Part shown: positions 1 to 64,000 of the stretch, in pieces | Numbering within the stretch: position 1 is the stretch's first letter | Layout: each line of letters begins with the position of its first letter | DNA from: Microvirga aerophila | Lineage (GTDB): Bacteria; Pseudomonadota; Alphaproteobacteria; Rhizobiales; Beijerinckiaceae | NCBI RefSeq assembly: GCF_003332305.1 | Contig: NZ_QOIO01000001.1 | Location: forward strand, 62,001-126,000 | Reading direction: 5' to 3' | Length of the DNA: 64,000 nt | The notes under the pieces: model-generated | Told to the model about the DNA's origin: nothing | What the model saw: the letters and a program-made list of their open reading frames with translations, nothing else | The model's database searches: none | Translations under genes and position numbers: made by a program

Positions 1-1095
1 GATGACCTCGTCGTTCCAGCACTCGGTCCCCGCGATGTTCTCACCGAGCGTCCTGCCGTTCACGGTCATGGCATCCTCGTCGAGATGACGCTCCAGTTTC
101 TTGAGCAGCGCCAGTAGCCCGCCTGCGAAGTAGAAATCCTCCATCAGATATTCGCCTGATGGAAACAGATTGGCGCAGACCGGCACTCTGCCCGCCATAT
201 CGGACATGTCGTCGAGGGTGAGGTCGACCCCAGCCCGGCGCGCCATGGCGATCAGGTGAACGGCGGCGTTGGTCGATCCGCCGAGCGCCATATAGGCTAC
301 GAGCCCGTTGCGAAAGCTGCGCGCGTCGAGGAACTGTGAGGGCTTCCAGTCCTCCCAGATCATCGCGATGATGCGCTCCCCGCAGGCCGAGGCCATGCGC
401 GGATGGCCACTGTCGGCGGCTGGAATGGAGGATGCCCCGGGAAGCGTCAGTCCCATGGCGTCCACAATCGACGTCATGGTGGAGGCCGTGCCCATGGTGT
501 TGCAGGTGCCGATGGAGCGGGTCATCCGGCTCTCAAGATCGACCCAATCGTCCTGCGTGATGTTGCCGGCGCGAAGTTCGTCCCAGTACTTCTTCGTGTG
601 GGTGCCAGCGCCGGTCTTATGCCCGCGCCAATGTCCGTTCGACATGGGCCCAGCCGGGCAGTAGATGACGGGAATGTCCATGCTGATCGCTCCCATGAGG
701 AGGCCGGGCGTGGACTTGTCGCAGCCGCCCAGGAGGATGGCGCCATCAATGGGATGGGAACGCAGGAGTTCCTCCACCTCCATGGCGAGGAAGTTGCGGT
801 AGAGCATGGTGGTGGGCTTCACCATCACCTCGCCGACCGACAAAGCCGGCAGCTCCACCGGATATCCGCCCGCCTGCCAGACGCCGCGCTTCACGGCCTC
901 AGCACGGTCGCGCAGGTGCGAGTGGCAAGGGCTGAGCTCGCTCCAGGTGTTGACGACGGCTACGACCGGCTTTCCAAGGAACTCCTCTCGACGCAAGCCC
1001 ATCTGCTGGGTGCGCTGGCGATGCGCGAATCCGCGCATGTCGTCGGATGCGAACCAGCGCTGGCTCCGCAGCTCCCCGATCATTCGGCGTGTCAT
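1..1095 (-). CDS. IlvD/Edd-family sugar-acid dehydratase (partial, C-terminus beyond window)
   Basis: Minus-strand frame open from ATG at 1095 to the left edge (365 codons seen; the family is about 570-600). Members dehydrate aldonic acids such as L-arabinonate or D-xylonate to 2-keto-3-deoxy acids using an Fe-S cluster. I see SPCHSHL (Cys57), GGCDKSTPG (Cys125) and GTCNTMGTAS (Cys198), the three cluster cysteines with the spacing known for L-arabinonate dehydratases; the lysine-bearing KTGAGT segment follows Cys125. It ends the sugar operon: a permease-like scar ends 12 bases upstream and GH31 lies before that, so it probably acts on an acid derived from the imported sugar. No strong ribosome site precedes the ATG. 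Dihydroxy-acid dehydratase (ilvD) is an alternative, but the neighbours favour sugar-acid catabolism. Confidence 0.88.
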   Translation of the reverse strand, partial: MTRRMIGELRSQRWFASDDMRGFAHRQRTQQMGLRREEFLGKPVVAVVNTWSELSPCHSHLRDRAEAVKRGVWQAGGYPVELPALSVGEVMVKPTTMLYRNFLAMEVEELLRSHPIDGAILLGGCDKSTPGLLMGAISMDIPVIYCPAGPMSNGHWRGHKTGAGTHTKKYWDELRAGNITQDDWVDLESRMTRSIGTCNTMGTASTMTSIVDAMGLTLPGASSIPAADSGHPRMASACGERIIAMIWEDWKPSQFLDARSFRNGLVAYMALGGSTNAAVHLIAMARRAGVDLTLDDMSDMAGRVPVCANLFPSGEYLMEDFYFAGGLLALLKKLERHLDEDAMTVNGRTLGENIAGTECWNDEVI

Positions 1096-1107
1096 TACAA
1101 TAATCCC

Positions 1108-1391
1108 TTATCCCATGATGCCGCCGGAGGTCAGGCCGGACACGACGCGCTCCTGGAAGACCACGATCAGTACCGCGACGGGGATGCTCTCGATTACTGA
1201 CCACCTCAATGGCGAGCGCCAGTCGGCGTGGTCTCGATAACGTCGCGGTGGCACTCAACATCGTTGAGCGACCACGCCTCACCCGGCGGGACATGATGGA
1301 GCGCGGATACAATATCCGTAGCTCCTGCCTGACGAACCGCATCAAGTGTTACCGGATCATTGGGGCCGAACCATCGCCAAGCTTGTCTCAT
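1108..1391 (-). pseudogene. uxuA 5' end fused to a sugar-permease 3' end (deletion scar)
   Basis: From ATG 1391, with GGA at a proper distance, the frame reads [14 protein letters not shown] then [16 protein letters not shown], the typical N-terminus of mannonate dehydratase UxuA. It stops at 1206. One frame over, [11 protein letters not shown] continues UxuA and then changes without a break into AVLIVVFQERVVSGLTSGG, the last membrane segment and tail of a MalG-type permease, ending at TAA 1108. So about 60-70 codons of uxuA with a frameshift are joined to about 25 codons of permease. The catalytic part of UxuA is gone. The remnant suggests that the operon once carried mannonate catabolism and another permease, lost in one deletion. 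Confidence 0.8.
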
Positions 1392-1435
1392 GGATCACGT
1401 CCTTCCTGCAGTTCGAGAGCCGATGTGATACTGTC

Positions 1436-3814
1436 TCAGCCTTGGAACGCCGGAGCGCCCTGCGCGACCTTAATGGATCCCTCCGGCGCTTCGATCCGGA
1501 TCGGCACGTCGACGGCGACCGCACGAACCGAGACCGTGTCGAAAGCTGGCCGGTAGGAACCGACGGAGTTGAGAGATAGAACTAGGTTCTTATCGCTTCG
1601 CCGCAGCTGGAAGCGGAGCTCCAGCCGGCCGTCGCCCTGCCAGTCCGATGTATCTCCGTCATCCTCAAAGAGATATGCATCGGCAACGTCTTGCGGAGCA
1701 CCGAAGATAATCAACTCGCGCTGCGTGTCGGCGCTCGGATTGATCCCATCGGTTTGCCGGGTCACCGGAATGATGGCACCGCATCGGACGAAAACAGGCA
1801 GGCGGCCGAGAGGTGCTGGGACCGTGATCGTCTGTCGCCCATCAAAGTGGCGTCCGTCGTGGAAGTCGAACCATCCGCCCGGATGCTCTGGCAGGTAAAC
1901 CTTTCGGTCCGTTGCCCCCTCCTCAAGAACGGGCGCCACCAGAATGTCTGGCCCCAGCATAAAGCTGTCCTGGATATCAAGGGCTGCACGATCATCGGGG
2001 AAACTATAAAACAACGGACGCACGACTGGCTCGTTCTCACGTGAGGCCCACCACATCTGTGTGTAGAGGTAGGGCATCAGCCGGTAACGCAGCGTGATGG
2101 CACCACGAACCTGAGGAATGACGCTCTCGTGCATCCACGGCAGGTTGACGATGCCAGTGTCCTTCCAGGAGTTCATGACGAAGCGTGGCCAGAGAGAGCA
2201 GAATTCCACGAAACGGCAGAACAGCTCCGCATTCGGACTTGGTCCATGGAATCCGCCGACGTCGTGCCCAATGTTGAACATGCCAGACAGGCTCATGTTG
2301 AGCCCTTGGGTCAGGTTGAATCGAAGAGTTTTCCAGGCTGTCTCGTTGTCGCCTGACCACGTCTGGGCATAGCGCCACAGGCCTGCCGCCCCACCACGCG
2401 TGACCGCATAGGGCCGTTTCCCGGGTGCGTAAGCGGCCTGCGCCTCGAAGGATAGCTTCGTCATGAGAAGCGGCTGCGCCGCCCGCGCCAAGGTCTGTGG
2501 GAAGGGACGCCCATCGCCATTGCACATGGCGTCCTCGTCCCAGATCTCGTACTCGTTGTTGTCGTTCCAGACTGAGACGACACCATAGTCGAGCAGTGCG
2601 GTCTGAATTCCATCCCGCCACCAGGCGCGCCCATCAGGGTTCGTGAAGTCGACGTGGAAGCCAAGACCATCCCAGAACTGCGCTACGGCCGGCTGACTCG
2701 TCGCGCCATCCATAACGAGAATGCCCTGCTCCCGTGCCTCGTTCAGGCGGGGATGGTCATCCAGAAGGCAGGGCTTGAGGTTGGTGACTGGCTGCTTGCC
2801 GGCTTCCTTCAGCCGGCGCATGGTGCCTGCCGGGTCGGGAAACTTGTCGCGGTTCCAGTTGAATGCGTAGCGGCGGTGCCCAATGGATGTGTAGCCGGAG
2901 CCGAAATGAAAGCTGTCGCAGGGGATCTGGTGGTAGCGGCACTTCTCAATAAAGTCCGTGATCCTCGCATCGGCATCCGGCGCGTCCGTGATTGTCATCG
3001 TCGTGGTGGCGAAGCCGAGCGTCCATTTCGGCGCAAAGGCTTGACCGCCAGTCAGCCAGGAAAAGCGCCGCACTACATCTGGCACGCCGGGTCCCGCGAC
3101 GACGTAGAAATCAAGGTCACCATCCTGCGCGCTGTAGGATCGGAAGAGCCCATGATAATTGTCAATCGTGCAGCCTAGATCCATTTCGCCAACGGCAAGA
3201 TTGTCATAGTAGACGCCATGCGCGCCCGCCAGGCCGTCTACAACGAGGAATGGAATCATTTTGTAGAGCGGATCACTCAGCTCCGCATCGAAGCCGCATG
3301 GATCCACCGCGTCGATCTTGAAGCGGCGGCCCGTGTGATCGAGGGGGCCTGCCTTGTCGCCGACGCCGTAATGGCGATCGTGCTGGTCGCGCGCCATAAC
3401 ATGTTGAATCGCGCCGGTCTTGCGCGACAGGAAATAGGCTTGGGTCGGCCGATCCCGCAGGAAGGGACGATCGTCGCCAAGTCGGTACCACGCGATGCCA
3501 AAGGGGGACAAAGTGACCACGGCCTTCAGCCCAGCGCCTTCGAGCTGGACGCTACCATCCTGCTCCGTGACGGAGGCGTCAGGGCAGGTGAATCCTTCTG
3601 TGGAGTCACGCAGGCGCCCCTCAAAAGAAGGCTCCACACCGCCGGGCGCGACGCTCCAGCTGCGGTCGAGGCGATAGCCGCCGTCGCGCTTCATGAAAAC
3701 TCGGCCGATATCCTGCTCCAGGATGCCCACGCGCAGTTCCGTATTCCAGCCGAGGTCGAACACGGCCCAAATTCCGTCGCGGCCGCAATAGCGGCCCTCC
3801 GTCAACGCTTTCAT
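1436..3814 (-). CDS. GH31 family alpha-glycosidase
   Basis: A 792-residue glycoside hydrolase of family 31, which removes alpha-glucose or alpha-xylose (in some subgroups sulfoquinovose) from the non-reducing end with retention. N-terminal beta domain about 1-245, (beta/alpha)8 barrel about 255-620, C-terminal beta domains after that. The nucleophile motif is WNDNNEYE with Asp418 in the place of the usual WxDMNE, and the acid/base motif is WSGDN with Asp489. No signal peptide is seen, so it should act in the cytoplasm on imported oligosaccharide. ATG at 3814 is preceded by GGAG. It lies 22 bases after the ATPase gene in the same operon. The exact substrate cannot be read from the sequence. 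Confidence 0.9.
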   Translation of the reverse strand: MKALTEGRYCGRDGIWAVFDLGWNTELRVGILEQDIGRVFMKRDGGYRLDRSWSVAPGGVEPSFEGRLRDSTEGFTCPDASVTEQDGSVQLEGAGLKAVVTLSPFGIAWYRLGDDRPFLRDRPTQAYFLSRKTGAIQHVMARDQHDRHYGVGDKAGPLDHTGRRFKIDAVDPCGFDAELSDPLYKMIPFLVVDGLAGAHGVYYDNLAVGEMDLGCTIDNYHGLFRSYSAQDGDLDFYVVAGPGVPDVVRRFSWLTGGQAFAPKWTLGFATTTMTITDAPDADARITDFIEKCRYHQIPCDSFHFGSGYTSIGHRRYAFNWNRDKFPDPAGTMRRLKEAGKQPVTNLKPCLLDDHPRLNEAREQGILVMDGATSQPAVAQFWDGLGFHVDFTNPDGRAWWRDGIQTALLDYGVVSVWNDNNEYEIWDEDAMCNGDGRPFPQTLARAAQPLLMTKLSFEAQAAYAPGKRPYAVTRGGAAGLWRYAQTWSGDNETAWKTLRFNLTQGLNMSLSGMFNIGHDVGGFHGPSPNAELFCRFVEFCSLWPRFVMNSWKDTGIVNLPWMHESVIPQVRGAITLRYRLMPYLYTQMWWASRENEPVVRPLFYSFPDDRAALDIQDSFMLGPDILVAPVLEEGATDRKVYLPEHPGGWFDFHDGRHFDGRQTITVPAPLGRLPVFVRCGAIIPVTRQTDGINPSADTQRELIIFGAPQDVADAYLFEDDGDTSDWQGDGRLELRFQLRRSDKNLVLSLNSVGSYRPAFDTVSVRAVAVDVPIRIEAPEGSIKVAQGAPAFQG

Positions 3815-3836
3815 TCAAATTGTCTCCTCAGCAGTA

Positions 3837-4913
3837 TCAGCGAATGCGGATTGCGTTTCCGTCCGCGTCGAAAAGGTGAAGCGCCTCGCGCTTGAGGCGC
3901 AGTCCAACCCTATGGTTCCGGTCGTATCGGGCCTGTCCATCCTGGCGCACGGTCAGCTCCGGCAGGCCGGGAGCCGATCCGTACAGGTAAGTTTCGCCTC
4001 CGAGCTGCTCCACCAGGTTGACCGTTATGGTAAGATCCGCCTGGTTCTCGTCTACGACATCAATGTGCTCGGGGCGCGCACCCAGCGTGATGTTGCCTCC
4101 CGAGGCGGCCTGACCGGTCGAGGGTACAGAAATCGGTCGCGTGTCGTTCCCAATAACGACCTGTCCGGAACCCGCTAGCCGCGCTGGAAGCAGGTTCATG
4201 CGGGGCGATCCAATAAAGCCCGCCACGAAGAGATTGGCCGGATGGTTGTAGACTTCGAGTGGTGTTCCAACCTGCTCAATGCGTCCAGCCCGCAGCACCA
4301 CGATACGGTCTGCCAGGGTCATGGCCTCGACCTGATCGTGCGTGACGTAGATCATGGTGCCGCCGATCTCCCCGTGCAGGGCGGCAAGCTCCTTGCGCGT
4401 GGCGACGCGCAGTTCTGCATCGAGGTTGGACAGAGGCTCGTCAAACAGGAAGATTTTGGGATCGCGCACGATCGCACGGCCGATCGCGACGCGCTGGCGC
4501 TGCCCGCCCGAGAGAGCTTTCGGTTTGCGATCGAGGTAGTCGGTCAGCTGCAGCATCTGGGCCGCCCGGCGGACGCGCTGATCGATCTCTGTCCGGTTCA
4601 GACTCATGTTCTCCAAAGCGAAGGCCATGTTCTTGTACACGCTCATGTGCGGGTAGAGCGCATAGGACTGGAACACCATCGCAAGGCCTCGATCAGAGGC
4701 GGCAACGTTCGTTACGCTCTGTCCGTCGATCCGAATTTCGCCGCCGCTGACCTGCTCGAGACCAGCAATGATGCGCAAAAGCGTGGACTTCCCGCAGCCT
4801 GAGGGACCGACAAACACCACGAACTCGCCATCAGCGATCGCAAGATCGACCCCATGAATGATTGTGGCGGCGCCGTAGGATTTCTTGATGTCGATGAGCT
4901 TCAGCTCTGCCAT
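3837..4913 (-). CDS. Sugar ABC transporter ATP-binding protein (UgpC/MsmK type)
   Basis: A 358-residue ATPase energising the carbohydrate importer encoded just upstream. Walker A GPSGCGKST at 36-44, Q-loop in FQSYALYPHM, signature LSGGQRQR at 134-141, Walker B IFLFDEP at 154-160, switch His in THDQVEAMTLADR. The C-terminal OB-fold regulatory region after about 235 is typical of MalK/UgpC subunits; such ATPases are often shared between several importers. Spacing of 16 bases from the MalG-type permease supports one transcript. Confidence 0.93.
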   Translation of the reverse strand: MAELKLIDIKKSYGAATIIHGVDLAIADGEFVVFVGPSGCGKSTLLRIIAGLEQVSGGEIRIDGQSVTNVAASDRGLAMVFQSYALYPHMSVYKNMAFALENMSLNRTEIDQRVRRAAQMLQLTDYLDRKPKALSGGQRQRVAIGRAIVRDPKIFLFDEPLSNLDAELRVATRKELAALHGEIGGTMIYVTHDQVEAMTLADRIVVLRAGRIEQVGTPLEVYNHPANLFVAGFIGSPRMNLLPARLAGSGQVVIGNDTRPISVPSTGQAASGGNITLGARPEHIDVVDENQADLTITVNLVEQLGGETYLYGSAPGLPELTVRQDGQARYDRNHRVGLRLKREALHLFDADGNAIRIR

Positions 4914-4929
4914 GGTCCAACCAATCCAA

Positions 4930-5979
4930 TTATTTCATCCCGGTGTTGGCGATACCGGTGGTGATGAAGCGTTGCAGGAACACAAAGACGATCGCGACTG
5001 GAGTCAGGGTCATCACGGTCATCGCAAGGAGATACTGCCACTGCGTCTGCAGCTCGCCCTGGAAGGCGTTGAGGCCGATCTGCAGCGTGTAGGACTCCGT
5101 CTTTGTCAGGACGGCGAGTGGCCAGAGAAACTCGTTCCAGCGCCACATGATCGAGAAGATGGTCAGAACCGCGAGCGCCGGCAGGGTCAAAGGCATCACG
5201 ATGCGCCAATAGATCTGCCACTCCGATGCCTTGTCCATACGGGCCGCTTCAATGAGATCGCGCGGCAGGGTTAGCATGTACTGACGCAGGAGGAATACGC
5301 CCGTCGGTGTCGCTGCGCCCGGTAATATCACGGCCCAAAGAGAGTTGACCAAGCCGAGCTTCGTCACCACCAGGTAGACTGGCACCAGAATGATGGTGAT
5401 CGGAATCATGAGGGTGCCGATCACCATCAGCATGGCGGCGTTCTTACCCTTGAATTCATAGATCGAGAGGGCATACGCCGCCATGGAGTTGATCAGAAGC
5501 GTGATCAGGGTTGCGACTACCGTCACAAAAACCGAATTCGCAAGGAACTGTGGGAAGGCGAAGCGCTCCAGCGGTTCGGTGTAGTTTTCCGTCGCGAGCG
5601 CAAATTGACGCACAGGTACACGCTTGTCGATGGGCACCCTGAGCTGCCGGCCCGAGTTGGCCGGATCAATCATCTGGGCTTGAATGCCGACGCGGCGAAC
5701 CTGCGCGAGCTCCCGCGTGGTTCCGTCCTCCATAGTCACCGTGAAGAGCGGCAGCGGCTGCGGGTAACCAGGCACCGTTATCTCCTTCTGCGACATCGGC
5801 AGAAGGGAGGGCGGAAACTCCAGAAGGCTGGCTTGCGTCTTGAACGACGATAGAATCAGCCACAGCACCGGACCGAACATCAGGAGCACGCCGAGCAGCA
5901 GATACGCGTAGGCTGCGATGTCGGTCCAGTGCCAACCTTTGGGATTGCGACGGGCAGTGACGAGATGAGCAAAGTTCAT
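4930..5979 (-). CDS. Carbohydrate ABC permease, MalG type, with long periplasmic insert
   Basis: Inner-membrane permease of 349 residues. TM1 lies at about 24-46, then about 90 mostly polar residues (from FKTQASLLEF to about 135), then five more TM segments. The EAA loop that contacts the ATPase reads EAARMDKASEWQIYWRIVMP, and the C-terminus ends TGIANTGMK. Typical MalG-type proteins are about 280 residues; the excess is the insert after TM1, which should face the periplasm and might touch the binding protein. Its start nearly abuts the stop of the MalF-type gene. Confidence 0.92.
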   Translation of the reverse strand: MNFAHLVTARRNPKGWHWTDIAAYAYLLLGVLLMFGPVLWLILSSFKTQASLLEFPPSLLPMSQKEITVPGYPQPLPLFTVTMEDGTTRELAQVRRVGIQAQMIDPANSGRQLRVPIDKRVPVRQFALATENYTEPLERFAFPQFLANSVFVTVVATLITLLINSMAAYALSIYEFKGKNAAMLMVIGTLMIPITIILVPVYLVVTKLGLVNSLWAVILPGAATPTGVFLLRQYMLTLPRDLIEAARMDKASEWQIYWRIVMPLTLPALAVLTIFSIMWRWNEFLWPLAVLTKTESYTLQIGLNAFQGELQTQWQYLLAMTVMTLTPVAIVFVFLQRFITTGIANTGMK

Positions 5980-5986
5980 GACGGCC

Positions 5987-7024
5987 TCACGAGGACTTGC
6001 GTTGCGTGAAGGCGAGCTGTGCCAGTGTCAGGGCGAAGAGCACGATGCCGAGCACTACGGAGGCCGCCGCCGCAAGACCGAAATTTTGAACCTGGTTCGA
6101 GAATGCCGTCTCGTAGATGTACTGCACAACCATGAGGGTGGATGTGCCCGGACCGCCTCCAGTCAGCACGAACACCTCGTCGAACGTTTGTACGGCGCGG
6201 ATCAGGGACAGCACGATCACAACGATCAGGTTGGGCCAGAGTAGCGGCAGGGTGAGGCGCCAGAACACACGCCAGCGAGGTGTCGCATCCATTTCAGCGG
6301 CCTCGTAGATATCGGACGGAATGGCCTGAAGTCCCGCCAGGAGGATGAGGGTGTAGAATCCCATATGGGCCCAGACCGATACGAAGATGGCCCAGAACAT
6401 GGCCCAGCCAGGCTCGGTCAAAAAGAGGATCCTGTCCCCGCCGAAGCCAGTGATGGCGGCGTTCAAAAGGCCATCGCGCTGCAAAATCCATTTCCAGATC
6501 AGCGCCACCACAACCGGCGACAGCAGGACGGGAAAGAAATAAACTGCGCGGAAGAAGCCGCGGCCGCGGATCTTCATGTTGAGCACGACGGCGGTCAGGA
6601 GCGACAGCCCCACCATCGCAAGAACCTGAAACAGAGAGAAGAAGAGCGTGTTGTAGACGCCGCGCCAGAAATGGTCCTCACGGCAGGTGTTCGGATCCAC
6701 ATAGGACCCGCAGTCGAACAGATACGAATACTGGTCAGCCGCGACGTAAGGGCGCTCTGACGGAAACAGTGCAGGACCGCCAGTGACCGAATAGACAAAG
6801 TTGATGGCGATCGGCACGAACACGAAAAGGCCGAAGAACACAAGGTTCGGCAGCAGGAAGACATAAGGCATCCGCCTCTCGCCAATGAGGCGCTGCAGGC
6901 CCGTCATTGGCCAATCGACGATCCGAGAGACCAATTTCAGGACGGGGTTGGTTCCGCGTGATCGGGCCAGGCCACCTGCCGGAGCCGGCGATGTCACCGG
7001 AGATGTCTTTGACGTGAGGGTCAT
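5987..7024 (-). CDS. Carbohydrate ABC permease, MalF type
   Basis: Inner-membrane permease of 345 residues, partner of the MalG-type subunit. A polar N-terminus of about 50 residues precedes TM1 (YVFLLPNLVFFGLFVFVPI). Five further segments follow, with the EAA loop EAAEMDATPRWRVFWRLTLP. A Cys-containing periplasmic loop (FDCGSYVDPNTCRED) between TM1 and TM2 may form a disulfide. The next gene begins 8 bases after its stop. Confidence 0.92.
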   Translation of the reverse strand: MTLTSKTSPVTSPAPAGGLARSRGTNPVLKLVSRIVDWPMTGLQRLIGERRMPYVFLLPNLVFFGLFVFVPIAINFVYSVTGGPALFPSERPYVAADQYSYLFDCGSYVDPNTCREDHFWRGVYNTLFFSLFQVLAMVGLSLLTAVVLNMKIRGRGFFRAVYFFPVLLSPVVVALIWKWILQRDGLLNAAITGFGGDRILFLTEPGWAMFWAIFVSVWAHMGFYTLILLAGLQAIPSDIYEAAEMDATPRWRVFWRLTLPLLWPNLIVVIVLSLIRAVQTFDEVFVLTGGGPGTSTLMVVQYIYETAFSNQVQNFGLAAAASVVLGIVLFALTLAQLAFTQRKSS

Positions 7025-7048
7025 GGTGTCTTCAGCCAGAGAGAGAAT

Positions 7049-7072
7049 GCCCCGGGCGAGGTTACCCGGGGC
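7049..7072 (-). terminator. Intercistronic hairpin between binding-protein and permease genes
   Basis: Perfect 8-bp GC stem (GCCCCGGG / CCCGGGGC) with an 8-nt loop in the 60-base gap after the binding-protein gene; no U-run follows. In such operons a hairpin here usually stabilises or attenuates the message so that binding protein exceeds permease. The hairpin is seen; the role is inferred. Confidence 0.65.
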
Positions 7073-7084
7073 AGGTTTCGGGCT

Positions 7085-8365
7085 TTACTGCTTGGTGCGC
7101 TCAGCAATCTGCTGCTGCACATCCGACTCGATGCGCTGGTAGGCCTCGTCCAGCGAGGCCTCTCCGGCGATTGCTTGGCCAAGCCGGCTGATCACCGCGT
7201 TGAAGATCACACGGTTGTGGACGTAGCCCTGAAGCTTGTTGGCAACCGGAGAGAGCTGCGACACGCCTTCGTTGAAGACTTTCAGCGCTGCCTTGCCCTG
7301 TGGTGAGGCGCTCTTGTACTCAAGACCTTTTTTCGCGATACCCATATGGCCCGGCACAAAGAGTGAGCGATCATAAAATTCTGCCGCAACCTGCTCGCTA
7401 GCGAGATATTCCATGAGGCGAGCGACTTCTTTCGGATGCTGGGTGGTCTTGATGGCCACGAGTGCGGCGCCGCCCGGCATGCCGGAGCAGTTGGCGGGCC
7501 CGCACGGCGTCGGAACCGCCACCCAGTCGAATGCGTCGCCGATCGTCTTGTCAAACTGCCCAATCTGCCAGGAGCCCGACTCGTACATCACAACCTGGGC
7601 GTTCTTGAACTCGTCATTGGCACCGCGGTAGGCGGTGCCCGCGACCGAACCCCAGAGCTCCTTCGACATCACGCCATTCTTGTGCCAGTCGAAAACGATC
7701 TGCGCTCCTCGCTTGAATCCTTCGTCCACAATGGCGGGTTCGCCCTTCTCGTTAAACAGCTTCGCACCTTGCGTGATGGCAAGGCTGAAGAACCGGTGGC
7801 CAGACCGGTCGATGGCGATCGGGAACGGCGCCTGTACCTTTGCAGCAACATCCTTCGCAGCTTTGGCCCACTCCTCCCAGGTCGCCTTCGGACCGGGCAT
7901 GGGAACATTGGCCTGCTCGAACAGGGTCTTGTTCACGAAAGGACCCGTTAGGGTGAGCTGGGTCATGAACCCTGGGATCGAGGTCGTCTCGCCCGGGACC
8001 CGCATCCATTCGAGGAAGGGCCCGAAGTTAGTCTCGAAATAAGCCGGGTCCTTCAGATGAGGACGCAGATCCAGCATGTAGCGGGCCACGCCTCCAAGAT
8101 CGGCGACACGCGCGAGGTCCGGCCCCTGTCCTGCCGCGAGCTGCACGGGCAGATTCTCATTGATGGCTTTGAACGGAACCTGATCGAGAACGATCTTGAT
8201 GTCTTTGTTCTGCCCCTCAAAGCGGCGCAGGAGGTCGGACATGACCTCGCCTTCGTTGCCGTCCGAGTACCAAGTCATCCGCAGCGTCGTCTGAGCTTGA
8301 GCATTGCCAATTCCAAGGCTTACCGCGAATAGGGCGCAGCCAAGGAGCATCGTTGTACTCTTCAT
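7085..8365 (-). CDS. Extracellular sugar-binding protein, ABC family 1
   Basis: Periplasmic solute-binding protein of about 426 residues. I place the start at ATG 8365 because GGAGG lies 6 bases upstream and the protein then opens with a clean signal peptide (MKSTTMLLGCALFAVSLGIG, cleavage near AQA-QTT). The mature N-terminus LRMTWYSDGNEGEVMSDLLRRF is typical of family 1 sugar-binding proteins. The frame is open farther upstream, but without a ribosome site. First gene of the operon and therefore nearest the operator at 8618. Ligand unknown; with GH31 next door an alpha-linked oligosaccharide is likely. Confidence 0.93.
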   Translation of the reverse strand: MKSTTMLLGCALFAVSLGIGNAQAQTTLRMTWYSDGNEGEVMSDLLRRFEGQNKDIKIVLDQVPFKAINENLPVQLAAGQGPDLARVADLGGVARYMLDLRPHLKDPAYFETNFGPFLEWMRVPGETTSIPGFMTQLTLTGPFVNKTLFEQANVPMPGPKATWEEWAKAAKDVAAKVQAPFPIAIDRSGHRFFSLAITQGAKLFNEKGEPAIVDEGFKRGAQIVFDWHKNGVMSKELWGSVAGTAYRGANDEFKNAQVVMYESGSWQIGQFDKTIGDAFDWVAVPTPCGPANCSGMPGGAALVAIKTTQHPKEVARLMEYLASEQVAAEFYDRSLFVPGHMGIAKKGLEYKSASPQGKAALKVFNEGVSQLSPVANKLQGYVHNRVIFNAVISRLGQAIAGEASLDEAYQRIESDVQQQIAERTKQ

Positions 8366-8617
8366 TGTTTCCTCCGTTTTATATTCTCGTTGAACGCCGA
8401 GATTGGCCCGGATCTGTGGCGCCATAGGGGCATCAGATCTCATCAAAGATGTCTCTAGTTGTCAGCTGCATCCTCCAGACGGAGGAATTTGCTGAAACCT
8501 GCATCGGCGCCACTTTACTTAAGTCGTGCATCAGTCAGTGACTGCTTGCCGGCGGCGTGTTGGCCATGGCGCAAATCCACCGCTGCAGTCCTGAAGCCAA
8601 TCTTGCCAGCGGACTTT

Positions 8618-8631
8618 GGCAAACGTTTGCC
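8618..8631. promoter_or_regulatory. Candidate LacI-family operator
   Basis: GGCAAACGTTTGCC is a perfect 14-bp palindrome with the central CG typical of LacI/GalR operators. It lies in the 354-base space between the divergent binding-protein and lacI-type genes, 89 bases before the regulator start, where it could control both directions. The rest of this intergenic region shows no other clear element. Confidence 0.75.
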
Positions 8632-8719
8632 TAAACTGTCTATCGTCCTTTAGTCTAGGGGGCCTGCCTAGAGCATCAGAGGTCTCGACAGGGGGTGCAA
8701 ATGTCGTGAACAAGGTGGC

Positions 8720-9730
8720 ATGAACAAGCAGCGACCCTTCGGGCAAGAACCAGTTTCACTAGCAACGGTAGCGGCTCAGGCGGGCGTATCCGTTGCTACT
8801 GTGTCACGCATTGTGAACGGCGAAACCCGCCGAGCATCCGCCGAGACCGTCGAGCGGGTTCAGAAGCTTGTGGCGGCGCTCGGCTACCGACCCAACCGTG
8901 TGGGCCGAACGTTGCGCAGACGAGAAAGCTGCATTGTTGCGATGTTATCACCCAACCTCGACAACCCAGCTATGGCGGCCATCGCGGCGTCGGTCGAGGC
9001 GGCTTTGCGCTCGGCAGGTTACGTCATGATCCTGTGCGACACCCATGACCGAGCAGATCTTCAGGACGAATACCTGCACGTGATGCGATCACAGGTCGTC
9101 CAGGGATACATCGTCGTTAATCCAGTGCGCAGCGAAGCGCTGTCGGCGTCGATTGCCCGGGGTGATCCTATTGTGTTCGTTGGACGCCGGAACCCTGACG
9201 GAGGGGGCGCCTTCGTGGGAATTGATAACCGACGTGCCGGAGCGGATGCGGCCGACCACCTTTGGGCACGAGAGATCAGGGATCTTGCGGTCATCCATCC
9301 TACTCAAGGATCATCGGCGACACGCGATCGTGTGCACGGGTTCATCACACGCCTTAGGGAGCTTGGCTTATCGGATGGAGAGGTCCGGCAGGCTGAGGCG
9401 CCAGGCCTGTCGCATCTTGAGGTTGGCTATGCCGCGGCTCAGAGGCTCGTTGATGGGCACCCATGGCCCCAGGGGCTGTTCTGCCCGAGCGATCTTATGG
9501 CTTATGGCGCTTACCGCCTTGCTTTTGAAACTGGCGTCCGGATCCCTGAAGACTGCAGAATCGTCGGCGTTGATGACAACAAGCTCAACGCCTGGATTGC
9601 GCCCTGGCTGACCTCCGTCCACATCCCGTATACAGATTTTGGCACCGAGGTTGTGGATCAGTTGCAAGCCCTGTGGGATGGCGAGCAACCGTCCGAACAG
9701 CTTCTGCCGCATAAGCTCATTGTCCGCTAG
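8720..9730 (+). CDS. LacI-family transcriptional regulator
   Basis: A 336-residue repressor divergent from the sugar operon. The N-terminal helix-turn-helix is VSLATVAAQAGVSVATVSRI (about 11-30), followed by the hinge helix that fits the minor groove at the central CG of the operator. The rest is a periplasmic-binding-protein-like sensor domain, here about 65-330. Placement next to the operon and the palindrome at 8618 indicate local, sugar-relieved repression; the inducer is unknown. It ends with TAG. Confidence 0.92.
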   Translation: MNKQRPFGQEPVSLATVAAQAGVSVATVSRIVNGETRRASAETVERVQKLVAALGYRPNRVGRTLRRRESCIVAMLSPNLDNPAMAAIAASVEAALRSAGYVMILCDTHDRADLQDEYLHVMRSQVVQGYIVVNPVRSEALSASIARGDPIVFVGRRNPDGGGAFVGIDNRRAGADAADHLWAREIRDLAVIHPTQGSSATRDRVHGFITRLRELGLSDGEVRQAEAPGLSHLEVGYAAAQRLVDGHPWPQGLFCPSDLMAYGAYRLAFETGVRIPEDCRIVGVDDNKLNAWIAPWLTSVHIPYTDFGTEVVDQLQALWDGEQPSEQLLPHKLIVR

Positions 9731-9761
9731 TCCAATAGAGGAGCGCGGTAGAGCCACACGA

Positions 9762-9880
9762 CATGCCGGATGATCTCAATGGGAACTCGCGGCGAGCATA
9801 GCAAATGGGTTGCATTGTCATGTCCTACCGCGCCTCGGCTCAGCCCGTTAGCCATTTCCGCGACAACGCCAGCTCACCAG
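9762..9880. repeat. Diverged dispersed repeat, copy A
   Basis: By eye about 70% similar to 17441-17573, starting with the shared TGCCGGATGATCT and including GTCAGCCA(C/T)TT-like and CC(G/A)G blocks. It does not translate into a recognisable protein. It fills most of the space between the regulator and the decayed CYTH-CHAD gene. It could be the worn end of an insertion sequence or a MITE-like element. Confidence 0.5.
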
Positions 9881-9911
9881 GATTCCCGGAGCGGCAAGAA
9901 TCAATTCAATC

Positions 9912-11157
9912 TCACGCAAGCTCAGGCTGAAGCAGTGGATACAAGCAGGTCTGTTGGGCAAAGTCCGCTGCCGGAGCGGTCAACTGCGCCAGCTCCGGCC
10001 CAGACAGGGCGTTGCGCCAGGCGCGGCGGGCCAGGGGACTTTCCACCTTCAGACGAACAGCGTGGTGTCGCGATCCTCAAGCCGCGAGCGTGCGTCGGTA
10101 TAGGCAGCATTCGGGCGCTTCTCGATGGCAGCGAGAAGGGTGTTACAGTCCACGGGACGATCAGGGTGCGCCAACGGTCTATTGTCTGCGGTTTCGCAAA
10201 AAACATCGCAGTCCCGTGCCGGACCGAGCGCAGAGGCGATCCGCTTTGCCTCTTCCCGCAGGAGATCGAAGTCCGAGCAGCGCAGAGCTCGCTTGAACGT
10301 CGCCAGCGCCGCCCGCATGCGACACAGGGCAACCCGCATGTGATGGATGGTACTCGGATTCTCTGCTTCCCTGATCGCGGCCCAGTTGGCTACGAAATGC
10401 AGCAGCGTGTTTGAGAGCACCGCCTGCACCGCGGCATCAAGTGTTGCCCCTGATGCGAACTGGATCGGGGTGGCTTTGACGGCGGCGGATGTCGCTCGAG
10501 ACATGGCTTGGAAGCCGTGCTCGGCTTTGCTGACAAAGTCGAGCCGCAGTGCCAGTTCGTCAGCAAGGCTGATCGCTAGGTCGTACAAAGCGGGCTCATC
10601 GCCCGATTTCAGCACCAGTTCGATTTCAGTCAGCGGCACTCTCTGATTGGCGACGACATTGATCCCGTCGTCAAAAGCCACTTCGATCTAGGACCGGCCT
10701 CGCTCGACCAGGATCGTCCGTCGATGATAGTCGTCTCGAACTGCGCTGCGAGAGGGCGATCCCCAACAAGAGCGCTCAGCTCGATCGCCGTGGCCTCGTC
10801 GAACAGCGACAGGTCTGGCTGCATGTCTGGCATATGGACCTCGACTTCCTTGCGGGGCAACAGATCATCATAAGCTTGAGCCACTTTGACGCCAAGGATC
10901 GGCTTCGCCCGCCCCGTTCTGCGGATGCGGAGAACGATCCCGTTCTTGCGCAGATCTCCCGATGCGGTGTCGAAATAGGCCGAGCACACAGTCTCGGTGC
11001 AGGGCGCTGACACCACGGCCAGAACCTGCGACGCCTGTGCTCGCATGAGACCGTCGCGATCCGTTCTGAACTTGATCTCGATGTCCTGACGACCGGAATT
11101 CGCTGTGGGTGTCTCGACGATCGGCACGCTTGGGATCGCGCTTGCAGGCTTGATCAT
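9912..11157 (-). pseudogene. Decayed CYTH-CHAD protein gene
   Basis: Starts at ATG 11157 (MIKPAS). The N-terminal CYTH part (IEIKFRTD, ExExK-like; YFDTASGDLRKNGIVLRIRR) is in frame to about 10730. A missing base near 10724-10730 is needed to join QFETTI to HRRTILVERGRS. In that second frame a TAG (10688-10690) comes before IEVAFDDG and VPLTEIELVLKSGDE. The CHAD half carries the polyphosphate-binding helix IHHMRVALCRMRAALATFK. A third break at about 10050 shifts LFV into LKVESPLARRAWRNALSGPE, which ends at 9912, so the last third of CHAD is missing. The intact paralogue is at 11832. Several independent lesions make this a pseudogene rather than a sequencing slip. Confidence 0.85.
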
Positions 11158-11257
11158 GCAACCATTCCGGTATCGACGGTGGTGCATCCTAATCAAATCG
11201 GAAGAAGGGATCAGACCAGTCTCTCCGTTTATTCATCCTTAAGATCGAGCGCGCAGC

Positions 11258-11275
11258 CTGTCGTCTGACTGTTAC
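11258..11275 (+). promoter_or_regulatory. Candidate PhoB box before first Nudix gene
   Basis: CTGTCGT-CTGA-CTGTTAC matches the two 7-base half-sites of the PhoB consensus (CTGTCAT-N4-CTGTCAT) at 11 of 14 positions and ends 21 bases before the Nudix start. Moderate match; location is the main support. Confidence 0.45.
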
Positions 11276-11296
11276 AGATGCGGGGTATGTGGTCCC

Positions 11297-11791
11297 ATGC
11301 TCGCCCGGAAACGAAAGCTGCGTCAGGTCGGTGCGCTCCCGCTGCTCGTCAATGCGGATGGCGGGGTCGAAGTGTTTCTCGTGACCGCACGAGGCAGCGG
11401 GCGCTGGATCATTCCCAAGGGCAATCTCATTCCCGGTCTCGCTCCGCATGAAGCGGCCACCCAAGAAGCCCGAGAAGAAGCCGGCCTGATCGGCTTGGCC
11501 GAGTCCCATTGCATCGGGACGTTCGAGTTCAGCCGTCGCCGCCGCGGCCGCGACACGACCTGCCTCGTGGATGTCGACCTGCTCATGGTCAAGCTTCAGA
11601 TGCGCAAATGGGCCGAGGCGGCCCAGCGTTCGGTGCTTCGGTGCAACGTGGAGACGGCGCTGTCGCTGGTGGGATCCTCAAGCCTTGCGTTCCTGATTGA
11701 GCAGCATCTATCGCCGCAAGTTCAGTCAGGGCGTTTGGGACCGTCGGACCAGGCGAGCGTTTCGCAGTGGTCCTACGCTGGACAGCCGTGA
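11297..11791 (+). CDS. Nudix hydrolase, diphosphoinositol-polyphosphate-phosphohydrolase-like (copy 1)
   Basis: A 164-residue Nudix protein. WIIPKGNLIPGL followed by HEAATQEAREEAGLIG is the Nudix region; the metal-binding EE of REUxEExGU is present, but Arg is replaced by Gln (QEAREEAG). Family members of this type cut inositol pyrophosphates, diadenosine polyphosphates or polyphosphate. Divergent from the decayed CYTH-CHAD gene, exactly as copy 2 is divergent from the intact one, which indicates a duplicated gene pair. A candidate PhoB box precedes it. The residues after about 130 (VGSSSLAFLIEQHL) match copy 2 only loosely. Confidence 0.85.
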   Translation: MLARKRKLRQVGALPLLVNADGGVEVFLVTARGSGRWIIPKGNLIPGLAPHEAATQEAREEAGLIGLAESHCIGTFEFSRRRRGRDTTCLVDVDLLMVKLQMRKWAEAAQRSVLRCNVETALSLVGSSSLAFLIEQHLSPQVQSGRLGPSDQASVSQWSYAGQP

Positions 11792-11831
11792 CCTGCCCTC
11801 GTCCAGATCAACAGCTCAGTGGGGAAGACCG

Positions 11832-13367
11832 TCAAGCGCGCCAGAAGGGTTCGAGTGATGCAAGCGTCTGATACTGCGCCTTCGCATCAGCCAGTAAGCC
11901 GTCGATCCTGGATAGCTGCTCCTGATGGATCGTGTCGGCGGCCGGCGAAGCCTCCATCTGGGAGCCCACGGCAATGTCGTTGAGCTCTCCGAGGGTCTCC
12001 TGGACGGCTTCAAGCGTGCTCAAGGCGGCCCGTTTCCTCTTCTTGGCGCCACCTCCTTTGAACAGGCTCTCGAAGAACTCCGTCGCATAGCGAAGCTTCT
12101 TGATCGCGATCCGCACCTGGTGGCGTTCTTCCGAGTCCAGATCCACAAGGTTCCTTCCCTGCTTGATGATCTTCTTCCAGCGTCGGCCGAGTTCCTCCTC
12201 GGCTAGCATCGTGATCGGTTGGCTACGCCGCTTACGAGAAGGTTTGCTCTCATCGAGGAGCCACCCCCCGGCCTGGATCCATGCAGCTGTCTCCAAAACT
12301 CCGTTGATGAAGCGGGCTGAAGCAACGGTCTCCTGAACCACCTCGTAGGCGCGGTCACGTCGTTCCTGGTAGTCAGCCAGGAGATCCTGATAGCCTTGGT
12401 CGCTGCTGTGCTCGTCCCGTGCTGGCTCAAGGACCTTGGTGATGTAGACATCCAAGTCGCGTGCCTCCCCCAGTACATTGGCCATCCACTTGAGCTCGGC
12501 CCCAATCGCGTCCCGCCGCTCGTCCTCAACAACGCTCTTGAACAGGGTGATGGCGGCCCGAAGCCGCCGCAGGGCAACCCGCATTTGGTGGACAGCATCA
12601 GCCTCGGGCGCGCGCCGGACAATGGCCTCATTGGCCATCAGATGCTGCAGGCAGGACGCACCGACACGCTGAAACGCGGCGGCGCTCGTCATCTTGCGCT
12701 TGAGGACCACAGGAGGTGCTTTGACGCGTGCCGGCTGTTCGTCAGTGACCGCCTCGAAGCCGCGCTCGGCCTTGGTCTTGAAGCTCAGGCGCAGGGGCGT
12801 TGCCGTTGAGAGTGCCAGAGCGAGCTGAAACAGGTCTGCCGGAGCGCCATCCTTGAGCTCGAGTTCAACCTCAGAGAAGGAGACTGTTCGTTCGTTCCCC
12901 TCAACCTTGCTGTTGTCGGCAGCAAGCTCAATAAGCGAGTTCTCAAAGGTGACGTTGTGTAGGGTTCGCGCGGTGGTCACACGGAAGACGGGCTGGATCG
13001 AGGCGCTTGGCTTCAGGAATGGTTTGAGGGCGGTATCCTCCACAAGAGCGTAATTTGGGCTGTCGCCATTGACCTCGTGTTCCCACTCGTTCCGAGCCAG
13101 GGCGACACCATCGGGTGGACGAGCGGCTTTGATCGTCTGGATGTACTGGTCGCCATTGCGCCTGACCCGCAGCGAGATCCCGGCCTGCTGTAGCGCGTGA
13201 TCCGGTGTATCATAGTAGGTCGCGTGGAGGGTCTGCTTTTGGGAGCCATCCGCTCGTTCGCACAGGAGCGGATGAGCCAACACCTTCTCAAGCTCAGCAG
13301 GCGCGACCTCCAGCTTCAGCTCGATTTCCTGGGGAGGGCTGGGCTTAGCTGGCATGGGGCGCCTCAA
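11832..13367 (-). CDS. CYTH and CHAD domain protein (polyphosphate/triphosphate)
   Basis: A 511-residue protein. The N-terminal CYTH triphosphate-tunnel domain (about 14-205) opens with EIELKLEV, the ExExK metal/phosphate motif, and holds TYYDTPDHALQQAGISLRVR. The CHAD domain (about 235-505) has VHQMRVALRRLRAAITLFKS and, farther on, HQVRIAIKKLRYATEFFE, the two His/Arg/Lys-rich helices that bind polyphosphate. Known CYTH-CHAD proteins hydrolyse tripolyphosphate or bind polyphosphate granules. The start is TTG 13367 (AAGGA at 6 bases) or ATG 13355 (GAGG at 6 bases); both look usable. Divergent from Nudix copy 2. Confidence 0.92.
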   Translation of the reverse strand: MRRPMPAKPSPPQEIELKLEVAPAELEKVLAHPLLCERADGSQKQTLHATYYDTPDHALQQAGISLRVRRNGDQYIQTIKAARPPDGVALARNEWEHEVNGDSPNYALVEDTALKPFLKPSASIQPVFRVTTARTLHNVTFENSLIELAADNSKVEGNERTVSFSEVELELKDGAPADLFQLALALSTATPLRLSFKTKAERGFEAVTDEQPARVKAPPVVLKRKMTSAAAFQRVGASCLQHLMANEAIVRRAPEADAVHQMRVALRRLRAAITLFKSVVEDERRDAIGAELKWMANVLGEARDLDVYITKVLEPARDEHSSDQGYQDLLADYQERRDRAYEVVQETVASARFINGVLETAAWIQAGGWLLDESKPSRKRRSQPITMLAEEELGRRWKKIIKQGRNLVDLDSEERHQVRIAIKKLRYATEFFESLFKGGGAKKRKRAALSTLEAVQETLGELNDIAVGSQMEASPAADTIHQEQLSRIDGLLADAKAQYQTLASLEPFWRA

Positions 13368-13435
13368 GTACTATCCTTTGAGTTCGGAACGCGAGGCTAT
13401 CATAGCGGTTCCCCGACTAGGGGAGCCGGTGAGCC

Positions 13436-13945
13436 ATGTTCTTGCAGAGAGTCATTCGTCGTGTGCTCAAACCGTACCAGCAGTTTGGAGCTCTGCCGTT
13501 CACGTGGAGTTCCAGTGGCTCTCTGAAAGTAATGCTCGTGACGACACGCGGTCGCAAGCGCTGGATGATCCCGAAGGGCTGGCCCATCCCTGGGCTTGAG
13601 CCGCACGAGAGTGCAGCGCGTGAGGCCTTCGAAGAAGCCGGTTTAGTTGGATATGTGGATCCAAAAGCCGTAGGGTCATTCCGGTACGACAAGCGCCTGG
13701 GTCCTGGACGGCAGGTCAGGTGCACTGTGGAGGTCTTCCCGTTCCACGTGGACCATCAGAGGCCCCACTGGCTCGAGAAGGGGGAGCGGGAGACGCGGTG
13801 GTTGAGCACTAAGAAAGCAGCCAGCCTGGTTTCCCAGCCGGAGCTAAAGAGGATAATCCTTAGCTTTAACCCGAACCGCCATTCCTCGGACGAGGCGCAG
13901 AACAGGTCCTTGAACGCAGGTCCGGATCATGGGACCGGTAGCTGA
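13436..13945 (+). CDS. Nudix hydrolase, diphosphoinositol-polyphosphate-phosphohydrolase-like (copy 2)
   Basis: A 169-residue Nudix protein with the core WMIPKGWPIPGL and then HESAAREAFEEAGLVG, containing the intact REUxEExGU. This subfamily, often labelled NUDIX/DIPP in rhizobia, is thought to act on inositol pyrophosphates or polyphosphate. The start ATG 13436 follows GGGAG. It pairs divergently with the CYTH-CHAD gene across 68 bases, in the same arrangement as the worn pair at 9.9-11.8 kb; the pairing suggests a shared polyphosphate-linked role. Confidence 0.9.
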   Translation: MFLQRVIRRVLKPYQQFGALPFTWSSSGSLKVMLVTTRGRKRWMIPKGWPIPGLEPHESAAREAFEEAGLVGYVDPKAVGSFRYDKRLGPGRQVRCTVEVFPFHVDHQRPHWLEKGERETRWLSTKKAASLVSQPELKRIILSFNPNRHSSDEAQNRSLNAGPDHGTGS

Positions 13946-13948
13946 GGT

Positions 13949-14239
13949 TCAAACCTCTCGCCCTAGTGCTCTACTTATTCTGGTCCAACTCGCGTTTGCC
14001 GAGCGCTCTGGGGTGGAGCCCCGAACGGCCTTGCCACGGCCCGACAAACTCGGATTGGTCATGAAATACTTATGAGCATTGAACGGTTCCTCGCCCTTGG
14101 CGGGAACGATTATCACCCGCAGGGATGCTGACGAGTGCTCCGCGGTGACGCGCCCCAAGAGTATTTCATCGCCGAATTCAGGGTCGGCATGCCGCTCAAT
14201 GGATTCGATCAACTACAGGTCGATAATGATTGGCCGCAT
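13949..14239 (-). pseudogene. Unknown small gene with an in-frame TAG at codon 9
   Basis: ATG 14239 has a very good ribosome site (GGAGG, 6-base spacing) and begins MRPIIIDL, then TAG at 14213-14215, then 87 open codons ([20 protein letters not shown]...). I do not recognise the family; the part up to FNAHKYF looks coding, while the tail (after about codon 68) looks less so. A strong PhoB box lies about 125 bases upstream on the same strand. Either a recent nonsense mutation (CAG to TAG would restore Gln) or translation that resumes downstream. Confidence 0.5.
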
Positions 14240-14362
14240 TAGGAGCCTCCGCCGACACAATGGCGCGATAGTCGCTTTCATCTTGATTGGACGCAACGGA
14301 ACGTGTTCTTGCGCTCACATGAAAGGAAGCCTGCTACGGGTAAAACGGGTCCTTTGTTAAAG

Positions 14363-14384
14363 TTTGATGACACTTTGATGACAG
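14363..14384 (-). promoter_or_regulatory. Strong candidate PhoB box
   Basis: On the minus strand CTGTCAT-CAAA-GTGTCAT-CAAA: 13 of 14 half-site positions match, with both A-rich spacers. It points to the small gene at 14239. At equal base composition a match this good is expected far less than once in the window. Confidence 0.75.
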
Positions 14385-14478
14385 AAACTGCTAACGGTGC
14401 GACGCGTTAGCTCGGTTCAGAACGGATAGCGTCATCGAGCTGCCATGTAGCCGGTCTAATTAAGGAGCTGATTTGTAG

Positions 14479-14745
14479 ATGAAGGGAGATCCTTTGACCC
14501 TTGCCAATCCAGCTTCTCATGCAGAGACGATCATAGCCCTGGCGGGGGAAATCGCTTAGGCGGCGCCCGAGTGTGCCGGCAAAGCCCTGAAGATCATCGG
14601 GTTTACCCGCGAGCTTGGAGACCAGCCTGACCGCGCCATGGTCGAAGATGCAATTGAAAGTCCATTGATCGACAGTGAGTTGTCCGAGTCTCAGTTGCAG
14701 ACTGTCACTTCCTCTGTCGTGGGAACCATTCGCGGCATCAAGTAG
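14479..14745 (+). pseudogene. Unknown small gene with an in-frame TAG
   Basis: ATG 14479, preceded by AAGGAG, opens an 88-codon frame ending at TAG 14743-14745 that is broken once, by TAG at 14557-14559 (codon 27). The text around it, AGEIA-stop-AAPECAGKALKIIG and then DQPDRAMVEDAIESPLIDSE, reads as one acidic helical protein on both sides of the stop, so this is a gene with a single nonsense change (Gln CAG is the simplest ancestor). Family not recognised. Confidence 0.5.
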
Positions 14746-14839
14746 CGAGAACGGGATGCGTAACAAGATTTGTGAAGGGAGGATCAGCTTTGGAAACAGC
14801 TGATCCACAGCATCCTTCACCTACCTGGCAGCGTCGGGT

Positions 14840-15223
14840 TCAGGCTCGCTCCTCTTCAGTCCGAGCCTTACGCCGCTTCTTTTTCTTATTCTTATCAGTG
14901 CCATCCGGCAAAAGGGAGCTTGCTACGGCTGTCACGGCATGGCCGAGAGTACCAGCAAGATTTCCGGCCATGTCGGCAGTGGCAGATGCTGCTCGGCCGC
15001 CAGCGTCTGCAACAGCCTCTCCGGCTCCAGCGACCTGCTCGGATGACGGCGCGATCTTGCGGGTCAAAACAGTTGCAGCGGCTCCTGCTGCTGCGATCAG
15101 AGCATCAGCCAGCAAGCGGCGGGCCGTATCATTTTGCAGAATGGCGTTAACAAGGTCCGAGTGGCGTACGGCCTTAGGCAACTTCACGCCAGCCACTGAT
15201 TTGGGAACTTTGGTCTTTGCCAT
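14840..15223 (-). CDS. Alanine-rich protein of unknown function with Lys/Arg tail
   Basis: A 127-residue protein: a basic start (MAKTKVPKSVAGVKLPKAVR), then Ala/Gly-rich stretches (ADALIAAAGAAATVL; AVADAGGRAASATADMAGNL) that could form amphipathic helices, and a highly charged tail with a run of lysines and arginines (DKNKKKKRRKAR). No signal peptide. The tail could bind polyphosphate, DNA or membranes; this is speculation. A PhoB-like box ends 26 bases before the start. It sits between the CYTH-CHAD/Nudix pairs and another CYTH gene. Confidence 0.7.
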   Translation of the reverse strand: MAKTKVPKSVAGVKLPKAVRHSDLVNAILQNDTARRLLADALIAAAGAAATVLTRKIAPSSEQVAGAGEAVADAGGRAASATADMAGNLAGTLGHAVTAVASSLLPDGTDKNKKKKRRKARTEEERA

Positions 15224-15248
15224 AATGGCTCTCCGCTAAAAGACATCT

Positions 15249-15266
15249 ATAACAATTTGATGACAG
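15249..15266 (-). promoter_or_regulatory. Candidate PhoB box before the Ala/Lys-rich gene
   Basis: Minus strand CTGTCAT-CAAA-TTGTTAT, 12 of 14 positions, 26 bases upstream of ATG 15223. It shares the CTGTCATCAAA core with the box at 14363. Confidence 0.65.
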
Positions 15267-15328
15267 CGTCGAAAGATCCAGCACCTCAAGAGCGGGCGGT
15301 GCGGAGAAGCGGGTACCGCATGACATCA

Positions 15329-15826
15329 TCAAGTGGACTGCTTTAAGTCATTCGAATGTTCGGGCGCCTTGGAGTGGTGCGCGAAGATGTTGGCTTTCTT
15401 GTACTGGGGATCGCCAGTTACCTCAGGGCCGATCCACTCGGGTCGCGCGAAGACCTGATCTTCGTGCTCCAACTCCACTTCAGCAAGGATGAGGCCCTCC
15501 AATAGCCCCTCGTGAACGTCAATCTGCCAGGTCACATCACCATGAGGAACTAGGTAGCGGGTCTTCTCCACCAGCGGGCCGTCACAGAGCGTCGCGAGCA
15601 TATCAGTTGCCTCGGAAAGTGGGACTTCATACTCGAACTCTGCCCTACCAAGCCCCTTGCGTGGTCCTTTCACAGTCAGTGACGCCGTCTCACCTGCGAT
15701 CCGGACGCGGACTTTACTCTCGCCGAACCGTGCGATGAGGCCGTCTAGCATCCTCTCGCTGTACGTCACCGCGTTCCTCCAACGGTCATCGGCGACAAGG
15801 AATTTTCTCTCGATCTCCAAGCCCAT
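15329..15826 (-). CDS. CYTH domain protein (inorganic triphosphatase-like)
   Basis: Single-domain CYTH protein of 165 residues; start placed at ATG 15826 because MGLEIERKFLV, with the ExExK signature at its very start, is the canonical N-terminus of bacterial class IV adenylate cyclase/triphosphatase CYTH proteins. Further motifs: KVRVRI, LTVKGPRKG, EFEYEVP, IDVHEGLLEGLILAEVELE. Relatives hydrolyse tripolyphosphate or thiamine triphosphate. Third CYTH copy within 6 kb. No clear ribosome site precedes 15826. Confidence 0.88.
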   Translation of the reverse strand: MGLEIERKFLVADDRWRNAVTYSERMLDGLIARFGESKVRVRIAGETASLTVKGPRKGLGRAEFEYEVPLSEATDMLATLCDGPLVEKTRYLVPHGDVTWQIDVHEGLLEGLILAEVELEHEDQVFARPEWIGPEVTGDPQYKKANIFAHHSKAPEHSNDLKQST

Positions 15827-15956
15827 GAAGCTGCCATCAATGGATCTGCTCCCGCTAGATAGCCGCCTCACGCTAGGCGAGCAAATGTTGTTATGCCTGT
15901 CAGTCTCACTCTATGTCGATGCTGTCTGGAGGATCGGCGAGTAACTTCGTCTCACG

Positions 15957-16298
15957 CTATCCATCGGCATCGCCGGATCCTTCCGGACATTTTGCTGGGT
16001 TTTTGTTCAGATTCTGCCACCTGCGGGACCGTGTGAGTGGCATGAGAACGGCAAGACCTTTGGCAGCAACAGGTCGGGCTGGTCGCTCGACCCTATCCAG
16101 TTGCCGGATCCGATGCTCCGGATCGTAACGATCAAGGGTCCCTTCAAGATACTCTCTATTGCGTTCGGCGTTCGCAGGGAAGAGCTGATGCCTGAGCCGT
16201 CTCATGTGGTTGTAAATTTGGCTGTACCAACCGCCTCGACGTGGGCAGCTGCTTGAGAGGCGGCGGATTGCTAGGTTGAGAAGCGGAATGAGGATCAT
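15957..16298 (-). CDS. Small basic protein, DUF3563-like
   Basis: ATG 16298 follows AGGAG by 8 bases; 113 residues. The middle, ANAERNREYLEGTLDRYDPE followed by HRIRQLDR, resembles the DUF3563 core (YL..A.D..DLE.RMR.LDR). The N-terminus MILIPLLNLAIRRL could be a weak membrane or amphipathic helix. The tail is basic and looks poorly conserved. Function unknown. Confidence 0.5.
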   Translation of the reverse strand: MILIPLLNLAIRRLSSSCPRRGGWYSQIYNHMRRLRHQLFPANAERNREYLEGTLDRYDPEHRIRQLDRVERPARPVAAKGLAVLMPLTRSRRWQNLNKNPAKCPEGSGDADG

Positions 16299-16402
16299 GT
16301 GATGGCTCCTGGGAGAGGCACGGAGCCTTCTTAGTGTTCCATTACGCGATCTTGTTATCGTCTTAAGGTGCGCTGAGTGCGCCCGGATCGCCAACGGTGT
16401 CT

Positions 16403-16702
16403 TTATCCTGCTCTTGCGACCGGTATACGACGACCTCTTCGCTCCACCAGGATAGTTCGTCCTCCCTTCGAAGGAATCGGCATAGGCTCTGCGGGAGGAC
16501 AGCGGGATGGTGCAGAGGCCTTGAGGACGAGCGGCCTGACCTCATCTTCTCGCAAACCCATCAGTTGGGCGGCGATTTCAACCTGGCTTTCAATATCAGC
16601 TGTGAGCCCCTGGGCTGCCGCGACAGCTTCCTCCAAACCCGGTGGGTCATGGCGTGTTCGCCTTCGGTTCCACTCAGACCGCACGGCCGGCTTCTGAACC
16701 AT
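16403..16702 (-). CDS. Hypothetical protein
   Basis: ATG 16702 has GGAG about 9 bases upstream and gives 99 residues; the frame is open farther up to 16780. Helical, acidic middle part (EEAVAAAQGLTADIESQVEI then AAQLMGLREDEVRPLVLKA) and basic end (TILVERRGRRIPVARAG). The codon pattern is convincing, but I do not recognise the family. It lies directly upstream of the DUF3563-like gene on the same strand. Confidence 0.55.
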   Translation of the reverse strand: MVQKPAVRSEWNRRRTRHDPPGLEEAVAAAQGLTADIESQVEIAAQLMGLREDEVRPLVLKASAPSRCPPAEPMPIPSKGGRTILVERRGRRIPVARAG

Positions 16703-17200
16703 TCTGACATTCTCCAGTCCACTCGAGGCCAACGCAGAATAGCCGATTTTGTGCGCCGCACAATTGTCGCAGGAGCCCAAACCTTAGAAGTGACGAAGCG
16801 TGATCGCTTCGTCATGGACCGGATCTATGTCCCGCTGCGGGGGATTGAGGTGAGTTAGTACCGATGTACTGCGGCCCACCGGCTCCCTCTGGCGACGATG
16901 CCATAACAAGCAAAATGGAACCTGACGATCACCTCACCGCATGCCCGCGTTGGTTCCCGATCTTCCTAGTGGGGATCGGCTGCATCAGCTTGGCTGTTTG
17001 TTAGGGCTGACATAGCGAAGTTCCCGCCCTGTGAGCTGCGACCTTCTCTCCTCAGGCCCCTAAACCGTAATGCTAGCACCATGCAGGTGCTAGGGTAGCA
17101 ACAATCGGGTGCCGCGTGTCATGTGGATGTCATGGAGCTCGGTCTAGCGTCTACGTAAGCTACCCAGGCGTGTTGTGTTTCCATCATCAGGATGCCCGAT
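16703..17200. other. Intergenic stretch with one hairpin
   Basis: No convincing gene. At 17073-17093 there is a perfect 8-bp inverted repeat, CTAGCACC and GGTGCTAG, around ATGCA. It could be a protein-binding site or a small transcript end; nothing links it to a gene. Confidence 0.4.
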
Positions 17201-17359
17201 ATGAGCATTGGGATTTTGCTTCTGATCGGCTGCGTCTTTCTGTTCACGGTAGCTCTCCCGGCTTGGCCTTATAGCCGGGACTGGGACCCCCTGCTGAGTA
17301 CTCGTTTCGGTCTCCTTACCTTGATAATCTTTCTGCTACTTATGACAGGCCGCCTCTGA
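17201..17359 (+). CDS. DUF3309-like small membrane protein
   Basis: A 52-residue frame. MSIGILLLIGCVFLFTVALP, then WPYSRDW, then GLLTLIIFLLLMTGRL: two membrane segments around an (A/T)WPYSR.W motif, the hallmark of DUF3309 proteins, which are common in rhizobia. Function unknown. ATG 17201 with a weak AGGA upstream. Confidence 0.7.
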   Translation: MSIGILLLIGCVFLFTVALPAWPYSRDWDPLLSTRFGLLTLIIFLLLMTGRL

Positions 17360-17440
17360 ATAGCTCCTTTCGCGGGATGGATTGGGACGAGCGCACTCAA
17401 AATCTCGATCATTGAGGGAAAACGCAGACTTAACCAGACG

Positions 17441-17573
17441 GCGTGCCGGATGATCTTAGGTGGGAATTGGTGGCGGCAGGAGGAGATGGGCTGCATCCCC
17501 CTCCCCTCCCGCGCAACAGCCTAATTGGTCAGCCACTTTCGTGATAATGCCAGAGGGACACTCGCCGGGTTCA
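17441..17573. repeat. Diverged dispersed repeat, copy B
   Basis: Counterpart of 9762-9880: TGCCGGATGATCTTAG, then GATGGGCTGCAT and GTCAGCCACTTTCGTGATAA blocks. It ends right before the PhoB box of the downstream esterase gene, so it forms part of that promoter region. No protein recognised. Confidence 0.5.
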
Positions 17574-17577
17574 GCCG

Positions 17578-17595
17578 CTGTCATCCAAGTGTCAC
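17578..17595 (+). promoter_or_regulatory. Candidate PhoB box before phytase-like esterase gene
   Basis: CTGTCAT-CCAA-GTGTCAC, 12 of 14 positions, 67 bases before ATG 17663. Confidence 0.65.
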
Positions 17596-17662
17596 TCACA
17601 TGTCGCCCTGGCGACACGCACCTTGTCCAGAAGGATCCTGCTCAATCCTCAGAAGGACGAAC

Positions 17663-19009
17663 ATGGCAACCCGCTTGATCCTTGCACTGCCGATGGCGGC
17701 TGCGCTTTCCTCGGCTGCTTTCGCACAAGACTATCCGGCCACGCTCGCCGGCCATGCCGTGCTTCCTGCACAGAGCTTTGTGGGTGCGCCAGCCGATGCC
17801 CCATTCGATCTGACGATTGCCGGCAAGTTCACCACCGGCAAACGGGTCGATACGATCGGGACCATTGAAGGCACTTCAGGCGACCGTCCGACCGGTGTGA
17901 AGCTTCCCTTCCGCGGTCAACCACTCCAAGGCCATTCCGGAATCAAGAGACAGCCCGATGGAACCTTCTGGGTTCTGACCGACAATGGCGCTGGCGCGAA
18001 GGCTAACTCCCCTGATGCGATGCTGTACCTGAACCATTACCGCATCGATTGGGAAAAAGGCACAGTTGAGCGGCTCAACACCGTCTTCCTCAGCGACCCG
18101 AACAAGAAGGTGCCCTTCCGGATTGCTAACGAGAGTACGGACAAGCGCTACCTGACTGGCTCTGACTTTGACCCCGAAAGTTTTCAGCTGATCGGCGACA
18201 AGATCTGGATCGGTGATGAGTTCGGGCCCTACCTGATCCAGGCCGACCGCTCGGGCAAGATCGAGGCGGTGTTCGAGACAACAGTCGACGGCAAGCCAGC
18301 ACGCTCTCCCGATCACTATATGATCACAACACCGGCCGTGCCGAACAGCCCTGTCATCTTCAACATTCGCCGGTCCAAGGGCTACGAGGGCATGGCCGCG
18401 TCGCCGGACGGCCGCTTCCTGTATGCGCTCCTGGAAGGACCAGTCTGGGATGTCGACAAGAAGGACTGGGAGAAGACCGCTGACACCAAGGAATACCTGC
18501 GCATTTTGGAATTCGATGTGCAGGCCTTGAAGTGGACCGGCCGCCATTGGAAGTACGTGCTCGCGCAGAACGGCCTTGCCATCGGCGACTTCAACATGGT
18601 CGACGCGACGACAGGACTCATCATCGAGCGGGATAACGGCGAGGGCACTGCCGACAGGGCCTGCCCTCACGGGCTGAAGCAGTCCAACTGCTTCAGCGAC
18701 ATTGCGAAGGTCAAGCGGGTATATAAGATCGAGTTGTCGGACCAAAACGTCGGCGCTCCGGCCCGGAAGATCGGCTATATCGATCTGCTGCAGATTGCCG
18801 ACCCCGACCGAAAGGCTCGAAAGCCCCTCAACGACAACGTGCTGACTTTCCCGTTCTTCACAATCGAGAACGTGGATGTGGTCGATGAACGCCACATCAT
18901 CGTCGGCAACGACAACAACCTACCGTTCTCGTCAAGCCGCGAGCCCAACAAACAGGACGATAACGAATTCGTGCTGCTAGACGTTGAGAACTTCTTGAGG
19001 GCCCAATGA
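17663..19009 (+). CDS. Secreted phytase-like esterase (PF13449-type)
   Basis: Start at ATG 17663 (AAGGA 6 bases upstream) gives 448 residues with a signal peptide (MATRLILALPMAAALSSAAFA, cleaved before QDY). The body has features of the 'esterase-like activity of phytase' family, a beta-propeller: GHSGIKRQPDGTFWVLTDNG, FDPESFQLIGDKIWIGDEFGP, YEGMAASPDGRFLYALLEG, ENVDVVDERHIIVGNDNN. These enzymes are periplasmic or extracellular and are often induced by phosphate limitation; activity on phytate or other phosphoesters is assumed, not shown. The PhoB box upstream and the glycerophosphodiesterase downstream fit this. Confidence 0.88.
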   Translation: MATRLILALPMAAALSSAAFAQDYPATLAGHAVLPAQSFVGAPADAPFDLTIAGKFTTGKRVDTIGTIEGTSGDRPTGVKLPFRGQPLQGHSGIKRQPDGTFWVLTDNGAGAKANSPDAMLYLNHYRIDWEKGTVERLNTVFLSDPNKKVPFRIANESTDKRYLTGSDFDPESFQLIGDKIWIGDEFGPYLIQADRSGKIEAVFETTVDGKPARSPDHYMITTPAVPNSPVIFNIRRSKGYEGMAASPDGRFLYALLEGPVWDVDKKDWEKTADTKEYLRILEFDVQALKWTGRHWKYVLAQNGLAIGDFNMVDATTGLIIERDNGEGTADRACPHGLKQSNCFSDIAKVKRVYKIELSDQNVGAPARKIGYIDLLQIADPDRKARKPLNDNVLTFPFFTIENVDVVDERHIIVGNDNNLPFSSSREPNKQDDNEFVLLDVENFLRAQ

Positions 19010-19345
19010 ACGGGATCGCAGGGCCGCAGACTTTCTTGGCAGCCCTTTTCTGTGGCCGGTGCAAGAGAACGTCGTAGGTTTCCTGGATCTCACGAGCCAC
19101 ATGGCGGACCGGCCCGGCATTATATACGTTTGGGCCAATGAAAGCTGCTGGTCCACGTGATCTGTATTACATGCAAAGGTTATGCAACAGTCCAGCCGAA
19201 GCCTTGCGAGCGAGTTCTTGTCAGGAGGAACGCTCTCGCATTCTGCCTCTTCTTGCCTGCGCCCGTAATCCGACGGTCATCAACAAGCTCCAATCTGGCA
19301 ATATCCAAAGCGCCGCCTATTGACCGCCGCTAGGAGGGATCAAAC
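19010..19345. other. Intergenic stretch
   Basis: 336 bases between the esterase and GDPD genes. Several short frames, none convincing; no clear terminator. A single half-site GGTCAT near 19277 is not enough to call a PhoB box. Confidence 0.4.
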
Positions 19346-20494
19346 ATGAAACGTATTATTTCCACGGAAGCTGTCGCCTTCACGCTAGCGGCTCTGTTCG
19401 GACCGGCCACGGCCCAGGAGAAGACGCTCACGGGGGAGCGCCCGCTCGTAGTCGCCCATCGCGGCGCCAGCGGCTACCTCCCCGAGCACACTCTCGAGGC
19501 CTACAAGCTCGCCGTTCAGATGGGAGCGGATTTCATTGAGCCGGATCTCGTCTCCACCAAGGATGGCGTGCTGATTGCCCGTCACGAACCGATGCTGAGC
19601 GGCACGACCGACGTAGCAGACCGGCCGGAACTTGCCTCTCGCAAGACGACCCGCAAGATCGATGGCGTCGACACTACAGATTGGTTCGCTGGTGATTTCA
19701 CCCTTGCCGAGATTAAGCAGCTGCGCGCCAAACAGGCGATGGCCGATCGCGACCAGTCCAAGAACGGCCAGTTCCAGATCCCGACGCTGCAGGAGATCAT
19801 CGATGTGGTGAAGGTGGAGTCGAGCACACGTGGCCGCACCATCGGGGTCGCCCCGGAAACTAAGCATCCCACATTTCACGCGGCGCTCGGCCTTCCTCTG
19901 GAAGACCGGCTCGTGGACATCCTCAGAGCGGCTGGCTGGACTGACAAGTCATCCCCTGTGGTGATCCAAAGCTTCGAGGTCGCAAATCTGAAGTACTTGA
20001 ACACCAGGATTGACGTGAAGCTGGCGCAGCTTCTCGATGCTGAAGACGTTGACAAGGATGGCAACATCGTCCTCAGTGCCCCCTATGCGCAGCCCTACGA
20101 TTTCGTCGTGGTCGGCGACAAGCGCACCTATAAGGACCTGCTGACAAAGGAGGGTTTGGCGGAAATCAAGACTTACGCCGACATTCTTGCTCCGTGGAAG
20201 CCATACGTTCTGCCGACCAAGCAGGTCGACCAGAACAGCGACGGCAAGCCGGATGACCTCAATGGAGACGGGGAGATAGATGGGCAGGACCGCGTCGTCG
20301 CTGCACCCTCCAGCGTGGTCAAGGACGCCCACGCGGCCGGCCTCCAGGTCGTGACCTGGACCTTCCGGAGTGAGCCGAAGCACCTCGCCTCGACCTTCAA
20401 GGGCGATCCGGCAGCAGAGTACAAAGCCTTCTATGCGCTGGGTGTCGATGGTCTATTCAGCGATTTCCCTGATGCTGCAGTAAAGGCTCGCTGA
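19346..20494 (+). CDS. glpQ: Glycerophosphodiester phosphodiesterase, periplasmic GlpQ type
   Basis: 382 residues with signal peptide (to about ATA-QEK). It cleaves glycerophosphodiesters from phospholipid turnover to glycerol-3-phosphate and an alcohol. Catalytic motifs: VVAHRGASGYLPEHTLEAY (HRG and E) and DFIEPDLVSTKDGVLIARHE (ExD and second His). Length fits the calcium-dependent GlpQ group. Odd: near residues 293-315 there is DQNSDGKPDD and LNGDGEIDGQD, two Asp-rich loops like EF-hand/dockerin calcium sites, which I would not expect inside the barrel. RBS GGAGG precedes the ATG. Confidence 0.92.
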   Translation: MKRIISTEAVAFTLAALFGPATAQEKTLTGERPLVVAHRGASGYLPEHTLEAYKLAVQMGADFIEPDLVSTKDGVLIARHEPMLSGTTDVADRPELASRKTTRKIDGVDTTDWFAGDFTLAEIKQLRAKQAMADRDQSKNGQFQIPTLQEIIDVVKVESSTRGRTIGVAPETKHPTFHAALGLPLEDRLVDILRAAGWTDKSSPVVIQSFEVANLKYLNTRIDVKLAQLLDAEDVDKDGNIVLSAPYAQPYDFVVVGDKRTYKDLLTKEGLAEIKTYADILAPWKPYVLPTKQVDQNSDGKPDDLNGDGEIDGQDRVVAAPSSVVKDAHAAGLQVVTWTFRSEPKHLASTFKGDPAAEYKAFYALGVDGLFSDFPDAAVKAR

Positions 20495-20558
20495 CGTTCG
20501 ATATGCAGCCTGTCATCAACCATGCCTTCCTCGGGACGGCGAATGGCAGCCTGAGGAG

Positions 20559-20813
20559 CATGGCGGCAAAGGGTGCCGAGCCTGGCGCAAGTTACACCTC
20601 GTCCTTGATCTCGACACGGGCGAGATCCTTGCTTCAAAGGTGATGACCACTGACGATGGCGGTGCCACACGACTCCGCCCTTTGCTGGGATTAGATCTCG
20701 GGCGGCTTGGCTGGCGAAGGGCCGCCAAGCGAGGTGGCACCGCTTCGGCGCTCGGACTCTGCCAAGCTAAATGGCCGAAGCTGCCGCTGGCTGCGAGGTC
20801 ATCAAGATCATGA
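20559..20813 (+). mobile_element. IS5-like transposase remnant
   Basis: Frame HGGKGCRAWRKLHLVLDLDT then GEILASKVMTTDDGGATRLRP resembles the catalytic-domain stretch of IS5-group transposases (…RxWRKLHLxxDxxTGEI…). Only about 45 recognisable codons; no start, no inverted repeats found. It fills the space between glpQ and the two-domain permease, where an ATPase gene would be expected. Confidence 0.65.
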
Positions 20814-20947
20814 CCCGACTGGATATGGCAGTCTTCCAGCGTATCACCTGGACCGAGCCTCAGGGGATGAATGCGGCCACACCCCAATTACACTCCAAAG
20901 TCCTGGATGGTTGGTACGGGCCAAGGCTTCCACCCTCCTCCGATCTG

Positions 20948-22663
20948 TCACGTGCGCCAGGGCAGGACGCCTTCAGGAAGGTGAGCACTCATGGCATTGA
21001 GCGCTAGCATCGTTGCTGTGACAACGAGCGCCGTTATCACACCGACCGCGGCGGCCTGACTGGCAAGACCAGCCTCCTCAAGGCTAAAGAGAATAACGCC
21101 AACTGTTTCCGTTCCGGTGGACCAGAGGAGCGAAGAGACTGTCAGCTCGCTGAAGGCCAACAGAAAAACGAGAAGCCCGCCGGCTGCAACGGAAGTGAAC
21201 AGTGAGGGGGCAATGATATCGCGCAAGCGCCGGAGAATACGTGCTCCATCGAGCGCGGCAGCCTCCTCCTGGGCTGGATCGAACTGCTCCATGGCCGCCA
21301 GTGCTGGCTTAAGCGCGACCGGAAGAAAGCGTGCGATGTATGCGAGGAGAATGATCCACGGCGTTGCATAAAGCGAGACACCGACCAGTGGCAGAGGCTT
21401 CAGGAACAGAAGTATGAACGCTACCGCGAGCACGACTCCGGGCAAAGCGTAAGGCATCTCAATTAAAGCCAGAAGTGGCCGCGACATACGGGGGCTGCGG
21501 CGCGCCAGAACATAACTCATGGGAATTGCAAGACAGGCGAGCACAAAGGCGCTGCCCGCCGCAAAGAACAGCGAGTTCCCAAATGCTCGCGCGGTTCCCT
21601 GCTGGCGCAGAAGAACCTCGGTGAAATTATCCAACGTGACGGTCGATGTCGAAAGCGGGACTCCATAGGATGGAACCAGCGCGGCAGCGAACAGCCCAGC
21701 CCCCGGCAAAAGCAGGACGACGGAGATGAGCGTCCAGAGAATAACTTCAACCGGCAGCCGCCAGCGCTTGAGACACCAGAAGGGTTCGAGCCTCGCTTCA
21801 TCTTCAAGGTGAACACTGGCCTGCCGCGCAGCAAATCGTGCGGCCAAAACGCCTATTCCCGCGATCACAGCAACCGCGGTACCTAGCACGGCGGCATCAC
21901 CAATGACAGTGGGGCCGAAGCTGGAGAGGCGCCGATAAATCAAGGTCGGAAGCGTCACGTAGTTGACCGGCAGCCCAAGGACCGCCGCGATGCCGAAGTT
22001 TCCGACTCCCGCCACAAAAGCGAGAAGCGCCGCATTGATCAGATGAGGTTTCAGCAGTGGTACGAGAATTGTTCGAGTGATCGTCCATGGCGAAGCCCGG
22101 TCAATGCGTGCCGCTTCCACTAGAGACCGGGGGATCCGTTTCAGGCCCGCCATCAGGATGATAAAGACCAGCGGAGCATGATGAAGACCCAGCACGAGAC
22201 TAATCCCGTCGCGGCCCAGCAGAGGATTCATGCTGCCAGGCTCTGGCGCCAAGCCGAGGGTATTCAACAGCGGTGAGGCCGGTCCGACGAGGCTCAAGTA
22301 CGCAACAGCCGCTACTTGCGGCGAGATGAGCATCGAAAGAACGAAAAGGAACGTTAAGCGCTGTCGCCCGCGGACATCCGTGGCGGCCAGCACCAGGGCG
22401 AGCGTCGCGCCGAGCACAAGGGCAACCGCGCTGGATATCGTTGCAGTCTCAAGCGTCGCCCAAGTCGCGCGCAATCCAGCCCGGCTCATGATCGTGTCGA
22501 GCGCAGCACCATACGTGAGCACCCCGCCCGGCGCCAATGCGGCCAAACTCAGCCGGCCAATCGGAAGAGCGGCAAGAGTTGAGGCAACGACAATGGCAAG
22601 TACAGCAAGAGCGCCTCCTTCTCGATCGAAAAAAGAGCGCTCGAAGGCAACGGACGTCTTCAC
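20948..22663 (-). CDS. Two-domain ABC permease (AfuB/ThiP-like)
   Basis: 571 residues, about 12 membrane segments made of two homologous permease halves (about 1-280 and 300-571). EAA loops: VEAARIDRASPWTITRTILV in the first half and QEEAAALDGARILRRLRDII in the second. Such fused permeases serve ferric iron, thiamine, hexose-phosphate and 2-aminoethylphosphonate importers. Translationally coupled to the binding-protein gene (4-base overlap). The PhoB box before the binding protein favours an organophosphate or phosphonate over iron. No ATPase gene is next to it. Confidence 0.9.
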   Translation of the reverse strand: MKTSVAFERSFFDREGGALAVLAIVVASTLAALPIGRLSLAALAPGGVLTYGAALDTIMSRAGLRATWATLETATISSAVALVLGATLALVLAATDVRGRQRLTFLFVLSMLISPQVAAVAYLSLVGPASPLLNTLGLAPEPGSMNPLLGRDGISLVLGLHHAPLVFIILMAGLKRIPRSLVEAARIDRASPWTITRTILVPLLKPHLINAALLAFVAGVGNFGIAAVLGLPVNYVTLPTLIYRRLSSFGPTVIGDAAVLGTAVAVIAGIGVLAARFAARQASVHLEDEARLEPFWCLKRWRLPVEVILWTLISVVLLLPGAGLFAAALVPSYGVPLSTSTVTLDNFTEVLLRQQGTARAFGNSLFFAAGSAFVLACLAIPMSYVLARRSPRMSRPLLALIEMPYALPGVVLAVAFILLFLKPLPLVGVSLYATPWIILLAYIARFLPVALKPALAAMEQFDPAQEEAAALDGARILRRLRDIIAPSLFTSVAAGGLLVFLLAFSELTVSSLLWSTGTETVGVILFSLEEAGLASQAAAVGVITALVVTATMLALNAMSAHLPEGVLPWRT

Positions 22664-23640
22664 TGGCCGAAGATGTCAGCGAAGGTTGTCTTGTTCTTGG
22701 TCTCGTCGGCCAATGCCTTGGCCGCATCAAACGGCAACACCTTGATCTGGTCACGAGGCGGATAGCCGTCGGGCACGGCGATGCCCGGATGGGCGGCAAT
22801 GTAGCCCTGTTTCAGCGCAAGCTCCTGCCCCTCTGCCGATAGTAGAAAGTTGATGAAAGCCTTCGCGGCCTCTGGGTTCTTCGTTGACTTAAGAATAGCG
22901 ACTGGCTCCGACACGGCAGAAACACCTTCCTTCGGGAAGACGAACTCCACCGGCGCGCCCTTGGCTTTCTCCCTGATCGGCATGAAGTCGACGATGACGC
23001 CAACGATCTTCTCCCCACCGGCGACGCTCTTCAGAATGTCTCCGTTTCCACCACCTGCTGTTGCTCCGTTATTCTTCAAAGCCTCGTAATACTTCCATCC
23101 GTCCTCGAGATTGCTGGTAAGGGTAGCGGCATGGATCAAGGCAGCACCGGAATTGAGCGGGCTCGGCATCACAACCTGGCCTCTGACCTCCGGCTTCGCG
23201 AGATCTGCCCAGGATGACGGTTTGAACCGGGCTTTGGTGTTGTAGACGATTCCGGTTGTGATGAGCTTTGTCGCGAACCAGTGCTTTTGTGCATCGTGGG
23301 TTCCAGCCGGATAGACCGATGTATCGGCGCTCTCATGCGCCATCAGCCGTCCTTCAATCTTCAGACCTTCCATCGTCACGCTATCAGCAATGAGGAGAAC
23401 GTCGGCCTGAGGCTGACCGGCTTCGAATTCGGCGCGAAGTTTCGCCATAATGCGGGGAGTACCGTCCCGCACAAACGATACATCGACCTGAGGAAATTTT
23501 GCCTTGAATGCGTCGACTGTCTGCTGTGCATCGGTATGGGGTTGGCTCGTATAGAGCACGAGCTTACCCGAGAGGTTCTGTGCAAAGCACACAGTTGGAA
23601 GAAGAGTGGCGGCGAAGATGGCAAAAGCCAAGCGCTTCAT
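22660..23640 (-). CDS. ABC substrate-binding protein (AfuA/FutA-like fold)
   Basis: 326 residues with a signal peptide (MKRLAFAIFAATLLPTVCFA). Body typical of the Fe3+/2-aminoethylphosphonate/hexose-phosphate group: LVLYTSQPHTDAQQTVDAFK, VLLIADSVTMEGLKIEGRL, GIVYNTKARFKPSSWADL, NFLLSAEGQELALKQGYI. The tyrosine pair used for iron by FutA-type proteins is not obvious. Starts the two-gene operon; a PhoB-like box lies 48 bases upstream. Confidence 0.88.
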   Translation of the reverse strand: MKRLAFAIFAATLLPTVCFAQNLSGKLVLYTSQPHTDAQQTVDAFKAKFPQVDVSFVRDGTPRIMAKLRAEFEAGQPQADVLLIADSVTMEGLKIEGRLMAHESADTSVYPAGTHDAQKHWFATKLITTGIVYNTKARFKPSSWADLAKPEVRGQVVMPSPLNSGAALIHAATLTSNLEDGWKYYEALKNNGATAGGGNGDILKSVAGGEKIVGVIVDFMPIREKAKGAPVEFVFPKEGVSAVSEPVAILKSTKNPEAAKAFINFLLSAEGQELALKQGYIAAHPGIAVPDGYPPRDQIKVLPFDAAKALADETKNKTTFADIFGQ

Positions 23641-23687
23641 GGATTGGGATCCTCTGGGTCACTGGTAAGTTGCAATAGAAGCCGTCA

Positions 23688-23705
23688 GTGACACACGTGT
23701 GACGG
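23688..23705 (-). promoter_or_regulatory. Candidate PhoB box before the ABC importer
   Basis: Minus strand CCGTCAC-ACGT-GTGTCAC, 10 of 14 positions, 48 bases upstream of ATG 23640; the half-sites are similar to one another. A match of this quality alone would occur by chance in the window, so location matters. Confidence 0.45.
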
Positions 23706-23819
23706 TGCAGCATCCACTCGGCAGCGGTTTCGATTCGGGCATTTTTAATCGAGTTGTCGCCAAGAGCTTGGGGAGAGCCCACTTGATGAGCAGGCTCCCG
23801 TATTCTTCCGCGAACGTGG

Positions 23820-24026
23820 CTAGAGCTTGCCCAGCTTCAGAAACAGGCTCTCGCCCGACGGGCCGTCGACGCCATCGCTGTCGGCAATCATATAGGCTTC
23901 ACCTGCGGCATCGATGGTGAAGTCCTCGATTTCATCCAGCACGTATCCTTTCGAAGCCGCAAGGTCCGGGAGCAGATTGCGCAACTCCGTCTTTGTGGCC
24001 ACCGGTGCTTCAGCGCCGAGTTGCAC
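23820..24026 (-). pseudogene. 3' fragment of a phytase-like esterase gene
   Basis: The 68 codons end TELRNLLPDLAASKGYVLDE, then IEDFTIDAAGEAYMIADSDG, then SGESLFLKLGKL and a stop. This closely matches the last 60 residues of the 727-residue esterase at 38290 (VIRDLLPDLKAAKGYVLDK … FLKLGKL). The rest of the gene is missing and replaced by the glycosyltransferase region. A duplicated or relict copy of that gene. Confidence 0.8.
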
Positions 24027-24057
24027 CGGATCCGAGCAGCTCCTGTACTGCCTCGTG

Positions 24058-25086
24058 CTAATTACCCGTGGCTCCCGGCTGTCTTAACGCGCGACCGACC
24101 TCGATATTTGAGAAGAATTGCCGTGCGCTTTCTCGCCATGTGAATAACTCTGCATAGGCTCGACACCGAACACTTGGAATGTCGAGCGCCTTTAGCGCTG
24201 CTGTCCGCAGGTTCCAGTCCAATACTCCACAGCCCGACCCATCTATAACATCAAGCGGTCCAGTGACTGGATAGGCGGCGATTGGCAATCCAGACGCCAA
24301 GGCTTCCAAAAGAACGATGCCAAAGGTGTCTGTAATACTGGGAAAGACAAACACATCCGCTGACGAGTAGGCCAGCGCAAGCGCCTCTTTAGAAAGCGCG
24401 CCAAGAAAACGCGCCTGAGGGTACTTCACTTTCAAGTGCAGTCGGGAGGGACCATCTCCCACGAGCACCTTAGTACCCGGAAGGTCGAGTGCCAGAAAAG
24501 CTTCTAGGTTCTTCTCGACTGCGATGCGACCAACGTAAAGGAAGACTGGCCGTAATAGCTCCGCAGGTTGCTGCGCCCGAGGTCTGTAGACATCGGTATC
24601 AACACCTCGGGTCCAGCGCATAATATTCTTGAACCCGCGCCGCTGCAGTTCATGTCCAAGGGATGGCGTGCTGACCATAGTACCTTGACCGGCGCCGTGA
24701 AAACGACGAAGAGCCGCGTAGGTCCATGCCTCACGCACTGGTATGCGGGCGGAGATATATTCGGGGAAACGCGTGTGATAGCTGGTCGTGAAGGCTTTAG
24801 CCTGGCGTAAGCAGGCCCTCCGCGTGGCGAGCCCCACCGGACCTTCAGTCGCAATATGCACATGGGTCGGAGCAAGGTCATGGAGAATTTGGTTGACCTG
24901 ATGCGCCGACGCAAGTGCGAGGCGAATCTCACCATAAGTTGGCAACGGAACAGACGGGAACCACTCTGGCGTCAGAAAAGTCACCTTCGCACCGAAGTGA
25001 GGTGCTTCGGCCGCCATCGCATCTAGGGATCGAACGACGCCGTTGATTTGCGGGTGCCACGCATCAGTGGCAACAAGGAGGCGCAT
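24058..25086 (-). CDS. GT4 glycosyltransferase, probably glycolipid-forming (Agt-like)
   Basis: 342 residues, GT-B fold family 4. N-terminal domain MRLLVATDAWHPQINGVVRS, C-terminal nucleotide-sugar site with FPSITDTFGIVLLEALASGL (the E-x7-E motif) and LYVGRIAVEKNLEAFL. Its start overlaps the stop of the PlcP-like gene (TAATG), so the two are translationally coupled. In rhizobia and marine bacteria a PlcP phosphoesterase and a GT4 glycosyltransferase (Agt) cooperate under phosphate limitation: PlcP frees diacylglycerol from phospholipids and Agt glycosylates it. I infer that role here from pairing and context. Confidence 0.85.
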   Translation of the reverse strand: MRLLVATDAWHPQINGVVRSLDAMAAEAPHFGAKVTFLTPEWFPSVPLPTYGEIRLALASAHQVNQILHDLAPTHVHIATEGPVGLATRRACLRQAKAFTTSYHTRFPEYISARIPVREAWTYAALRRFHGAGQGTMVSTPSLGHELQRRGFKNIMRWTRGVDTDVYRPRAQQPAELLRPVFLYVGRIAVEKNLEAFLALDLPGTKVLVGDGPSRLHLKVKYPQARFLGALSKEALALAYSSADVFVFPSITDTFGIVLLEALASGLPIAAYPVTGPLDVIDGSGCGVLDWNLRTAALKALDIPSVRCRAYAELFTWRESARQFFSNIEVGRALRQPGATGN

Positions 25087-25940
25087 TATGAAACAGTCTG
25101 CGTGGGCTCAGCCTGTAGTGTGCTGGACCCGCCAGAACCATGTTGGACGTCCAGCCAATGAATAAGCTCCAGAGATCCGTCGTAATGTTCAACGACAGCT
25201 GTACAGGACTCAACCCAATCGCCAGTGTTTACATAGGTAATGCCGGCGAGATCCCGGATTGCGGCATGGTGGATATGTCCGCAAATGATGCCATCTACGC
25301 CGCAGCGCATCGCTTCAGTGACAAGGGCGTGCTCGTAGTCCCCGATATAATTCACAGCGCTCTTCACCTTCAGCTTCGCCCATTGCGACAAAGACCAGTA
25401 CGTAAAACCAAGGCGTCGCCGAAGATGGTTTACGTGCCCACTGATGACGAGCGCGGTCTCGTATGCCCAATCTCCAAGGAGGGCTAGCCACCGTGCATGA
25501 CGCACAACAACGTCGAAGGTGTCTCCATGGATTACCAGGAAGCGTCGGCCATCGGCAGTCTGATGGATGGCGCACTCGGAGAGTTCAATTCCACCTAGGA
25601 GGGTGCCTAGGTAGTCCCGCAAAAACTCATCGTGGTTGCCGGGGATATAGATAAGGCGCACGCCTTTGCGTACCTTACGAAGAAGTTTCTGAACGATATC
25701 GTTATGTTCCTGGGGCCAGTACCAAGCCGATTTCAGCTTCCAGCCATCAACAATGTCACCGACAAGATAGATTGTGTCGGCGTCTACTTTACGTAGAAAG
25801 TCAAGAAGGGCCCTGCTCTGGCAACCTTTTGTTCCGAGGTGCAGGTCGGAGATAAAGAGAGCACGATATCGGTAAGTGGCGGTCGGCACTGTCGGCATCT
25901 CATGGTTAGACCACCAATCAGTATGCCAAACATGCTGCAT
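25086..25940 (-). CDS. plcP: Metallophosphoesterase, PlcP-type phospholipase C (LpxH-like fold)
   Basis: 284 residues (270 if ATG 25898, MPTVPT, is used). Calcineurin-like metal motifs in order: FISDLHLGTKG, VGDIVDGW, PGNHDEF, VIHGDTFD, GHIHHAAI. Databases often label such proteins UDP-2,3-diacylglucosamine diphosphatase, but this length, the SDLHLGTKGCQ start and the coupled glycosyltransferase fit PlcP, the PhoB-controlled phospholipase C of Sinorhizobium that degrades phosphatidylcholine and related lipids to save phosphate. Upstream there is only a single half-site (GTGTCAC), so direct PhoB control is not shown. Confidence 0.82.
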   Translation of the reverse strand: MQHVWHTDWWSNHEMPTVPTATYRYRALFISDLHLGTKGCQSRALLDFLRKVDADTIYLVGDIVDGWKLKSAWYWPQEHNDIVQKLLRKVRKGVRLIYIPGNHDEFLRDYLGTLLGGIELSECAIHQTADGRRFLVIHGDTFDVVVRHARWLALLGDWAYETALVISGHVNHLRRRLGFTYWSLSQWAKLKVKSAVNYIGDYEHALVTEAMRCGVDGIICGHIHHAAIRDLAGITYVNTGDWVESCTAVVEHYDGSLELIHWLDVQHGSGGSSTLQAEPTQTVS

Positions 25941-26126
25941 CCCTGTGACACCGTAGACTGGGGTCGAAGTAAGATGTACCGGGATGGTGCCTTCATCTCA
26001 AAAACCTGTGATCGAGTGCCGCCGTACAAGGAGGCATGAAGAAGCCCCTTTACCCGCTCGATGCCCACCATTCTCCGGCCGAGGTGGTGACCACAGTCGG
26101 CGAAAAGAGGCACTGGTTGTGGTGGG

Positions 26127-26370
26127 CATCGATCATCGACAGCATGAAGGATTGAACAACAGAGCGGAAAACTCACACCAGCCCGCTCGTCGACAAGAGC
26201 GGCAGTCGAAGCGGCTCAAGTCAGCGCGACATCCGCAGTGCTTTCTTTCCAACCATAATCCAATCGAGAAGCTGATTCGCTCGCGGCGCCATCAACTGAC
26301 TGCAGCCAGCTAGCGCAAGGCTCGAGCCGAGACCTTTGCAACTTGGGCGCAGATCACGACACGCTCAATT
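26127..26370 (+). mobile_element. IS6-family transposase C-terminal remnant
   Basis: Frame VGIDHRQHEGLNNRAENSHQ then PARRQERQSKRLKSARHPQC matches the IS6/IS26 transposase end (GLNNRAENSHQPTRRRER). An in-frame TAG at about 26311 separates it from RKARAETFATWAQIT, which also belongs to that protein. No inverted repeats located. The rest of 25941-26555 shows no gene. Confidence 0.8.
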
Positions 26371-26555
26371 ATTTTAGCTCTAAGCTGTACCTGAGCCTAA
26401 ACATGTGGCGTGCCAGTCGATGTGACGGATCCCCCAGGCCGAGAAACCCCCAAACGGCCGCAGCCTTATTGCATCCCTGCCGATGCAACATTGCTTTGCG
26501 CCCGGCGTGCCTTGGGTCTATGCCGGATCAGCTCACGAAACTGTTGCGCTCGAGA

Positions 26556-27122
26556 TCATTCCGCTCGACGGCGATTCTCTCCACTTGAGCCAAGGATCTT
26601 GATCAATCGCTCCTTTGCGACATCGATTGGGCCGGAATTGTCAATCCGCACGTAATTGCATGCCGCGTGCGGCAGGTGGAAGGCGGCCGACCGTGCGATG
26701 CGCCCTCTCGCCTCAGCTGCACTCTCACGCCCACGAGCGATGATTCGCTCGACCAAGATCTCCGGATCAGCCGTGATCTCGACGACAGCAACCCGGCCGA
26801 AAGTTCGCACTGCCTCGCTAAGAACCGAACGGGATACGTTGGCAATGACTGTATTGCCTCGATCAACTGCATCAAGTGCCGATTGCGGCAGGCCATATAA
26901 GAGACCGTGCGCTTCCCAGCTCAAGCAAAATATACCGGCAGCACGTCCTGCTTCGAACGCTTCCGGCGTCATCGTATCGTGATCTTCCGTGACGCCGTCT
27001 GACAAACGTGTAATGATTCGACGCACAAAGATTATACCAGGCTGATCGTGCACAGCCTCCGCAACGGTTCTGATAACCGTATCCTTGCCTGCCCCACTGG
27101 GACCGACGATCGCAACGAACAT
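26556..27122 (-). CDS. phnN: Ribose 1,5-bisphosphate phosphokinase
   Basis: 188 residues from ATG 27122, chosen because AAGGA precedes it and MFVAIVGPSGAGKDTVIR is the normal start; the open frame extends upstream into phnM. Guanylate-kinase-like fold with P-loop GPSGAGKD. It phosphorylates ribose 1,5-bisphosphate to PRPP, the salvage step after C-P cleavage. Last gene of the phn operon. Confidence 0.92.
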   Translation of the reverse strand: MFVAIVGPSGAGKDTVIRTVAEAVHDQPGIIFVRRIITRLSDGVTEDHDTMTPEAFEAGRAAGIFCLSWEAHGLLYGLPQSALDAVDRGNTVIANVSRSVLSEAVRTFGRVAVVEITADPEILVERIIARGRESAAEARGRIARSAAFHLPHAACNYVRIDNSGPIDVAKERLIKILGSSGENRRRAE

Positions 27123-27126
27123 TCCT

Positions 27127-28266
27127 TTACGCAACGCGAACCCCTTCCCGCCAGACCGAGCAAACCCGGGGTGGCCGACCGCTGGTGGCCTGGACACGCA
27201 CCAGATCGGCACGCCGCCCAATCTCAATGCGCCCACGATCGGACAAGCCCGCCGCCTCGGCAGGATTGGCCGAGATCAGGCGTATTGCATGAGGCAAGTC
27301 AACTTCGGCTCGCTCAGCGAGAAGAAACGCCGCCTGCACGAGACTGAACGGCACATAATCTGAGGACAAGATGTCGAGAGCGCCGGCATGCAGCAGGTCA
27401 ATGGCTGAAACATTGCCCGAGTGAGAGCCGCCCCGCACGACGTTCGGTGCGCCCATGAGCACATTCAGGCCTGCATCGCGCGACAATGTCGCAGCTTTGA
27501 TCGTGGTCGGGAATTCTGCAAGGGCAACTCCAAGCGAGATGCTCTCTTCCACATGCTCACGCGTCGTATCGTCATGGGACGCCATCGAAATGCCGGCTGC
27601 CCGGCAACGATCGGCAAGGAGCTGGCGGTTGCGCTCGGAATTTGCAGCCGATTCCGCTATTCGTCGCTCACTGTACGCGCTGAATTCGATGTCACTGAGT
27701 TTCTTCTTGCCCTGATAATAGATGCGATAGGCCTCCAGGCTGACGAACTGCCTCTGACCGGGCGCGTGATCCATCAGCGAGGCTAGACGAACCCGCTTGT
27801 TCCCTCGAAGCTCGTCGAAATGATCAACCACGTCAGAGACAGAAACCTCGCAACGCAAGTGGATGAAGTGCTCTGCACGCAAGCGCCTATCAGCACTCGC
27901 CGACGCGATGGCGTCCGCCATAGCCGACATCTCTTGCGAACCGAACTCGGTGTCGCCCTCCAAGCCGACACGAAGCGCGTCAAAAACGGTCGTTATGCCC
28001 GACGTTGCGATTTGTCCGTCGTGCGCCTGGAGTGCTGCCTCCATGTTCCAGCGCACCTTTGGCCGCGGCTGCAAATGGGTCTCAAGGTGATCGGTGTGCA
28101 GCTCGACGCAGCCTGGGATCAGCACATCGCCAGCACAATCCTCGCCTGTTCTGCAGTTCCCGCTCGAAATGTCGGCAATGTAGCCATCCCGGACCTTAAG
28201 CGTGCCCTTGACGATTTCGTCGGCAAGTACGATGCGTGCATTGGTAAATATGAGTTCTGAGGTCAT
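27127..28266 (-). CDS. phnM: Ribose 1-methylphosphonate 5-triphosphate diphosphatase
   Basis: 379 residues, amidohydrolase superfamily. Metal site VELHTDHLETH near residue 55-65, SHDDTTREH at about 235-243, and Asp in SSDYVPFS at about 310. It removes pyrophosphate from the triphosphate intermediate made by PhnGHIL, giving the PhnJ substrate. Stops 4 bases before the phnN start. Confidence 0.95.
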   Translation of the reverse strand: MTSELIFTNARIVLADEIVKGTLKVRDGYIADISSGNCRTGEDCAGDVLIPGCVELHTDHLETHLQPRPKVRWNMEAALQAHDGQIATSGITTVFDALRVGLEGDTEFGSQEMSAMADAIASASADRRLRAEHFIHLRCEVSVSDVVDHFDELRGNKRVRLASLMDHAPGQRQFVSLEAYRIYYQGKKKLSDIEFSAYSERRIAESAANSERNRQLLADRCRAAGISMASHDDTTREHVEESISLGVALAEFPTTIKAATLSRDAGLNVLMGAPNVVRGGSHSGNVSAIDLLHAGALDILSSDYVPFSLVQAAFLLAERAEVDLPHAIRLISANPAEAAGLSDRGRIEIGRRADLVRVQATSGRPPRVCSVWREGVRVA

Positions 28267-28277
28267 GGCTCTCGGGC

Positions 28278-28961
28278 TTAGGACAGCATGCCGCTTTGAA
28301 GCGGATGGCGCGAATGAACATAGAAGGGTGCACCCGGTGTCGGTTCGACGAAAAGCGTGAGCGCGTCAACGACAACAGGGGTTTCGAGTACGGGACTGAA
28401 CTGAGAGCGCAGCCGCTTCTCGACCTGAGCTGCCTCATCCTCGTCGACAATCAGGTTGGTCAGCGTCATGTGGAAGCGGAAATCCTTACCCACATACGGA
28501 TAGCCCCAGCGCAACAGATTCGTTTGCTGGCGCTCCGACAGACTTTGTGGATTGCGCCGCGCCACCTCCTGCTCCGTCAGCGGAGCTCGGAATGGCTCAA
28601 AGGCCGTACGAACTTCCTCCTCAATTTCAAGCAATTGCGGAAGCGTTGCCTGAACCGTCAGCGCAAAGAAGCGATTAAGTCGTGTAACTGCAAGCGTTCC
28701 GAGCGAGAATGCCTGCATCCTTTGCGAGATGGCGGCCAGTTCACGGTCCAGATCATCGAGCGTCTTGCCAACGGCAAACCGCAACGGAGCCTTCAACGTT
28801 GCATGAAATCCGTAGCGCACTGGCCCGGACACGAGCACATCGATTATCGGATCGGGATCACGCACGATGCGATCATCAAAGGCGTCTCGCCCGAGCCACT
28901 CGGCTGCCCGTAAGGTCAGCGGATCATCCTTGTCCGGGGTGAAGTAGATTGCCGCGCGCAT
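28278..28961 (-). CDS. DUF1045 phosphonate-operon protein (2H phosphoesterase-like)
   Basis: 227 residues; belongs to the DUF1045/Phn-operon family ([20 protein letters not shown] start). Two His-x-Thr motifs, YGFHATLKAP (about 51-60) and FRFHMTLTNL (about 164-173), are those of 2H phosphodiesterases, so it probably opens a cyclic phosphodiester such as the 1,2-cyclic ribose phosphate produced by PhnJ, a job done by PhnP elsewhere; no phnP is in this operon. Overlaps the phnE stop by one base. Confidence 0.85.
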   Translation of the reverse strand: MRAAIYFTPDKDDPLTLRAAEWLGRDAFDDRIVRDPDPIIDVLVSGPVRYGFHATLKAPLRFAVGKTLDDLDRELAAISQRMQAFSLGTLAVTRLNRFFALTVQATLPQLLEIEEEVRTAFEPFRAPLTEQEVARRNPQSLSERQQTNLLRWGYPYVGKDFRFHMTLTNLIVDEDEAAQVEKRLRSQFSPVLETPVVVDALTLFVEPTPGAPFYVHSRHPLQSGMLS

Positions 28962-29824
28962 CAGATCACTAGTCTGCGCAGAAGCTGTGAGATCAGATCC
29001 ATGATCGTGACCGTGATCACGACGATGATCAGGATTGCGGAGGCTTCGGGGTAATAGAAAGCACGTATCGACTCGAAGAGCACTTGGCCGATGCCACCTG
29101 CGCCGATGATGCCGAGGACGGTGGCAGACCGGACATTCGATTCAAGACGATAGAGCGAATACGAAATCCAGAGTGGCAGGACCTGCGGGATCACGCCATA
29201 AATCACCTGTTGGACGCGTGATGCGCCCGTCGTTCGGATGGCCTCTACGGGGCGCGGATCGATCGCCTCGACCGCCTCGGAAAACAGTTTCGCCAGGATC
29301 CCTGTTGTGTGAATGAACAAAGCCATGACACCGGCAAATGGGCCGAGCCCGACCGCCACGACGAACAGGACGGCAAATACAACCTCATGAATGGCTCGAA
29401 AAAGATCCATGAGCCGGCGCACAGGCTGCAGGATCCACCAAGGGACCATATTATGCGAGGACAAAATTCCGAAAGGTATCGAAAGGGCCACGGCGAGGAA
29501 GGTTCCCCAGAGCGCAATCTGGGTCGTAACAAGCATCTCCTCGAGATAGTGGCGCCACTCGCCGAAATCAGGACGCAGGAACCCGGCCGCATATTCGGCC
29601 ATGTTTCCGGAATCGGTAAAAAGATAGGTCCAACGGCTTATTTCGGCCGGCCCCCAGCTCCAGGAGAGCGCTGCTACTAGCAGAGCTAATAGGAACAGGT
29701 TTCGGCGCCCGCCAGATCCGTGCCCAGCTTTTGGCGATGACGTGGCGCGATCCCCGATTGCCTTTACAAGCTTGAGGGCCGTAGGCCTGGGAGTCGATAC
29801 TGTCTGGTCCATGCCGTTCATCAA
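28961..29824 (-). CDS. phnE: Phosphonate ABC transporter permease
   Basis: 287 residues with about six membrane segments. A polar N-terminus of about 45 residues, TM1 at [15 protein letters not shown], permease loop [20 protein letters not shown]. Ends [11 protein letters not shown]. Only one phnE copy is present. Three ATGs lie at the start; 29824 is taken. Part of phnCDE. Confidence 0.93.
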
Positions 29825-29847
29825 GGCTCTATGTTCATTGACGGGGA

Positions 29848-29873
29848 GAAGTGGCCTGTACCCAGGCCACTTC
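29848..29873 (-). terminator. Intercistronic hairpin between phnD and phnE
   Basis: 10-bp stem (GAAGTGGCCT / AGGCCACTTC) with a 6-nt loop in the 61-base gap after phnD. Probably protects the phnD message or partly ends transcription so that binding protein is made in excess, like the hairpin at 7049. Confidence 0.65.
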
Positions 29874-29885
29874 CTTTGAGTGGGC

Positions 29886-30875
29886 TCAGCCGGCGGCAGC
29901 CAGTTCGGCCTCGTATTTGGCCTTCTGCGCCTTCAGTTGGTCGAGCTTGGCCTTCTTTGCATCGGCGGCGAGCGAAGGGTCGGCCTCGGTCTGGGAAATC
30001 GATTTGGTGAGCTCCATGATGCGGATCGGCAGCAGCTGCCGGTCAGAAGAAGTGCGGAACGGGGCCCATTTCAGGCCGGCCAGAACTTTTTTCTCGACGG
30101 CGATGTCGCCCGTCGACTTGTCGGTGCCGTAGGTGAGGAAGAACTCACGGAGCTTGGTTTTTTGTGCTTCCGGAAGATCCTTACGCCACACGATCGGGTC
30201 GGATGGGATCAGGGGCGAGCGCCAGATTTCGCGGATATTTTCGAATGCCTTGGGCTGGTTCTTTTGGATCAGCGCCATGTTTTCGGTGTTGTTGGTAGCT
30301 GCGTCGACCTGTTTGTTGGCAACTACCATCGCATTGGTCTCGTGGTTGGCGTTGGTGACGTTCTTGAAGCAGGTTTTCGGATCGATACCCTTAGCGCTGA
30401 ATACAAAGGTCATCGGGACAAGATAGCCCGAAGTCGAGTTTGGGTCGCCGAGGCCGAAATTGAGAGACTTGTCACACTTCAAGACATCGTCGATCGACTT
30501 GATAGGCGAATCCTTGGGAACGATGATGACCGACCAGTAGCCTGGTTCGCCGCCGACGGGCACGCTCTGCACGAAGACTTCGCCATTTGCGCGATCCACA
30601 GCTTCCATGGCCGACTTGTTGCCGTACCAAGCCATCTGCACCTTACCGAAGCGCATGCCTTCGATGATGCCCGCATAGTCGGAAGCAAAAAACGGCTTCA
30701 CTTCGAGGCCGGTCTTCTTCTTCAGGTCGGCAAGCAACGGTTCCCAACTAGTCTTCAGGTTCTGCTGGGACTCGGTCGAGATGATGCCGAAGTTGATGAC
30801 TTCTTGGGCCAGAGCTGCCGTGGACATCGTGCAGGCAAGCGACACCGTCGCTGCCCATTTGAGCATCGCATTCAT
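29886..30875 (-). CDS. phnD: Phosphonate-binding periplasmic protein
   Basis: 329 residues with signal peptide (cleavage near ALA-QEV). Family motifs: [44 protein letters not shown]-like [14 protein letters not shown], and [15 protein letters not shown], the phosphonate-binding Ser/Thr loop. Delivers alkylphosphonates to PhnE/PhnC. Confidence 0.95.
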
Positions 30876-30903
30876 TCCAAAATCTCCGCTTATATTTCTA
30901 GTT

Positions 30904-31743
30904 TCAGGCTAACATATGCACTGGTTGGGGTCCGCTCGACCGGAACGGCCGAGCTGGCAGGGGTTCCGCCGGACTTTCCGGCAGAACCAGTTCTTCCGAA
31001 GCGTCGCCGTAAAGCTCCGCGAGGAAAGCGTTAGAAAGAGACGTCGAAGGACCGTCATAAACAATGCGCCCGTCGCGCATGGCGATCGTCCGCTTACAGT
31101 AGCGCCGCGCGTACTCAACCTGGTGCAGCGACACGAGGATAGTGATGTTGTCCTGGGTATTGATAGTAGCCAGCACGTCCATCACGCGCCGTGCCGAGGA
31201 CGGATCCAACGCGGAAATCGGCTCGTCGGCAATTAGGATTTCAGCTTCCTGCACCAGAGTGCGTGCAATCGCGGCGCGCTGCTGCTGACCGCCCGAAAGA
31301 GTCGACGAGCGTTGTGCCGCCACGGACGGGATGCCCACACGGGACAGGGCGTTTTCAGCCTTTTCCTTCTCGGAACGGCTGAAAAGGCCGAGCGTGCCGC
31401 GCCAGCGGGGGACCCGGCCCAAATTGCCGATGAGTACATTGGTCAGGACGGAGAGGCGGCCAACCAGATTGAATTGCTGGAAGATGACCGCTACGCGGCC
31501 GGCGGGGCGTCCACGCATCAACCGTCCCGCCGTCTGCGATACCTGTTCGAGAACCACTACCCTGCCAGCCTCACCATCGCCTGCCTCGAGCCCTGCGATA
31601 TGACGAATGAGTGTACTCTTGCCGGAACCCGATGCGCCGATCAGAGCGACCATCTCGCCACGCTGGACCTCGATGGTGACATTATCGAGCGCCCGGGTCT
31701 TGCCGTAACGCTTCGAGAGGTTAGAAACGCTGATCGCTATCAT
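30904..31743 (-). CDS. phnC: Phosphonate ABC transporter ATPase
   Basis: 279 residues. Walker A GASGSGKST, Q-loop FQQFNLVGRLSVLTN, signature LSGGQQQRAAIARTL, Walker B ILIADEPISALD, switch VSLHQVEYARRYC. Followed by an unusual Pro-rich tail. 28 bases before phnD. Confidence 0.95.
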   Translation of the reverse strand: MIAISVSNLSKRYGKTRALDNVTIEVQRGEMVALIGASGSGKSTLIRHIAGLEAGDGEAGRVVVLEQVSQTAGRLMRGRPAGRVAVIFQQFNLVGRLSVLTNVLIGNLGRVPRWRGTLGLFSRSEKEKAENALSRVGIPSVAAQRSSTLSGGQQQRAAIARTLVQEAEILIADEPISALDPSSARRVMDVLATINTQDNITILVSLHQVEYARRYCKRTIAMRDGRIVYDGPSTSLSNAFLAELYGDASEELVLPESPAEPLPARPFRSSGPQPVHMLA

Positions 31744-31748
31744 CTACA

Positions 31749-32447
31749 TCATCCCCGTTCGTCCCAACCTACTGATCCAGAATAACTTGCTGGAGACAGT
31801 TCCGTGTCAGTTCGATGAAGGTTTGGCGTCAGCGCTTCATAGCGCTCCACAAAAGCCTCTGCCGTAAGCTTACGGAAATCATCGAGCGCTGAAAAAAGCT
31901 TGTCATGCGGCCATTGCCACCACGCTAGGCGATCCATCCGCCGACCGATGTCACGGGTGAACCGCTCTCGGATGAGGCGGGCCGGTACGCCGCCGACGAT
32001 GGTGTACGGCGCGACATCGCGGAGGACGACGGCACCTGCGCCAACAACAGCGCCATTGCCGATAGTGACGCCGGGCAGAATGGTCGCTCCGTGGCCGATC
32101 CAGACATCATGGCCGATCGTAACCTGTTGAGAGCGGCGCCATTCGAAGAACTCCTCTTCGTCTGCTGCGCCCTCGAAGTAATCGCCTGCGCGATAGGTGA
32201 AATGATGAAGCGTAGCGCGCCATGTGGGATGATTGGTGGCATTGATCCGCACAGCGGCCGCGATGTTGGCAAATTTGCCTATCCTCGCACACCAGATCGA
32301 GCAATCCTGCATGACGTAAGAATAATCTCCGAGCTCCGTCTCGCTCACGCGCGAACGTGCTTCGATCTCGACAAAGCGGCCAAGCGTGCACTGCTCGACA
32401 TCAGCCGTCGCGTGGATAAGCGCCTTGTGCTCGATGAGCTTGGGCAT
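31749..32447 (-). CDS. Phosphonate-operon hexapeptide acetyltransferase (TIGR03308 type)
   Basis: 232 residues, left-handed beta-helix with hexapeptide repeats: [60 protein letters not shown]. The catalytic His of xenobiotic acetyltransferases fits NATNHP. These proteins occur in C-P lyase operons and may acetylate aminoalkylphosphonates, replacing PhnO. Overlaps phnL by one base. Confidence 0.9.
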
Positions 32448-33187
32448 TACGCGGCCTCCCGCGTCGAGAACGCAGCGACGTCGATGATCTTCGTCGCAAC
32501 CGCCTCACGTACCGGAATATCGTGGAAGATCCCGAGGATGGCTGTTCCAGCAATTAGCTTCTCCCGAATCATGCCGACAACGACATCCCGGTTGGTTTCG
32601 TCGAGCGACGCTGTCGGCTCGTCGAGCAGAAGGATTGGGTATTCAATCATGAAGCCGCGGGCGATGTTCACCCGTTGCTTCTCACCGCCAGAGAACGTTG
32701 CCGGGGGGAGATTGAAGAGGGCTGGTGGCAGGTTCAGCCGCTCGAGCATGGCGGCGGCGCGGTTTGACGCCAGCTTGTGCTCGACTCCACGCGCAAGAAG
32801 CGGCTCGGCCACGACATCGAGAGCCGAAACCCGCGGGATCGCCCGCAGGAATTGGCTGACATAGCCAATATGATCGCGCCGGAGACTGAGTACCAGGCGG
32901 GGATCGCCAGATGCGAGGTCTGCGACGTCTCCGGAGCTGCGGTCCCGCACAAGGATTCGGCCGGCATCGACAGCGTAATTGCCAAAGATCATGCGCAAGA
33001 TGGAGGATTTGCCGATACCTGACGGGCCGCCCAGCACAAGGCATTCGCCGGACGACACGTCAAACGTGACATTGGCCACGACGGGAAGGCGGACTCCGCC
33101 GCGAAGGTGGATTGTGAACGATTTGGATACATCCTCAACCGAAAGCAGTGGAAGGTGCATCACGGCAGATGGATTGTCGGTCACCAT
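32447..33187 (-). CDS. phnL: C-P lyase ATP-binding subunit PhnL
   Basis: 246 residues from ATG 33187 (GGAG 7 bases upstream); the frame continues upstream inside phnK. ABC-type ATPase: [34 protein letters not shown]. Works with PhnGHI to attach the phosphonate to ATP ribose; it is not a transporter. Confidence 0.94.
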
Positions 33188-33188
33188 C

Positions 33189-33965
33189 TCAGTTCTCCAG
33201 GATCGAGGCGACGAGAAGCTGGGTATAGGGATGGCTCGGATCATCCATCACGCGATCGGTCAGTCCCTGCTCGACTATCCTCCCGCTCTTCATGACAATT
33301 ATGCGTTGTGATAGGAGTCGGGCGACACCCAGATCATGGGTGACGATAATCACCGACAGACCGAGATCCGAGACCAGCATTCTCAACAGATCGAGAACAC
33401 GTGCCTGGACCGACACGTCGAGGCCACCAGTCGGCTCATCCATGAAGATCAAGCGAGGGTGGGTGACGAGATTACGCGCAATCTGCAAACGCTGCCGCAT
33501 GCCGCCGGAGAAGGACACCGGCATGTCATCAATGCGGGAGGCTGCGATTTCAACGCGTTCCAACCAGTCGCTCGCTCGACGCCGGATCTCGCCATAGTTG
33601 CGGTCCCCAACCGCCATCAGCCGTTCACCGACGTTGGCGCCTGCCGATACGCGCATCCGCAACCCATCTGCCGGGTTCTGGTGAACGAAACCCCAGTCCG
33701 TCCGCATGAGGAAGCGGAGCTCGGCTTCGCTCAGCTCCGCGAGATCCGGGAATCGCCGGTCGCGCAGCCGGTATCGGATCTCGCCGCTGCTCCGCTCCAG
33801 GCGAGTGGAAATGCAGTTGAGCAGTGTGGTTTTGCCAGATCCGGACTCACCGACGATCGCGATAACCTCGCCCGGCCAGACGTCAAAGGAGACGTCGGTG
33901 CAGCCGATGAAGTTACCGTATCGCTTTTCCAGCTTGCGGACGGAAAGGATCGGTTCGCTGTTCAT
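33189..33965 (-). CDS. phnK: C-P lyase ATP-binding subunit PhnK
   Basis: 258 residues from ATG 33965, which overlaps the phnJ stop as ATGA. GESGSGKTT, then FSGGMRQRLQIARNLVTHP, LIFMDEPTGGLD. Binds the C-P lyase core complex at PhnJ. Confidence 0.94.
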   Translation of the reverse strand: MNSEPILSVRKLEKRYGNFIGCTDVSFDVWPGEVIAIVGESGSGKTTLLNCISTRLERSSGEIRYRLRDRRFPDLAELSEAELRFLMRTDWGFVHQNPADGLRMRVSAGANVGERLMAVGDRNYGEIRRRASDWLERVEIAASRIDDMPVSFSGGMRQRLQIARNLVTHPRLIFMDEPTGGLDVSVQARVLDLLRMLVSDLGLSVIIVTHDLGVARLLSQRIIVMKSGRIVEQGLTDRVMDDPSHPYTQLLVASILEN

Positions 33966-34867
33966 TCTGCGGCCTCCCAACCGGCTTTTGCGGTGCAATG
34001 CTGTGGCAAGCCTGCTCCCTGACACCCCTCAGACCGGCGTGTTTCGCAATGGTCGGTGTCGGAGCAAACAAACATACGACCGCCGCGGTCGTCCGTGATG
34101 ACCTCGTCCATATAGACGTCCTGCGCATCACAAAGCGCACAACGGCAATCGAAGCGCTGGACCGTGAATGGGTGGTCCTCAAAGTCGAGACTGACCACAT
34201 CGGTGAAGGGCGGCAGCGCGTAGATCCTTTTCTCGCGGCCGGCGCCAAAAAGCTGCAGCGCGGGCGAGTGGTGCATCTTGGGGTTATCGAATTTGGGGAT
34301 CGGCGACGGGTCCATGACATACCGGCCTTCGACCTTTACGGGATAAGCATAGGTCGTGGCGATATGGCCGTGCTGCGCAATGTCCTCGTAGAGCTTTACA
34401 TGCACCAAGCCATACTCCTCCAACGCATGCATCACGCGCGTTTCCGTTTCACGCGGCTCAAGGAAGCGAAGCGGCTCAGGAATTGGCACCTGATAGACAA
34501 TGATCTGGCCGTGAGCGAGAGGCGTCTCGGGAATGCGGTGTCGGGTTTGGATGATCGTTGCATCCTCCGTTCGTGTCGTCGTTGCAACATCCGCAACTTT
34601 GGCGAAGAAGGCCCGGATCGACACCGCATTGGTGGTATCATCGGCACCCTGATCGATGACCTTGAGCACATCGTCCGGACCCAGGATCGATGCAGTGACC
34701 TGCACTCCGCCCGTGCCCCAGCCATAAGGCATCGGCATGTCACGTGAGGCGAACGGCACCTGGTAGCCGGGGACCGCGATCGCCTTCAGGATCGCACGCC
34801 GGATCATCCGCTTGGTCTGTTCGTCGAGATAGGCAAAGTTATAAGCAGGCAGGGATGGATTGGTCAC
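33962..34867 (-). CDS. phnJ: C-P lyase, radical-SAM subunit PhnJ
   Basis: 301 residues. Cleaves the C-P bond of ribose 1-alkylphosphonate 5-phosphate. Cluster cysteines appear at 243, 246 and 268 and the catalytic Cys at 274 (CALC, FVCSDTDHC), a +2 offset from the E. coli residues 241/244/266/272, plus DDRGGRMFVCSD. Start overlaps the phnI stop. Confidence 0.97.
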   Translation of the reverse strand: MTNPSLPAYNFAYLDEQTKRMIRRAILKAIAVPGYQVPFASRDMPMPYGWGTGGVQVTASILGPDDVLKVIDQGADDTTNAVSIRAFFAKVADVATTTRTEDATIIQTRHRIPETPLAHGQIIVYQVPIPEPLRFLEPRETETRVMHALEEYGLVHVKLYEDIAQHGHIATTYAYPVKVEGRYVMDPSPIPKFDNPKMHHSPALQLFGAGREKRIYALPPFTDVVSLDFEDHPFTVQRFDCRCALCDAQDVYMDEVITDDRGGRMFVCSDTDHCETRRSEGCQGAGLPQHCTAKAGWEAAE

Positions 34868-35964
34868 TCTGCTGCCTCGCTCATTGGTGTGTCAGCACTC
34901 GCCATTGCGGCCTCGCGGCGTAATGTTCGCAACAAATCGAGCTCTGCCTGGAAATCGACATAGTGCGGTAGCTTCAGGTGCTCGACGAAGCCAGTGGCCT
35001 GCACATTGTCGCAGTGCTCCAGCACGAATTCCTCATCTTGCGCCGGAGCCAGGCGTTGCTCATTGAACTCATCAGCTCTCATTGCGCGGTCAACGAGACT
35101 CATGGCCATCGCCTTGCGCTCGGATTGTCCGAAGATCAGCCCATAACCACGTGTGAAACGCGGCGGCGAATCCCCACTTCCCTTAAACTGCGACACCATC
35201 TGGCATTCAGTGACCCGGATCGCGCCGATGCACACGGCAAAGCCGACTTCCGGCACCTCCACTTCGACATCAACCATGCCGATCCGGATCTCACCGACGA
35301 AGGGGTGTGTTCGACCGTAGCCGCGCTGCGTCGAATAGCCGAGGGCGAGCAGGAAGCCCTCGTCGCCGCGCGTCAACGCCTGCAAGCGGATTTCGCGTCC
35401 AACGGGATAGGCAATCGCCTCACGCGTCAGGTCACCCGGTTCATCGTTGCTTGGGACATCAGCCTCGATCAGTCCTTGGCTATCAAGAAGATCAGTCACG
35501 CGCGGGCAGCTCTCATCCGTGGGGCGCTCCCGCTTGACAGGGTGTGCGACAGCTTCGTCACCCGCCATGGAAGGGTCGATCAGGCGGTGCGTGTAGTCGA
35601 AAGTCGGCCCCAGCAGCTGGCCGCCCGGGATGTCCTTGAAGGTCGCCGAGACACGGCGCTCAATGCGCATCCTGTTCGTGTCGATAGGGCGCGCGTTGCT
35701 GAACCGCGGCAGCGTGGTCCGATAAGCACGCAGGAGGAAGATTGCTTCAATCAGATCGCCGCGTGCTTGGCGCACGGCCATTGCCGCGAGTTCCGGGTCG
35801 TATAGGGAGCCCTCCGCCATCACGCGATCAACACCAAGGGATAATTGGTTGACGATCTGCTCGACGGAGAGCGCCGGCACATTGCGATCTCCACGCCGGC
35901 GATTGGCCATGAGACGATGTGCATTGGAGATCGCCGTCTCTCCACCTTTAACCGCGACATACAT
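34864..35964 (-). CDS. phnI: C-P lyase core subunit PhnI
   Basis: 366 residues. Nucleosidase component that, with PhnGHL, swaps adenine for phosphonate on ATP. Family text visible: MYVAVKGGETAISNAHRLM, PELAAMAVRQARGDLIEAIF, LLRAYRTTLPR, YGLIFGQSERKAMAMSLVDR. Four-base overlap with phnJ. Confidence 0.97.
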   Translation of the reverse strand: MYVAVKGGETAISNAHRLMANRRRGDRNVPALSVEQIVNQLSLGVDRVMAEGSLYDPELAAMAVRQARGDLIEAIFLLRAYRTTLPRFSNARPIDTNRMRIERRVSATFKDIPGGQLLGPTFDYTHRLIDPSMAGDEAVAHPVKRERPTDESCPRVTDLLDSQGLIEADVPSNDEPGDLTREAIAYPVGREIRLQALTRGDEGFLLALGYSTQRGYGRTHPFVGEIRIGMVDVEVEVPEVGFAVCIGAIRVTECQMVSQFKGSGDSPPRFTRGYGLIFGQSERKAMAMSLVDRAMRADEFNEQRLAPAQDEEFVLEHCDNVQATGFVEHLKLPHYVDFQAELDLLRTLRREAAMASADTPMSEAAE

Positions 35965-35967
35965 GGT

Positions 35968-36564
35968 TCAGGCCTCCACAAGACGGGCGGTGCGCGGCAG
36001 TGCGAGAAGTTCGCTGGCGCAGATCAACAGCAGGTCGAAGCCCAGCGGAAAGCGAGCAGTATTGGTCGCCATTGTCTCGGTGAAATCATCCGGTAGCCTG
36101 CATGGCGCGATAGTGGCAATGGTCTCGATCCCAGGGCCACGCAGGGTCAGCGGCGTGCCGTCTCGTAGGCTTTCCACCGGTAAAAGCAGCGTCGCGGATC
36201 GGTCGGGATAGGAGAGAGAGCCCATTGCGAAGTTTCGCCAACCACTGACTGGGCTATTCTTGGACAGAACCGCAAAGCTCGCCGTCCAAGGGTCTTTGGT
36301 GACTGCGGCTCCCGTATGGAATGTCAGCCACGATGCGGCTGTGTCTGTGCCATTGTCTTCAAACCAGACTGGAGTGTCATAATCGGCGAGCGTTGCTAGG
36401 AAGGCCGCCGCTGCAGGCTCAAGCGGCGCAGGCGCTTGGACCGGGTTGCCCAGATCCACGATACGGCCCGGCTGAGCCACCGCGTCCATCACCAGCCGGA
36501 ATATGGCCTGCGATTGAAAGACGGGAGCTGTGAACCCGCCGTCCAACAGGGTTGTACCAGTCAT
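35968..36564 (-). CDS. phnH: C-P lyase core subunit PhnH
   Basis: 198 residues from ATG 36564, which overlaps the phnG stop by one base; the longer frame to 36696 runs inside phnG. LLDGGFTAPVFQSQAIFRLV and DAVAQPGRIVDLG are typical. Structural subunit of the PhnGHIJ core. Confidence 0.95.
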   Translation of the reverse strand: MTGTTLLDGGFTAPVFQSQAIFRLVMDAVAQPGRIVDLGNPVQAPAPLEPAAAAFLATLADYDTPVWFEDNGTDTAASWLTFHTGAAVTKDPWTASFAVLSKNSPVSGWRNFAMGSLSYPDRSATLLLPVESLRDGTPLTLRGPGIETIATIAPCRLPDDFTETMATNTARFPLGFDLLLICASELLALPRTARLVEA

Positions 36565-37028
36565 CAGTCTTCTCCCCGAACCATGGCGAAGAAGTCGACA
36601 CGCGTGGCCTCCGTCTCTTCGGCCTGCCGTATCCGCGCTGCGTCTTGCTCCGCCAGCGCTGGCGTCACGAAATCGGTTTCGATCACCTGGACCCAATCCG
36701 GAAGTTGGGAGAGCGCATCGAGATGCGCGACGATGGTTGCCTTCTGCAGGTGGCGGCCGAGAACAATCGCGTGACCGACCTCACCTGTTGCGAGCTTCAC
36801 AGTGGCTCGGGTCACCGTGGCCTCGCCAAGATTGAAGGGCGCGCCACCGCCGCCGGCCCGGCCACGAAGCATGACCATGCCGATTTCGGGACCACGGATG
36901 GGGGTTGCAGTAGGGACGGCATGCTCCAGCGCAGCATATCGCTCGGCTAGATTAGTCGGGTCACCGGAGGCCAAGGCGTCAAGCCTCCGCTTTCGGGCTT
37001 CATCGGGAGAGTGCATTCGATAACTCAC
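36564..37028 (-). CDS. phnG: C-P lyase core subunit PhnG
   Basis: 154 residues (GTG 37028; ATG 37016 is an alternative with a weak GTGAG site). RLDALASGDPTNLAER, GMVMLRGRAGGGGAPFNLGE (glycine-rich phosphate loop) and GHAIVLGRHLQKA are family marks. First gene of a 13-gene operon running to 26556 with gaps of at most 61 bases. Confidence 0.95.
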   Translation of the reverse strand: MSYRMHSPDEARKRRLDALASGDPTNLAERYAALEHAVPTATPIRGPEIGMVMLRGRAGGGGAPFNLGEATVTRATVKLATGEVGHAIVLGRHLQKATIVAHLDALSQLPDWVQVIETDFVTPALAEQDAARIRQAEETEATRVDFFAMVRGED

Positions 37029-37036
37029 TTGTCTAA

Positions 37037-37048
37037 TTGTCTAGACAA
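37037..37048. promoter_or_regulatory. Candidate PhnF operator
   Basis: TTGTCTAGACAA is a perfect 12-bp palindrome in the phnG-phnF divergent gap, with a further half TTGTCTAA just to its left (37029-37036). Its GTCTAGAC core fits HutC-type GntR operators (GT-N-TAGAC). It lies 8 bases before the phnG start. Confidence 0.75.
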
Positions 37049-37079
37049 CTATTCATTTTCATGATTTACCGTGCTGACC

Positions 37080-37097
37080 GTGACAACCTGATGACGT
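37080..37097 (-). promoter_or_regulatory. Candidate PhoB box of the phn operon
   Basis: Minus strand ACGTCAT-CAGG-TTGTCAC, 10 of 14 positions, 51 bases before phnG. Weak by score, but C-P lyase operons are classic PhoB targets and the position is right. Confidence 0.5.
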
Positions 37098-37110
37098 TTC
37101 AAGAAAGGCA

Positions 37111-37839
37111 GTGTCGATGAGCCCAGAGGGAGATGGCGTCACGCGCTGGCGGCGGGTGGCAGACGACATCCGCAGCAATATCGGTGACGGCATCATTTCT
37201 GATGCTCTGCCGTCAGAGCTCGAATTGGCAGCGCGTTATGGTGTCAATCGCCATACGGTCCGTCGTGCCATCGCGGCCTTGACGGCAGATGGGTTGCTGC
37301 GCGTGGAGCGTGGGCGCGGCACCTTCGTGAACAGCAAGCCACAGCGGATCGTCTATCCTATCGGCTCACGTACACGCTTTTCCGAAAACATGTTGAAGCA
37401 ATCGCTGGAGCCCTCAGGCCGGCTCATCAAGTCCGACTTCGTCTTGTCCGATTTGGTGATGGCTACCTTGCTTGGATGCCGCGTCGGCACACGACTTCAC
37501 CGTCTCGACAGCCTCTCGGTCGCCGATGGCATTCCATTGTCGCGTTCGACATCGTACTTTTCGGCTGAGCGGTTTCCGGGAATCATTGACGCCTATGCCG
37601 AAACCGGCTCAATCACCGAAGCGTTACGGCGCGAAGGAGTTGTCGACTATCGCCGCCGGGAAACCCGACTGACGGCAGAGCGCATTTCCGCTAAAGACGC
37701 CGAGCTGATGAGCTGCGCAGCTGATGCCGTCGTCCTGATCAGCAAGGCGATCGATGTGGACCTCGAAGGGCAGCCGGTGCAGTTCATCAGAACAAAGTTT
37801 CTGGCGGATCGGGTGGAACTAGTAATGCTCCAGAACTGA
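37111..37839 (+). CDS. phnF: GntR/HutC-family regulator of phosphonate genes
   Basis: 242 residues. N-terminal winged helix (RWRRVADDIRSNIGDGIISD, then LPSELELAARYGVNRHTVRR), C-terminal UTRA ligand domain (about 95-240). Divergent from phnG; the palindrome at 37037 is its likely operator. GTG start 37111? The reading begins MSMSPEGDG-like; a second Met three codons in (ATG 37117) is the only ATG and has GGCAG upstream, so the exact start is uncertain by two codons. Confidence 0.92.
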   Translation: MSMSPEGDGVTRWRRVADDIRSNIGDGIISDALPSELELAARYGVNRHTVRRAIAALTADGLLRVERGRGTFVNSKPQRIVYPIGSRTRFSENMLKQSLEPSGRLIKSDFVLSDLVMATLLGCRVGTRLHRLDSLSVADGIPLSRSTSYFSAERFPGIIDAYAETGSITEALRREGVVDYRRRETRLTAERISAKDAELMSCAADAVVLISKAIDVDLEGQPVQFIRTKFLADRVELVMLQN

Positions 37840-37891
37840 CACTCAGCATCCTTTGCCGGACATTTTCGGATATTTTCATTCGAACCAGAGA

Positions 37892-38106
37892 TCATGCGGC
37901 AAGTAGCCCCTGCATGGGACCGGACAGACGTGCGATCCCTTGGCTGGCCTGCAGAACCTGTTCGGTAAAGTGCAGGCTAAGCCCGCAGAGAAGCCGGACC
38001 CCGAACACCATAGCCAAGCCGCGGATCTTGTTCTCTGAGATATCGCGCAGTCCGATCAGCTTCTTGTGGGCGATGATCAGGGCTCGCACCACGCGCCTTG
38101 CGAACG
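37892..38106 (-). mobile_element. IS110-family transposase remnant
   Basis: VRALIIAHKKLIGLRDISEN then KIRGLAMVFGVRLL and GPMQGLLAA resembles the middle of IS110 transposases (…LRxLxxxRKxLVxxxRDLENxxRGLLKxFGL…). About 65 codons, no start. The rest of 37840-38241 holds no gene. Confidence 0.7.
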
Positions 38107-38241
38107 TGCGCTAAAGCGTTCCGCCCGGGACGTGGGACACACCTCCTTCCAACGCAGCTCCGCCTCCTCGTGCCCATCGATTCTGATGAGCCCCAATCCC
38201 ATCACAGCCACTGTAAGAATTGGCATTGAAGCGAGACCGCA

Positions 38242-38264
38242 AAGGGCGCATGTCGTGCGCCCTT
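38242..38264 (-). terminator. Hairpin after the large esterase gene
   Basis: 9-bp stem (AAGGGCGCA / TGCGCCCTT) with a 5-nt loop, 26 bases after the stop of the minus-strand esterase gene. No U-run, so termination is only probable. Confidence 0.55.
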
Positions 38265-38289
38265 CAACTACATCATATCGATGGAAAGG

Positions 38290-40473
38290 TCAGAGCTTGC
38301 CGAGTTTGAGGAACTGCGTTTCGCCGGATGAGCCGTCGACGCCATCGTTGTCTGTGACGACATAAGCGTCGCCTGCCGCGTCGATGGCAAAGCCCTCGAC
38401 CTTGTCGAGCACATAGCCCTTCGCAGCCTTCAGGTCGGGCAGGAGATCGCGAATAACCGTCTTCTTCACGAGAGGCATTTCACGACCAAGCTCTGCGGGC
38501 TTCATGTCGGCCATGGAAACCGCATAGAGCTTCTTTACCTTCGCCTTCTCGGCGATCTGATTGTCGCGTTCGATAATGATGACGCGATCGCCCGCAGCGC
38601 TGATCTCGGAGAGGCCGATCCAGCCGGCATCGACTTTGTCGAGCGGGTAATGCACCGCGCCCCAACTCTTGTCCGCAGGCTTATAGGCGAGGAGTTTCAC
38701 TGCGCCCTTGCTGTCATCCGCCCATTCGCGCTGCACGGCAAGCCACACAACCTCATCCGCGCCCGATCCAGTGACGGTCACGCCCTCGAGACCGGAGTTC
38801 GTTGCGCCCGTCTCGAGATCCGCGGGAAGCGAAATCTCTTCCTGGATTGCGCCCTTCGCGTCGACCTTGAGGAGCAGGTTTCTCAGACCCTTCTCCGGGT
38901 TTCCCTCGGAGGCGACCCAGAAGCCGCCATCAGGGGCCATGGCGATGCCTTCGAGATCGAGCTTCTCGGCGGCAGACCCGTTGCGGGTCACGAGCGCTTC
39001 GCCGGTGATGCGCGCGGGCTTCTGCGTGGCGTCGATGGTGAGGATGCGCGGAGCGCCGTTGTAGACGCTGTCCGTGACCGCATGGAGTTGGCCGGGCTGG
39101 GACCTGTCGGCGGCGAGGCCGGAGAGCGCGCCCCAGGCGATGGGAAGGCCTTCGGCGTTCCTCTCCGACCGGATCGTCGGATAGGCCGGAGCGGCGCGGT
39201 CGGCACGCTGATAGATCATGACATGGGGCGCAGCACCGCCATCGCCATGCAGATCGTCCTCGCTCGTTGCGACGAGGAGATTGCGGCTGGGGATGGCGAC
39301 GAGGCCCTCCGGTGCGATGCCTGCCGGCAGAACCTGCGCGAGTTCCGGCACTGCGCCAGCATCCCGATAGACTCCGATGACGGATGCGCGCTCGGAAGCC
39401 ACGAAGATGAGATTGTCATTGCCGAAACGCGCCGCCTCGATGCCTTCGATCTCAGCGCCCTTCTTGTTGCGCTTGTCTGGATAATGCCCAAGCGCGACGA
39501 TTTCGTGCTCGAGGCTTGCACCGGATTCGTAGGCGACGGAGCCATCCCTATTGAAGATTGTAAAGCCCCGCGAGCCGCCTTTCCAGTCGCCTTCATTGGC
39601 GGTCACGAAGCGGTTTGCGTCGATCCAGTGGACTGCATCGGGCTCACGGAGGGCGCCATTCTGCGAGCCGGTCAGCTCGATCTTTCCGTCCTTCTTGGTG
39701 TCGATGTTCTTCAGATCGGTCTGGCCTGCGGAGAAATGTGCCTCGACCTTGCCGGTTTTTCCATCGACCACAGCGATGTGGTTGTTCTCCTGCAGGGTGA
39801 CGACGACATCGCCCTCAGAGGAGATGTCCACGAACTCGGGCTCCGGGTCCTCGCCAGCGACAGAAGCGAGGCCGGTAAGGTCGACGTTCTTGAGACTGGC
39901 GCAATCGACATCGCCGCTGTTGAGCGGCGCAATCATGAGCGATCCTGGGGGCAGTTGCGGGAGCGCGCCTTCGTTCACGTCCTCGTCGCGCTCGTTCTCG
40001 ATGGCGATGGCCAGGATGCCGGCATTGGATGCAACAGAATCCGGCTGACCGGGCAGCGCGCATTCTGAGGTGATTCTGCGGTTGGCGAGATCGACCAGAA
40101 CCAGCTTACCCGAGGGCTTGATGTAGTTCTCAGAGGTGTTGACGGCGACCAAGGCGTTGCCGCCTACGACCTTGACGGACGTGGGCTCGCCGCCAAGCGC
40201 CAGAATGCTGGAGGCCTTGGGCGCAGCCGGATCCGCGATGTCGATGAAGCCCAGCGCCTTGCGCGGGCTGTCCGTATAGACCAGTAGCTTGCCGTCCTCG
40301 CTGGCTGAGATGATCTCGGCGACAGTCTCGCCTTTCTGGTCCGCATCGGCCGGAAGATTGGTTGTGATGGGAAAGCTGGCGATGCGGTCGAAATATTCCG
40401 CCGCAGAGGCGGTCAGCGCAGTGCCGGAGAGAAAAAGGGCGGCAAGCGAGCCGAGAGTGAGAGAACGGTGCAT
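38290..40473 (-). CDS. Secreted beta-propeller phosphoesterase-like protein with phytase-esterase domain
   Basis: 727 residues with signal peptide (cleavage near ASA-AEY). N-terminal propeller (about 25-430; SEDGKLLVYTDSPRKALGFI, EPDAVHWIDANRFVTANEGD, IEGIEAARFGNDNLIFVASE) of the kind found in alkaline-phosphatase-like secreted proteins; C-terminal 'esterase-like activity of phytase' domain (about 440-727; LDLEGIAMAPDGGFWVASEG, NSGLEGVTVTGSG, IIIERDNQIAEKAKVKKLYA). Substrate not known; periplasmic phosphate release is the likely role given a 13/14 PhoB box upstream. Its last 60 residues have a stray copy at 23820. Confidence 0.88.
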   Translation of the reverse strand: MHRSLTLGSLAALFLSGTALTASAAEYFDRIASFPITTNLPADADQKGETVAEIISASEDGKLLVYTDSPRKALGFIDIADPAAPKASSILALGGEPTSVKVVGGNALVAVNTSENYIKPSGKLVLVDLANRRITSECALPGQPDSVASNAGILAIAIENERDEDVNEGALPQLPPGSLMIAPLNSGDVDCASLKNVDLTGLASVAGEDPEPEFVDISSEGDVVVTLQENNHIAVVDGKTGKVEAHFSAGQTDLKNIDTKKDGKIELTGSQNGALREPDAVHWIDANRFVTANEGDWKGGSRGFTIFNRDGSVAYESGASLEHEIVALGHYPDKRNKKGAEIEGIEAARFGNDNLIFVASERASVIGVYRDAGAVPELAQVLPAGIAPEGLVAIPSRNLLVATSEDDLHGDGGAAPHVMIYQRADRAAPAYPTIRSERNAEGLPIAWGALSGLAADRSQPGQLHAVTDSVYNGAPRILTIDATQKPARITGEALVTRNGSAAEKLDLEGIAMAPDGGFWVASEGNPEKGLRNLLLKVDAKGAIQEEISLPADLETGATNSGLEGVTVTGSGADEVVWLAVQREWADDSKGAVKLLAYKPADKSWGAVHYPLDKVDAGWIGLSEISAAGDRVIIIERDNQIAEKAKVKKLYAVSMADMKPAELGREMPLVKKTVIRDLLPDLKAAKGYVLDKVEGFAIDAAGDAYVVTDNDGVDGSSGETQFLKLGKL

Positions 40474-40524
40474 TGTATCCCTGCTTTGGCTTAGGAGTCA
40501 GCGAGGCCGTCATGCTCCGGTCGT

Positions 40525-40542
40525 ATGACGGCCGCATGACAG
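40525..40542 (-). promoter_or_regulatory. Strong candidate PhoB box before the large esterase gene
   Basis: Minus strand CTGTCAT-GCGG-CCGTCAT, 13 of 14 positions, 52 bases before ATG 40473. Confidence 0.75.
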
Positions 40543-40729
40543 TCGCAGTGCAAGAACAGGCCAAACGCAGAACGTTTTCAAAAGAGCCGCTTCGGGTCAA
40601 ACTCGGAAACCCCAACCTCTTCCAGAACGTCCGCTCTGGCATGACAAGCTGACCAAAGACACAACCGAGTAGGCTCGTGTGCAAAGCTCGTGCGTTGTCG
40701 CATCAGCACCCGCCCACCCAGGAGCCCTC

Positions 40730-41839
40730 GTGTCGGACACCAGCCTTGCAGAAGCCATCGCCCAGGTTCCCCTTACCTTTTCCGATTGGAAGCCGCTCCG
40801 GCACTTAGAGGACCCGCTCCATAAGGACCTCTCGGCTGTCACGCGGATCGGCGACTGCCTCTTTCTCGCCTGCGACGAGACCGCAAGCGTCGAGCGCCTC
40901 CAGCACTTGGACGACGGCAGCTTTGGGCATCACCAGCATTTCGCCTTGGATGCGCTGGTCGACTTGCCTGCCGGTGCCGACGGCGAGATGGACATCGAGG
41001 GCCTGTGTGCCGATGAAGGCTTCCTCTGGATCGTTGGGTCTCACTCGCGCAAGCGCTCCAAGCCCAAGCGGGATGAGAACGACCGCTCTGAGGCCCTCCA
41101 GAACATGGAGGAGATCGAACGCGAGCCCAACCGCTACTTTCTCGGGCGCATTCCTCTTGTGGAGGAGGCACCGGGGATCTTCACCCCCACCCGATCCGAC
41201 GGGGAACGCCAGTCGGCTTGGCTCAAGCTCGGTAAGAAGCGGAGCGCTCTTGAACGGTGGCTTTCAGAGGATCCGCACCTCGGACCGTTCCTGAACATCC
41301 CGTCAAAGGAGAACGGCTTCGATGTCGAAGGACTAGCCGTGAAAGGAGATCGGGTCTGGCTTGGTCTACGCGGGCCTGTGCTGCGCGGGCACGCTGTAGT
41401 TCTCGATCTGGAGCTGACGCAGAAGGGCCAAGACCGGCTGAAGGCGCGCCGGATCGATGGGGAGCGCCGCTATCGCAAGCATCTGCTCGATACCCGAGGT
41501 CTGGGGATCCGTGACATGCAGTTTGCGGGCGATGATCTTCTTCTGCTGGTAGGGCCGACCATGTCTCTGGAAGGGCCGGCCTTTGTCCTGCGGTGGCGCG
41601 GCGCGGCGCATGATGACAGCTCCGGCGTCATTGCTCCTGAGCGTATCGAGACAGTGGCTGAACTGCCCTACCAGCTGCATGTGGATCACCCGGAAGGGCT
41701 TGAGCTCTGGCCTGAGGCAGGCGATGGCAGCCTGCTGATTATCTACGACGCCCCTGCCCCAGAACGAACCGACCCTGACACGTTCACGGTGCGCGCTGAC
41801 GTAATTTGCCCAAGGCAAGCCGAAGATGGCCGGAGTTGA
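40730..41839 (+). CDS. DUF3616 domain protein
   Basis: 369 residues from GTG 40730, chosen because AGGAG lies 6 bases upstream; the frame reaches GTG 40679 without a ribosome site. Family marks: HKDLSAVTRIGDCLFLACDE, EMDIEGLCADEGFLWIVGSH, DVEGLAVKGDRVWLGLRGPV, LRGHAVVLDLEL. A propeller-like protein with no signal peptide. Function unknown; divergent from the Pho-box esterase. Confidence 0.85.
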   Translation: MSDTSLAEAIAQVPLTFSDWKPLRHLEDPLHKDLSAVTRIGDCLFLACDETASVERLQHLDDGSFGHHQHFALDALVDLPAGADGEMDIEGLCADEGFLWIVGSHSRKRSKPKRDENDRSEALQNMEEIEREPNRYFLGRIPLVEEAPGIFTPTRSDGERQSAWLKLGKKRSALERWLSEDPHLGPFLNIPSKENGFDVEGLAVKGDRVWLGLRGPVLRGHAVVLDLELTQKGQDRLKARRIDGERRYRKHLLDTRGLGIRDMQFAGDDLLLLVGPTMSLEGPAFVLRWRGAAHDDSSGVIAPERIETVAELPYQLHVDHPEGLELWPEAGDGSLLIIYDAPAPERTDPDTFTVRADVICPRQAEDGRS

Positions 41840-41917
41840 ACGCAGCGTATGGCTACCTATTGGCGATCGGGGAGAAAACGACTCAAGGGGCAGATGCCGG
41901 TAGCCCTTTGGAATTGT

Positions 41918-41964
41918 TGGTCAGAGCACTCGGACTCGAACCTAGGATCCTCTGATCAAAAGTC
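41918..41964 (-). tRNA. tRNA-like 3'-half fragment
   Basis: On the minus strand this reads from an anticodon-loop-like GACTTTTGATC through CTAGGTTCGAGTCCGAG (T arm, one mismatch) to TGCTCTGACCA. The 5' half is absent: the sequence upstream cannot pair as acceptor or D arm. It has the same length (47 bases) and break point as the tRNA-Lys fragment at 43371, so it looks like a scar of integration into a tRNA gene. The original tRNA identity is unclear. Confidence 0.5.
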
Positions 41965-42026
41965 TGAATGTCTTTGGCCCTGATACTGGGGTGGATGGCG
42001 TCTTTGTCCCGAGCAGCAATGGTCGC

Positions 42027-42044
42027 CTGTCACAACCTAGCCAT
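42027..42044 (+). promoter_or_regulatory. Possible PhoB box before phoD-like gene
   Basis: CTGTCAC-AACC-TAGCCAT, 10 of 14 positions, 38 bases before ATG 42083. Weak second half. Confidence 0.35.
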
Positions 42045-42082
42045 TCGGCGCAGAGAAACTCTGCTGGGTGGAGGGAGCCGAT

Positions 42083-43150
42083 ATGCCGCTTCTCATTCTC
42101 GCCATCCTATTCGGCTTGCTGGTGCCTGCACGCCTTCTTGCTCAGGATGTGCCATCCCTTCTGCTGCGGATCGCTTTCGGATCCTGTGCCGACGAGGAGA
42201 AGCCGCAGCCGATCTGGGATGCCATCCTAGCTTACCAGCCCCAGCTCTTCCTGTTCGCCGGGGACAACGTCTATGGCGACGTGCGCCAGGGGCGCAATGT
42301 GCCGGATGCGGAGCTCCTCCAAAGCCTCCAGGAGTCGTATGCCCAGGCTGGCCGGGTGCCAGGCATGGCGCGGCTCAGAAGCACCATCCCGTATCTCGCC
42401 ACCTGGGATGACCATGACTACGGCAAGAACGATGCAGGTGCCGACTTCGCTGGCCGCCACGAAGCCCAGCGGCTGTTCCTGCAGTTCTGGAACGTGCCGC
42501 TAACGGATGCGCGTCACCGGCGGGAGGGCGTCTACCACAGTCAGACCTTCGGCCCTGACGGGCAGCGGGTGCAAGTGATCCTGCTCGACACCCGCTTCTT
42601 CCGCTCCTCCCTCAAGCCCACGGACCAGCGCAATGCCGCCGGTCGCGAGCGTTATCTGCCGGACGACGATCCGAGCAAGACGATGCTGGGCGAGGCGCAG
42701 TGGTCCTGGCTGGCTGAGCGGCTTCGCGAACCCGCCGATTTGCGCCTCATCGTGTCGTCCATTCAGGTTGTGGCGGAGGGGCATGGCTGGGAGCGCTGGG
42801 GCAACCTTCCCCGCGAGCGGCAGCGCCTCTATGACCTCATTCGGGCAACCGCCGCAGGTGGTGTGATCCTTCTTTCAGGGGATCGCCACGTCGGCGGTCT
42901 GTACGGCGAAGCGACGGACGTATCCTACCCCCTCGTCGAGATCACCTCGAGCGGCATCAACCAAGTCTTCCCGGGCAACCGGGAAGCCGGGCCCAACCGG
43001 CTCGGCGCGGTCTATGGTGCCCCGAACTTCGGCACAATCGACGTGGATTGGTGGGAGCGGACTGTCACTCTCTCCTTGCGGAGCGAGAATGGCGAACCCG
43101 TGCGCCGGCAGGTCGTGCGCTTGGACGAGCTGAGGGTCTCGGGTCCATAG
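42083..43150 (+). CDS. PhoD-like alkaline phosphatase/phosphodiesterase
   Basis: 355 residues from ATG 42083 (GGAGGGAG upstream) with a signal peptide (MPLLILAILFGLLVPARLLA, then Q). Metal and active-site motifs: IAFGSCADE, LFLFAGDNVYGD, ATWDDHDYGKNDAG, ILLDTRFFRSS, ILLSGDRHVGGLYGE. It belongs to the PhoD superfamily (single-domain, shorter than B. subtilis PhoD) and should hydrolyse phosphoesters outside the cytoplasm. Lies between two tRNA fragments, so it may have arrived with an element. Ends with TAG. Confidence 0.9.
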   Translation: MPLLILAILFGLLVPARLLAQDVPSLLLRIAFGSCADEEKPQPIWDAILAYQPQLFLFAGDNVYGDVRQGRNVPDAELLQSLQESYAQAGRVPGMARLRSTIPYLATWDDHDYGKNDAGADFAGRHEAQRLFLQFWNVPLTDARHRREGVYHSQTFGPDGQRVQVILLDTRFFRSSLKPTDQRNAAGRERYLPDDDPSKTMLGEAQWSWLAERLREPADLRLIVSSIQVVAEGHGWERWGNLPRERQRLYDLIRATAAGGVILLSGDRHVGGLYGEATDVSYPLVEITSSGINQVFPGNREAGPNRLGAVYGAPNFGTIDVDWWERTVTLSLRSENGEPVRRQVVRLDELRVSGP

Positions 43151-43370
43151 CTTTCCGGGAGAGATGATCGTTCGCCATAGGACGAGGCCCGCAGGATCCT
43201 TTGTGCGCCCTCCTGAGCAGGCGACGCGCGAACGATGCTCAGGAGAGTTGAGAGGATATGAGGCTGCCGCTCGTGCGGCGTTCGTTACCCTCAGCGTTAC
43301 CCGGATAAGCCGAGACGCGTTCCGTGCCAGGGTCAAGTCTGCATAACTAGCTGTTATATATGATTAATTT

Positions 43371-43419
<49 letters not shown>

Positions 43420-43576
43420 GTGTCGCCCCTTTCCCCACGCTTCCTCATTATACCTCTCGTTGCCTAAATAGCTGATTTGCATACGCTATCTTGTGCATAA
43501 CGTTTCCTGAAGCATCCTGCGGTTTCCATTTTTCGGCTACCTATAGCCAAGCCAAGTAGCCAACGCAGGTAGCCGC

Positions 43577-44740
43577 ATGAACCGCCTCAAGCTCACCAAG
43601 AGCACCATCGATCCCCTGCCCGCCTCAGCCAAGGAGGTGATCTGGTGGGACACCGAGCTGAAGGGCTTTGGCCTCAAGGTCACACCCGCCGGGCGCAAGG
43701 TCTTCCTGGTCCAGTACCGACCCGCGGGCGACCGCCGCAATCCGCGCAAGTACACCATCGGGGAGTATGGCCAAGTCACGCCCTACCAAGCCCGGGTGGA
43801 GGCCCAGCGCGTGCTGGCCGAGCGAGCGGCCGGTCGGGATCCTCAGGCCGACAAGCAGGCCACCAAGCGGCGCATCGCCTCTGAGCAGGTCGAGGACCTC
43901 GTCACCGAGTTCCTCGCCCGCCATGCAGCCCAGAACCGGACTGCCGGAGAGACCGCCCGCATCTTCCGCCGCGAGGTCCTGCCCTTCTGGGGCAGCCGCA
44001 CCCTGGGCGAGATCCGCAAGCGCGATGTGGTCGCCCTCCTAGACAATGTGCGCGGACGCGGGGCACCAGTGATGGCCAACCGGGTGCTGGCGGCGGTGCG
44101 CAAGTTCTTCAACTGGTGCATCTCGCGAGGGCTTCTCGAGGTTTCGCCCTGCGCGGGGGTGGGAACGCCCACCCGCGAGCGGGCCCGCCACCGGACCCTT
44201 ACAGATGAGGAACTCGGGGCTGTTCTCGCGGCGGCTCGGGAGCTCGGGCACCCGTTTGGCAGCATCGTGCAGATGCTGGCGCTGACGGCTCAGCGGCGGG
44301 ACGAGGTCGGGCGACTTTCTTGGGATCAGCTCGATCTGGAGAAGGCAGTGTGGGTGATGCCGCCGGAGCATGCCAAGAACGGCAAGCCGCACCTGGTGCA
44401 CCTGAGCGCGCCCGTCCTGCAGCTGCTCCAGAGCGCGCCCAGGCTCGGCGACATTGTGTTCTCAGGTGATGGCACGACCCCGTTCCAAGGCTTCTCGAAG
44501 TCCAAGGCTCGGCTCGACCGCCTGTCCAGGGTGAGCGACTGGACCTTGCACGATCTGCGCCGAACAGCAGTATCCGGTATGGCCCAGCTCGGTATTGCGC
44601 CGCATGTGGCAGACAAGATACTGAACCATCAGAGCGGCACCATCTCGGGTGTGGCAGCCGTCTATCAGCGGCACGAGTTCCTGCACGAACGCAGGGAAGC
44701 CCTCAACGCGTGGGGCGCCTTTCTGAACGCGTTAGAATAA
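43577..44740 (+). CDS. int: Tyrosine recombinase (P4-type integrase)
   Basis: 387 residues. N-terminal arm-binding DUF4102 domain (1-85; WWDTELKGFGLKVTPAGRKV), core-binding domain (about 100-195), catalytic domain (205-387) with Arg240 (TAQRRDE), Lys270 region, HDLR (His325, Arg328), His351 (NHQSG) and Tyr363 (VYQRHEF): all residues are present. Starts at ATG 43577, reading away from the tRNA-Lys fragment. Ends with TAA. Confidence 0.95.
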   Translation: MNRLKLTKSTIDPLPASAKEVIWWDTELKGFGLKVTPAGRKVFLVQYRPAGDRRNPRKYTIGEYGQVTPYQARVEAQRVLAERAAGRDPQADKQATKRRIASEQVEDLVTEFLARHAAQNRTAGETARIFRREVLPFWGSRTLGEIRKRDVVALLDNVRGRGAPVMANRVLAAVRKFFNWCISRGLLEVSPCAGVGTPTRERARHRTLTDEELGAVLAAARELGHPFGSIVQMLALTAQRRDEVGRLSWDQLDLEKAVWVMPPEHAKNGKPHLVHLSAPVLQLLQSAPRLGDIVFSGDGTTPFQGFSKSKARLDRLSRVSDWTLHDLRRTAVSGMAQLGIAPHVADKILNHQSGTISGVAAVYQRHEFLHERREALNAWGAFLNALE

Positions 44741-45021
44741 CGTTCAATGTTCGAACAGAAAACATCTTCATGAGCATGTTAATTACTAACCAGTCTATTC
44801 CTTCGATGCGTTTTGACGTTGATGTGACTTAGACCCCACTTAGCAGGGCGCCCTTCGTCTGTAGGTACTATTCAGGCGAAGACTGGCGTGGGTATTGGGA
44901 GACTGGCACGCCAGACCGGCAGCTCGCACACTGGCTTCAAGACTCAGGCGTTCGCTAGGCTACCATAAATGCAGCATCAGGGGAGTTCATACTCACTCTA
45001 CCTGAGGGCTCAAGTGGTCCA

Positions 45022-45576
45022 TTGAATCTTCCCATCTGTTTTCACCCGGCTGAGTTCAATCCCCTTGATATTCCAAGCGAGCAACTCCGGGCTTGTGTAT
45101 TGGAGCAGGTCGACTTCGTGTGGGGCCGAATGCAAGATGAGTTCAGGAGTGCCGTAGATGAGAGACGCTGCACGATCTTCGCTCGTGCTGGCTCGGTCCT
45201 CAGCGAGTTCACAATCATTGCGCCTGATGTGTTTCGGTACTTCGTGGTGACGGACTGGATGAGGGGTGATGCTCAGGCTGCCACTGGAGAGCAGCTTTTC
45301 TCAATTCATGTTGCTCTGCCGTCTGTCGATTCTCCCGCAACCTCCTACCTGCTGCAGGACAACAAGCAAACGTCAACTGTAAGGCGGAAAAAGCCCGGCG
45401 CTGTGAAGCAGCAGCAGGCGCAAGCTGCGATCCGGGCACTCACGGCGGAGGGTGTCGAACTCGAGAAGCTCTCAAATCAAGAATATGAAGCTCGAGTTTC
45501 GAATTGGCTTATTGCCAATGGATATAGGTCCCCAGGAAAGGACACAATCATGCGGGCTGCCGGTCGCCGCAAATAG
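45022..45576 (+). CDS. Hypothetical protein of the mobile element
   Basis: 184 residues; the start codon is TTG or lies slightly downstream (ATG 45132 is internal). Middle IHVALPSVDSPATSYLLQDN, basic linker (TVRRKKPGAVKQQQAQAAIR) and a C-terminal helical end (NWLIANGYRSPGKDTIMRAA), possibly a small DNA-binding region. Family not recognised. Precedes the HTH gene on the same strand. Confidence 0.55.
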   Translation: MNLPICFHPAEFNPLDIPSEQLRACVLEQVDFVWGRMQDEFRSAVDERRCTIFARAGSVLSEFTIIAPDVFRYFVVTDWMRGDAQAATGEQLFSIHVALPSVDSPATSYLLQDNKQTSTVRRKKPGAVKQQQAQAAIRALTAEGVELEKLSNQEYEARVSNWLIANGYRSPGKDTIMRAAGRRK

Positions 45577-45679
45577 CGCAAATGACGCGCGCATTCCTTG
45601 CATCGTGTCTGCGCTGACGATGTCCTGCATGGTGTGATGGTTCCCGGTCTGACCGGGTGATTCCTAAACGGTCACATCA

Positions 45680-45886
45680 ATGGCTTCTGAAACCTACTAC
45701 ACACCTGAAGAGGCAGCGGAATATCTCCGCTCCTCACCCTCTACTCTTGCCAAGCTGCGGTTGTATGGCGGCGGCCCGGTGTTCACCCGCATTGGACGGG
45801 TGATCCGCTATCGCGGCAGCGACCTCGATCATTGGATGAGCAGTAAGCTGGCGCGCTCGACGTCAGAGGCTCGCCTTGCGGGCTAA
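45680..45886 (+). CDS. Excisionase/AlpA-like helix-turn-helix protein
   Basis: 68 residues of the HTH_17 type: YYTPEEAAEYLRSSPSTLAK then RIGRVIRYRGSDLDHWM. Such winged-helix proteins direct excision or regulate integrase in genomic islands. Situated between the integrase and the replication gene, as usual. Confidence 0.88.
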   Translation: MASETYYTPEEAAEYLRSSPSTLAKLRLYGGGPVFTRIGRVIRYRGSDLDHWMSSKLARSTSEARLAG

Positions 45887-45974
45887 CCTCATTGAACAGG
45901 CAGTCAATCAGCCCTGCCTGCTGCAAAAGAAGAGCCCCAAACGAGGGCTCTCGCGGGGCTCAAGGATAAATCTC

Positions 45975-46175
45975 ATGATCTCTATGCCTACCACAAAGCG
46001 CCCCTCGCGCAAAGCGAAGTCGCGCGCGCCTGACCTGTTCGCCTGGTCTCGCAACACGGAGCTTCTCAAGCATCCTCCTGTCAGCGCAATCACGCGGCGA
46101 GTAAATGTCAGCCCCGCCCTCGCTCTGGTCTTCGCTGAACTAGCTGGCCTGATGCGGGAGACGCGCCATGACTAA
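45975..46175 (+). CDS. Small basic protein of the mobile element
   Basis: 66 residues from ATG 45975 (AAGGA 8 bases upstream). Begins basic (TTKRPSRKAKSRAPDLFAWS) and ends VSPALALVFAELAGLMRETR. Short proteins like this commonly precede DUF3987 genes in alphaproteobacterial islands; role unknown. Overlaps the next gene by 8 bases. Confidence 0.6.
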   Translation: MISMPTTKRPSRKAKSRAPDLFAWSRNTELLKHPPVSAITRRVNVSPALALVFAELAGLMRETRHD

Positions 46176-48609
46176 CGAACAGAACCTTAAGGCAGCCCTT
46201 GAGCTCGCCGCGGCCGGGCTGCCGGTGTTTCCCGTCCGGATTACGTACAATCCAGTGACCCGGAAATTCAACAAACAGCCCTGCATCACGGGTTGGCAGA
46301 CCAAGGCTACAGCTAATGAAGCTGCTGTGCGTCAGTTCTGGGACCTCTTCCCGTATGCGGTTCCAGGAGCGGCTCTCGGTCGTTCGGGGCTCGTTGTGCT
46401 CGATGCCGATCGGCACGGTGGGCCTGATGGCGTCAGCGCCTTTCACGAGCTTGCAGCACGCTATGGCCTGCCGAAGGGCGTGATTCGCATCAAAACCGCA
46501 GGATCCGGTGAGCACTGGGTGTTCCGTAATCTCGCAAATGATCCCCTCGGCAATGGCGAGGGCGTGCTGCCGGGCGGCATCAACATGCGCGGACATGGCG
46601 GCTTCATCGTGGCTCCAGGGTCCGTCCGGCCTGACGGAGAGCGCTGGCGTGAGCCTGATGGCGGCCTGCGGCTCGGCTCCTCATTCGTAGCTGGAACAAT
46701 CCCTGAGATCCCGCACTGGTTGGTGGACCTGATCCGCTCCCACAAGGCATTGGACAGGGAGTTGCCGAACGACCAACCGATTCAGCCAGAGCAACCGGCA
46801 GTAACGGAGCGAGAACGGTCGTACGCAGCCCGTGCTCTGGAGTGCGAGTGTACCCGTGTACGTCAGGCCGCGCGCGGCACCCGCAACGAGATCCTCAACA
46901 AAGCCGCGTTCGCGCTTGGCAGAATGGCGGGCGCGGGCTGGATTGAGCCGGATCTGGTCCACTCGAGCCTGTTCACGGCAGCTCAGGACTGCAGTCTGGT
47001 ACGCGACGACGGTGCGAGCGCGGCGCGCAAGACAACCGACAGCGGACTGGCGGCAGGCATGAGTGAGCCCCGTGCTCCCCTGCCCGACCGGGGTTTTGGC
47101 ACAATTGGCACAATTGGCACACGTGCAGAGAGCGTGTGGAGCGAGCCCGAGCTGTCCTATCTCGGCTCCGGTCGCTCCCAGCCGGTGCCTTTCCCGGTCG
47201 AACTCCTGGGCTCTTCCTGGGGCAACTGGTGTCAGGCTCATGCCCAAGCCCGCTGCGTGCCAGTTGACTATGTCGCGGCGGGCCTCCTCGCCAGTGCGTC
47301 GGCGCTGATTGGTAATGCCCGCTGGGCAATGGCGGGACCCGAGTGGCGGGAGCCCTCGGTGCTGTGGCTGACAGTGGTCGGCTCGCCCAGTGCGGGCAAG
47401 AGCCCAGGCCTCGACCCGGTCCTCGCGATCATACGGCAGATCGAGCGGAGCGCCATCGAGGCGCTCCGGCCGGAGCGAGAGGCCTACCACGAAGCGCTCG
47501 AACTCGCCCGGGCCAGACAGGCGGATTGGCAAGCCAAGGTCCGGGAAGCTCTGAAGAAGGACGACGTCCCACTAGCCCGTCCGGCCGATGCCGTCGAACC
47601 CGAGCCCGTTCCCCTGCCCCGCCTCATGGTGGGCGACACCACCCCGGAGAAGCTCGGCACCATTCTCCGGGACAATCCCAAAGGGGTTCTGCTCAACCGC
47701 GACGAGATTGCTGGCTGGCTTGGCTCCTTCGGCCGCTATTCCTCCGCCGGAGGCGGCGAGCGCGCCATGTGGCTCGAAGCCTATGGCGGGCGTGTCTACA
47801 CCATCGACCGGCAGAAGGATCCCGAGCCGATCATCATTCCGCACCTGTCTGTTCCGGTATTGGGCGGCGCGCAACCGGACAAGCTGCGCCTGATCACCGG
47901 CGGCGACGATGACGGCTTTGCGGCCCGCATTCTGTGGTGCTGGCCGGAGCCGGTCAGTGGCTTTCGCTTGGCTCGTGCTCCGGTCGATGGAAAGGCGCAG
48001 GAGGAGGCGCTGAGACGCCTGCATGGACTTGCCATGACCCAGGGCGAGCACGGGACTATGCAGCCCAGCCATGTGCCTGTCAGTGACACGGCGGCCGCTC
48101 ACTTCGAAGCTTACGGATCTGAGGTGAAGGTGCGAGCGAACGGAGCCTCGGGGCTGCTCGCGGGGGCTTTGGGCAAGGCGACCGGGCAGGTGCTGCGTTT
48201 AGCTCTAGTGCTGGAGTATCTCGGCTGGTGCGAGGCCACATTCCGGACTGAGCCATCAAAGATCGGCGAGACCGCGATGCTCTCAGCCATCGGGCTAATC
48301 GACGGTTACTTCCTGCCGATGGCACGCCGGGTGTTTGGAGAGGCCGCCATTCCGGAGGAGGAGCGTCGGGCCATGGAGCTGGCCCGCTGGATCAGCGAGA
48401 TGCGGCCGGAGCGGTTCAACGCCCGCAAAGTCCGGCGCCAGATCGGAGGTCTGCTGCGGGAAGCCAAGCATATGGCGCAGGCGTGCGAGGTGCTGGTCCA
48501 GGCCGAGTGGATCCGCCCCGTTGCAGTGTCGTCAGCCTCAAGCGGCGGGCGGGCCCCTTCCGACTATGAAGTGAATCCCTCGCTTCTCGCAAGGGCGGAA
48601 GTGGCATGA
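46168..48609 (+). CDS. PrimPol-DUF3987 replication protein
   Basis: 813 residues. N-terminal bifunctional primase/polymerase domain (about 5-200) with the catalytic VVLDADRH (Asp79, Asp81) and the GSGEHWVFR and GGFIVAPGS motifs. DUF3987 helicase-like region from about 340: a P-loop-like GSPSAGKSPGL at about 410, GDTTPEKLGTILRDNPKGVL, NRDEIAGWLGSFGRY, then ending with a winged C-terminal part. It probably starts replication of the excised element. Residues 309-317 (GTIGTIGT) are encoded by a tandem 9-bp array. Confidence 0.9.
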   Translation: MTNEQNLKAALELAAAGLPVFPVRITYNPVTRKFNKQPCITGWQTKATANEAAVRQFWDLFPYAVPGAALGRSGLVVLDADRHGGPDGVSAFHELAARYGLPKGVIRIKTAGSGEHWVFRNLANDPLGNGEGVLPGGINMRGHGGFIVAPGSVRPDGERWREPDGGLRLGSSFVAGTIPEIPHWLVDLIRSHKALDRELPNDQPIQPEQPAVTERERSYAARALECECTRVRQAARGTRNEILNKAAFALGRMAGAGWIEPDLVHSSLFTAAQDCSLVRDDGASAARKTTDSGLAAGMSEPRAPLPDRGFGTIGTIGTRAESVWSEPELSYLGSGRSQPVPFPVELLGSSWGNWCQAHAQARCVPVDYVAAGLLASASALIGNARWAMAGPEWREPSVLWLTVVGSPSAGKSPGLDPVLAIIRQIERSAIEALRPEREAYHEALELARARQADWQAKVREALKKDDVPLARPADAVEPEPVPLPRLMVGDTTPEKLGTILRDNPKGVLLNRDEIAGWLGSFGRYSSAGGGERAMWLEAYGGRVYTIDRQKDPEPIIIPHLSVPVLGGAQPDKLRLITGGDDDGFAARILWCWPEPVSGFRLARAPVDGKAQEEALRRLHGLAMTQGEHGTMQPSHVPVSDTAAAHFEAYGSEVKVRANGASGLLAGALGKATGQVLRLALVLEYLGWCEATFRTEPSKIGETAMLSAIGLIDGYFLPMARRVFGEAAIPEEERRAMELARWISEMRPERFNARKVRRQIGGLLREAKHMAQACEVLVQAEWIRPVAVSSASSGGRAPSDYEVNPSLLARAEVA
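47096..47122 (+). repeat. Three tandem 9-bp units (TTGGCACAA) inside the primase gene
   Basis: TTGGCACAA, TTGGCACAA, TTGGCACAC in a row. The same unit recurs as two opposed arrays at 48671-48756. They read in frame as GT/IGT repeats, in a linker between PrimPol and DUF3987, where sequence constraint should be low. Iteron-like; the function is inferred. Confidence 0.75.
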
Positions 48610-49217
48610 GCCCTTGGCTTGCCAAAGCCCGAGCGACGCGCGCTCACGTTGGTTTCGACTGCGCGGGAGCGTGTGCCAATTGTGCCAAATGTGCCAAAAC
48701 CTCCCAATCGGCAGCAGCAGAAGGGGGTTTTGGCACAAACGGCACAATTGGCACAGTCTCTGAAGTGCCTGCGGATGAGATCTGGAGCCGGTTCGACTGG
48801 ATCACGCAAAGGCTCGTGGAGGAGTATGGCCGGGACCTTGCGACTGCACAGCGTGATGGACTGTCCATTCTCAAGGCACAGTTGCTGAACGACCTGCGGC
48901 TTGCTCCGATACAAGTCGATACCCACCGCTGCTTTGTCTGCGGCGGGATCGACACACCCACTCACGTGCTGGTGCCTGTGCTGACCGCCCGGCGTGACAC
49001 CCCGCTATGGCTGCATCTTGAGCCTTGCCATCATGAGCACCAGAGGCGTCGATCCAAAGAGGTCGATGAGCTTCTCCGCTGGGCACGGTCCCCAACCACC
49101 CCGAGCGCCAATACGGCAGAGGACCCGTCAAGGGAGGGGGCAATCAAAACTCTACACCTCTTCACGAAAGACCGGCGGTCACAGTCGCACACGCGACGCC
49201 GCAAAATTCGAAGCTGA
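48606..49217 (+). CDS. Cys-rich hypothetical protein of the mobile element
   Basis: 203 residues; ATG overlaps the primase stop (ATGA). Possible zinc-binding parts: CANCAKCAK at 22-30, HRCFVCGG at about 107-114 and PCHHEHQRR at about 140-148. The N-terminal 60 residues are encoded by the inverted 9-bp arrays and may have little structural role. Coupled to the primase gene, hence perhaps a replication helper. Family not recognised. Confidence 0.6.
   Translation: MSPWLAKARATRAHVGFDCAGACANCAKCAKTSQSAAAEGGFGTNGTIGTVSEVPADEIWSRFDWITQRLVEEYGRDLATAQRDGLSILKAQLLNDLRLAPIQVDTHRCFVCGGIDTPTHVLVPVLTARRDTPLWLHLEPCHHEHQRRRSKEVDELLRWARSPTTPSANTAEDPSREGAIKTLHLFTKDRRSQSHTRRRKIRS
48671..48756. repeat. Opposed 9-bp arrays forming a 29-bp inverted repeat
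   Basis: Left arm: three units of (G/T/A)TGTGCCAA at 48671-48697. Right arm: TTGGCACAA, ACGGCACAA, TTGGCACAG at 48730-48756. The arms 48673-48701 and 48726-48754 are complementary at 26 of 29 positions around a 24-base spacer, so the region can form a long hairpin or cruciform. The unit is shared with 47096. Candidate origin or regulator-binding site of the element. Confidence 0.7.
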
Positions 49218-49232
49218 TCTTGGAACAACCCC

Positions 49233-49538
49233 ATGAACACCCGTGACCAGCGCCACTGTGGCGCAAAGACCCGCTCTGGCGCGCCGTGCAGGCGTTCGCC
49301 GGCTCAGGGCAAGGCGAGATGCCGTCTCCATGGCGGAGCGCTTGGCAGCGGCGCGCCGTGCGGCAAACGCAATGGCAACTGGAAGGGCGGCCGGTACAGC
49401 CGGGTGGCCACGCCCGAGCAGCGAAGGACGGCCTGGCAAGAGTACTGGGCCGCTAAGCGGGCTCAAAGAGCCACAGCCGCGGCCGACATTTCGGACGTTC
49501 TGGATTTGGAGCTACGGACCCTGTGGCCGCTGGAGTAA
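49233..49538 (+). CDS. HGG-motif zinc-binding small protein
   Basis: 101 residues. CGAKTRSGAPCRRSPAQGKA then RCRLHGGALGSGAPCGKRNG is the HGGxTG-type motif (C-x8-C…C-x2-H) common in phage and island proteins, probably a small zinc fold. C-terminal helix of TPEQRRTAWQEYWAAKRAQR type. Ends the recognisable gene set of the element. Confidence 0.75.
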   Translation: MNTRDQRHCGAKTRSGAPCRRSPAQGKARCRLHGGALGSGAPCGKRNGNWKGGRYSRVATPEQRRTAWQEYWAAKRAQRATAAADISDVLDLELRTLWPLE

Positions 49539-50084
49539 ACACTGATGATGCCCGAAGCTACCCGGCGCACGCGCTCCTCCGATGGACAGCTGTTGCCCAT
49601 TCGCGTTCGCGTCGAACGTGTTCTCAGTCCACTGAGAAGGGGCTTCAGAGCCGTCGGCACCCCAACACGACTGTAAGCTGGCTTCGAGGTTTGAGGCTGA
49701 TCGCTGTGCCAAGGCGTCGACCTGCTATCAACATGTTCGGCCTCTTTGAGTGCTGAATCCCAGCTGCGCGTCTTATCGATGGAATAGCGTAAGTCACGAC
49801 GCAGCCGCCACAGAGGACCACATGACGGTCGCCTTCATGCAGCGCAGCGAGGACCCCATGCGCTGCCTTGCCGACGTTCCAGGGTTATCCCGAAGACGAT
49901 GAACTGACAAGATTACGCAAGACAAGGCGTGGCAGACGGCTGACACAAGTGTCCCATAAAGGTGACAGACTCAGCTAAACGTCAGGCAATCGTCTACCTC
50001 CAAAGATTTAGCTCGTGACAAGCCAATGGTTCCACTCGATCTTAGCCGTCCGATGTGCCTCCAGGGCGATGACACCAAGCCGGA
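49539..50084. other. Stretch without a convincing gene
   Basis: About 550 bases with short overlapping frames on both strands, none with a credible start or family. No attachment-site copy of the tRNA-Lys fragment is visible. Confidence 0.4.
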
Positions 50085-50744
50085 ATGCTGGAACGGATGG
50101 AAAATATGCTTCAAGCAAAAGAAAATATACTTAATGAAACCGAAGAGCAGTGCGAGATCCTGGCTCGCTTGGTGGAACAAGCTCAAACCTTCCTGTCGAC
50201 TGCGGAAGGGGCGCTCTCCGAGACTATCAGTGATGTCATCGAGGAAAGCCTGGCACGGGGGTGGATCTTTTCAGGATCCTTGCACGACCTGATCTCAGAA
50301 ATGGATGTTCGGCTGGAGGCCTTCTCCATCGATGAGCTGGCCCAAGTCTTCGACTTCGAAGAGGTGCAGGTCTGGGCCAATACCACCAGATCAATCCCCA
50401 CCACCGCCAACAATGCCGTTGCCATCCGCAACGCGGCCTTTCTCCTGATCCAGCTCAAAGCCATGGGCTTCAGGATCGACGATACTCTGCTCAGCTCCCG
50501 CGTGAGACCCGCTCTCGAGAAGAAGCGATTTCTCGTCGGCCGCGAGTTCTACGTCTACTGGCAGCAGGAACTGGAGGCGAAGCGCGAGGCCTTTGTCCTG
50601 TACTGCGCGCCAGTCTCTCCGGTGTCGGAGGTCAGTGAAGCCCGTCTGCCCCTCGGTCACACCATGCGCATCATCCATGAGGGAGAGCGCACCATCGGGG
50701 TCGAGGTGACGCCGCCACCTTCGAGCAAGGCCGGTGCCGCCTAG
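50085..50744 (+). CDS. Hypothetical coiled-coil protein
   Basis: 219 residues; a start is possible at any of three early Met codons (TTG/ATG, MLERMENMLQ). N-terminal 60 residues look coiled coil (AKENILNETEEQCEILARLV), then a mixed domain (FSIDELAQVFDFEEVQVWAN, ending VEVTPPPSSKAGAA). Family not recognised. Its codon use resembles the chromosomal genes, and it may be element cargo or a host gene at the border. Confidence 0.55.
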   Translation: MLERMENMLQAKENILNETEEQCEILARLVEQAQTFLSTAEGALSETISDVIEESLARGWIFSGSLHDLISEMDVRLEAFSIDELAQVFDFEEVQVWANTTRSIPTTANNAVAIRNAAFLLIQLKAMGFRIDDTLLSSRVRPALEKKRFLVGREFYVYWQQELEAKREAFVLYCAPVSPVSEVSEARLPLGHTMRIIHEGERTIGVEVTPPPSSKAGAA

Positions 50745-51573
50745 GGGAAGGAGAGGTGCCGAGGTCGCCCGTTCCGCCGAGGTCTGTGCGGAAGTTTAGC
50801 GGCAACCTCTGTTCCGATCAGCTGGGATCCGGCGAAGCAGCGTGAGAAGCGAGGCGGGTTCAGGCGGGGATCAAGGTCAGCGTGAGGATGGCCTTGGAGT
50901 CCGGCTGCATGGCCAGCATCACCTTTGCAGCAGATGAGCCCCCTGAACATAAGCGGTCTGACCGGCCCGGTACTGCTCGAGGACGAGCACCGCAAGCGGA
51001 GTTGGTTCGGACGCTGACCCGTTCCGAGGCTGAACCCGGTGCGCGGCGTTGATGGCGGACAATGCGAGACGTGCTGGCCTGTGAAGGCATCAGGCCGCCA
51101 GTTGCTTATCGGTCAAGCTTGTATTTCTGCACGCGAGCAGTGACACGTTGGTGTCTCGATAAAGCTTCAAGTGACTCATTCGGCTTACCGGTGTTTTATA
51201 GCCCCTTCTCATCAGGAACGTCTGGTTCTCCGTTGTAAATCGGCTCAGAAACGTTAACCCCTGCCAGACCTAGCGCACCTTGTTGAGCATGCGAAGGAAA
51301 GCCAACGACAGAGGGGTCATAAGCGGCGGCGATCGTGACCCTCTCGGATCGAGAAAAACCGCAAGCCGCTCAGAAGTTTGGGCCAAGCGAGAGACATGGT
51401 CTGGGTTCAATGCCGAATGACAGGTTTGGCTCTATCGAAGACAGCCTTGGAGCATGCAGGATGCGGGAACGATCCTTAACCAATCGGGAGCGGGGCTTGT
51501 CGAAAACTTTGGCGAGGTAATCCATCCGGAAGCTCTTCGGCTGCTCGTACAGCGGATACTGCCGTCACATTGT
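50745..51573. other. Long stretch without a convincing gene
   Basis: About 830 bases. On the minus strand near 50860-50900 the text LAMQPDSKAILTLTLIPA could be a worn protein end; nothing else is recognisable. This may contain the right border of the element, but I see no tRNA copy or direct repeat. Confidence 0.35.
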
Positions 51574-52581
51574 TTAGACGGTTTCCCAGGCCTTCGATTT
51601 CTCGGATCGAAAAAGCGCATCAAGAACTCGCATGTTCATAACCGCGTCGGCCATCGGAAACTCAAGGCTGCTCCCCTCCAGGATCGCGCGGGAGAACGCA
51701 TCCCCCTGATGCTGATAATGGTCAGCGGGAGGAAACTCCTCCGTCTCGGCCCCGCCGCCAATCAGATCCCGCCCGTCGTCGAACACGATGCGGGTCGGCT
51801 GGTCGCGCTTGGGGTTGAAAGGCACCTGGACCTCCAGGCGACCTTTTGTGCCGACAATTTGTACCCACTGGGTTGGCACAAGCTGGGTTGCGCAGGTGAA
51901 CGCCAGATGCTGTCCACCGGAGAACTCGGCAAGACCGCTCGCCAGCCGGTCCGTACGCAGGACCGGGTCCCGGTCGAACACGCCGATCACCCGCTCCGGA
52001 TCGGCGCCGAAGATATAGCGAGCAGTCGCGACCGCATAGCACCCGACGTCGTAGAGGCCGCCGCCGCCAATCTCGGCTTGATTGCGGATGTTGCCAGGGT
52101 CAGTCAGATGATACGAGAAGAAGGTCTGGACGGCCCGGACATCGCCAAGACGTCCGCTCCTTGCGATCTCGCGTGCCCGCTGCCATTGCGGATGGAAGCG
52201 AACCATGAAGGCCTCGGCAACCAGCTTGCCGGCCTTCGCCTGAGCCGTCTCAATCTGATAGGCCTCCTCCGCATTAAGGGCAATGGGTTTCTCGCAAAGG
52301 ACATGCTTACCCGCCTCCAGCGCCTTGATGGTCAAGGGAGCGTGGAGGTGGTTGGGTAGCGGATTGTAAACGGCATCGATCTCGGGATCGGCTAGCAAGG
52401 CTTCATAGGAGCCGTAGACCTTCGGGATCCCGAATTCCGCCGCGGCGTCCCGCGCCCGCTGCCAGTCTCGGGACGCAATGGCCACGACGTCCGTCAACTT
52501 GCCATTCTTCATCGCCGGGATCACGTGCACGCGGGCGATCTTAGCTGGGCTCAGGATTCCCCATCTGACTTTCTTCGACAC
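51574..52581 (-). CDS. Gfo/Idh/MocA-family oxidoreductase
   Basis: 335 residues from GTG 52581 (AAGGAA 6 bases upstream). N-terminal Rossmann fold with WGILSPAKIARVHVIPAM, substrate and cofactor motif GKHVLCEKPIALNAEEAYQI (EKP lysine), C-terminal alpha/beta domain with GGGLYDVGCYAV. NAD(P)-dependent sugar or cyclitol dehydrogenase; substrate unknown. Neighbours are a VOC gene and an AGE-type epimerase. Confidence 0.9.
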   Translation of the reverse strand: MSKKVRWGILSPAKIARVHVIPAMKNGKLTDVVAIASRDWQRARDAAAEFGIPKVYGSYEALLADPEIDAVYNPLPNHLHAPLTIKALEAGKHVLCEKPIALNAEEAYQIETAQAKAGKLVAEAFMVRFHPQWQRAREIARSGRLGDVRAVQTFFSYHLTDPGNIRNQAEIGGGGLYDVGCYAVATARYIFGADPERVIGVFDRDPVLRTDRLASGLAEFSGGQHLAFTCATQLVPTQWVQIVGTKGRLEVQVPFNPKRDQPTRIVFDDGRDLIGGGAETEEFPPADHYQHQGDAFSRAILEGSSLEFPMADAVMNMRVLDALFRSEKSKAWETV

Positions 52582-52645
52582 GCGAGTTCCTTCCTTTTTT
52601 GACGTGGAGCCCAAGTGCTTCGTTCAAAGCTGAGCCCCGACGGCG

Positions 52646-53026
52646 CTACAGTTCGTAGAGTTCGAGCGGACGACCATCAGGATCGGCAAAGGAGACGAAG
52701 CGCTTGCCTGTGTACTCTTTGGTCCGGATTGGCTCGACCGTAACCTCAAGGCTCTTCAGGCGCGTTATGACTGGCTCCAGCGCTGCGACCGAAAATGCGA
52801 GATGACGGAGTCCGCAGGCCTCCGGCCGCGATGGCCGTGCTGGTGGTGATGGAAACGAGAAGAGTTCGATCTAGGCCATGCCCACCTGCAGATCACACTT
52901 CCATGACTGTCGTTCTGGACGCCAAGCCTCGCCGATCACCGGCAACGCCAGGACCTCGGAATAGAAGTGCTTCGACCGCTCGTAATCCAAGCAGATGACC
53001 GCAACATGGTTCACAGCATCCAACAT
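52646..53026 (-). pseudogene. YaeR-like VOC (glyoxalase-fold) protein gene with in-frame TAG
   Basis: ATG 53026 with AGGAG, frame MLDAVNHVAVICLDYERSKH, SWKCDLQVGMA, then TAG (52871-52873, codon 52), then IELFSFPSPPARPSRPEACG, LRHLAFSV and FADPDGRPLELYEL to TAG 52646. Apart from the one stop, all 126 codons match the family (typically QIELFSFP), so CAG-to-TAG is the simplest reading. Metal ligands (His7, Glu of IELF, His of LRHLAF, Glu of LELYE) are all encoded. Confidence 0.85.
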
Positions 53027-53347
53027 CGGTATCTCCTGGGATTGCCCGGATCAGTCATTGCAGCAAAGCAAGCTGCAGGATTTCTAAAGGGAAGCAACTG
53101 CCGTGTCCTCCACGGTTTCTGATCCAGCCCGTGCAGCGCTCGTTCCGGTGTCGGTACTGAAGCAGGGAAGTGGAAATCCCGTCTAAGGCCCGATGCAGAG
53201 GTCAATGATAAGCTCCTGGTTCAATGTACCGGCCAAAGGTCGTCTGAAATTATACACGATGCCAAGGCAACCCTTAACGGGGTTATCGAACGGCTTGTTT
53301 GACCCCCTCCCGAATGTCCTGTGCATGGCCGGAGCATTGCAAACGCA

Positions 53348-54523
53348 CTAAAGCCGTATCTGTTCTGCTCCCTTGGCTGAGGGATCCAAGCGCATGTATT
53401 CCGCGAGGCAGAGGGTGAGATGGTAAAGGACGCGAGTGGGTACCGTGTCGGCCATGTGTTCGCCTTCAGGCGACAGTCGGTTGATCCACAGCGGACCGTT
53501 ATCTGGGATATGGTGGCGGAAAAGAGCTTCGAGAAATTCCGAGGCGTCGGAGAAACTCGCGCCGACAAATTCATGGCGGGCCAGAGCTGCCTTGACCGCC
53601 TCCGTCTGTGGCCAGAGCAACATCGCTGGGTCGAGCACAAGTCCGTCCGCGTCCATCACCTCAATCACCAGACCTTGATCGTTAATCCCGGACCGACGGG
53701 TGCTTGCAAATAGACGCTCTGCTTCCTCAGTAAGATTGTCACCTGTCAGCCGTTGATGATGAAGAAGCAGCCAAACCCACTCCATATGATGGCCCGGCTC
53801 ACGGATCCGGCCGGGCGCTCCAGCGGCCGGCGACAGATCCTCATTCAGGTACTCCCGCAGACTGCCTGTCGCTGGATCGTAGAACCGGTCCCGGAACAGG
53901 CGAATGATAGCTGCGGCATGGTCGAGCCAAAAGGTCTCACCCGTCGCGTCGTATAGCGCGTGCATCGCCTCCAGCAGGTGCATATGCGGGTTCTGCCGTC
54001 GTGGGAGGCTTCGCTCCACGTTCTCGTGCCAACCACCGTGAATTGGATCCAAAAGGTCGTTTCCCAGGAACTCTATCGTGTGGTGAGCTCGTCGCACAGC
54101 GGCGCGATCGCCCGTGGCCTTATACCACCATGCCAAACCAAAGAGAACAAACGCCTGGTCATAGAGATCGAACACCTCGAGTGACTGTACGCGAGCCCCT
54201 TCCTGTGCCGCCGTGAACCAACCTCCCTGCTGAGTCAGGAGGTGACGCTCCATAAACGTCTTGGCGTGCGTCGCTGCTGTGAGCGCCCATGTCTCTTTAC
54301 TCAGCACGTAGGCGTGGCTGAACACATACAGCAGGCGAGCCTGAACGAGGCAGGACTTGGATGCTGTTCTCAGGGGCTCGCCGGCGACAGTGAGTTCACT
54401 GAAGAACCCACCGTCTTGCTCGTCGAGCGCTCGCTCGGCCCAAAAAGGCAGTAACGTTTCCAGGAGAAATGTGCGTTGATCTGGCATCAGGCGGCTTGAG
54501 GTATTCTGTAAAGAGGCATTCAC
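53348..54523 (-). CDS. AGE-family sugar epimerase/isomerase
   Basis: About 391 residues. I favour GTG 54523 (GGAG 8 bases upstream); ATG 54487 (MPDQRTFLL) is the alternative, and the frame is open to 54586. (alpha/alpha)6-barrel of the N-acylglucosamine 2-epimerase family: ALDEQDGGFF, FDLYDQAFVLFGLAWWY, QNPHMHLLEAMHALYDATGE, EPGHHMEWVWLLL, with the usual catalytic His pairs. Members interconvert mannose/glucose/fructose or N-acyl sugars. Substrate not clear. Confidence 0.88.
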   Translation of the reverse strand: MNASLQNTSSRLMPDQRTFLLETLLPFWAERALDEQDGGFFSELTVAGEPLRTASKSCLVQARLLYVFSHAYVLSKETWALTAATHAKTFMERHLLTQQGGWFTAAQEGARVQSLEVFDLYDQAFVLFGLAWWYKATGDRAAVRRAHHTIEFLGNDLLDPIHGGWHENVERSLPRRQNPHMHLLEAMHALYDATGETFWLDHAAAIIRLFRDRFYDPATGSLREYLNEDLSPAAGAPGRIREPGHHMEWVWLLLHHQRLTGDNLTEEAERLFASTRRSGINDQGLVIEVMDADGLVLDPAMLLWPQTEAVKAALARHEFVGASFSDASEFLEALFRHHIPDNGPLWINRLSPEGEHMADTVPTRVLYHLTLCLAEYMRLDPSAKGAEQIRL

Positions 54524-54910
54524 TGTGCCATCTCCGGTCCATGTTTTGGAGGGAAAAGTAGACGCGCCGGCATAGAATAGCTGCAATCAAGATGAAGAAG
54601 GGCAGCAGGATCTGTAGTGAACGTCGCACATGACATGGTGCAGGAGTATCCTACCGATGCCTCTCGAGAACACCAAGTACTGTGTAAGTCAGGATTTGAT
54701 TCGTCAGACAGTACTCGCTCGAACTGCGCCCGGTACGACAAGTGCAATGTTTCCTTGATCGAGCCCCCGCCGCTCAAAACAGGAGCCCGAGCATAGGGGC
54801 CCCCGGTTCATTGCAAGCTGCCGCGATGCGCAGCACTAACATTAAACCCGAAACTTGCAATGGAGACATGGCTTGACCTGGTGTTTACGGGCTTACTGCC
54901 GAAAACCCAT
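54524..54910. other. Intergenic stretch
   Basis: Between the epimerase and the acyl-CoA dehydrogenase end. Short frames only, no family recognised, no clear terminator. Confidence 0.4.
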
Positions 54911-56071
54911 TCATATGCGAGCCCCGTTCTTCAGGAGTTCGCGTGCAATAACGGTGCGCTGGATCTGCTGTGTTCCCTCATAAATCTGGCAGATCTTGGC
55001 ATCGCGATAGAGTCGTTCTACCTCAAAGCCTCGGATGTAGCCGGACCCTCCGAATATTTGCACAGCGTTCGCGGTCTGCGCGACTGCCATGTCACCCGCA
55101 AAACACTTCGCCATTGAGCAGGCAGCATTCGCCGGCTCTCCGTTATCGATCATGATAGCGGCGCGATGAACAAGTCCGCGGGCCGCGGTAATCTCTTTGG
55201 CCATATCGGCCAGCATCCACTGAATACCTTGATTGGCAGCGATCTTCTGACCGAACTGCATGCGAGTCTGTGCATACTCAAGCGCCGCTTCAAGCCCAGC
55301 TTGTGCAATGCCGACAGCGAGGGCACCTATCCCAACCCGGCCCTTCTCGAGTACACTCATCATCATGTGGAAGCCGCGGCCCTCCTGGCCTAGGAGAGAA
55401 TCTTGGGACAAGCCAACGTCATCGAATTGCAACGCACCAACCTGGCTCGCGCGCTGGCCCATCTTGTGTTCTTTCGGACCTCGACTAATCCCTGGTGCGT
55501 CGAGCGGAACGATGAATATCGACATACCGCGCTTTCCCGCAACAGGATCTGTTCGAGCAAGAACAAAGCCTACATTAGCCACTGGGGCATTGTGGATCCA
55601 GATCTTTCCACCATTGAGCTTCCAGCCTCCACCGTGCCGGATAGCCGTTGTCTTGATACCGGAGACGTCTGAGCCAGCCTCGGCCTCAGTAATGCAATAG
55701 GCCACTTTCTTACGAGCCGAGATGACATCAGGGATCCAGGATTCTTGCTGTTCCGGAGTGCCATACCGCGTCAAGAGCGTGCCGATTAATTCTACCAATC
55801 CGCATTGGTCTGCAACTGATGCGTAGCCCCGCGAGAGCTCTTCCATGACGATTGCGTAGGCGTAGCTGTCTAATCCTACACCCCCAAGAGTATCGGGAAC
55901 GGTGATGCCGAAAAGGCCAAGCTCGCCCATCTGCTGATAGATGGCGCCGGGAAAGCTTTCATCGTGGTCAAGCTTTTCAGCGGCCGGACGGATCACGTCA
56001 TCAGCGAATTTGCGTGCCATGTCTTGGATTTGCTGGTACGTCTCCGGATCGTTTTTAGGTATCGGAAGCAT
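54911..56071 (-). CDS. Acyl-CoA dehydrogenase
   Basis: 386 residues from ATG 56071 (AGGGA upstream); upstream codons in the same frame are not protein-like. FAD enzyme oxidising a short-chain or branched acyl-CoA. YCITEAEAGSDVSGIKTTA and WIHNAPVANVGFVLARTD are the flavin/substrate segments; QIFGGSGYIRGFEVERLYRD and the YEGT glutamate (about 364-368), the usual catalytic base, are present. A lone gene here; physiological substrate unknown. Confidence 0.92.
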   Translation of the reverse strand: MLPIPKNDPETYQQIQDMARKFADDVIRPAAEKLDHDESFPGAIYQQMGELGLFGITVPDTLGGVGLDSYAYAIVMEELSRGYASVADQCGLVELIGTLLTRYGTPEQQESWIPDVISARKKVAYCITEAEAGSDVSGIKTTAIRHGGGWKLNGGKIWIHNAPVANVGFVLARTDPVAGKRGMSIFIVPLDAPGISRGPKEHKMGQRASQVGALQFDDVGLSQDSLLGQEGRGFHMMMSVLEKGRVGIGALAVGIAQAGLEAALEYAQTRMQFGQKIAANQGIQWMLADMAKEITAARGLVHRAAIMIDNGEPANAACSMAKCFAGDMAVAQTANAVQIFGGSGYIRGFEVERLYRDAKICQIYEGTQQIQRTVIARELLKNGARI

Positions 56072-56200
56072 GAACGTCCCTTTGTAACCTGTGATCGCGT
56101 GAGTCTCAACGCGGGCCTGAAACCATGCCCATCCGTATGCGATGAACTGGGAACTCCCCCATGGCGACCTTGGCGGCGGCGGACTGCGGTCAGAAAGAGG

Positions 56201-56234
56201 CCGACATGCCAGACGGTCTCGTCTGGCATGTCGG
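56201..56234 (-). terminator. Perfect 15-bp stem-loop
   Basis: Arms CCGACATGCCAGACG and CGTCTGGCATGTCGG around a 4-base loop, 130 bases upstream of the acyl-CoA dehydrogenase and downstream of the TRAP gene (both minus strand). No U-run; it fits a terminator of the TRAP transcript or a large operator. Confidence 0.6.
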
Positions 56235-56428
56235 TTGAATCCGCTTGAGCTACAGGATCGCGATAGGCGCCTTTTCCAAGAAATGGCGTGACTCGTTATC
56301 GTCACATCCACCAACGAAGCGACTACCCTCATCATAGCAGGGCGACTGGCCGTAACCGGGCCGAGGCCGCCCATGCTTGGTCATCTCAACCGATGGTTAT
56401 ATTGCTTAGAGGCATCACTCAAAGCTAT

Positions 56429-57451
56429 TTACTTTCGAGCTTTGGCCACTTCGCTGAAAAATAGCTCACGGAAGTCCGCCGGTAGTTGAGCCGCATGTTT
56501 ATCGACCACTGGTTTTACTTTCTCACGCATCCTGAGCATCTCGGCCTCGGAGAGCACATTGATCTGCATCCCTCGTGCCTTAAGCGCATTGCGCGACCGA
56601 GCTTCAGCCTCTATCGCTGCCTGACGTTGATAGGCAGCTGCTTCGTTCGCTGCGTCCTGGAACAGTTTCCGCTCATCCTCTGAGAGTTGATCCCACAGCT
56701 TTTTGCTGACAACGGTCACCTGAGATGCGTAGACGTGTCGTGTCTCACTAAGATATTTTTGAACCTCATCGAACTTGGAACTGTCAACCTGGGCGATCTG
56801 GTTCTCTTGGCCATCGATCGCCTTTGTCTCGAGCGCTGTGAAGAGCTCTGAAAACGCAAGCGGGACGGCATTAGCGCCTAAAGCGTTGGTAAAGTCGATG
56901 AAGACCGGGTTCTGAAATGAGCGCAATTTCAGGCCAGACAGATCTTCAACTTTGGTAATGGGGCGCTTGCTGTTTGTGTAGCTACGAAACCCGCCACCCA
57001 TAAAGCCGAGCCCAATGAGGTTCTTTTCCGGCAACCGTTCAAGAAAACGCTTACCGGCTGGCCCATCAAGAACGGTCGCGACCTGGTGCTCGTTGTCGAA
57101 CACGTATGGGAGATCTAGAGCGATGAACTCCTTGATCATGCCACTCAGAATTGCCGGCAACACGATGGTTGCCTCGATCGTTCCGCCCTGCAGAGCCGAG
57201 ATGACTTGAGCTTCACCCCCAAGCGAAGAATCCGGGAACACTCTGACCTTGATCTTACCGCTGCTCTTTTGCTCAACCAGCTCGCTGAACTTCTTTGCTC
57301 CTATGCCTAATGGAGCATCAAGCGTTGTAACGATTGGAAGCTTGATACTGCGCTCCTTAATTTCGGCTGCATGAGCGCTGGAGAGAAAGCTGATCAATGT
57401 TAGCAGCGCGCCACAGATTGTCGTTTTGATGGTACGTCGAACAGTCATCAT
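56429..57451 (-). CDS. TRAP transporter solute-binding protein (DctP family)
   Basis: 340 residues from ATG 57451 (GAGGA upstream); signal peptide to about AHA-AEI. Typical text: IKVRVFPDSSLGGEAQVISA, LKLRSFQNPVFIDFTNALGA (the ligand-binding Arg), ETKAIDGQENQIAQV, LSEDERKLFQDAANEAAAYQ. It would bind a carboxylate or sugar acid. No dctQ or dctM is present on either side, so it is orphaned or uses membrane subunits elsewhere. Confidence 0.92.
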   Translation of the reverse strand: MMTVRRTIKTTICGALLTLISFLSSAHAAEIKERSIKLPIVTTLDAPLGIGAKKFSELVEQKSSGKIKVRVFPDSSLGGEAQVISALQGGTIEATIVLPAILSGMIKEFIALDLPYVFDNEHQVATVLDGPAGKRFLERLPEKNLIGLGFMGGGFRSYTNSKRPITKVEDLSGLKLRSFQNPVFIDFTNALGANAVPLAFSELFTALETKAIDGQENQIAQVDSSKFDEVQKYLSETRHVYASQVTVVSKKLWDQLSEDERKLFQDAANEAAAYQRQAAIEAEARSRNALKARGMQINVLSEAEMLRMREKVKPVVDKHAAQLPADFRELFFSEVAKARK

Positions 57452-57678
57452 ACTGGTGTTCCTCTTGTTAATTTCAAATTTAAGTCTGTCCAACTATACT
57501 GACCGGTTAAATTTCGGCCGATGTATCTCATAAAGATCTGCATTCCACGCACAATTTTGCTAATAATAATCCGTGTGCAGTACTCGTAATCGATGTTGTT
57601 GAATCATCGCGCGATCATTTCGTTTTCATAAGCATCTCCCAGATCTGCTGCTTTTTAACCTTTTTGTTGACGATGCGC

Positions 57679-59313
57679 TTAGCCAACATGTGCCATAGCG
57701 GATGGTGGCTTCGCGGCTGGCAGCGGCACCTTCCCCTGGATGTGGTCAGATGCCTTTTCGCCGATCATGATCGTCGGCGCATTGGTGTTGGATGACGGCA
57801 CATAAGGCATGATCGAGGCATCACAGACCCGCAATCCATCAAGCCCATGAACCTTCAGATCTGGATCGACGACCGACATCTCATCAGTGCCCATCTTGCA
57901 GGTGCCACAGGGATGATGGTCGGTCTTGCACGTATCGAGGGCGTACTGCACAAGATCTTCCTCGGAGATCTTGGCCGGGCCTGGCATACGTTCAGTCAGG
58001 ATGAACGGGCTGAGGGCAGGCTGGCGCATGACTTCCCGTGCCATGCGAAGGCCTTCGAGAGACATGGCCCGGTCGTAGGGATCCTCCCAATAGTTCGGAT
58101 CGATCAGGGGCATGTCTGTGAAGTCGGCCGTCTTGAGTCGAACGGTCCCTCTCGACCGCGGCCGCAGGAACGCGGAGTTCAGCGTCACACCGGCGTTGCG
58201 CAGCTTCTCAACGCCTGCCTCAATCCCCGACCCCAGGCCGAGGTGAAACTGGATGTCGGGGGAAACGGCCGATTTATCTGCGTACCAGAAGCCACCGGTC
58301 TCAAACAGCGTTGACGCCACCGGCCCGCGCCCGAAAAGTATGTATTGTAGACCCGCCCACACAGTCTTGTGCAATTTCGCGTACGAGTCGTACGTGTAGT
58401 CCCCCGTACATTCGGAAATTGTATAGAGATCCAGGTGGTCCTGGAGGTTGGAACCGACTCCCGGAAGGTCATGAAGAACCTTGATGCCAACCGATCTCAG
58501 ATGATCGGCCGGGCCAATGCCAGATAGCATGAGGAGCCGAGGGGATCCGATTGCACCCGAAGTCAACACAAGCTCGCGGTTACAGCGTACCTGAGACGAT
58601 GATCCGTTTGCTGAGGCTAATTCCACCCCAACAGCACGGCGGTCCTCGAGTAAGATTCGTTTGACCGCCGCACCTGTCGTGACGGTGAGGTTTGTTCGAT
58701 CCCGTATCGGCTTGATGTAGGCAGAGGCGGCAGACGAACGCCGGGCGTTCCGAACGGTGACTTGATAGTGACCAATGCCTTCTTGGACCGGTCCGTTGAA
58801 ATCAGGGTTGTACGGGATCCCATACTCCTGTGCGGCGCGGATGAAGGCCTCGCTGATCGGAAGCGGGTTCACCGGAACGGAAACCCCGAGCGGGCCGCCA
58901 GTCCCATGAAAGTCATCAGAAAAGCGCTGATTGTCTTCCGCCCGCTTGAAATACGGAAGGACGTCTGCGTAGCTCCAGCCCGCGCAGTTGCCTTGCTCAG
59001 CCCACCGATCGTAATCGAGCCGGTTGCCTCGGGTGTAAACCTGGGCGTTGATGGACGAGCCGCCACCAATCACCTTTGCTTGGGTATATCGCAAAACGCG
59101 TCCACCGAGATGCCGCTGCGGAACGGTTGACCAGCCCCAACTGGCGATGCCCTTCGTCATCTTCGCGAAGCCGGCCGGCATGTGGAACAACGGGTTCCAG
59201 TCTTTGCTGCCGGCCTCAATCAAAAGAACCTTGACAGTCGGGTCAGCCGAGATACGGTTCGCGAGAACACATCCCGCAGGTCCCCCACCAACAATGATAT
59301 AATCGTATGTCAT
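57679..59313 (-). CDS. GMC-family FAD oxidoreductase (choline-dehydrogenase-like)
   Basis: 544 residues. FAD motif DYIIVGGGPAGCVLANRIS, GMC signature GGSSINAQVYTRGNRLDYDR, C-terminal active-site DHHPCGTCKMG with the catalytic His and the NTNAPTIMIGEKASD Asn. Oxidises an alcohol substrate. It lies 81 bases after the SDR gene and may belong with the sugar cluster to its right. Confidence 0.92.
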   Translation of the reverse strand: MTYDYIIVGGGPAGCVLANRISADPTVKVLLIEAGSKDWNPLFHMPAGFAKMTKGIASWGWSTVPQRHLGGRVLRYTQAKVIGGGSSINAQVYTRGNRLDYDRWAEQGNCAGWSYADVLPYFKRAEDNQRFSDDFHGTGGPLGVSVPVNPLPISEAFIRAAQEYGIPYNPDFNGPVQEGIGHYQVTVRNARRSSAASAYIKPIRDRTNLTVTTGAAVKRILLEDRRAVGVELASANGSSSQVRCNRELVLTSGAIGSPRLLMLSGIGPADHLRSVGIKVLHDLPGVGSNLQDHLDLYTISECTGDYTYDSYAKLHKTVWAGLQYILFGRGPVASTLFETGGFWYADKSAVSPDIQFHLGLGSGIEAGVEKLRNAGVTLNSAFLRPRSRGTVRLKTADFTDMPLIDPNYWEDPYDRAMSLEGLRMAREVMRQPALSPFILTERMPGPAKISEEDLVQYALDTCKTDHHPCGTCKMGTDEMSVVDPDLKVHGLDGLRVCDASIMPYVPSSNTNAPTIMIGEKASDHIQGKVPLPAAKPPSAMAHVG

Positions 59314-59394
59314 TGTCCTCTTTCACTATCCAATGGCGGCGGTCATCGCCTGCACATCACACGTCCCGTTAAGAAGCGTTCGCGGTTGGCCTGT

Positions 59395-60162
59395 TCAAAG
59401 CCGGCCGATGCTCAAGCCACCATCCACGTCGATGACGCTTCCTGTTGCGAATGCGAATGCACCCGATGCCAGAGACGTCACCACGTTCGCCACGTCATCT
59501 CCCTCGCCCCATCGTCCTGCGGGTACCAGGCCATTGGCGATCAACCGGCCATATTTCTCAGTGACGCCAGCCGTCATATCCGTCCGAATAATGCCAGGCC
59601 GGACGTCAAAAACACCAATGCCCTCACCAGCCAGCCTAAGGGCGAGTCCCTGGCTCCACATAGCCAGCCCTGCCTTTGAAACGCAGTAGTCGAGCCGGTC
59701 GGGAGAGGCGTGAGAGGCACTGACGGAGGTCACGTTGATGATTGACTTTGGCCTACCATCACGGGGCTGTTGCAGCATGACCTTGAGAACGGCTTGGGTC
59801 AGGAACATTGTGCCGCGGAGATTGACCGAGATCACCCGATCAAAATTGTCCGGAAGAAGCTCCAGAAAATCGCCACGGACGACGGCTCCCATACCAGCGT
59901 TGTTCACCAAGCAGTCGATGCGGCCAGTATCGCGTTGGATCTGATTGACCCACCTGTCGTGAACCTGAAGATCGCTGATATCACCGGAAAGATAGAACGC
60001 CCTGGCACCGTATTGCCGGAGATCCGCAAGGGTCTCCTCGGCGCTGTCAGGATCCGTACCGGTGATGAAGAGATCGAAGCCATCCGTGGCGAGCTTGCGC
60101 GCGATCGCCAGTCCGATACCACGCCGGGAGCCAGTGACCAGAGCAACGGGGCGAGTGTTCAT
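59395..60162 (-). CDS. Short-chain dehydrogenase/reductase (FabG-like)
   Basis: 255 residues. Cofactor motif VTGSRRGIG, NNAG in CLVNNAGMGA, catalytic Ser (TSVSASHASPDRL), Tyr and Lys in DYCVSKAG. Typical 3-oxoacyl-ACP-reductase-like or sugar dehydrogenase; annotated FabG in many genomes, but the two GMC neighbours make a sugar or polyol substrate more probable. Its start overlaps the next GMC gene's stop (ATGA). Confidence 0.9.
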   Translation of the reverse strand: MNTRPVALVTGSRRGIGLAIARKLATDGFDLFITGTDPDSAEETLADLRQYGARAFYLSGDISDLQVHDRWVNQIQRDTGRIDCLVNNAGMGAVVRGDFLELLPDNFDRVISVNLRGTMFLTQAVLKVMLQQPRDGRPKSIINVTSVSASHASPDRLDYCVSKAGLAMWSQGLALRLAGEGIGVFDVRPGIIRTDMTAGVTEKYGRLIANGLVPAGRWGEGDDVANVVTSLASGAFAFATGSVIDVDGGLSIGRL

Positions 60163-61673
60163 GCTGCGAACCTTGTCGTTTGGATGTGGTCGGCAACCCT
60201 CAAGGCTTGCGCCGCCACAGTCAGGGAGGGGTTGACCGCCGCCGACGACGGCATGAAGCTCGCGTCGACGACGAACAGGTTGGGGTGGTCATGGGCTCGG
60301 CAAAACGGATCGAGCGCAGACGTAGAGGGAGTATGCCCGAACCGGATCGTGCCGCATTGATGCGAGGGGGTCCGCTTATCGAAGGCTCGTGCCAGAACGA
60401 TCGGATACCCGGCAGCACGAAAGACTTCCTTCATACGGCGGATGAGGCCGCGATGAGCCGTCATGTTCGTTCGCTTCCATGCCAGGACAATCGACTTGCC
60501 ATCGACCCTGACCTGGCTCTCCGGGTCAGGGAGGTCCTCGCTCATCAGGTACCAGTCGACACTGTGGCGGGCGAGCCGCTCAAGCACGAAATCCGGCATC
60601 CATCGGAGGCTCGCTTTGAGGACAGGAGCCGAGATCCTTCCCAGAAGCTGGACGTTCCCGAGAGGTGGGCCGCCGCGGCCGTCGTCGAAGTAGAAATCGT
60701 TGAGACCGATGGTCTTCTGATAAACCGAGTCGTTTCTCTGCCTCGGATCTACCGTCAGCATCGCTGTCGCATTGTGATTCATGAAGTGGCGACCGACAAC
60801 TCCGGACCGATTGGCGACACCGCCCGGTTCATGCTCCGAGACCGATCGGAGAAGGATCGCGGCTGAGTTGATCGCGCCGGCGGACAGAACCACCAATTTG
60901 GCACGGATCACAATCCGCTCGCCGTTCTTGATGTACTCCGCTCCGGCAACACGACGGCCGTCCCTCTCCAGGATCAGGCGCTCGACCATTGCGCCCGTTA
61001 CCAGGCTAACGGATGGCTGCTTCAGCGCGACCGTCAGCGCTGCCGTCTCGGCATCGAACTTGCCGGTTCGGGTGTCAGGGTAGGCATCCCAAGGTGTATT
61101 GGCATGGGAGAGCCATTGGTCGATATCGATGGCAAGGGGGAGCGAGAACGGCCGAAGCCCCAGCTTTTGCAACCGCTCCCGAGCCGATGCGATCGCGGGC
61201 TCATCCGGAACGGGCGGATGGGGATATGGGACAGAATGGGACGGCTCCGTCGGATCCTGCCCCAGAGCTCCTCGAACTTGGAAAAGCTGCTCCGCGGCGC
61301 AGTACCAAGGTTCGAGATCCTGATAGCTGATCGGCCACGCAGGGGACAAGCCATCGGCATGCTCCAGTTCGCCGAAGTCCTGCTCGCGGTACCGGAACAT
61401 CACGGCACCGTAGAACTTGGAGTTACCGCCGACGTAATAGTAATTGCCGGGGTTGAACTCCAGCCCTGCCGCGTCCCGCCACATCTCCTTGGGACGGTAA
61501 TGCTCCTCAATGAAAATCGACCGGGTGTTCCTCGCATGAGAGGAATGAGGCAACTGCTCGCCACGTTCGAGAATGACCACCGATGCGCCGCTTGTGCTGA
61601 GGCCTGCGGCCATGCAGGCCCCACCGATCCCGGACCCGATGATCAGGATATCGGCCGATTGCTCGTGCATCAT
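60159..61673 (-). CDS. GMC-family FAD oxidoreductase, second type
   Basis: 504 residues. FAD motif ILIIGSGIGGACMAAGLS, YYVGGNSKFYGAVMFRYREQ in place of the classic GMC signature, C-terminal HQCGTIRFGHTPSTSALDP and VNPSLTVAAQALRVAD with His and Asn. It resembles the gluconate/fructose-dehydrogenase-like GMC subgroup, active on sugars or sugar acids. Overlaps the ABC ATPase gene end by 4 bases; so ATPase, GMC and SDR form one transcript. Confidence 0.9.
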   Translation of the reverse strand: MMHEQSADILIIGSGIGGACMAAGLSTSGASVVILERGEQLPHSSHARNTRSIFIEEHYRPKEMWRDAAGLEFNPGNYYYVGGNSKFYGAVMFRYREQDFGELEHADGLSPAWPISYQDLEPWYCAAEQLFQVRGALGQDPTEPSHSVPYPHPPVPDEPAIASARERLQKLGLRPFSLPLAIDIDQWLSHANTPWDAYPDTRTGKFDAETAALTVALKQPSVSLVTGAMVERLILERDGRRVAGAEYIKNGERIVIRAKLVVLSAGAINSAAILLRSVSEHEPGGVANRSGVVGRHFMNHNATAMLTVDPRQRNDSVYQKTIGLNDFYFDDGRGGPPLGNVQLLGRISAPVLKASLRWMPDFVLERLARHSVDWYLMSEDLPDPESQVRVDGKSIVLAWKRTNMTAHRGLIRRMKEVFRAAGYPIVLARAFDKRTPSHQCGTIRFGHTPSTSALDPFCRAHDHPNLFVVDASFMPSSAAVNPSLTVAAQALRVADHIQTTRFAA

Positions 61674-62782
61674 GCCACCCGATTGCCCGAGGCAGGATCA
61701 AACAGAACGGCGCGATCCATGTTGTACGCGAAGTCTGTCGTGGAATGCAGCTTCACGGCCGCGTCCGAGCGCATGCGGGCCACCACGTCCTTGCCGCCAA
61801 GTCGCGTGACGACGAACGTGTCCGAGCCAGCGGGCTCTACTACCTCTGTCCGGCAGCTCACACGGATCACGTTCTTGGCGTTGCGGTCGGCGCCGTCCAC
61901 GTCCGTGATCGCTTCGGGACGAATTCCGAGAACGACCTTCTGCCCAGCGGGCGAGACGACCGTACGATCGTTGGCAATCGGCAAGACGACCGGTGCCGTT
62001 CCATCGCGCTCGATTGCGACCGCATAGGCTTTGCCTGACATCACAAGTTCCCCTGGCACGAGATTCATCGGCGGCGATCCCATGAAGTCAGCGACGAACG
62101 TATTGACCGGATCATTGTAGATTTCGGCAGGGGTCCCGAACTGCTGGAGATGCCCGTCCTTCAGGACTGCGATCTTCGTAGCCAGCGTCATCGCCTCGAT
62201 CTGATCGTGCGTGACATACACGATCGTCGTGCCAAGGCTGTTGTGCAGGCGTTTGATTTCGGTCCGCATGTCGACGCGGAGCTTTGCGTCGAGATTCGAC
62301 AGCGGCTCGTCGAAGAGAAAGAGTTTCGGCTTGCGGACGAGCGCCCGGCCCATGGCGACGCGTTGGCGCTGGCCGCCGGAGAGCTGGCTCGGCTTACGAT
62401 TGAGAAGGTGGCCGATCTGCAGCGTTTCTGCCACTTCCGCCACCGCCTTGTCGCGCTCCGGCTTCGGGACCTTGCGCATTTCCAGGCCGAACGCGATGTT
62501 CTGAGCGACAGTCATGTTGGGATACAGCGCGTATGATTGAAAAACCATGGCGATGTCGCGTTCGGATGGACGGCGGTCGTTCACACGGCGGCCAGCGATT
62601 TTGATCTCACCGCTGCTGATACTTTCCAGTCCAGCGATTGTGTTCAGCAATGTGGACTTGCCGCATCCCGACGGCCCGACGAGGACCAGAAAGCCACCCT
62701 CTTCCATGGCCAGATTGATGCCTTTGAGCACCGACATGGCCCCGTAGGACTTCTCAAGGCGATTGATTTCGAGAAAAGCCAT
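61670..62782 (-). CDS. Sugar ABC transporter ATP-binding protein (UgpC/MsmK type)
   Basis: 370 residues. GPSGCGKST, FQSYALYPNM, LSGGQRQRVAMGRALVRKP, LFLFDEPLSNLD, THDQIEAMTLATK, then an OB-fold region. Second such ATPase in the window. 16 bases after the MalG-type permease gene. Confidence 0.94.
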   Translation of the reverse strand: MAFLEINRLEKSYGAMSVLKGINLAMEEGGFLVLVGPSGCGKSTLLNTIAGLESISSGEIKIAGRRVNDRRPSERDIAMVFQSYALYPNMTVAQNIAFGLEMRKVPKPERDKAVAEVAETLQIGHLLNRKPSQLSGGQRQRVAMGRALVRKPKLFLFDEPLSNLDAKLRVDMRTEIKRLHNSLGTTIVYVTHDQIEAMTLATKIAVLKDGHLQQFGTPAEIYNDPVNTFVADFMGSPPMNLVPGELVMSGKAYAVAIERDGTAPVVLPIANDRTVVSPAGQKVVLGIRPEAITDVDGADRNAKNVIRVSCRTEVVEPAGSDTFVVTRLGGKDVVARMRSDAAVKLHSTTDFAYNMDRAVLFDPASGNRVA

Positions 62783-62798
62783 AGTAATTCCTCCCTTT

Positions 62799-63695
62799 TT
62801 AGCCTTTGACGGCGCCAGACATCAGACCGCGCACGAAAAACCGACCGGCCACGATGTAGACGATCAGTGTGGGCAGGGCGGCAAGAAGAGCTCCTGCAAA
62901 GTGAACGTTGTATTCCTTGACGCCCGTGGACGAGTTGACGAGGTTGTTCAAAGCGACAGTGATAGGCATGGCGTTCGGGCCTGAGAACGAAGCACCGAAC
63001 AGGAAGTCATTCCAGACGTTCGTAAACTGCCAGATCACCGTCACGACGATGATGGGCCCGGAGCTCGGCAACAGAATCCGGTAGAAGATCTTGAAGAAGC
63101 TTGCACCATCGACTTGGGCCGCCCGAACCAGCTCCGTCGGGAAGGCCTCGTAGTAATTCCGGAAGTAGAGCGTCGTGAACCCGAGTCCGTAGACAACGTG
63201 AACCAGGATCAAGCCATAAATTGTCCCAGCAATCCCGAGCGTTCCAAGAATGCGTGCCGTCGGAATGAGCACGATTTGGAAGGGGATGAAGCAGGCGAAC
63301 AGCATCAAACCGAAGACAATTTTATGGCCGGGGAATCTGTACTTGGTGAGAACGTAGCCGTTGAGTGCCCCCAGGATGGTAGAAATTGCCACCGCAGGGA
63401 CAACCATGAGGATCGAGTTCAGGAAGTACGGCTGAAGACCCGTTGCCTGGACACCGATTTGGGCTTCGTTCCAGGCTTTTTGCCAGGGCTCCAAGGTCCA
63501 CTGTGCCGGCAGCGACAACATGTTGCCGCCCTGGATCTCCGACAGCGGCTTGACCGAGTTCACGACCATAATGAACAGCGGCAGGAGATAGTAGATCGCG
63601 AAAAGGATCAGCACCGCGTAAAGAAGCACTCTCGGCGCAGATCGCGGCGAGCTTTCACTGCGAGTGTCGGCGATGGTAGAGACTTGTGCGGTCAT
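62799..63695 (-). CDS. Carbohydrate ABC permease, MalG type
   Basis: 298 residues, six membrane segments; EAA loop ELVRAAQVDGASFFKIFYRI, C-terminus FVRGLMSGAVKG. Its start overlaps the partner permease stop by 4 bases. Exports from this pair suggest import of a hexose, polyol or glycoside. Confidence 0.93.
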   Translation of the reverse strand: MTAQVSTIADTRSESSPRSAPRVLLYAVLILFAIYYLLPLFIMVVNSVKPLSEIQGGNMLSLPAQWTLEPWQKAWNEAQIGVQATGLQPYFLNSILMVVPAVAISTILGALNGYVLTKYRFPGHKIVFGLMLFACFIPFQIVLIPTARILGTLGIAGTIYGLILVHVVYGLGFTTLYFRNYYEAFPTELVRAAQVDGASFFKIFYRILLPSSGPIIVVTVIWQFTNVWNDFLFGASFSGPNAMPITVALNNLVNSSTGVKEYNVHFAGALLAALPTLIVYIVAGRFFVRGLMSGAVKG

Positions 63696-64000
63696 TTCTT
63701 TTCTCCCCGCAGCTCGGTGTAGAGGTAGGGAACAATGATGGATGAGATCATCATGAGCATGATCACGGCAGAGGCGGCGCCGATGTTCATCTGGTTTCTC
63801 GTAAACGTGTACGAGTACATGAAGGTGGAAGGCATTTCGGTCGCCCGACCAGGGCCGCCGTTGGTCATCGCAATGATGAGATCGAATGACTTGATGGCCA
63901 GGTGAGCGAGTACCACGAAGGCTGATAGAAAGGCTGGACGAAGTTGCGGGATAACGATGCGGCGGTACGTTTGGACGGTCGACGCACCGTCAATCTGGGC
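63692..64000 (-). CDS. Carbohydrate ABC permease, MalF type (partial)
   Basis: The last 103 codons, open to the right edge: AQIDGASTVQTYRRIVIPQL (EAA loop), SFDLIIAMTNGGPGRATEMP (the FDxIxxLTxGGPxxxT motif) and a last membrane segment before YTELRGEKK. N-terminal membrane segments lie outside the window. Confidence 0.92.
   Translation of the reverse strand, partial: AQIDGASTVQTYRRIVIPQLRPAFLSAFVVLAHLAIKSFDLIIAMTNGGPGRATEMPSTFMYSYTFTRNQMNIGAASAVIMLMMISSIIVPYLYTELRGEKK

Follow-up and report, generated by a model that had tools for sequence, protein, structure and literature searches.

A putative PhoB-controlled phosphorus-scavenging island, apparently assembled locally and partly decayed, in Microvirga aerophila

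The Pho regulon of alphaproteobacteria and enterobacteria is marked by a PhoB box built of 11-bp repeats and includes the regulator PhnF and the C-P lyase operon, known elsewhere as a classical target of PhoB. Flexible phosphate islands with variable genes for phosphorus acquisition and storage, including polyphosphate genes, have been described in the HIMB59 marine alphaproteobacteria, in which a separate phosphonate island also exists (PMC10734472). In known lipid-remodelling clusters, which have Pho boxes, PlcP is directly followed by a glycosyltransferase (PMC4796936). A phytase-family protein of the cyanobacterium Nodularia, an 'atypical alkaline phosphatase' of the same named family as the Microvirga phytase-like proteins considered here, is strongly induced by phosphate limitation, the term 'pho box' being absent from the main text of that report (PMC9846622); in another source, a phytase-family gene is only listed (PMC9777792).

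Pfam profile searches of a 64-kb stretch of Microvirga aerophila DNA (hereafter the window) revealed phosphorus-scavenging genes gathered in about 33 kb (Table 1). The matches comprised CYTH, CHAD, two Nudix proteins, two phytase-like proteins (PF13449), GDPD, GT4 with an adjoining PlcP-type metallophosphoesterase, PhnG, PhnH, PhnJ, PhnD, a PhnE-type permease, a PhnC-type ATPase, a GntR/UTRA regulator, and PhoD, in agreement with an earlier note on this DNA, whose gene families, all phosphorus-related, are present by Pfam or NCBIfam matches. Judging from the sequence, the region is quite probably an accessory, rearranging phosphorus-scavenging island of Microvirga under the predicted control of PhoB. 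Like the HIMB59 islands, it gathers a variable set of phosphorus genes; those islands occupy one genome position and all carry pst-phoU, whereas in Microvirga the positions vary, neither a pst operon nor PhoU lies inside, and phoU is found on other contigs (PMC10734472). Unlike the HIMB59 islands as described there, it also includes C-P lyase, phytase-like, and GDPD genes (PMC10734472). On this comparison, the best reading is that the Microvirga island may be a soil counterpart of the marine alphaproteobacterial phosphate islands.

Table 1. Features of the island and its right edge, with positions in the window; box scores are matches at 14 half-site positions
Feature	Position	Strand	Basis
Degraded second CYTH-CHAD copy, CYTH and CHAD pieces in two overlapping frames	10049..11196	-	Pfam CYTH 6.3e-7, CHAD 1.6e-22, in two ORFs
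Candidate PhoB box, 11/14, before Nudix gene 11297	11258..11275	+	pattern match
Nudix hydrolase	11297..11791	+	PF00293 5.6e-8
CYTH-CHAD protein	11832..13367	-	Pfam
Nudix hydrolase, divergent from CYTH-CHAD (pairing also in some relatives)	13436..13945	+	Pfam
PPK1 (polyphosphate kinase 1) C-terminal stub	14006..14110	-	80% over 35 aa to residues 744-778 of the 784-aa PPK1 in L280
Candidate PhoB box, 13/14, facing PPK1 stub	14367..14384	-	pattern match
127-aa Ala-rich protein, Lys/Arg-rich tail	14840..15223	-	ORF
Candidate PhoB box, 12/14, begins 43 bp before 127-aa gene	15249..15266	-	pattern match
Stand-alone CYTH protein	15329..15871	-	PF01928 1.7e-11
Candidate PhoB box, 12/14, before DUF3309 gene	17116..17133	+	pattern match
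DUF3309 small membrane protein	17201..17359	+	PF11752 1.4e-10 (ORF from 17192)
Candidate PhoB box, 12/14, three 11-bp repeats, before phytase-like gene 1	17578..17606	+	pattern match and alignment
Phytase-like secreted protein 1 (more likely start)	17663..19009	+	PF13449 1.1e-56 (longer ORF from 17525)
Candidate PhoB box, 11/14, before GDPD	19263..19280	+	pattern match
GDPD, glycerophosphodiester phosphodiesterase	19346..20494	+	PF03009 3.2e-44
Fused ABC permease, distant PhnU2 relative	20948..22663	-	Pfam; NCBIfam below cut-off
Substrate-binding protein, distant PhnS2 relative	22660..23640	-	Pfam; NCBIfam below cut-off
Weak box, 10/14, begins 65 bp before binding-protein gene	23688..23705	-	pattern match
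Remnant of second copy of phytase-like gene 2, 3' end	23822..24032	-	64% over 70 aa; DNA 73% identity over 172 bases
GT4 glycosyltransferase	24058..25086	-	Pfam
PlcP-type metallophosphoesterase	25086..25940	-	Pfam; sole match in genome
C-P lyase operon: phnGHIJK, ABC ATPase (PhnL position), hexapeptide protein, phnCDE, DUF1045, phnM, phnN	26556..37028	-	Pfam/NCBIfam and place
Candidate PhoB box, 10/14, between phnG and phnF	37080..37097	-	pattern match
PhnF regulator	37111..37839	+	TIGR02325 256.9 bits (cut-off 156.8)
Phytase-like protein 2, 727 aa, two parts	38290..40473	-	PF13449 7.2e-61
Candidate PhoB box, 13/14, phytase-like 2	40525..40542	-	pattern match
DUF3616 protein	40679..41839	+	PF12275 1.7e-111
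Weak box, 10/14, before phoD	42027..42044	+	pattern match and alignment
PhoD-like phosphatase (more likely start)	42083..43150	+	PF09423 1.4e-21 (ORF from 42068)
Tyrosine integrase, right edge, beside PhoD	43577..44740	+	PF00589 2.6e-13, PF13356 1.8e-15

Signal peptides point to the shorter reading as the more likely start both of phytase-like gene 1, for which the genus search described below used that start, and of PhoD. At the thresholds used, the genome yielded no other full copy of either phytase-like gene, of PlcP, or of GDPD. Among solved structures, phytase-like protein 2 had no match up to E 1 and phytase-like protein 1 only two marginal matches to proteasome structures (E 0.076 and 0.47), leaving both without a convincing solved relative by sequence. 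Within the C-P lyase operon, which has phnGHIJ with K, L, M, N, and a PhnF-type regulator, PhnG, PhnH, PhnJ, and PhnF were assigned by family models, and K and L as ABC ATPases; PhnM (an amidohydrolase match) and PhnN (a weak one) have only general Pfam matches and were assigned partly by place, and PhnI was assigned by place and conservation only. The ABC transporter was considered as a 2-aminoethylphosphonate importer (PhnS2/PhnU2), a reading rejected on NCBIfam scores of 158.3 bits against a cut-off of 392.75 and 117.8 against 593.25. The PlcP-type metallophosphoesterase with its adjoining glycosyltransferase has the order of the known remodelling clusters (PMC4796936); it matched no PlcP-specific model, and its NCBIfam matches were LpxH-like and below cut-off.

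Candidate PhoB boxes were scored as CTGTCAT-like 7-mers repeated directly every 11 bp. All eight boxes of the earlier note were recovered with the scores given there (two of 13/14, two of 12/14, one of 11/14, and three of 10/14, namely 23688, 37080, and 42027), although the one placed at 14363 actually starts at 14367 on the minus strand; seven lie near gene starts as claimed, but behind 14367 no called gene stands on its own strand for 999 bases. Two further boxes, 17116 and 19263, had escaped that note. Its chance figures, which expected tens of sites at 10/14, agree with the 39 sites of exactly 10/14 counted. With at most two mismatches, five matches were found in the window against a shuffle mean of 0.28, and with at most three mismatches 13 (some of them intragenic: 35076, 48066, and 57809) against 4.56, none of 100 shuffles reaching either number. 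In the 6.0-Mb genome, 29 matches with at most two mismatches contrasted with five for a reversed control pattern; five of the 29 fall within the window, which makes up 1.07% of the total, giving a binomial P of about 1e-5 for a window chosen for its phosphorus genes, and 14367 is one of only four one-mismatch (13/14) sites genome-wide. As a positive control, the same pattern picked out, on contig C98, a tandem box whose two sites lie 52 and 41 bases ahead of a PstS-like gene, a call that rests on reading of the N-terminus; phoU lies about 4 kb and a Trans_reg_C (OmpR-type) regulator about 5 kb behind this box, and PhoU-domain matches occur on contigs C98 and C46. These genes point to a PhoB/PhoR-Pst-PhoU system in the genome. 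The 11-bp-repeat box, the phn operon, and the tandem box before a PstS-like gene are thus as in the Pho regulon outlined above, to which the two phytase-like genes, the DUF3309 gene, and the 127-aa gene would be additions here.

The repeat stands upstream and in the right orientation for both phytase-like genes, GDPD, phnG, DUF3309, and the 127-aa gene, and in weak form for the transporter gene and PhoD. Conservation before orthologues, on which the earlier note had staked its proposal, was followed by footprinting in the genus; the counts include the island's own copy and are not independent, since the orthologues are related, and among 545 other upstream regions 44 reached 10/14 and 16 reached 11/14. 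The box was conserved for phytase-like 2 (11-14/14 in 30/30 loci, the two GTCAT cores being near-invariant and the spacer and flanks variable), phytase-like 1 (at least 10/14 in 18 of 21 loci, at least 11/14 in nine), GDPD (17 and 10 of 22 loci, respectively), DUF3309 (at least 10/14 in 3/3), and phnG (at least 10/14 at the same place in 7/7). It was weak but in place for the transporter gene (0/30 loci reaching 11/14) and PhoD (1/9), and patchy for the 127-aa gene, with four of 15 scorable loci reaching 11/14 (another 15 of the 30 being unscorable) and no box (8/14) in its second-nearest relative, G016. Before CYTH-CHAD none was found (best 8/14 within 400 bp upstream; 0/11 loci reaching 11/14), and unlike the known PlcP clusters, which have Pho boxes (PMC4796936), the PlcP-GT4 pair of the window has no box of at least 11/14 within 400 bp upstream. 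In the core plcP of relatives the repeat element is conserved but degenerate (best pair 8-10/14), and the plcP copies of G016 and G032 have 12/14 sites about 430-460 bases ahead. Because boxes are kept before orthologues while neighbouring bases vary, several of these promoters are probably true PhoB targets. For the phn operon, the box at 37080 could instead be a PhnF operator or reflect general promoter conservation, which would place phosphonate use outside the PhoB regulon; the score of just 10/14, the high conservation of the spacer (mean column identity 0.86), and the nearness of phnF point that way, but all seven aligned sequences share CGTCAT and TGTCAC unchanged at the 11-bp spacing, and elsewhere C-P lyase is classically controlled by PhoB, so that we consider this account improbable.

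Gene remnants lie in the window. Part of the degraded CYTH-CHAD copy matches CYTH-CHAD at 38% identity and has an internal stop, and the 13/14 box at 14367 faces a PPK1 stub that has no Pfam match by itself. A regulatory RNA of known type behind this box was rejected, there being no Rfam match in the window and the region matching the polyphosphate kinase C-terminus. A gene at 14480-14745 was likewise dismissed, given stops in the frame tried (one base off the intended start) and only partial DNA similarity to G047. The 127-aa protein belongs to no Pfam or NCBIfam family; its relatives match in 48/48 genomes, yet 11 of the 15 scored loci fall below 11/14, and a Pho role for the entire family was rejected. 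The earlier note had proposed one regulon cluster joining lipid remodelling, polyphosphate handling, and phosphonate use; several of the box-bearing promoters fit this as probable PhoB targets, but a single conserved cluster is not supported. CYTH-CHAD and PlcP-GT4, the two links by which polyphosphate handling and lipid remodelling would enter the regulon, are boxless in the window, and a polyphosphate link comes instead from the decayed PPK1 stub behind 14367.

The gene order in related genomes, which the earlier note had wished to see compared, is not conserved. Seventy-six regions (20 + 20 + 20 + 16; 10 from the organism's own genome) were mapped, and none of the other genomes shares the arrangement, so that a conserved unit was rejected; the phn operon, plcP-GT4, both phytase-like genes, the transporter, and CYTH-CHAD lie mostly apart in these relatives. 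The phn operon itself is syntenic in L082-L086 and L106. Small reshuffled clusters of the same families occur in seven of 47 other genomes with differing surroundings; two of the seven adjoin an ornithine-lipid synthase, and ppk1, olsB, and inositol-1-phosphate synthase stand beside some. Against random placement, seven compares with an expectation of 1.58, 1.71, or 3.11 pairs (P between 0.001 and 0.04, depending on how many weak matches are admitted), a modest degree of clustering with genomes counted as events. The clusters of G009 and G021 may share one event. Phosphorus genes might have become neighbours by accident, ordinary PhoB sites having travelled with each gene and no island unit existing: the counterparts of these genes, each with its own box, sit apart in most of the relatives examined, this order was seen in no other genome fetched, and P is merely 0.04 with all weak matches admitted. 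The recurrence of the families as small clusters, some of them adjoining further phosphorus or lipid genes, speaks against such a chance grouping, which we regard as unlikely. Because the same genes are mostly scattered in related strains, the island looks locally assembled and partly decayed, a well-known kind of region.

Third-position GC content (GC3) lies below every orthologue examined for four of eight genes and below the orthologue mean for all eight; the flanks are also low in GC3, so a larger accessory stretch is possible. Together with the split CYTH/CHAD, the remnant of phytase-like 2, the PPK1 stub, and the stranded strong box, the low GC3 would suit a leftover that is being lost rather than assembled; the remaining genes, however, are open over their full length, and four of them are the sole full copies mentioned above, which makes mere decay a rather improbable account. 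Transfer through the integrase remains only a candidate because the window has no tRNA as integration target and the repeats found in 8000-52000 include no att-like pair flanking the island.

We infer the following scheme for binding, induction, enzyme roles, the sites where products act, and gene gathering. Under low phosphate, PhoB would bind the 11-bp-spaced repeats and switch on DUF3309, both phytase-like genes, GDPD, and the phn operon. The 127-aa gene would likely respond too, and the ABC transporter and PhoD might. The phytase-like proteins, PhoD, and GDPD would free phosphate outside the cytoplasm, C-P lyase would break phosphonates, and PlcP with GT4 would replace phospholipids, perhaps via read-through from phn, the 615-bp phnN-plcP gap having no terminator-like site on the minus strand. 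The island would have been gathered from loci mostly apart in relatives and then partly decayed. More tentatively, and with more doubt than confidence, Microvirga genomes may draw on a common stock of small cassettes under PhoB control, gathered, reordered, and lost time after time (PhoD with DUF3309, phytase-like, GDPD, CYTH or CYTH-CHAD, polyphosphate kinase, PlcP, ornithine-lipid synthase, and the 127-aa family), most of which would here have been drawn into one 33-kb island that alone carries full copies of several genes; the 127-aa and DUF3309 proteins would then be new members of the Pho regulon, the former perhaps binding polyphosphate via its basic tail.

Knowledge of PhoB itself is unchanged by these results. 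A soil genus gains a concrete, testable set of phosphate-starvation genes, in which uncharacterised families (DUF3309 and the 127-aa family) become testable as Pho genes, and low-phosphate adaptation in Microvirga may travel as small gene packets, comparable to what is seen in marine alphaproteobacteria.

Searching the genome that holds the window (6,003,377 bases in 184 contigs) with CTGTCAT-N4-CTGTCAT at no more than two mismatches returned 29 matches, compared with five for the reversed pattern. Five of the 29 lay in the window, where 100 shuffles averaged 0.28 matches and never exceeded 2; the window makes up 1.07% of the genome (binomial P ~1e-5) and was chosen for its phosphorus genes. 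Four of these five stood at most 130 bases before a same-strand gene, with phytase-like gene 1 taken to start at 17663; of the 24 matches elsewhere in the genome, seven (at five places, two of them tandem) did so before a called gene. From a reading of their sequences, we take two of the genes behind the outside boxes to be PhoX-like and UgpB-like. Only four boxes in the genome carried a single mismatch, two of them inside the window. The third, a tandem box on contig C98, precedes phoU by about 4 kb and an OmpR-type regulator by about 5 kb and served as a positive control for the pattern; the gene directly behind it presumably encodes a PstS-like N-terminus. The fourth, on contig C120, was not closely followed by any called gene start. 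Pfam scans recovered the gene families named in the earlier note, whose eight candidate PhoB boxes agreed in position and score, and two further boxes were found (table).

Coordinates of the features discussed (window positions unless a contig is named)
Feature	Position	Strand	Remark
Polyphosphate kinase 1 stub	14006-14110		35 residues, 80% identical to the end of the G032 kinase
Box 14367	14367-14384		Single mismatch, as in only three other boxes of the genome
Short conserved stretch	16924-17016		Small hydrophobic ORF, upstream of DUF3309
Further box	17116		12/14
Phytase-like gene 1	17663-19009	+	
Further box	19263		11/14
Transporter	20948-23640	-	Binding protein and fused permease; no adjoining ATPase gene seen in the window
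Phytase-like gene 2	38290-40473	-	
Integrase region	43577-48760		Tyrosine integrase followed by a protein carrying DUF3987 and primase-polymerase domains
Second PhoD copy (G000, L255)	C110:12074-13153		91% identical to the window's PhoD; 11/14 box

Conservation of the boxes was assessed in the upstream DNA of orthologues from searches of 48 genomes of the genus, the window's own copy being counted; among 545 other upstream regions, 44 reached 10/14 and 16 reached 11/14. Phytase-like gene 2 reached at least 11/14 in all of the best 30 loci (35 genomes had a match), with 29 of these boxes between -61 and -72 and a mean score of 12.4 vs 8.2 in shuffles. In the alignment its GTCAT cores were near-invariant while the spacer and flanks varied, so the boxes are conserved beyond what kinship alone would give. 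Sites were also kept before phytase-like gene 1 (18/21 loci reaching 10 and 9/21 reaching 11; most loci carry several 11-bp repeats, near -91, -80 and -69), GDPD (17/22 and 10/22, not counting three gene fragments in G016 and G017; best site at -83 in the window, -88 in G012 and -55 to -60 elsewhere), phnG (7/7 reaching 10, with the site at -69; five genomes also have more distant phn copies, which lie outside this count) and DUF3309 (of the four loci given, three hold the gene and score 12, 12 and 10, with the site at -82 to -85). The short conserved stretch also occurs near DUF3309 in G047 (L229) and G045 (L279), at 78-82% DNA identity.

In contrast, no CYTH-CHAD locus (0/11) reached 11, and the 127-aa gene did so in 4 of 15 scorable loci, 15 of 30 giving no usable match. 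The latter scored 10 in the nearest relative (G047), 8 in the second nearest (G016), 7 to 9 in the next five loci (L142-L146) and 11-12 in three more distant relatives (G012, G040 and G009). Its product belongs to a larger Microvirga family, Ala-rich with basic tails (L142-L168), with a match in 48/48 genomes. None of 30 transporter loci reached 11/14, the best site scoring 8-10 at -60 to -74 in 26 of them; the permease followed the binding protein in 29/29 relatives' loci mapped. For PhoD, one of nine loci reached 11 and the site position was kept in six. No site of at least 11 was found within 400 bases upstream of plcP in the window or in 20 relatives' loci; a three-repeat element, conserved but degenerate, is common to 19 core plcP copies, and the G016 copy and the broken G032 copy are preceded by 12/14 sites at a distance of 430-460 bases.

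The proposed single cluster did not prove to be conserved: six phn (C-P lyase) loci taken from relatives (L082-L086 and L106, 19-20 kb each) contained no other island gene, save for weak matches of a generic kind, to a transporter and an oxidoreductase, in L106. In G012, GDPD has a further phn copy 7 kb away. The plcP gene occurs in 47/48 genomes, with GT4 adjoining in 28/29 relatives' loci mapped, and the copies among the matches listed are 68-78% identical to that of the window. Across nine families, 12 to 15 pairs lay within 10 kb of each other, where random placement would give 1.58 to 3.11 (P 0.001 to 0.04 counted by genome), the ranges depending on the number of weak matches admitted, and the clustered pairs fell in the same seven of 47 other genomes. 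Such clusters comprise plcP, Nudix, CYTH-CHAD, a broken GDPD and the 127-aa gene in G016; DUF3309, PhoD, CYTH and phytase-like 1 in G045; the ornithine-lipid synthase gene olsB, a hydrolase, PhoD, DUF3309, the 127-aa gene and DUF3616 in G047; and PhoD, polyphosphate kinase 1, a plcP piece and olsB in G032, an assembly flagged as 18% contaminated. Contig C2 of G032 (1.4 Mb; L027, L029-L036) bears nine phnJ matches, which may reflect a mixed assembly or a phosphonate-rich replicon. Named records yielded eight relatives of CYTH-CHAD, the six closest from Microvirga (66-82% protein identity) and two from Salinarimonas (42-43%); we place the window's genome in Microvirga.

Signs of decay include a split CYTH/CHAD copy, what is left of a phytase-like 2 gene (70 residues) and the kinase stub. 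Box 14367 has no called gene behind it; it points at this same-strand stub across 256 bases, and so may be a promoter left behind when a Pho-controlled kinase gene was lost. The intact G032 kinase has a same-strand 11/14 site about 400 bases before its called start, which makes the link plausible. The window copies had a GC3 under the orthologue mean for 8/8 genes, and below every orthologue examined for four of them (phytase-like 2, binding protein, PlcP and PhnJ). Mean GC3 was 0.68 in the island vs 0.76-0.84 in five other stretches of the genome, the flanks being low as well (0.72 and 0.685). The tyrosine integrase starts 426 bases after PhoD, but neither a tRNA nor a repeat pair flanking the island was found. 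Direct and inverted repeats of the GGCACAATTGGCACA type surround the DUF3987/primase-polymerase region, and the integrase region is perhaps the replication module of a mobile element.

The suggestion of phosphate regulation largely stands, with PhoB predicted to bind these boxes and induce the genes behind them. The region is likely a PhoB-controlled accessory island that has been assembled and has partly decayed, resembling the phosphate-related islands described in marine alphaproteobacteria (PMC10734472).
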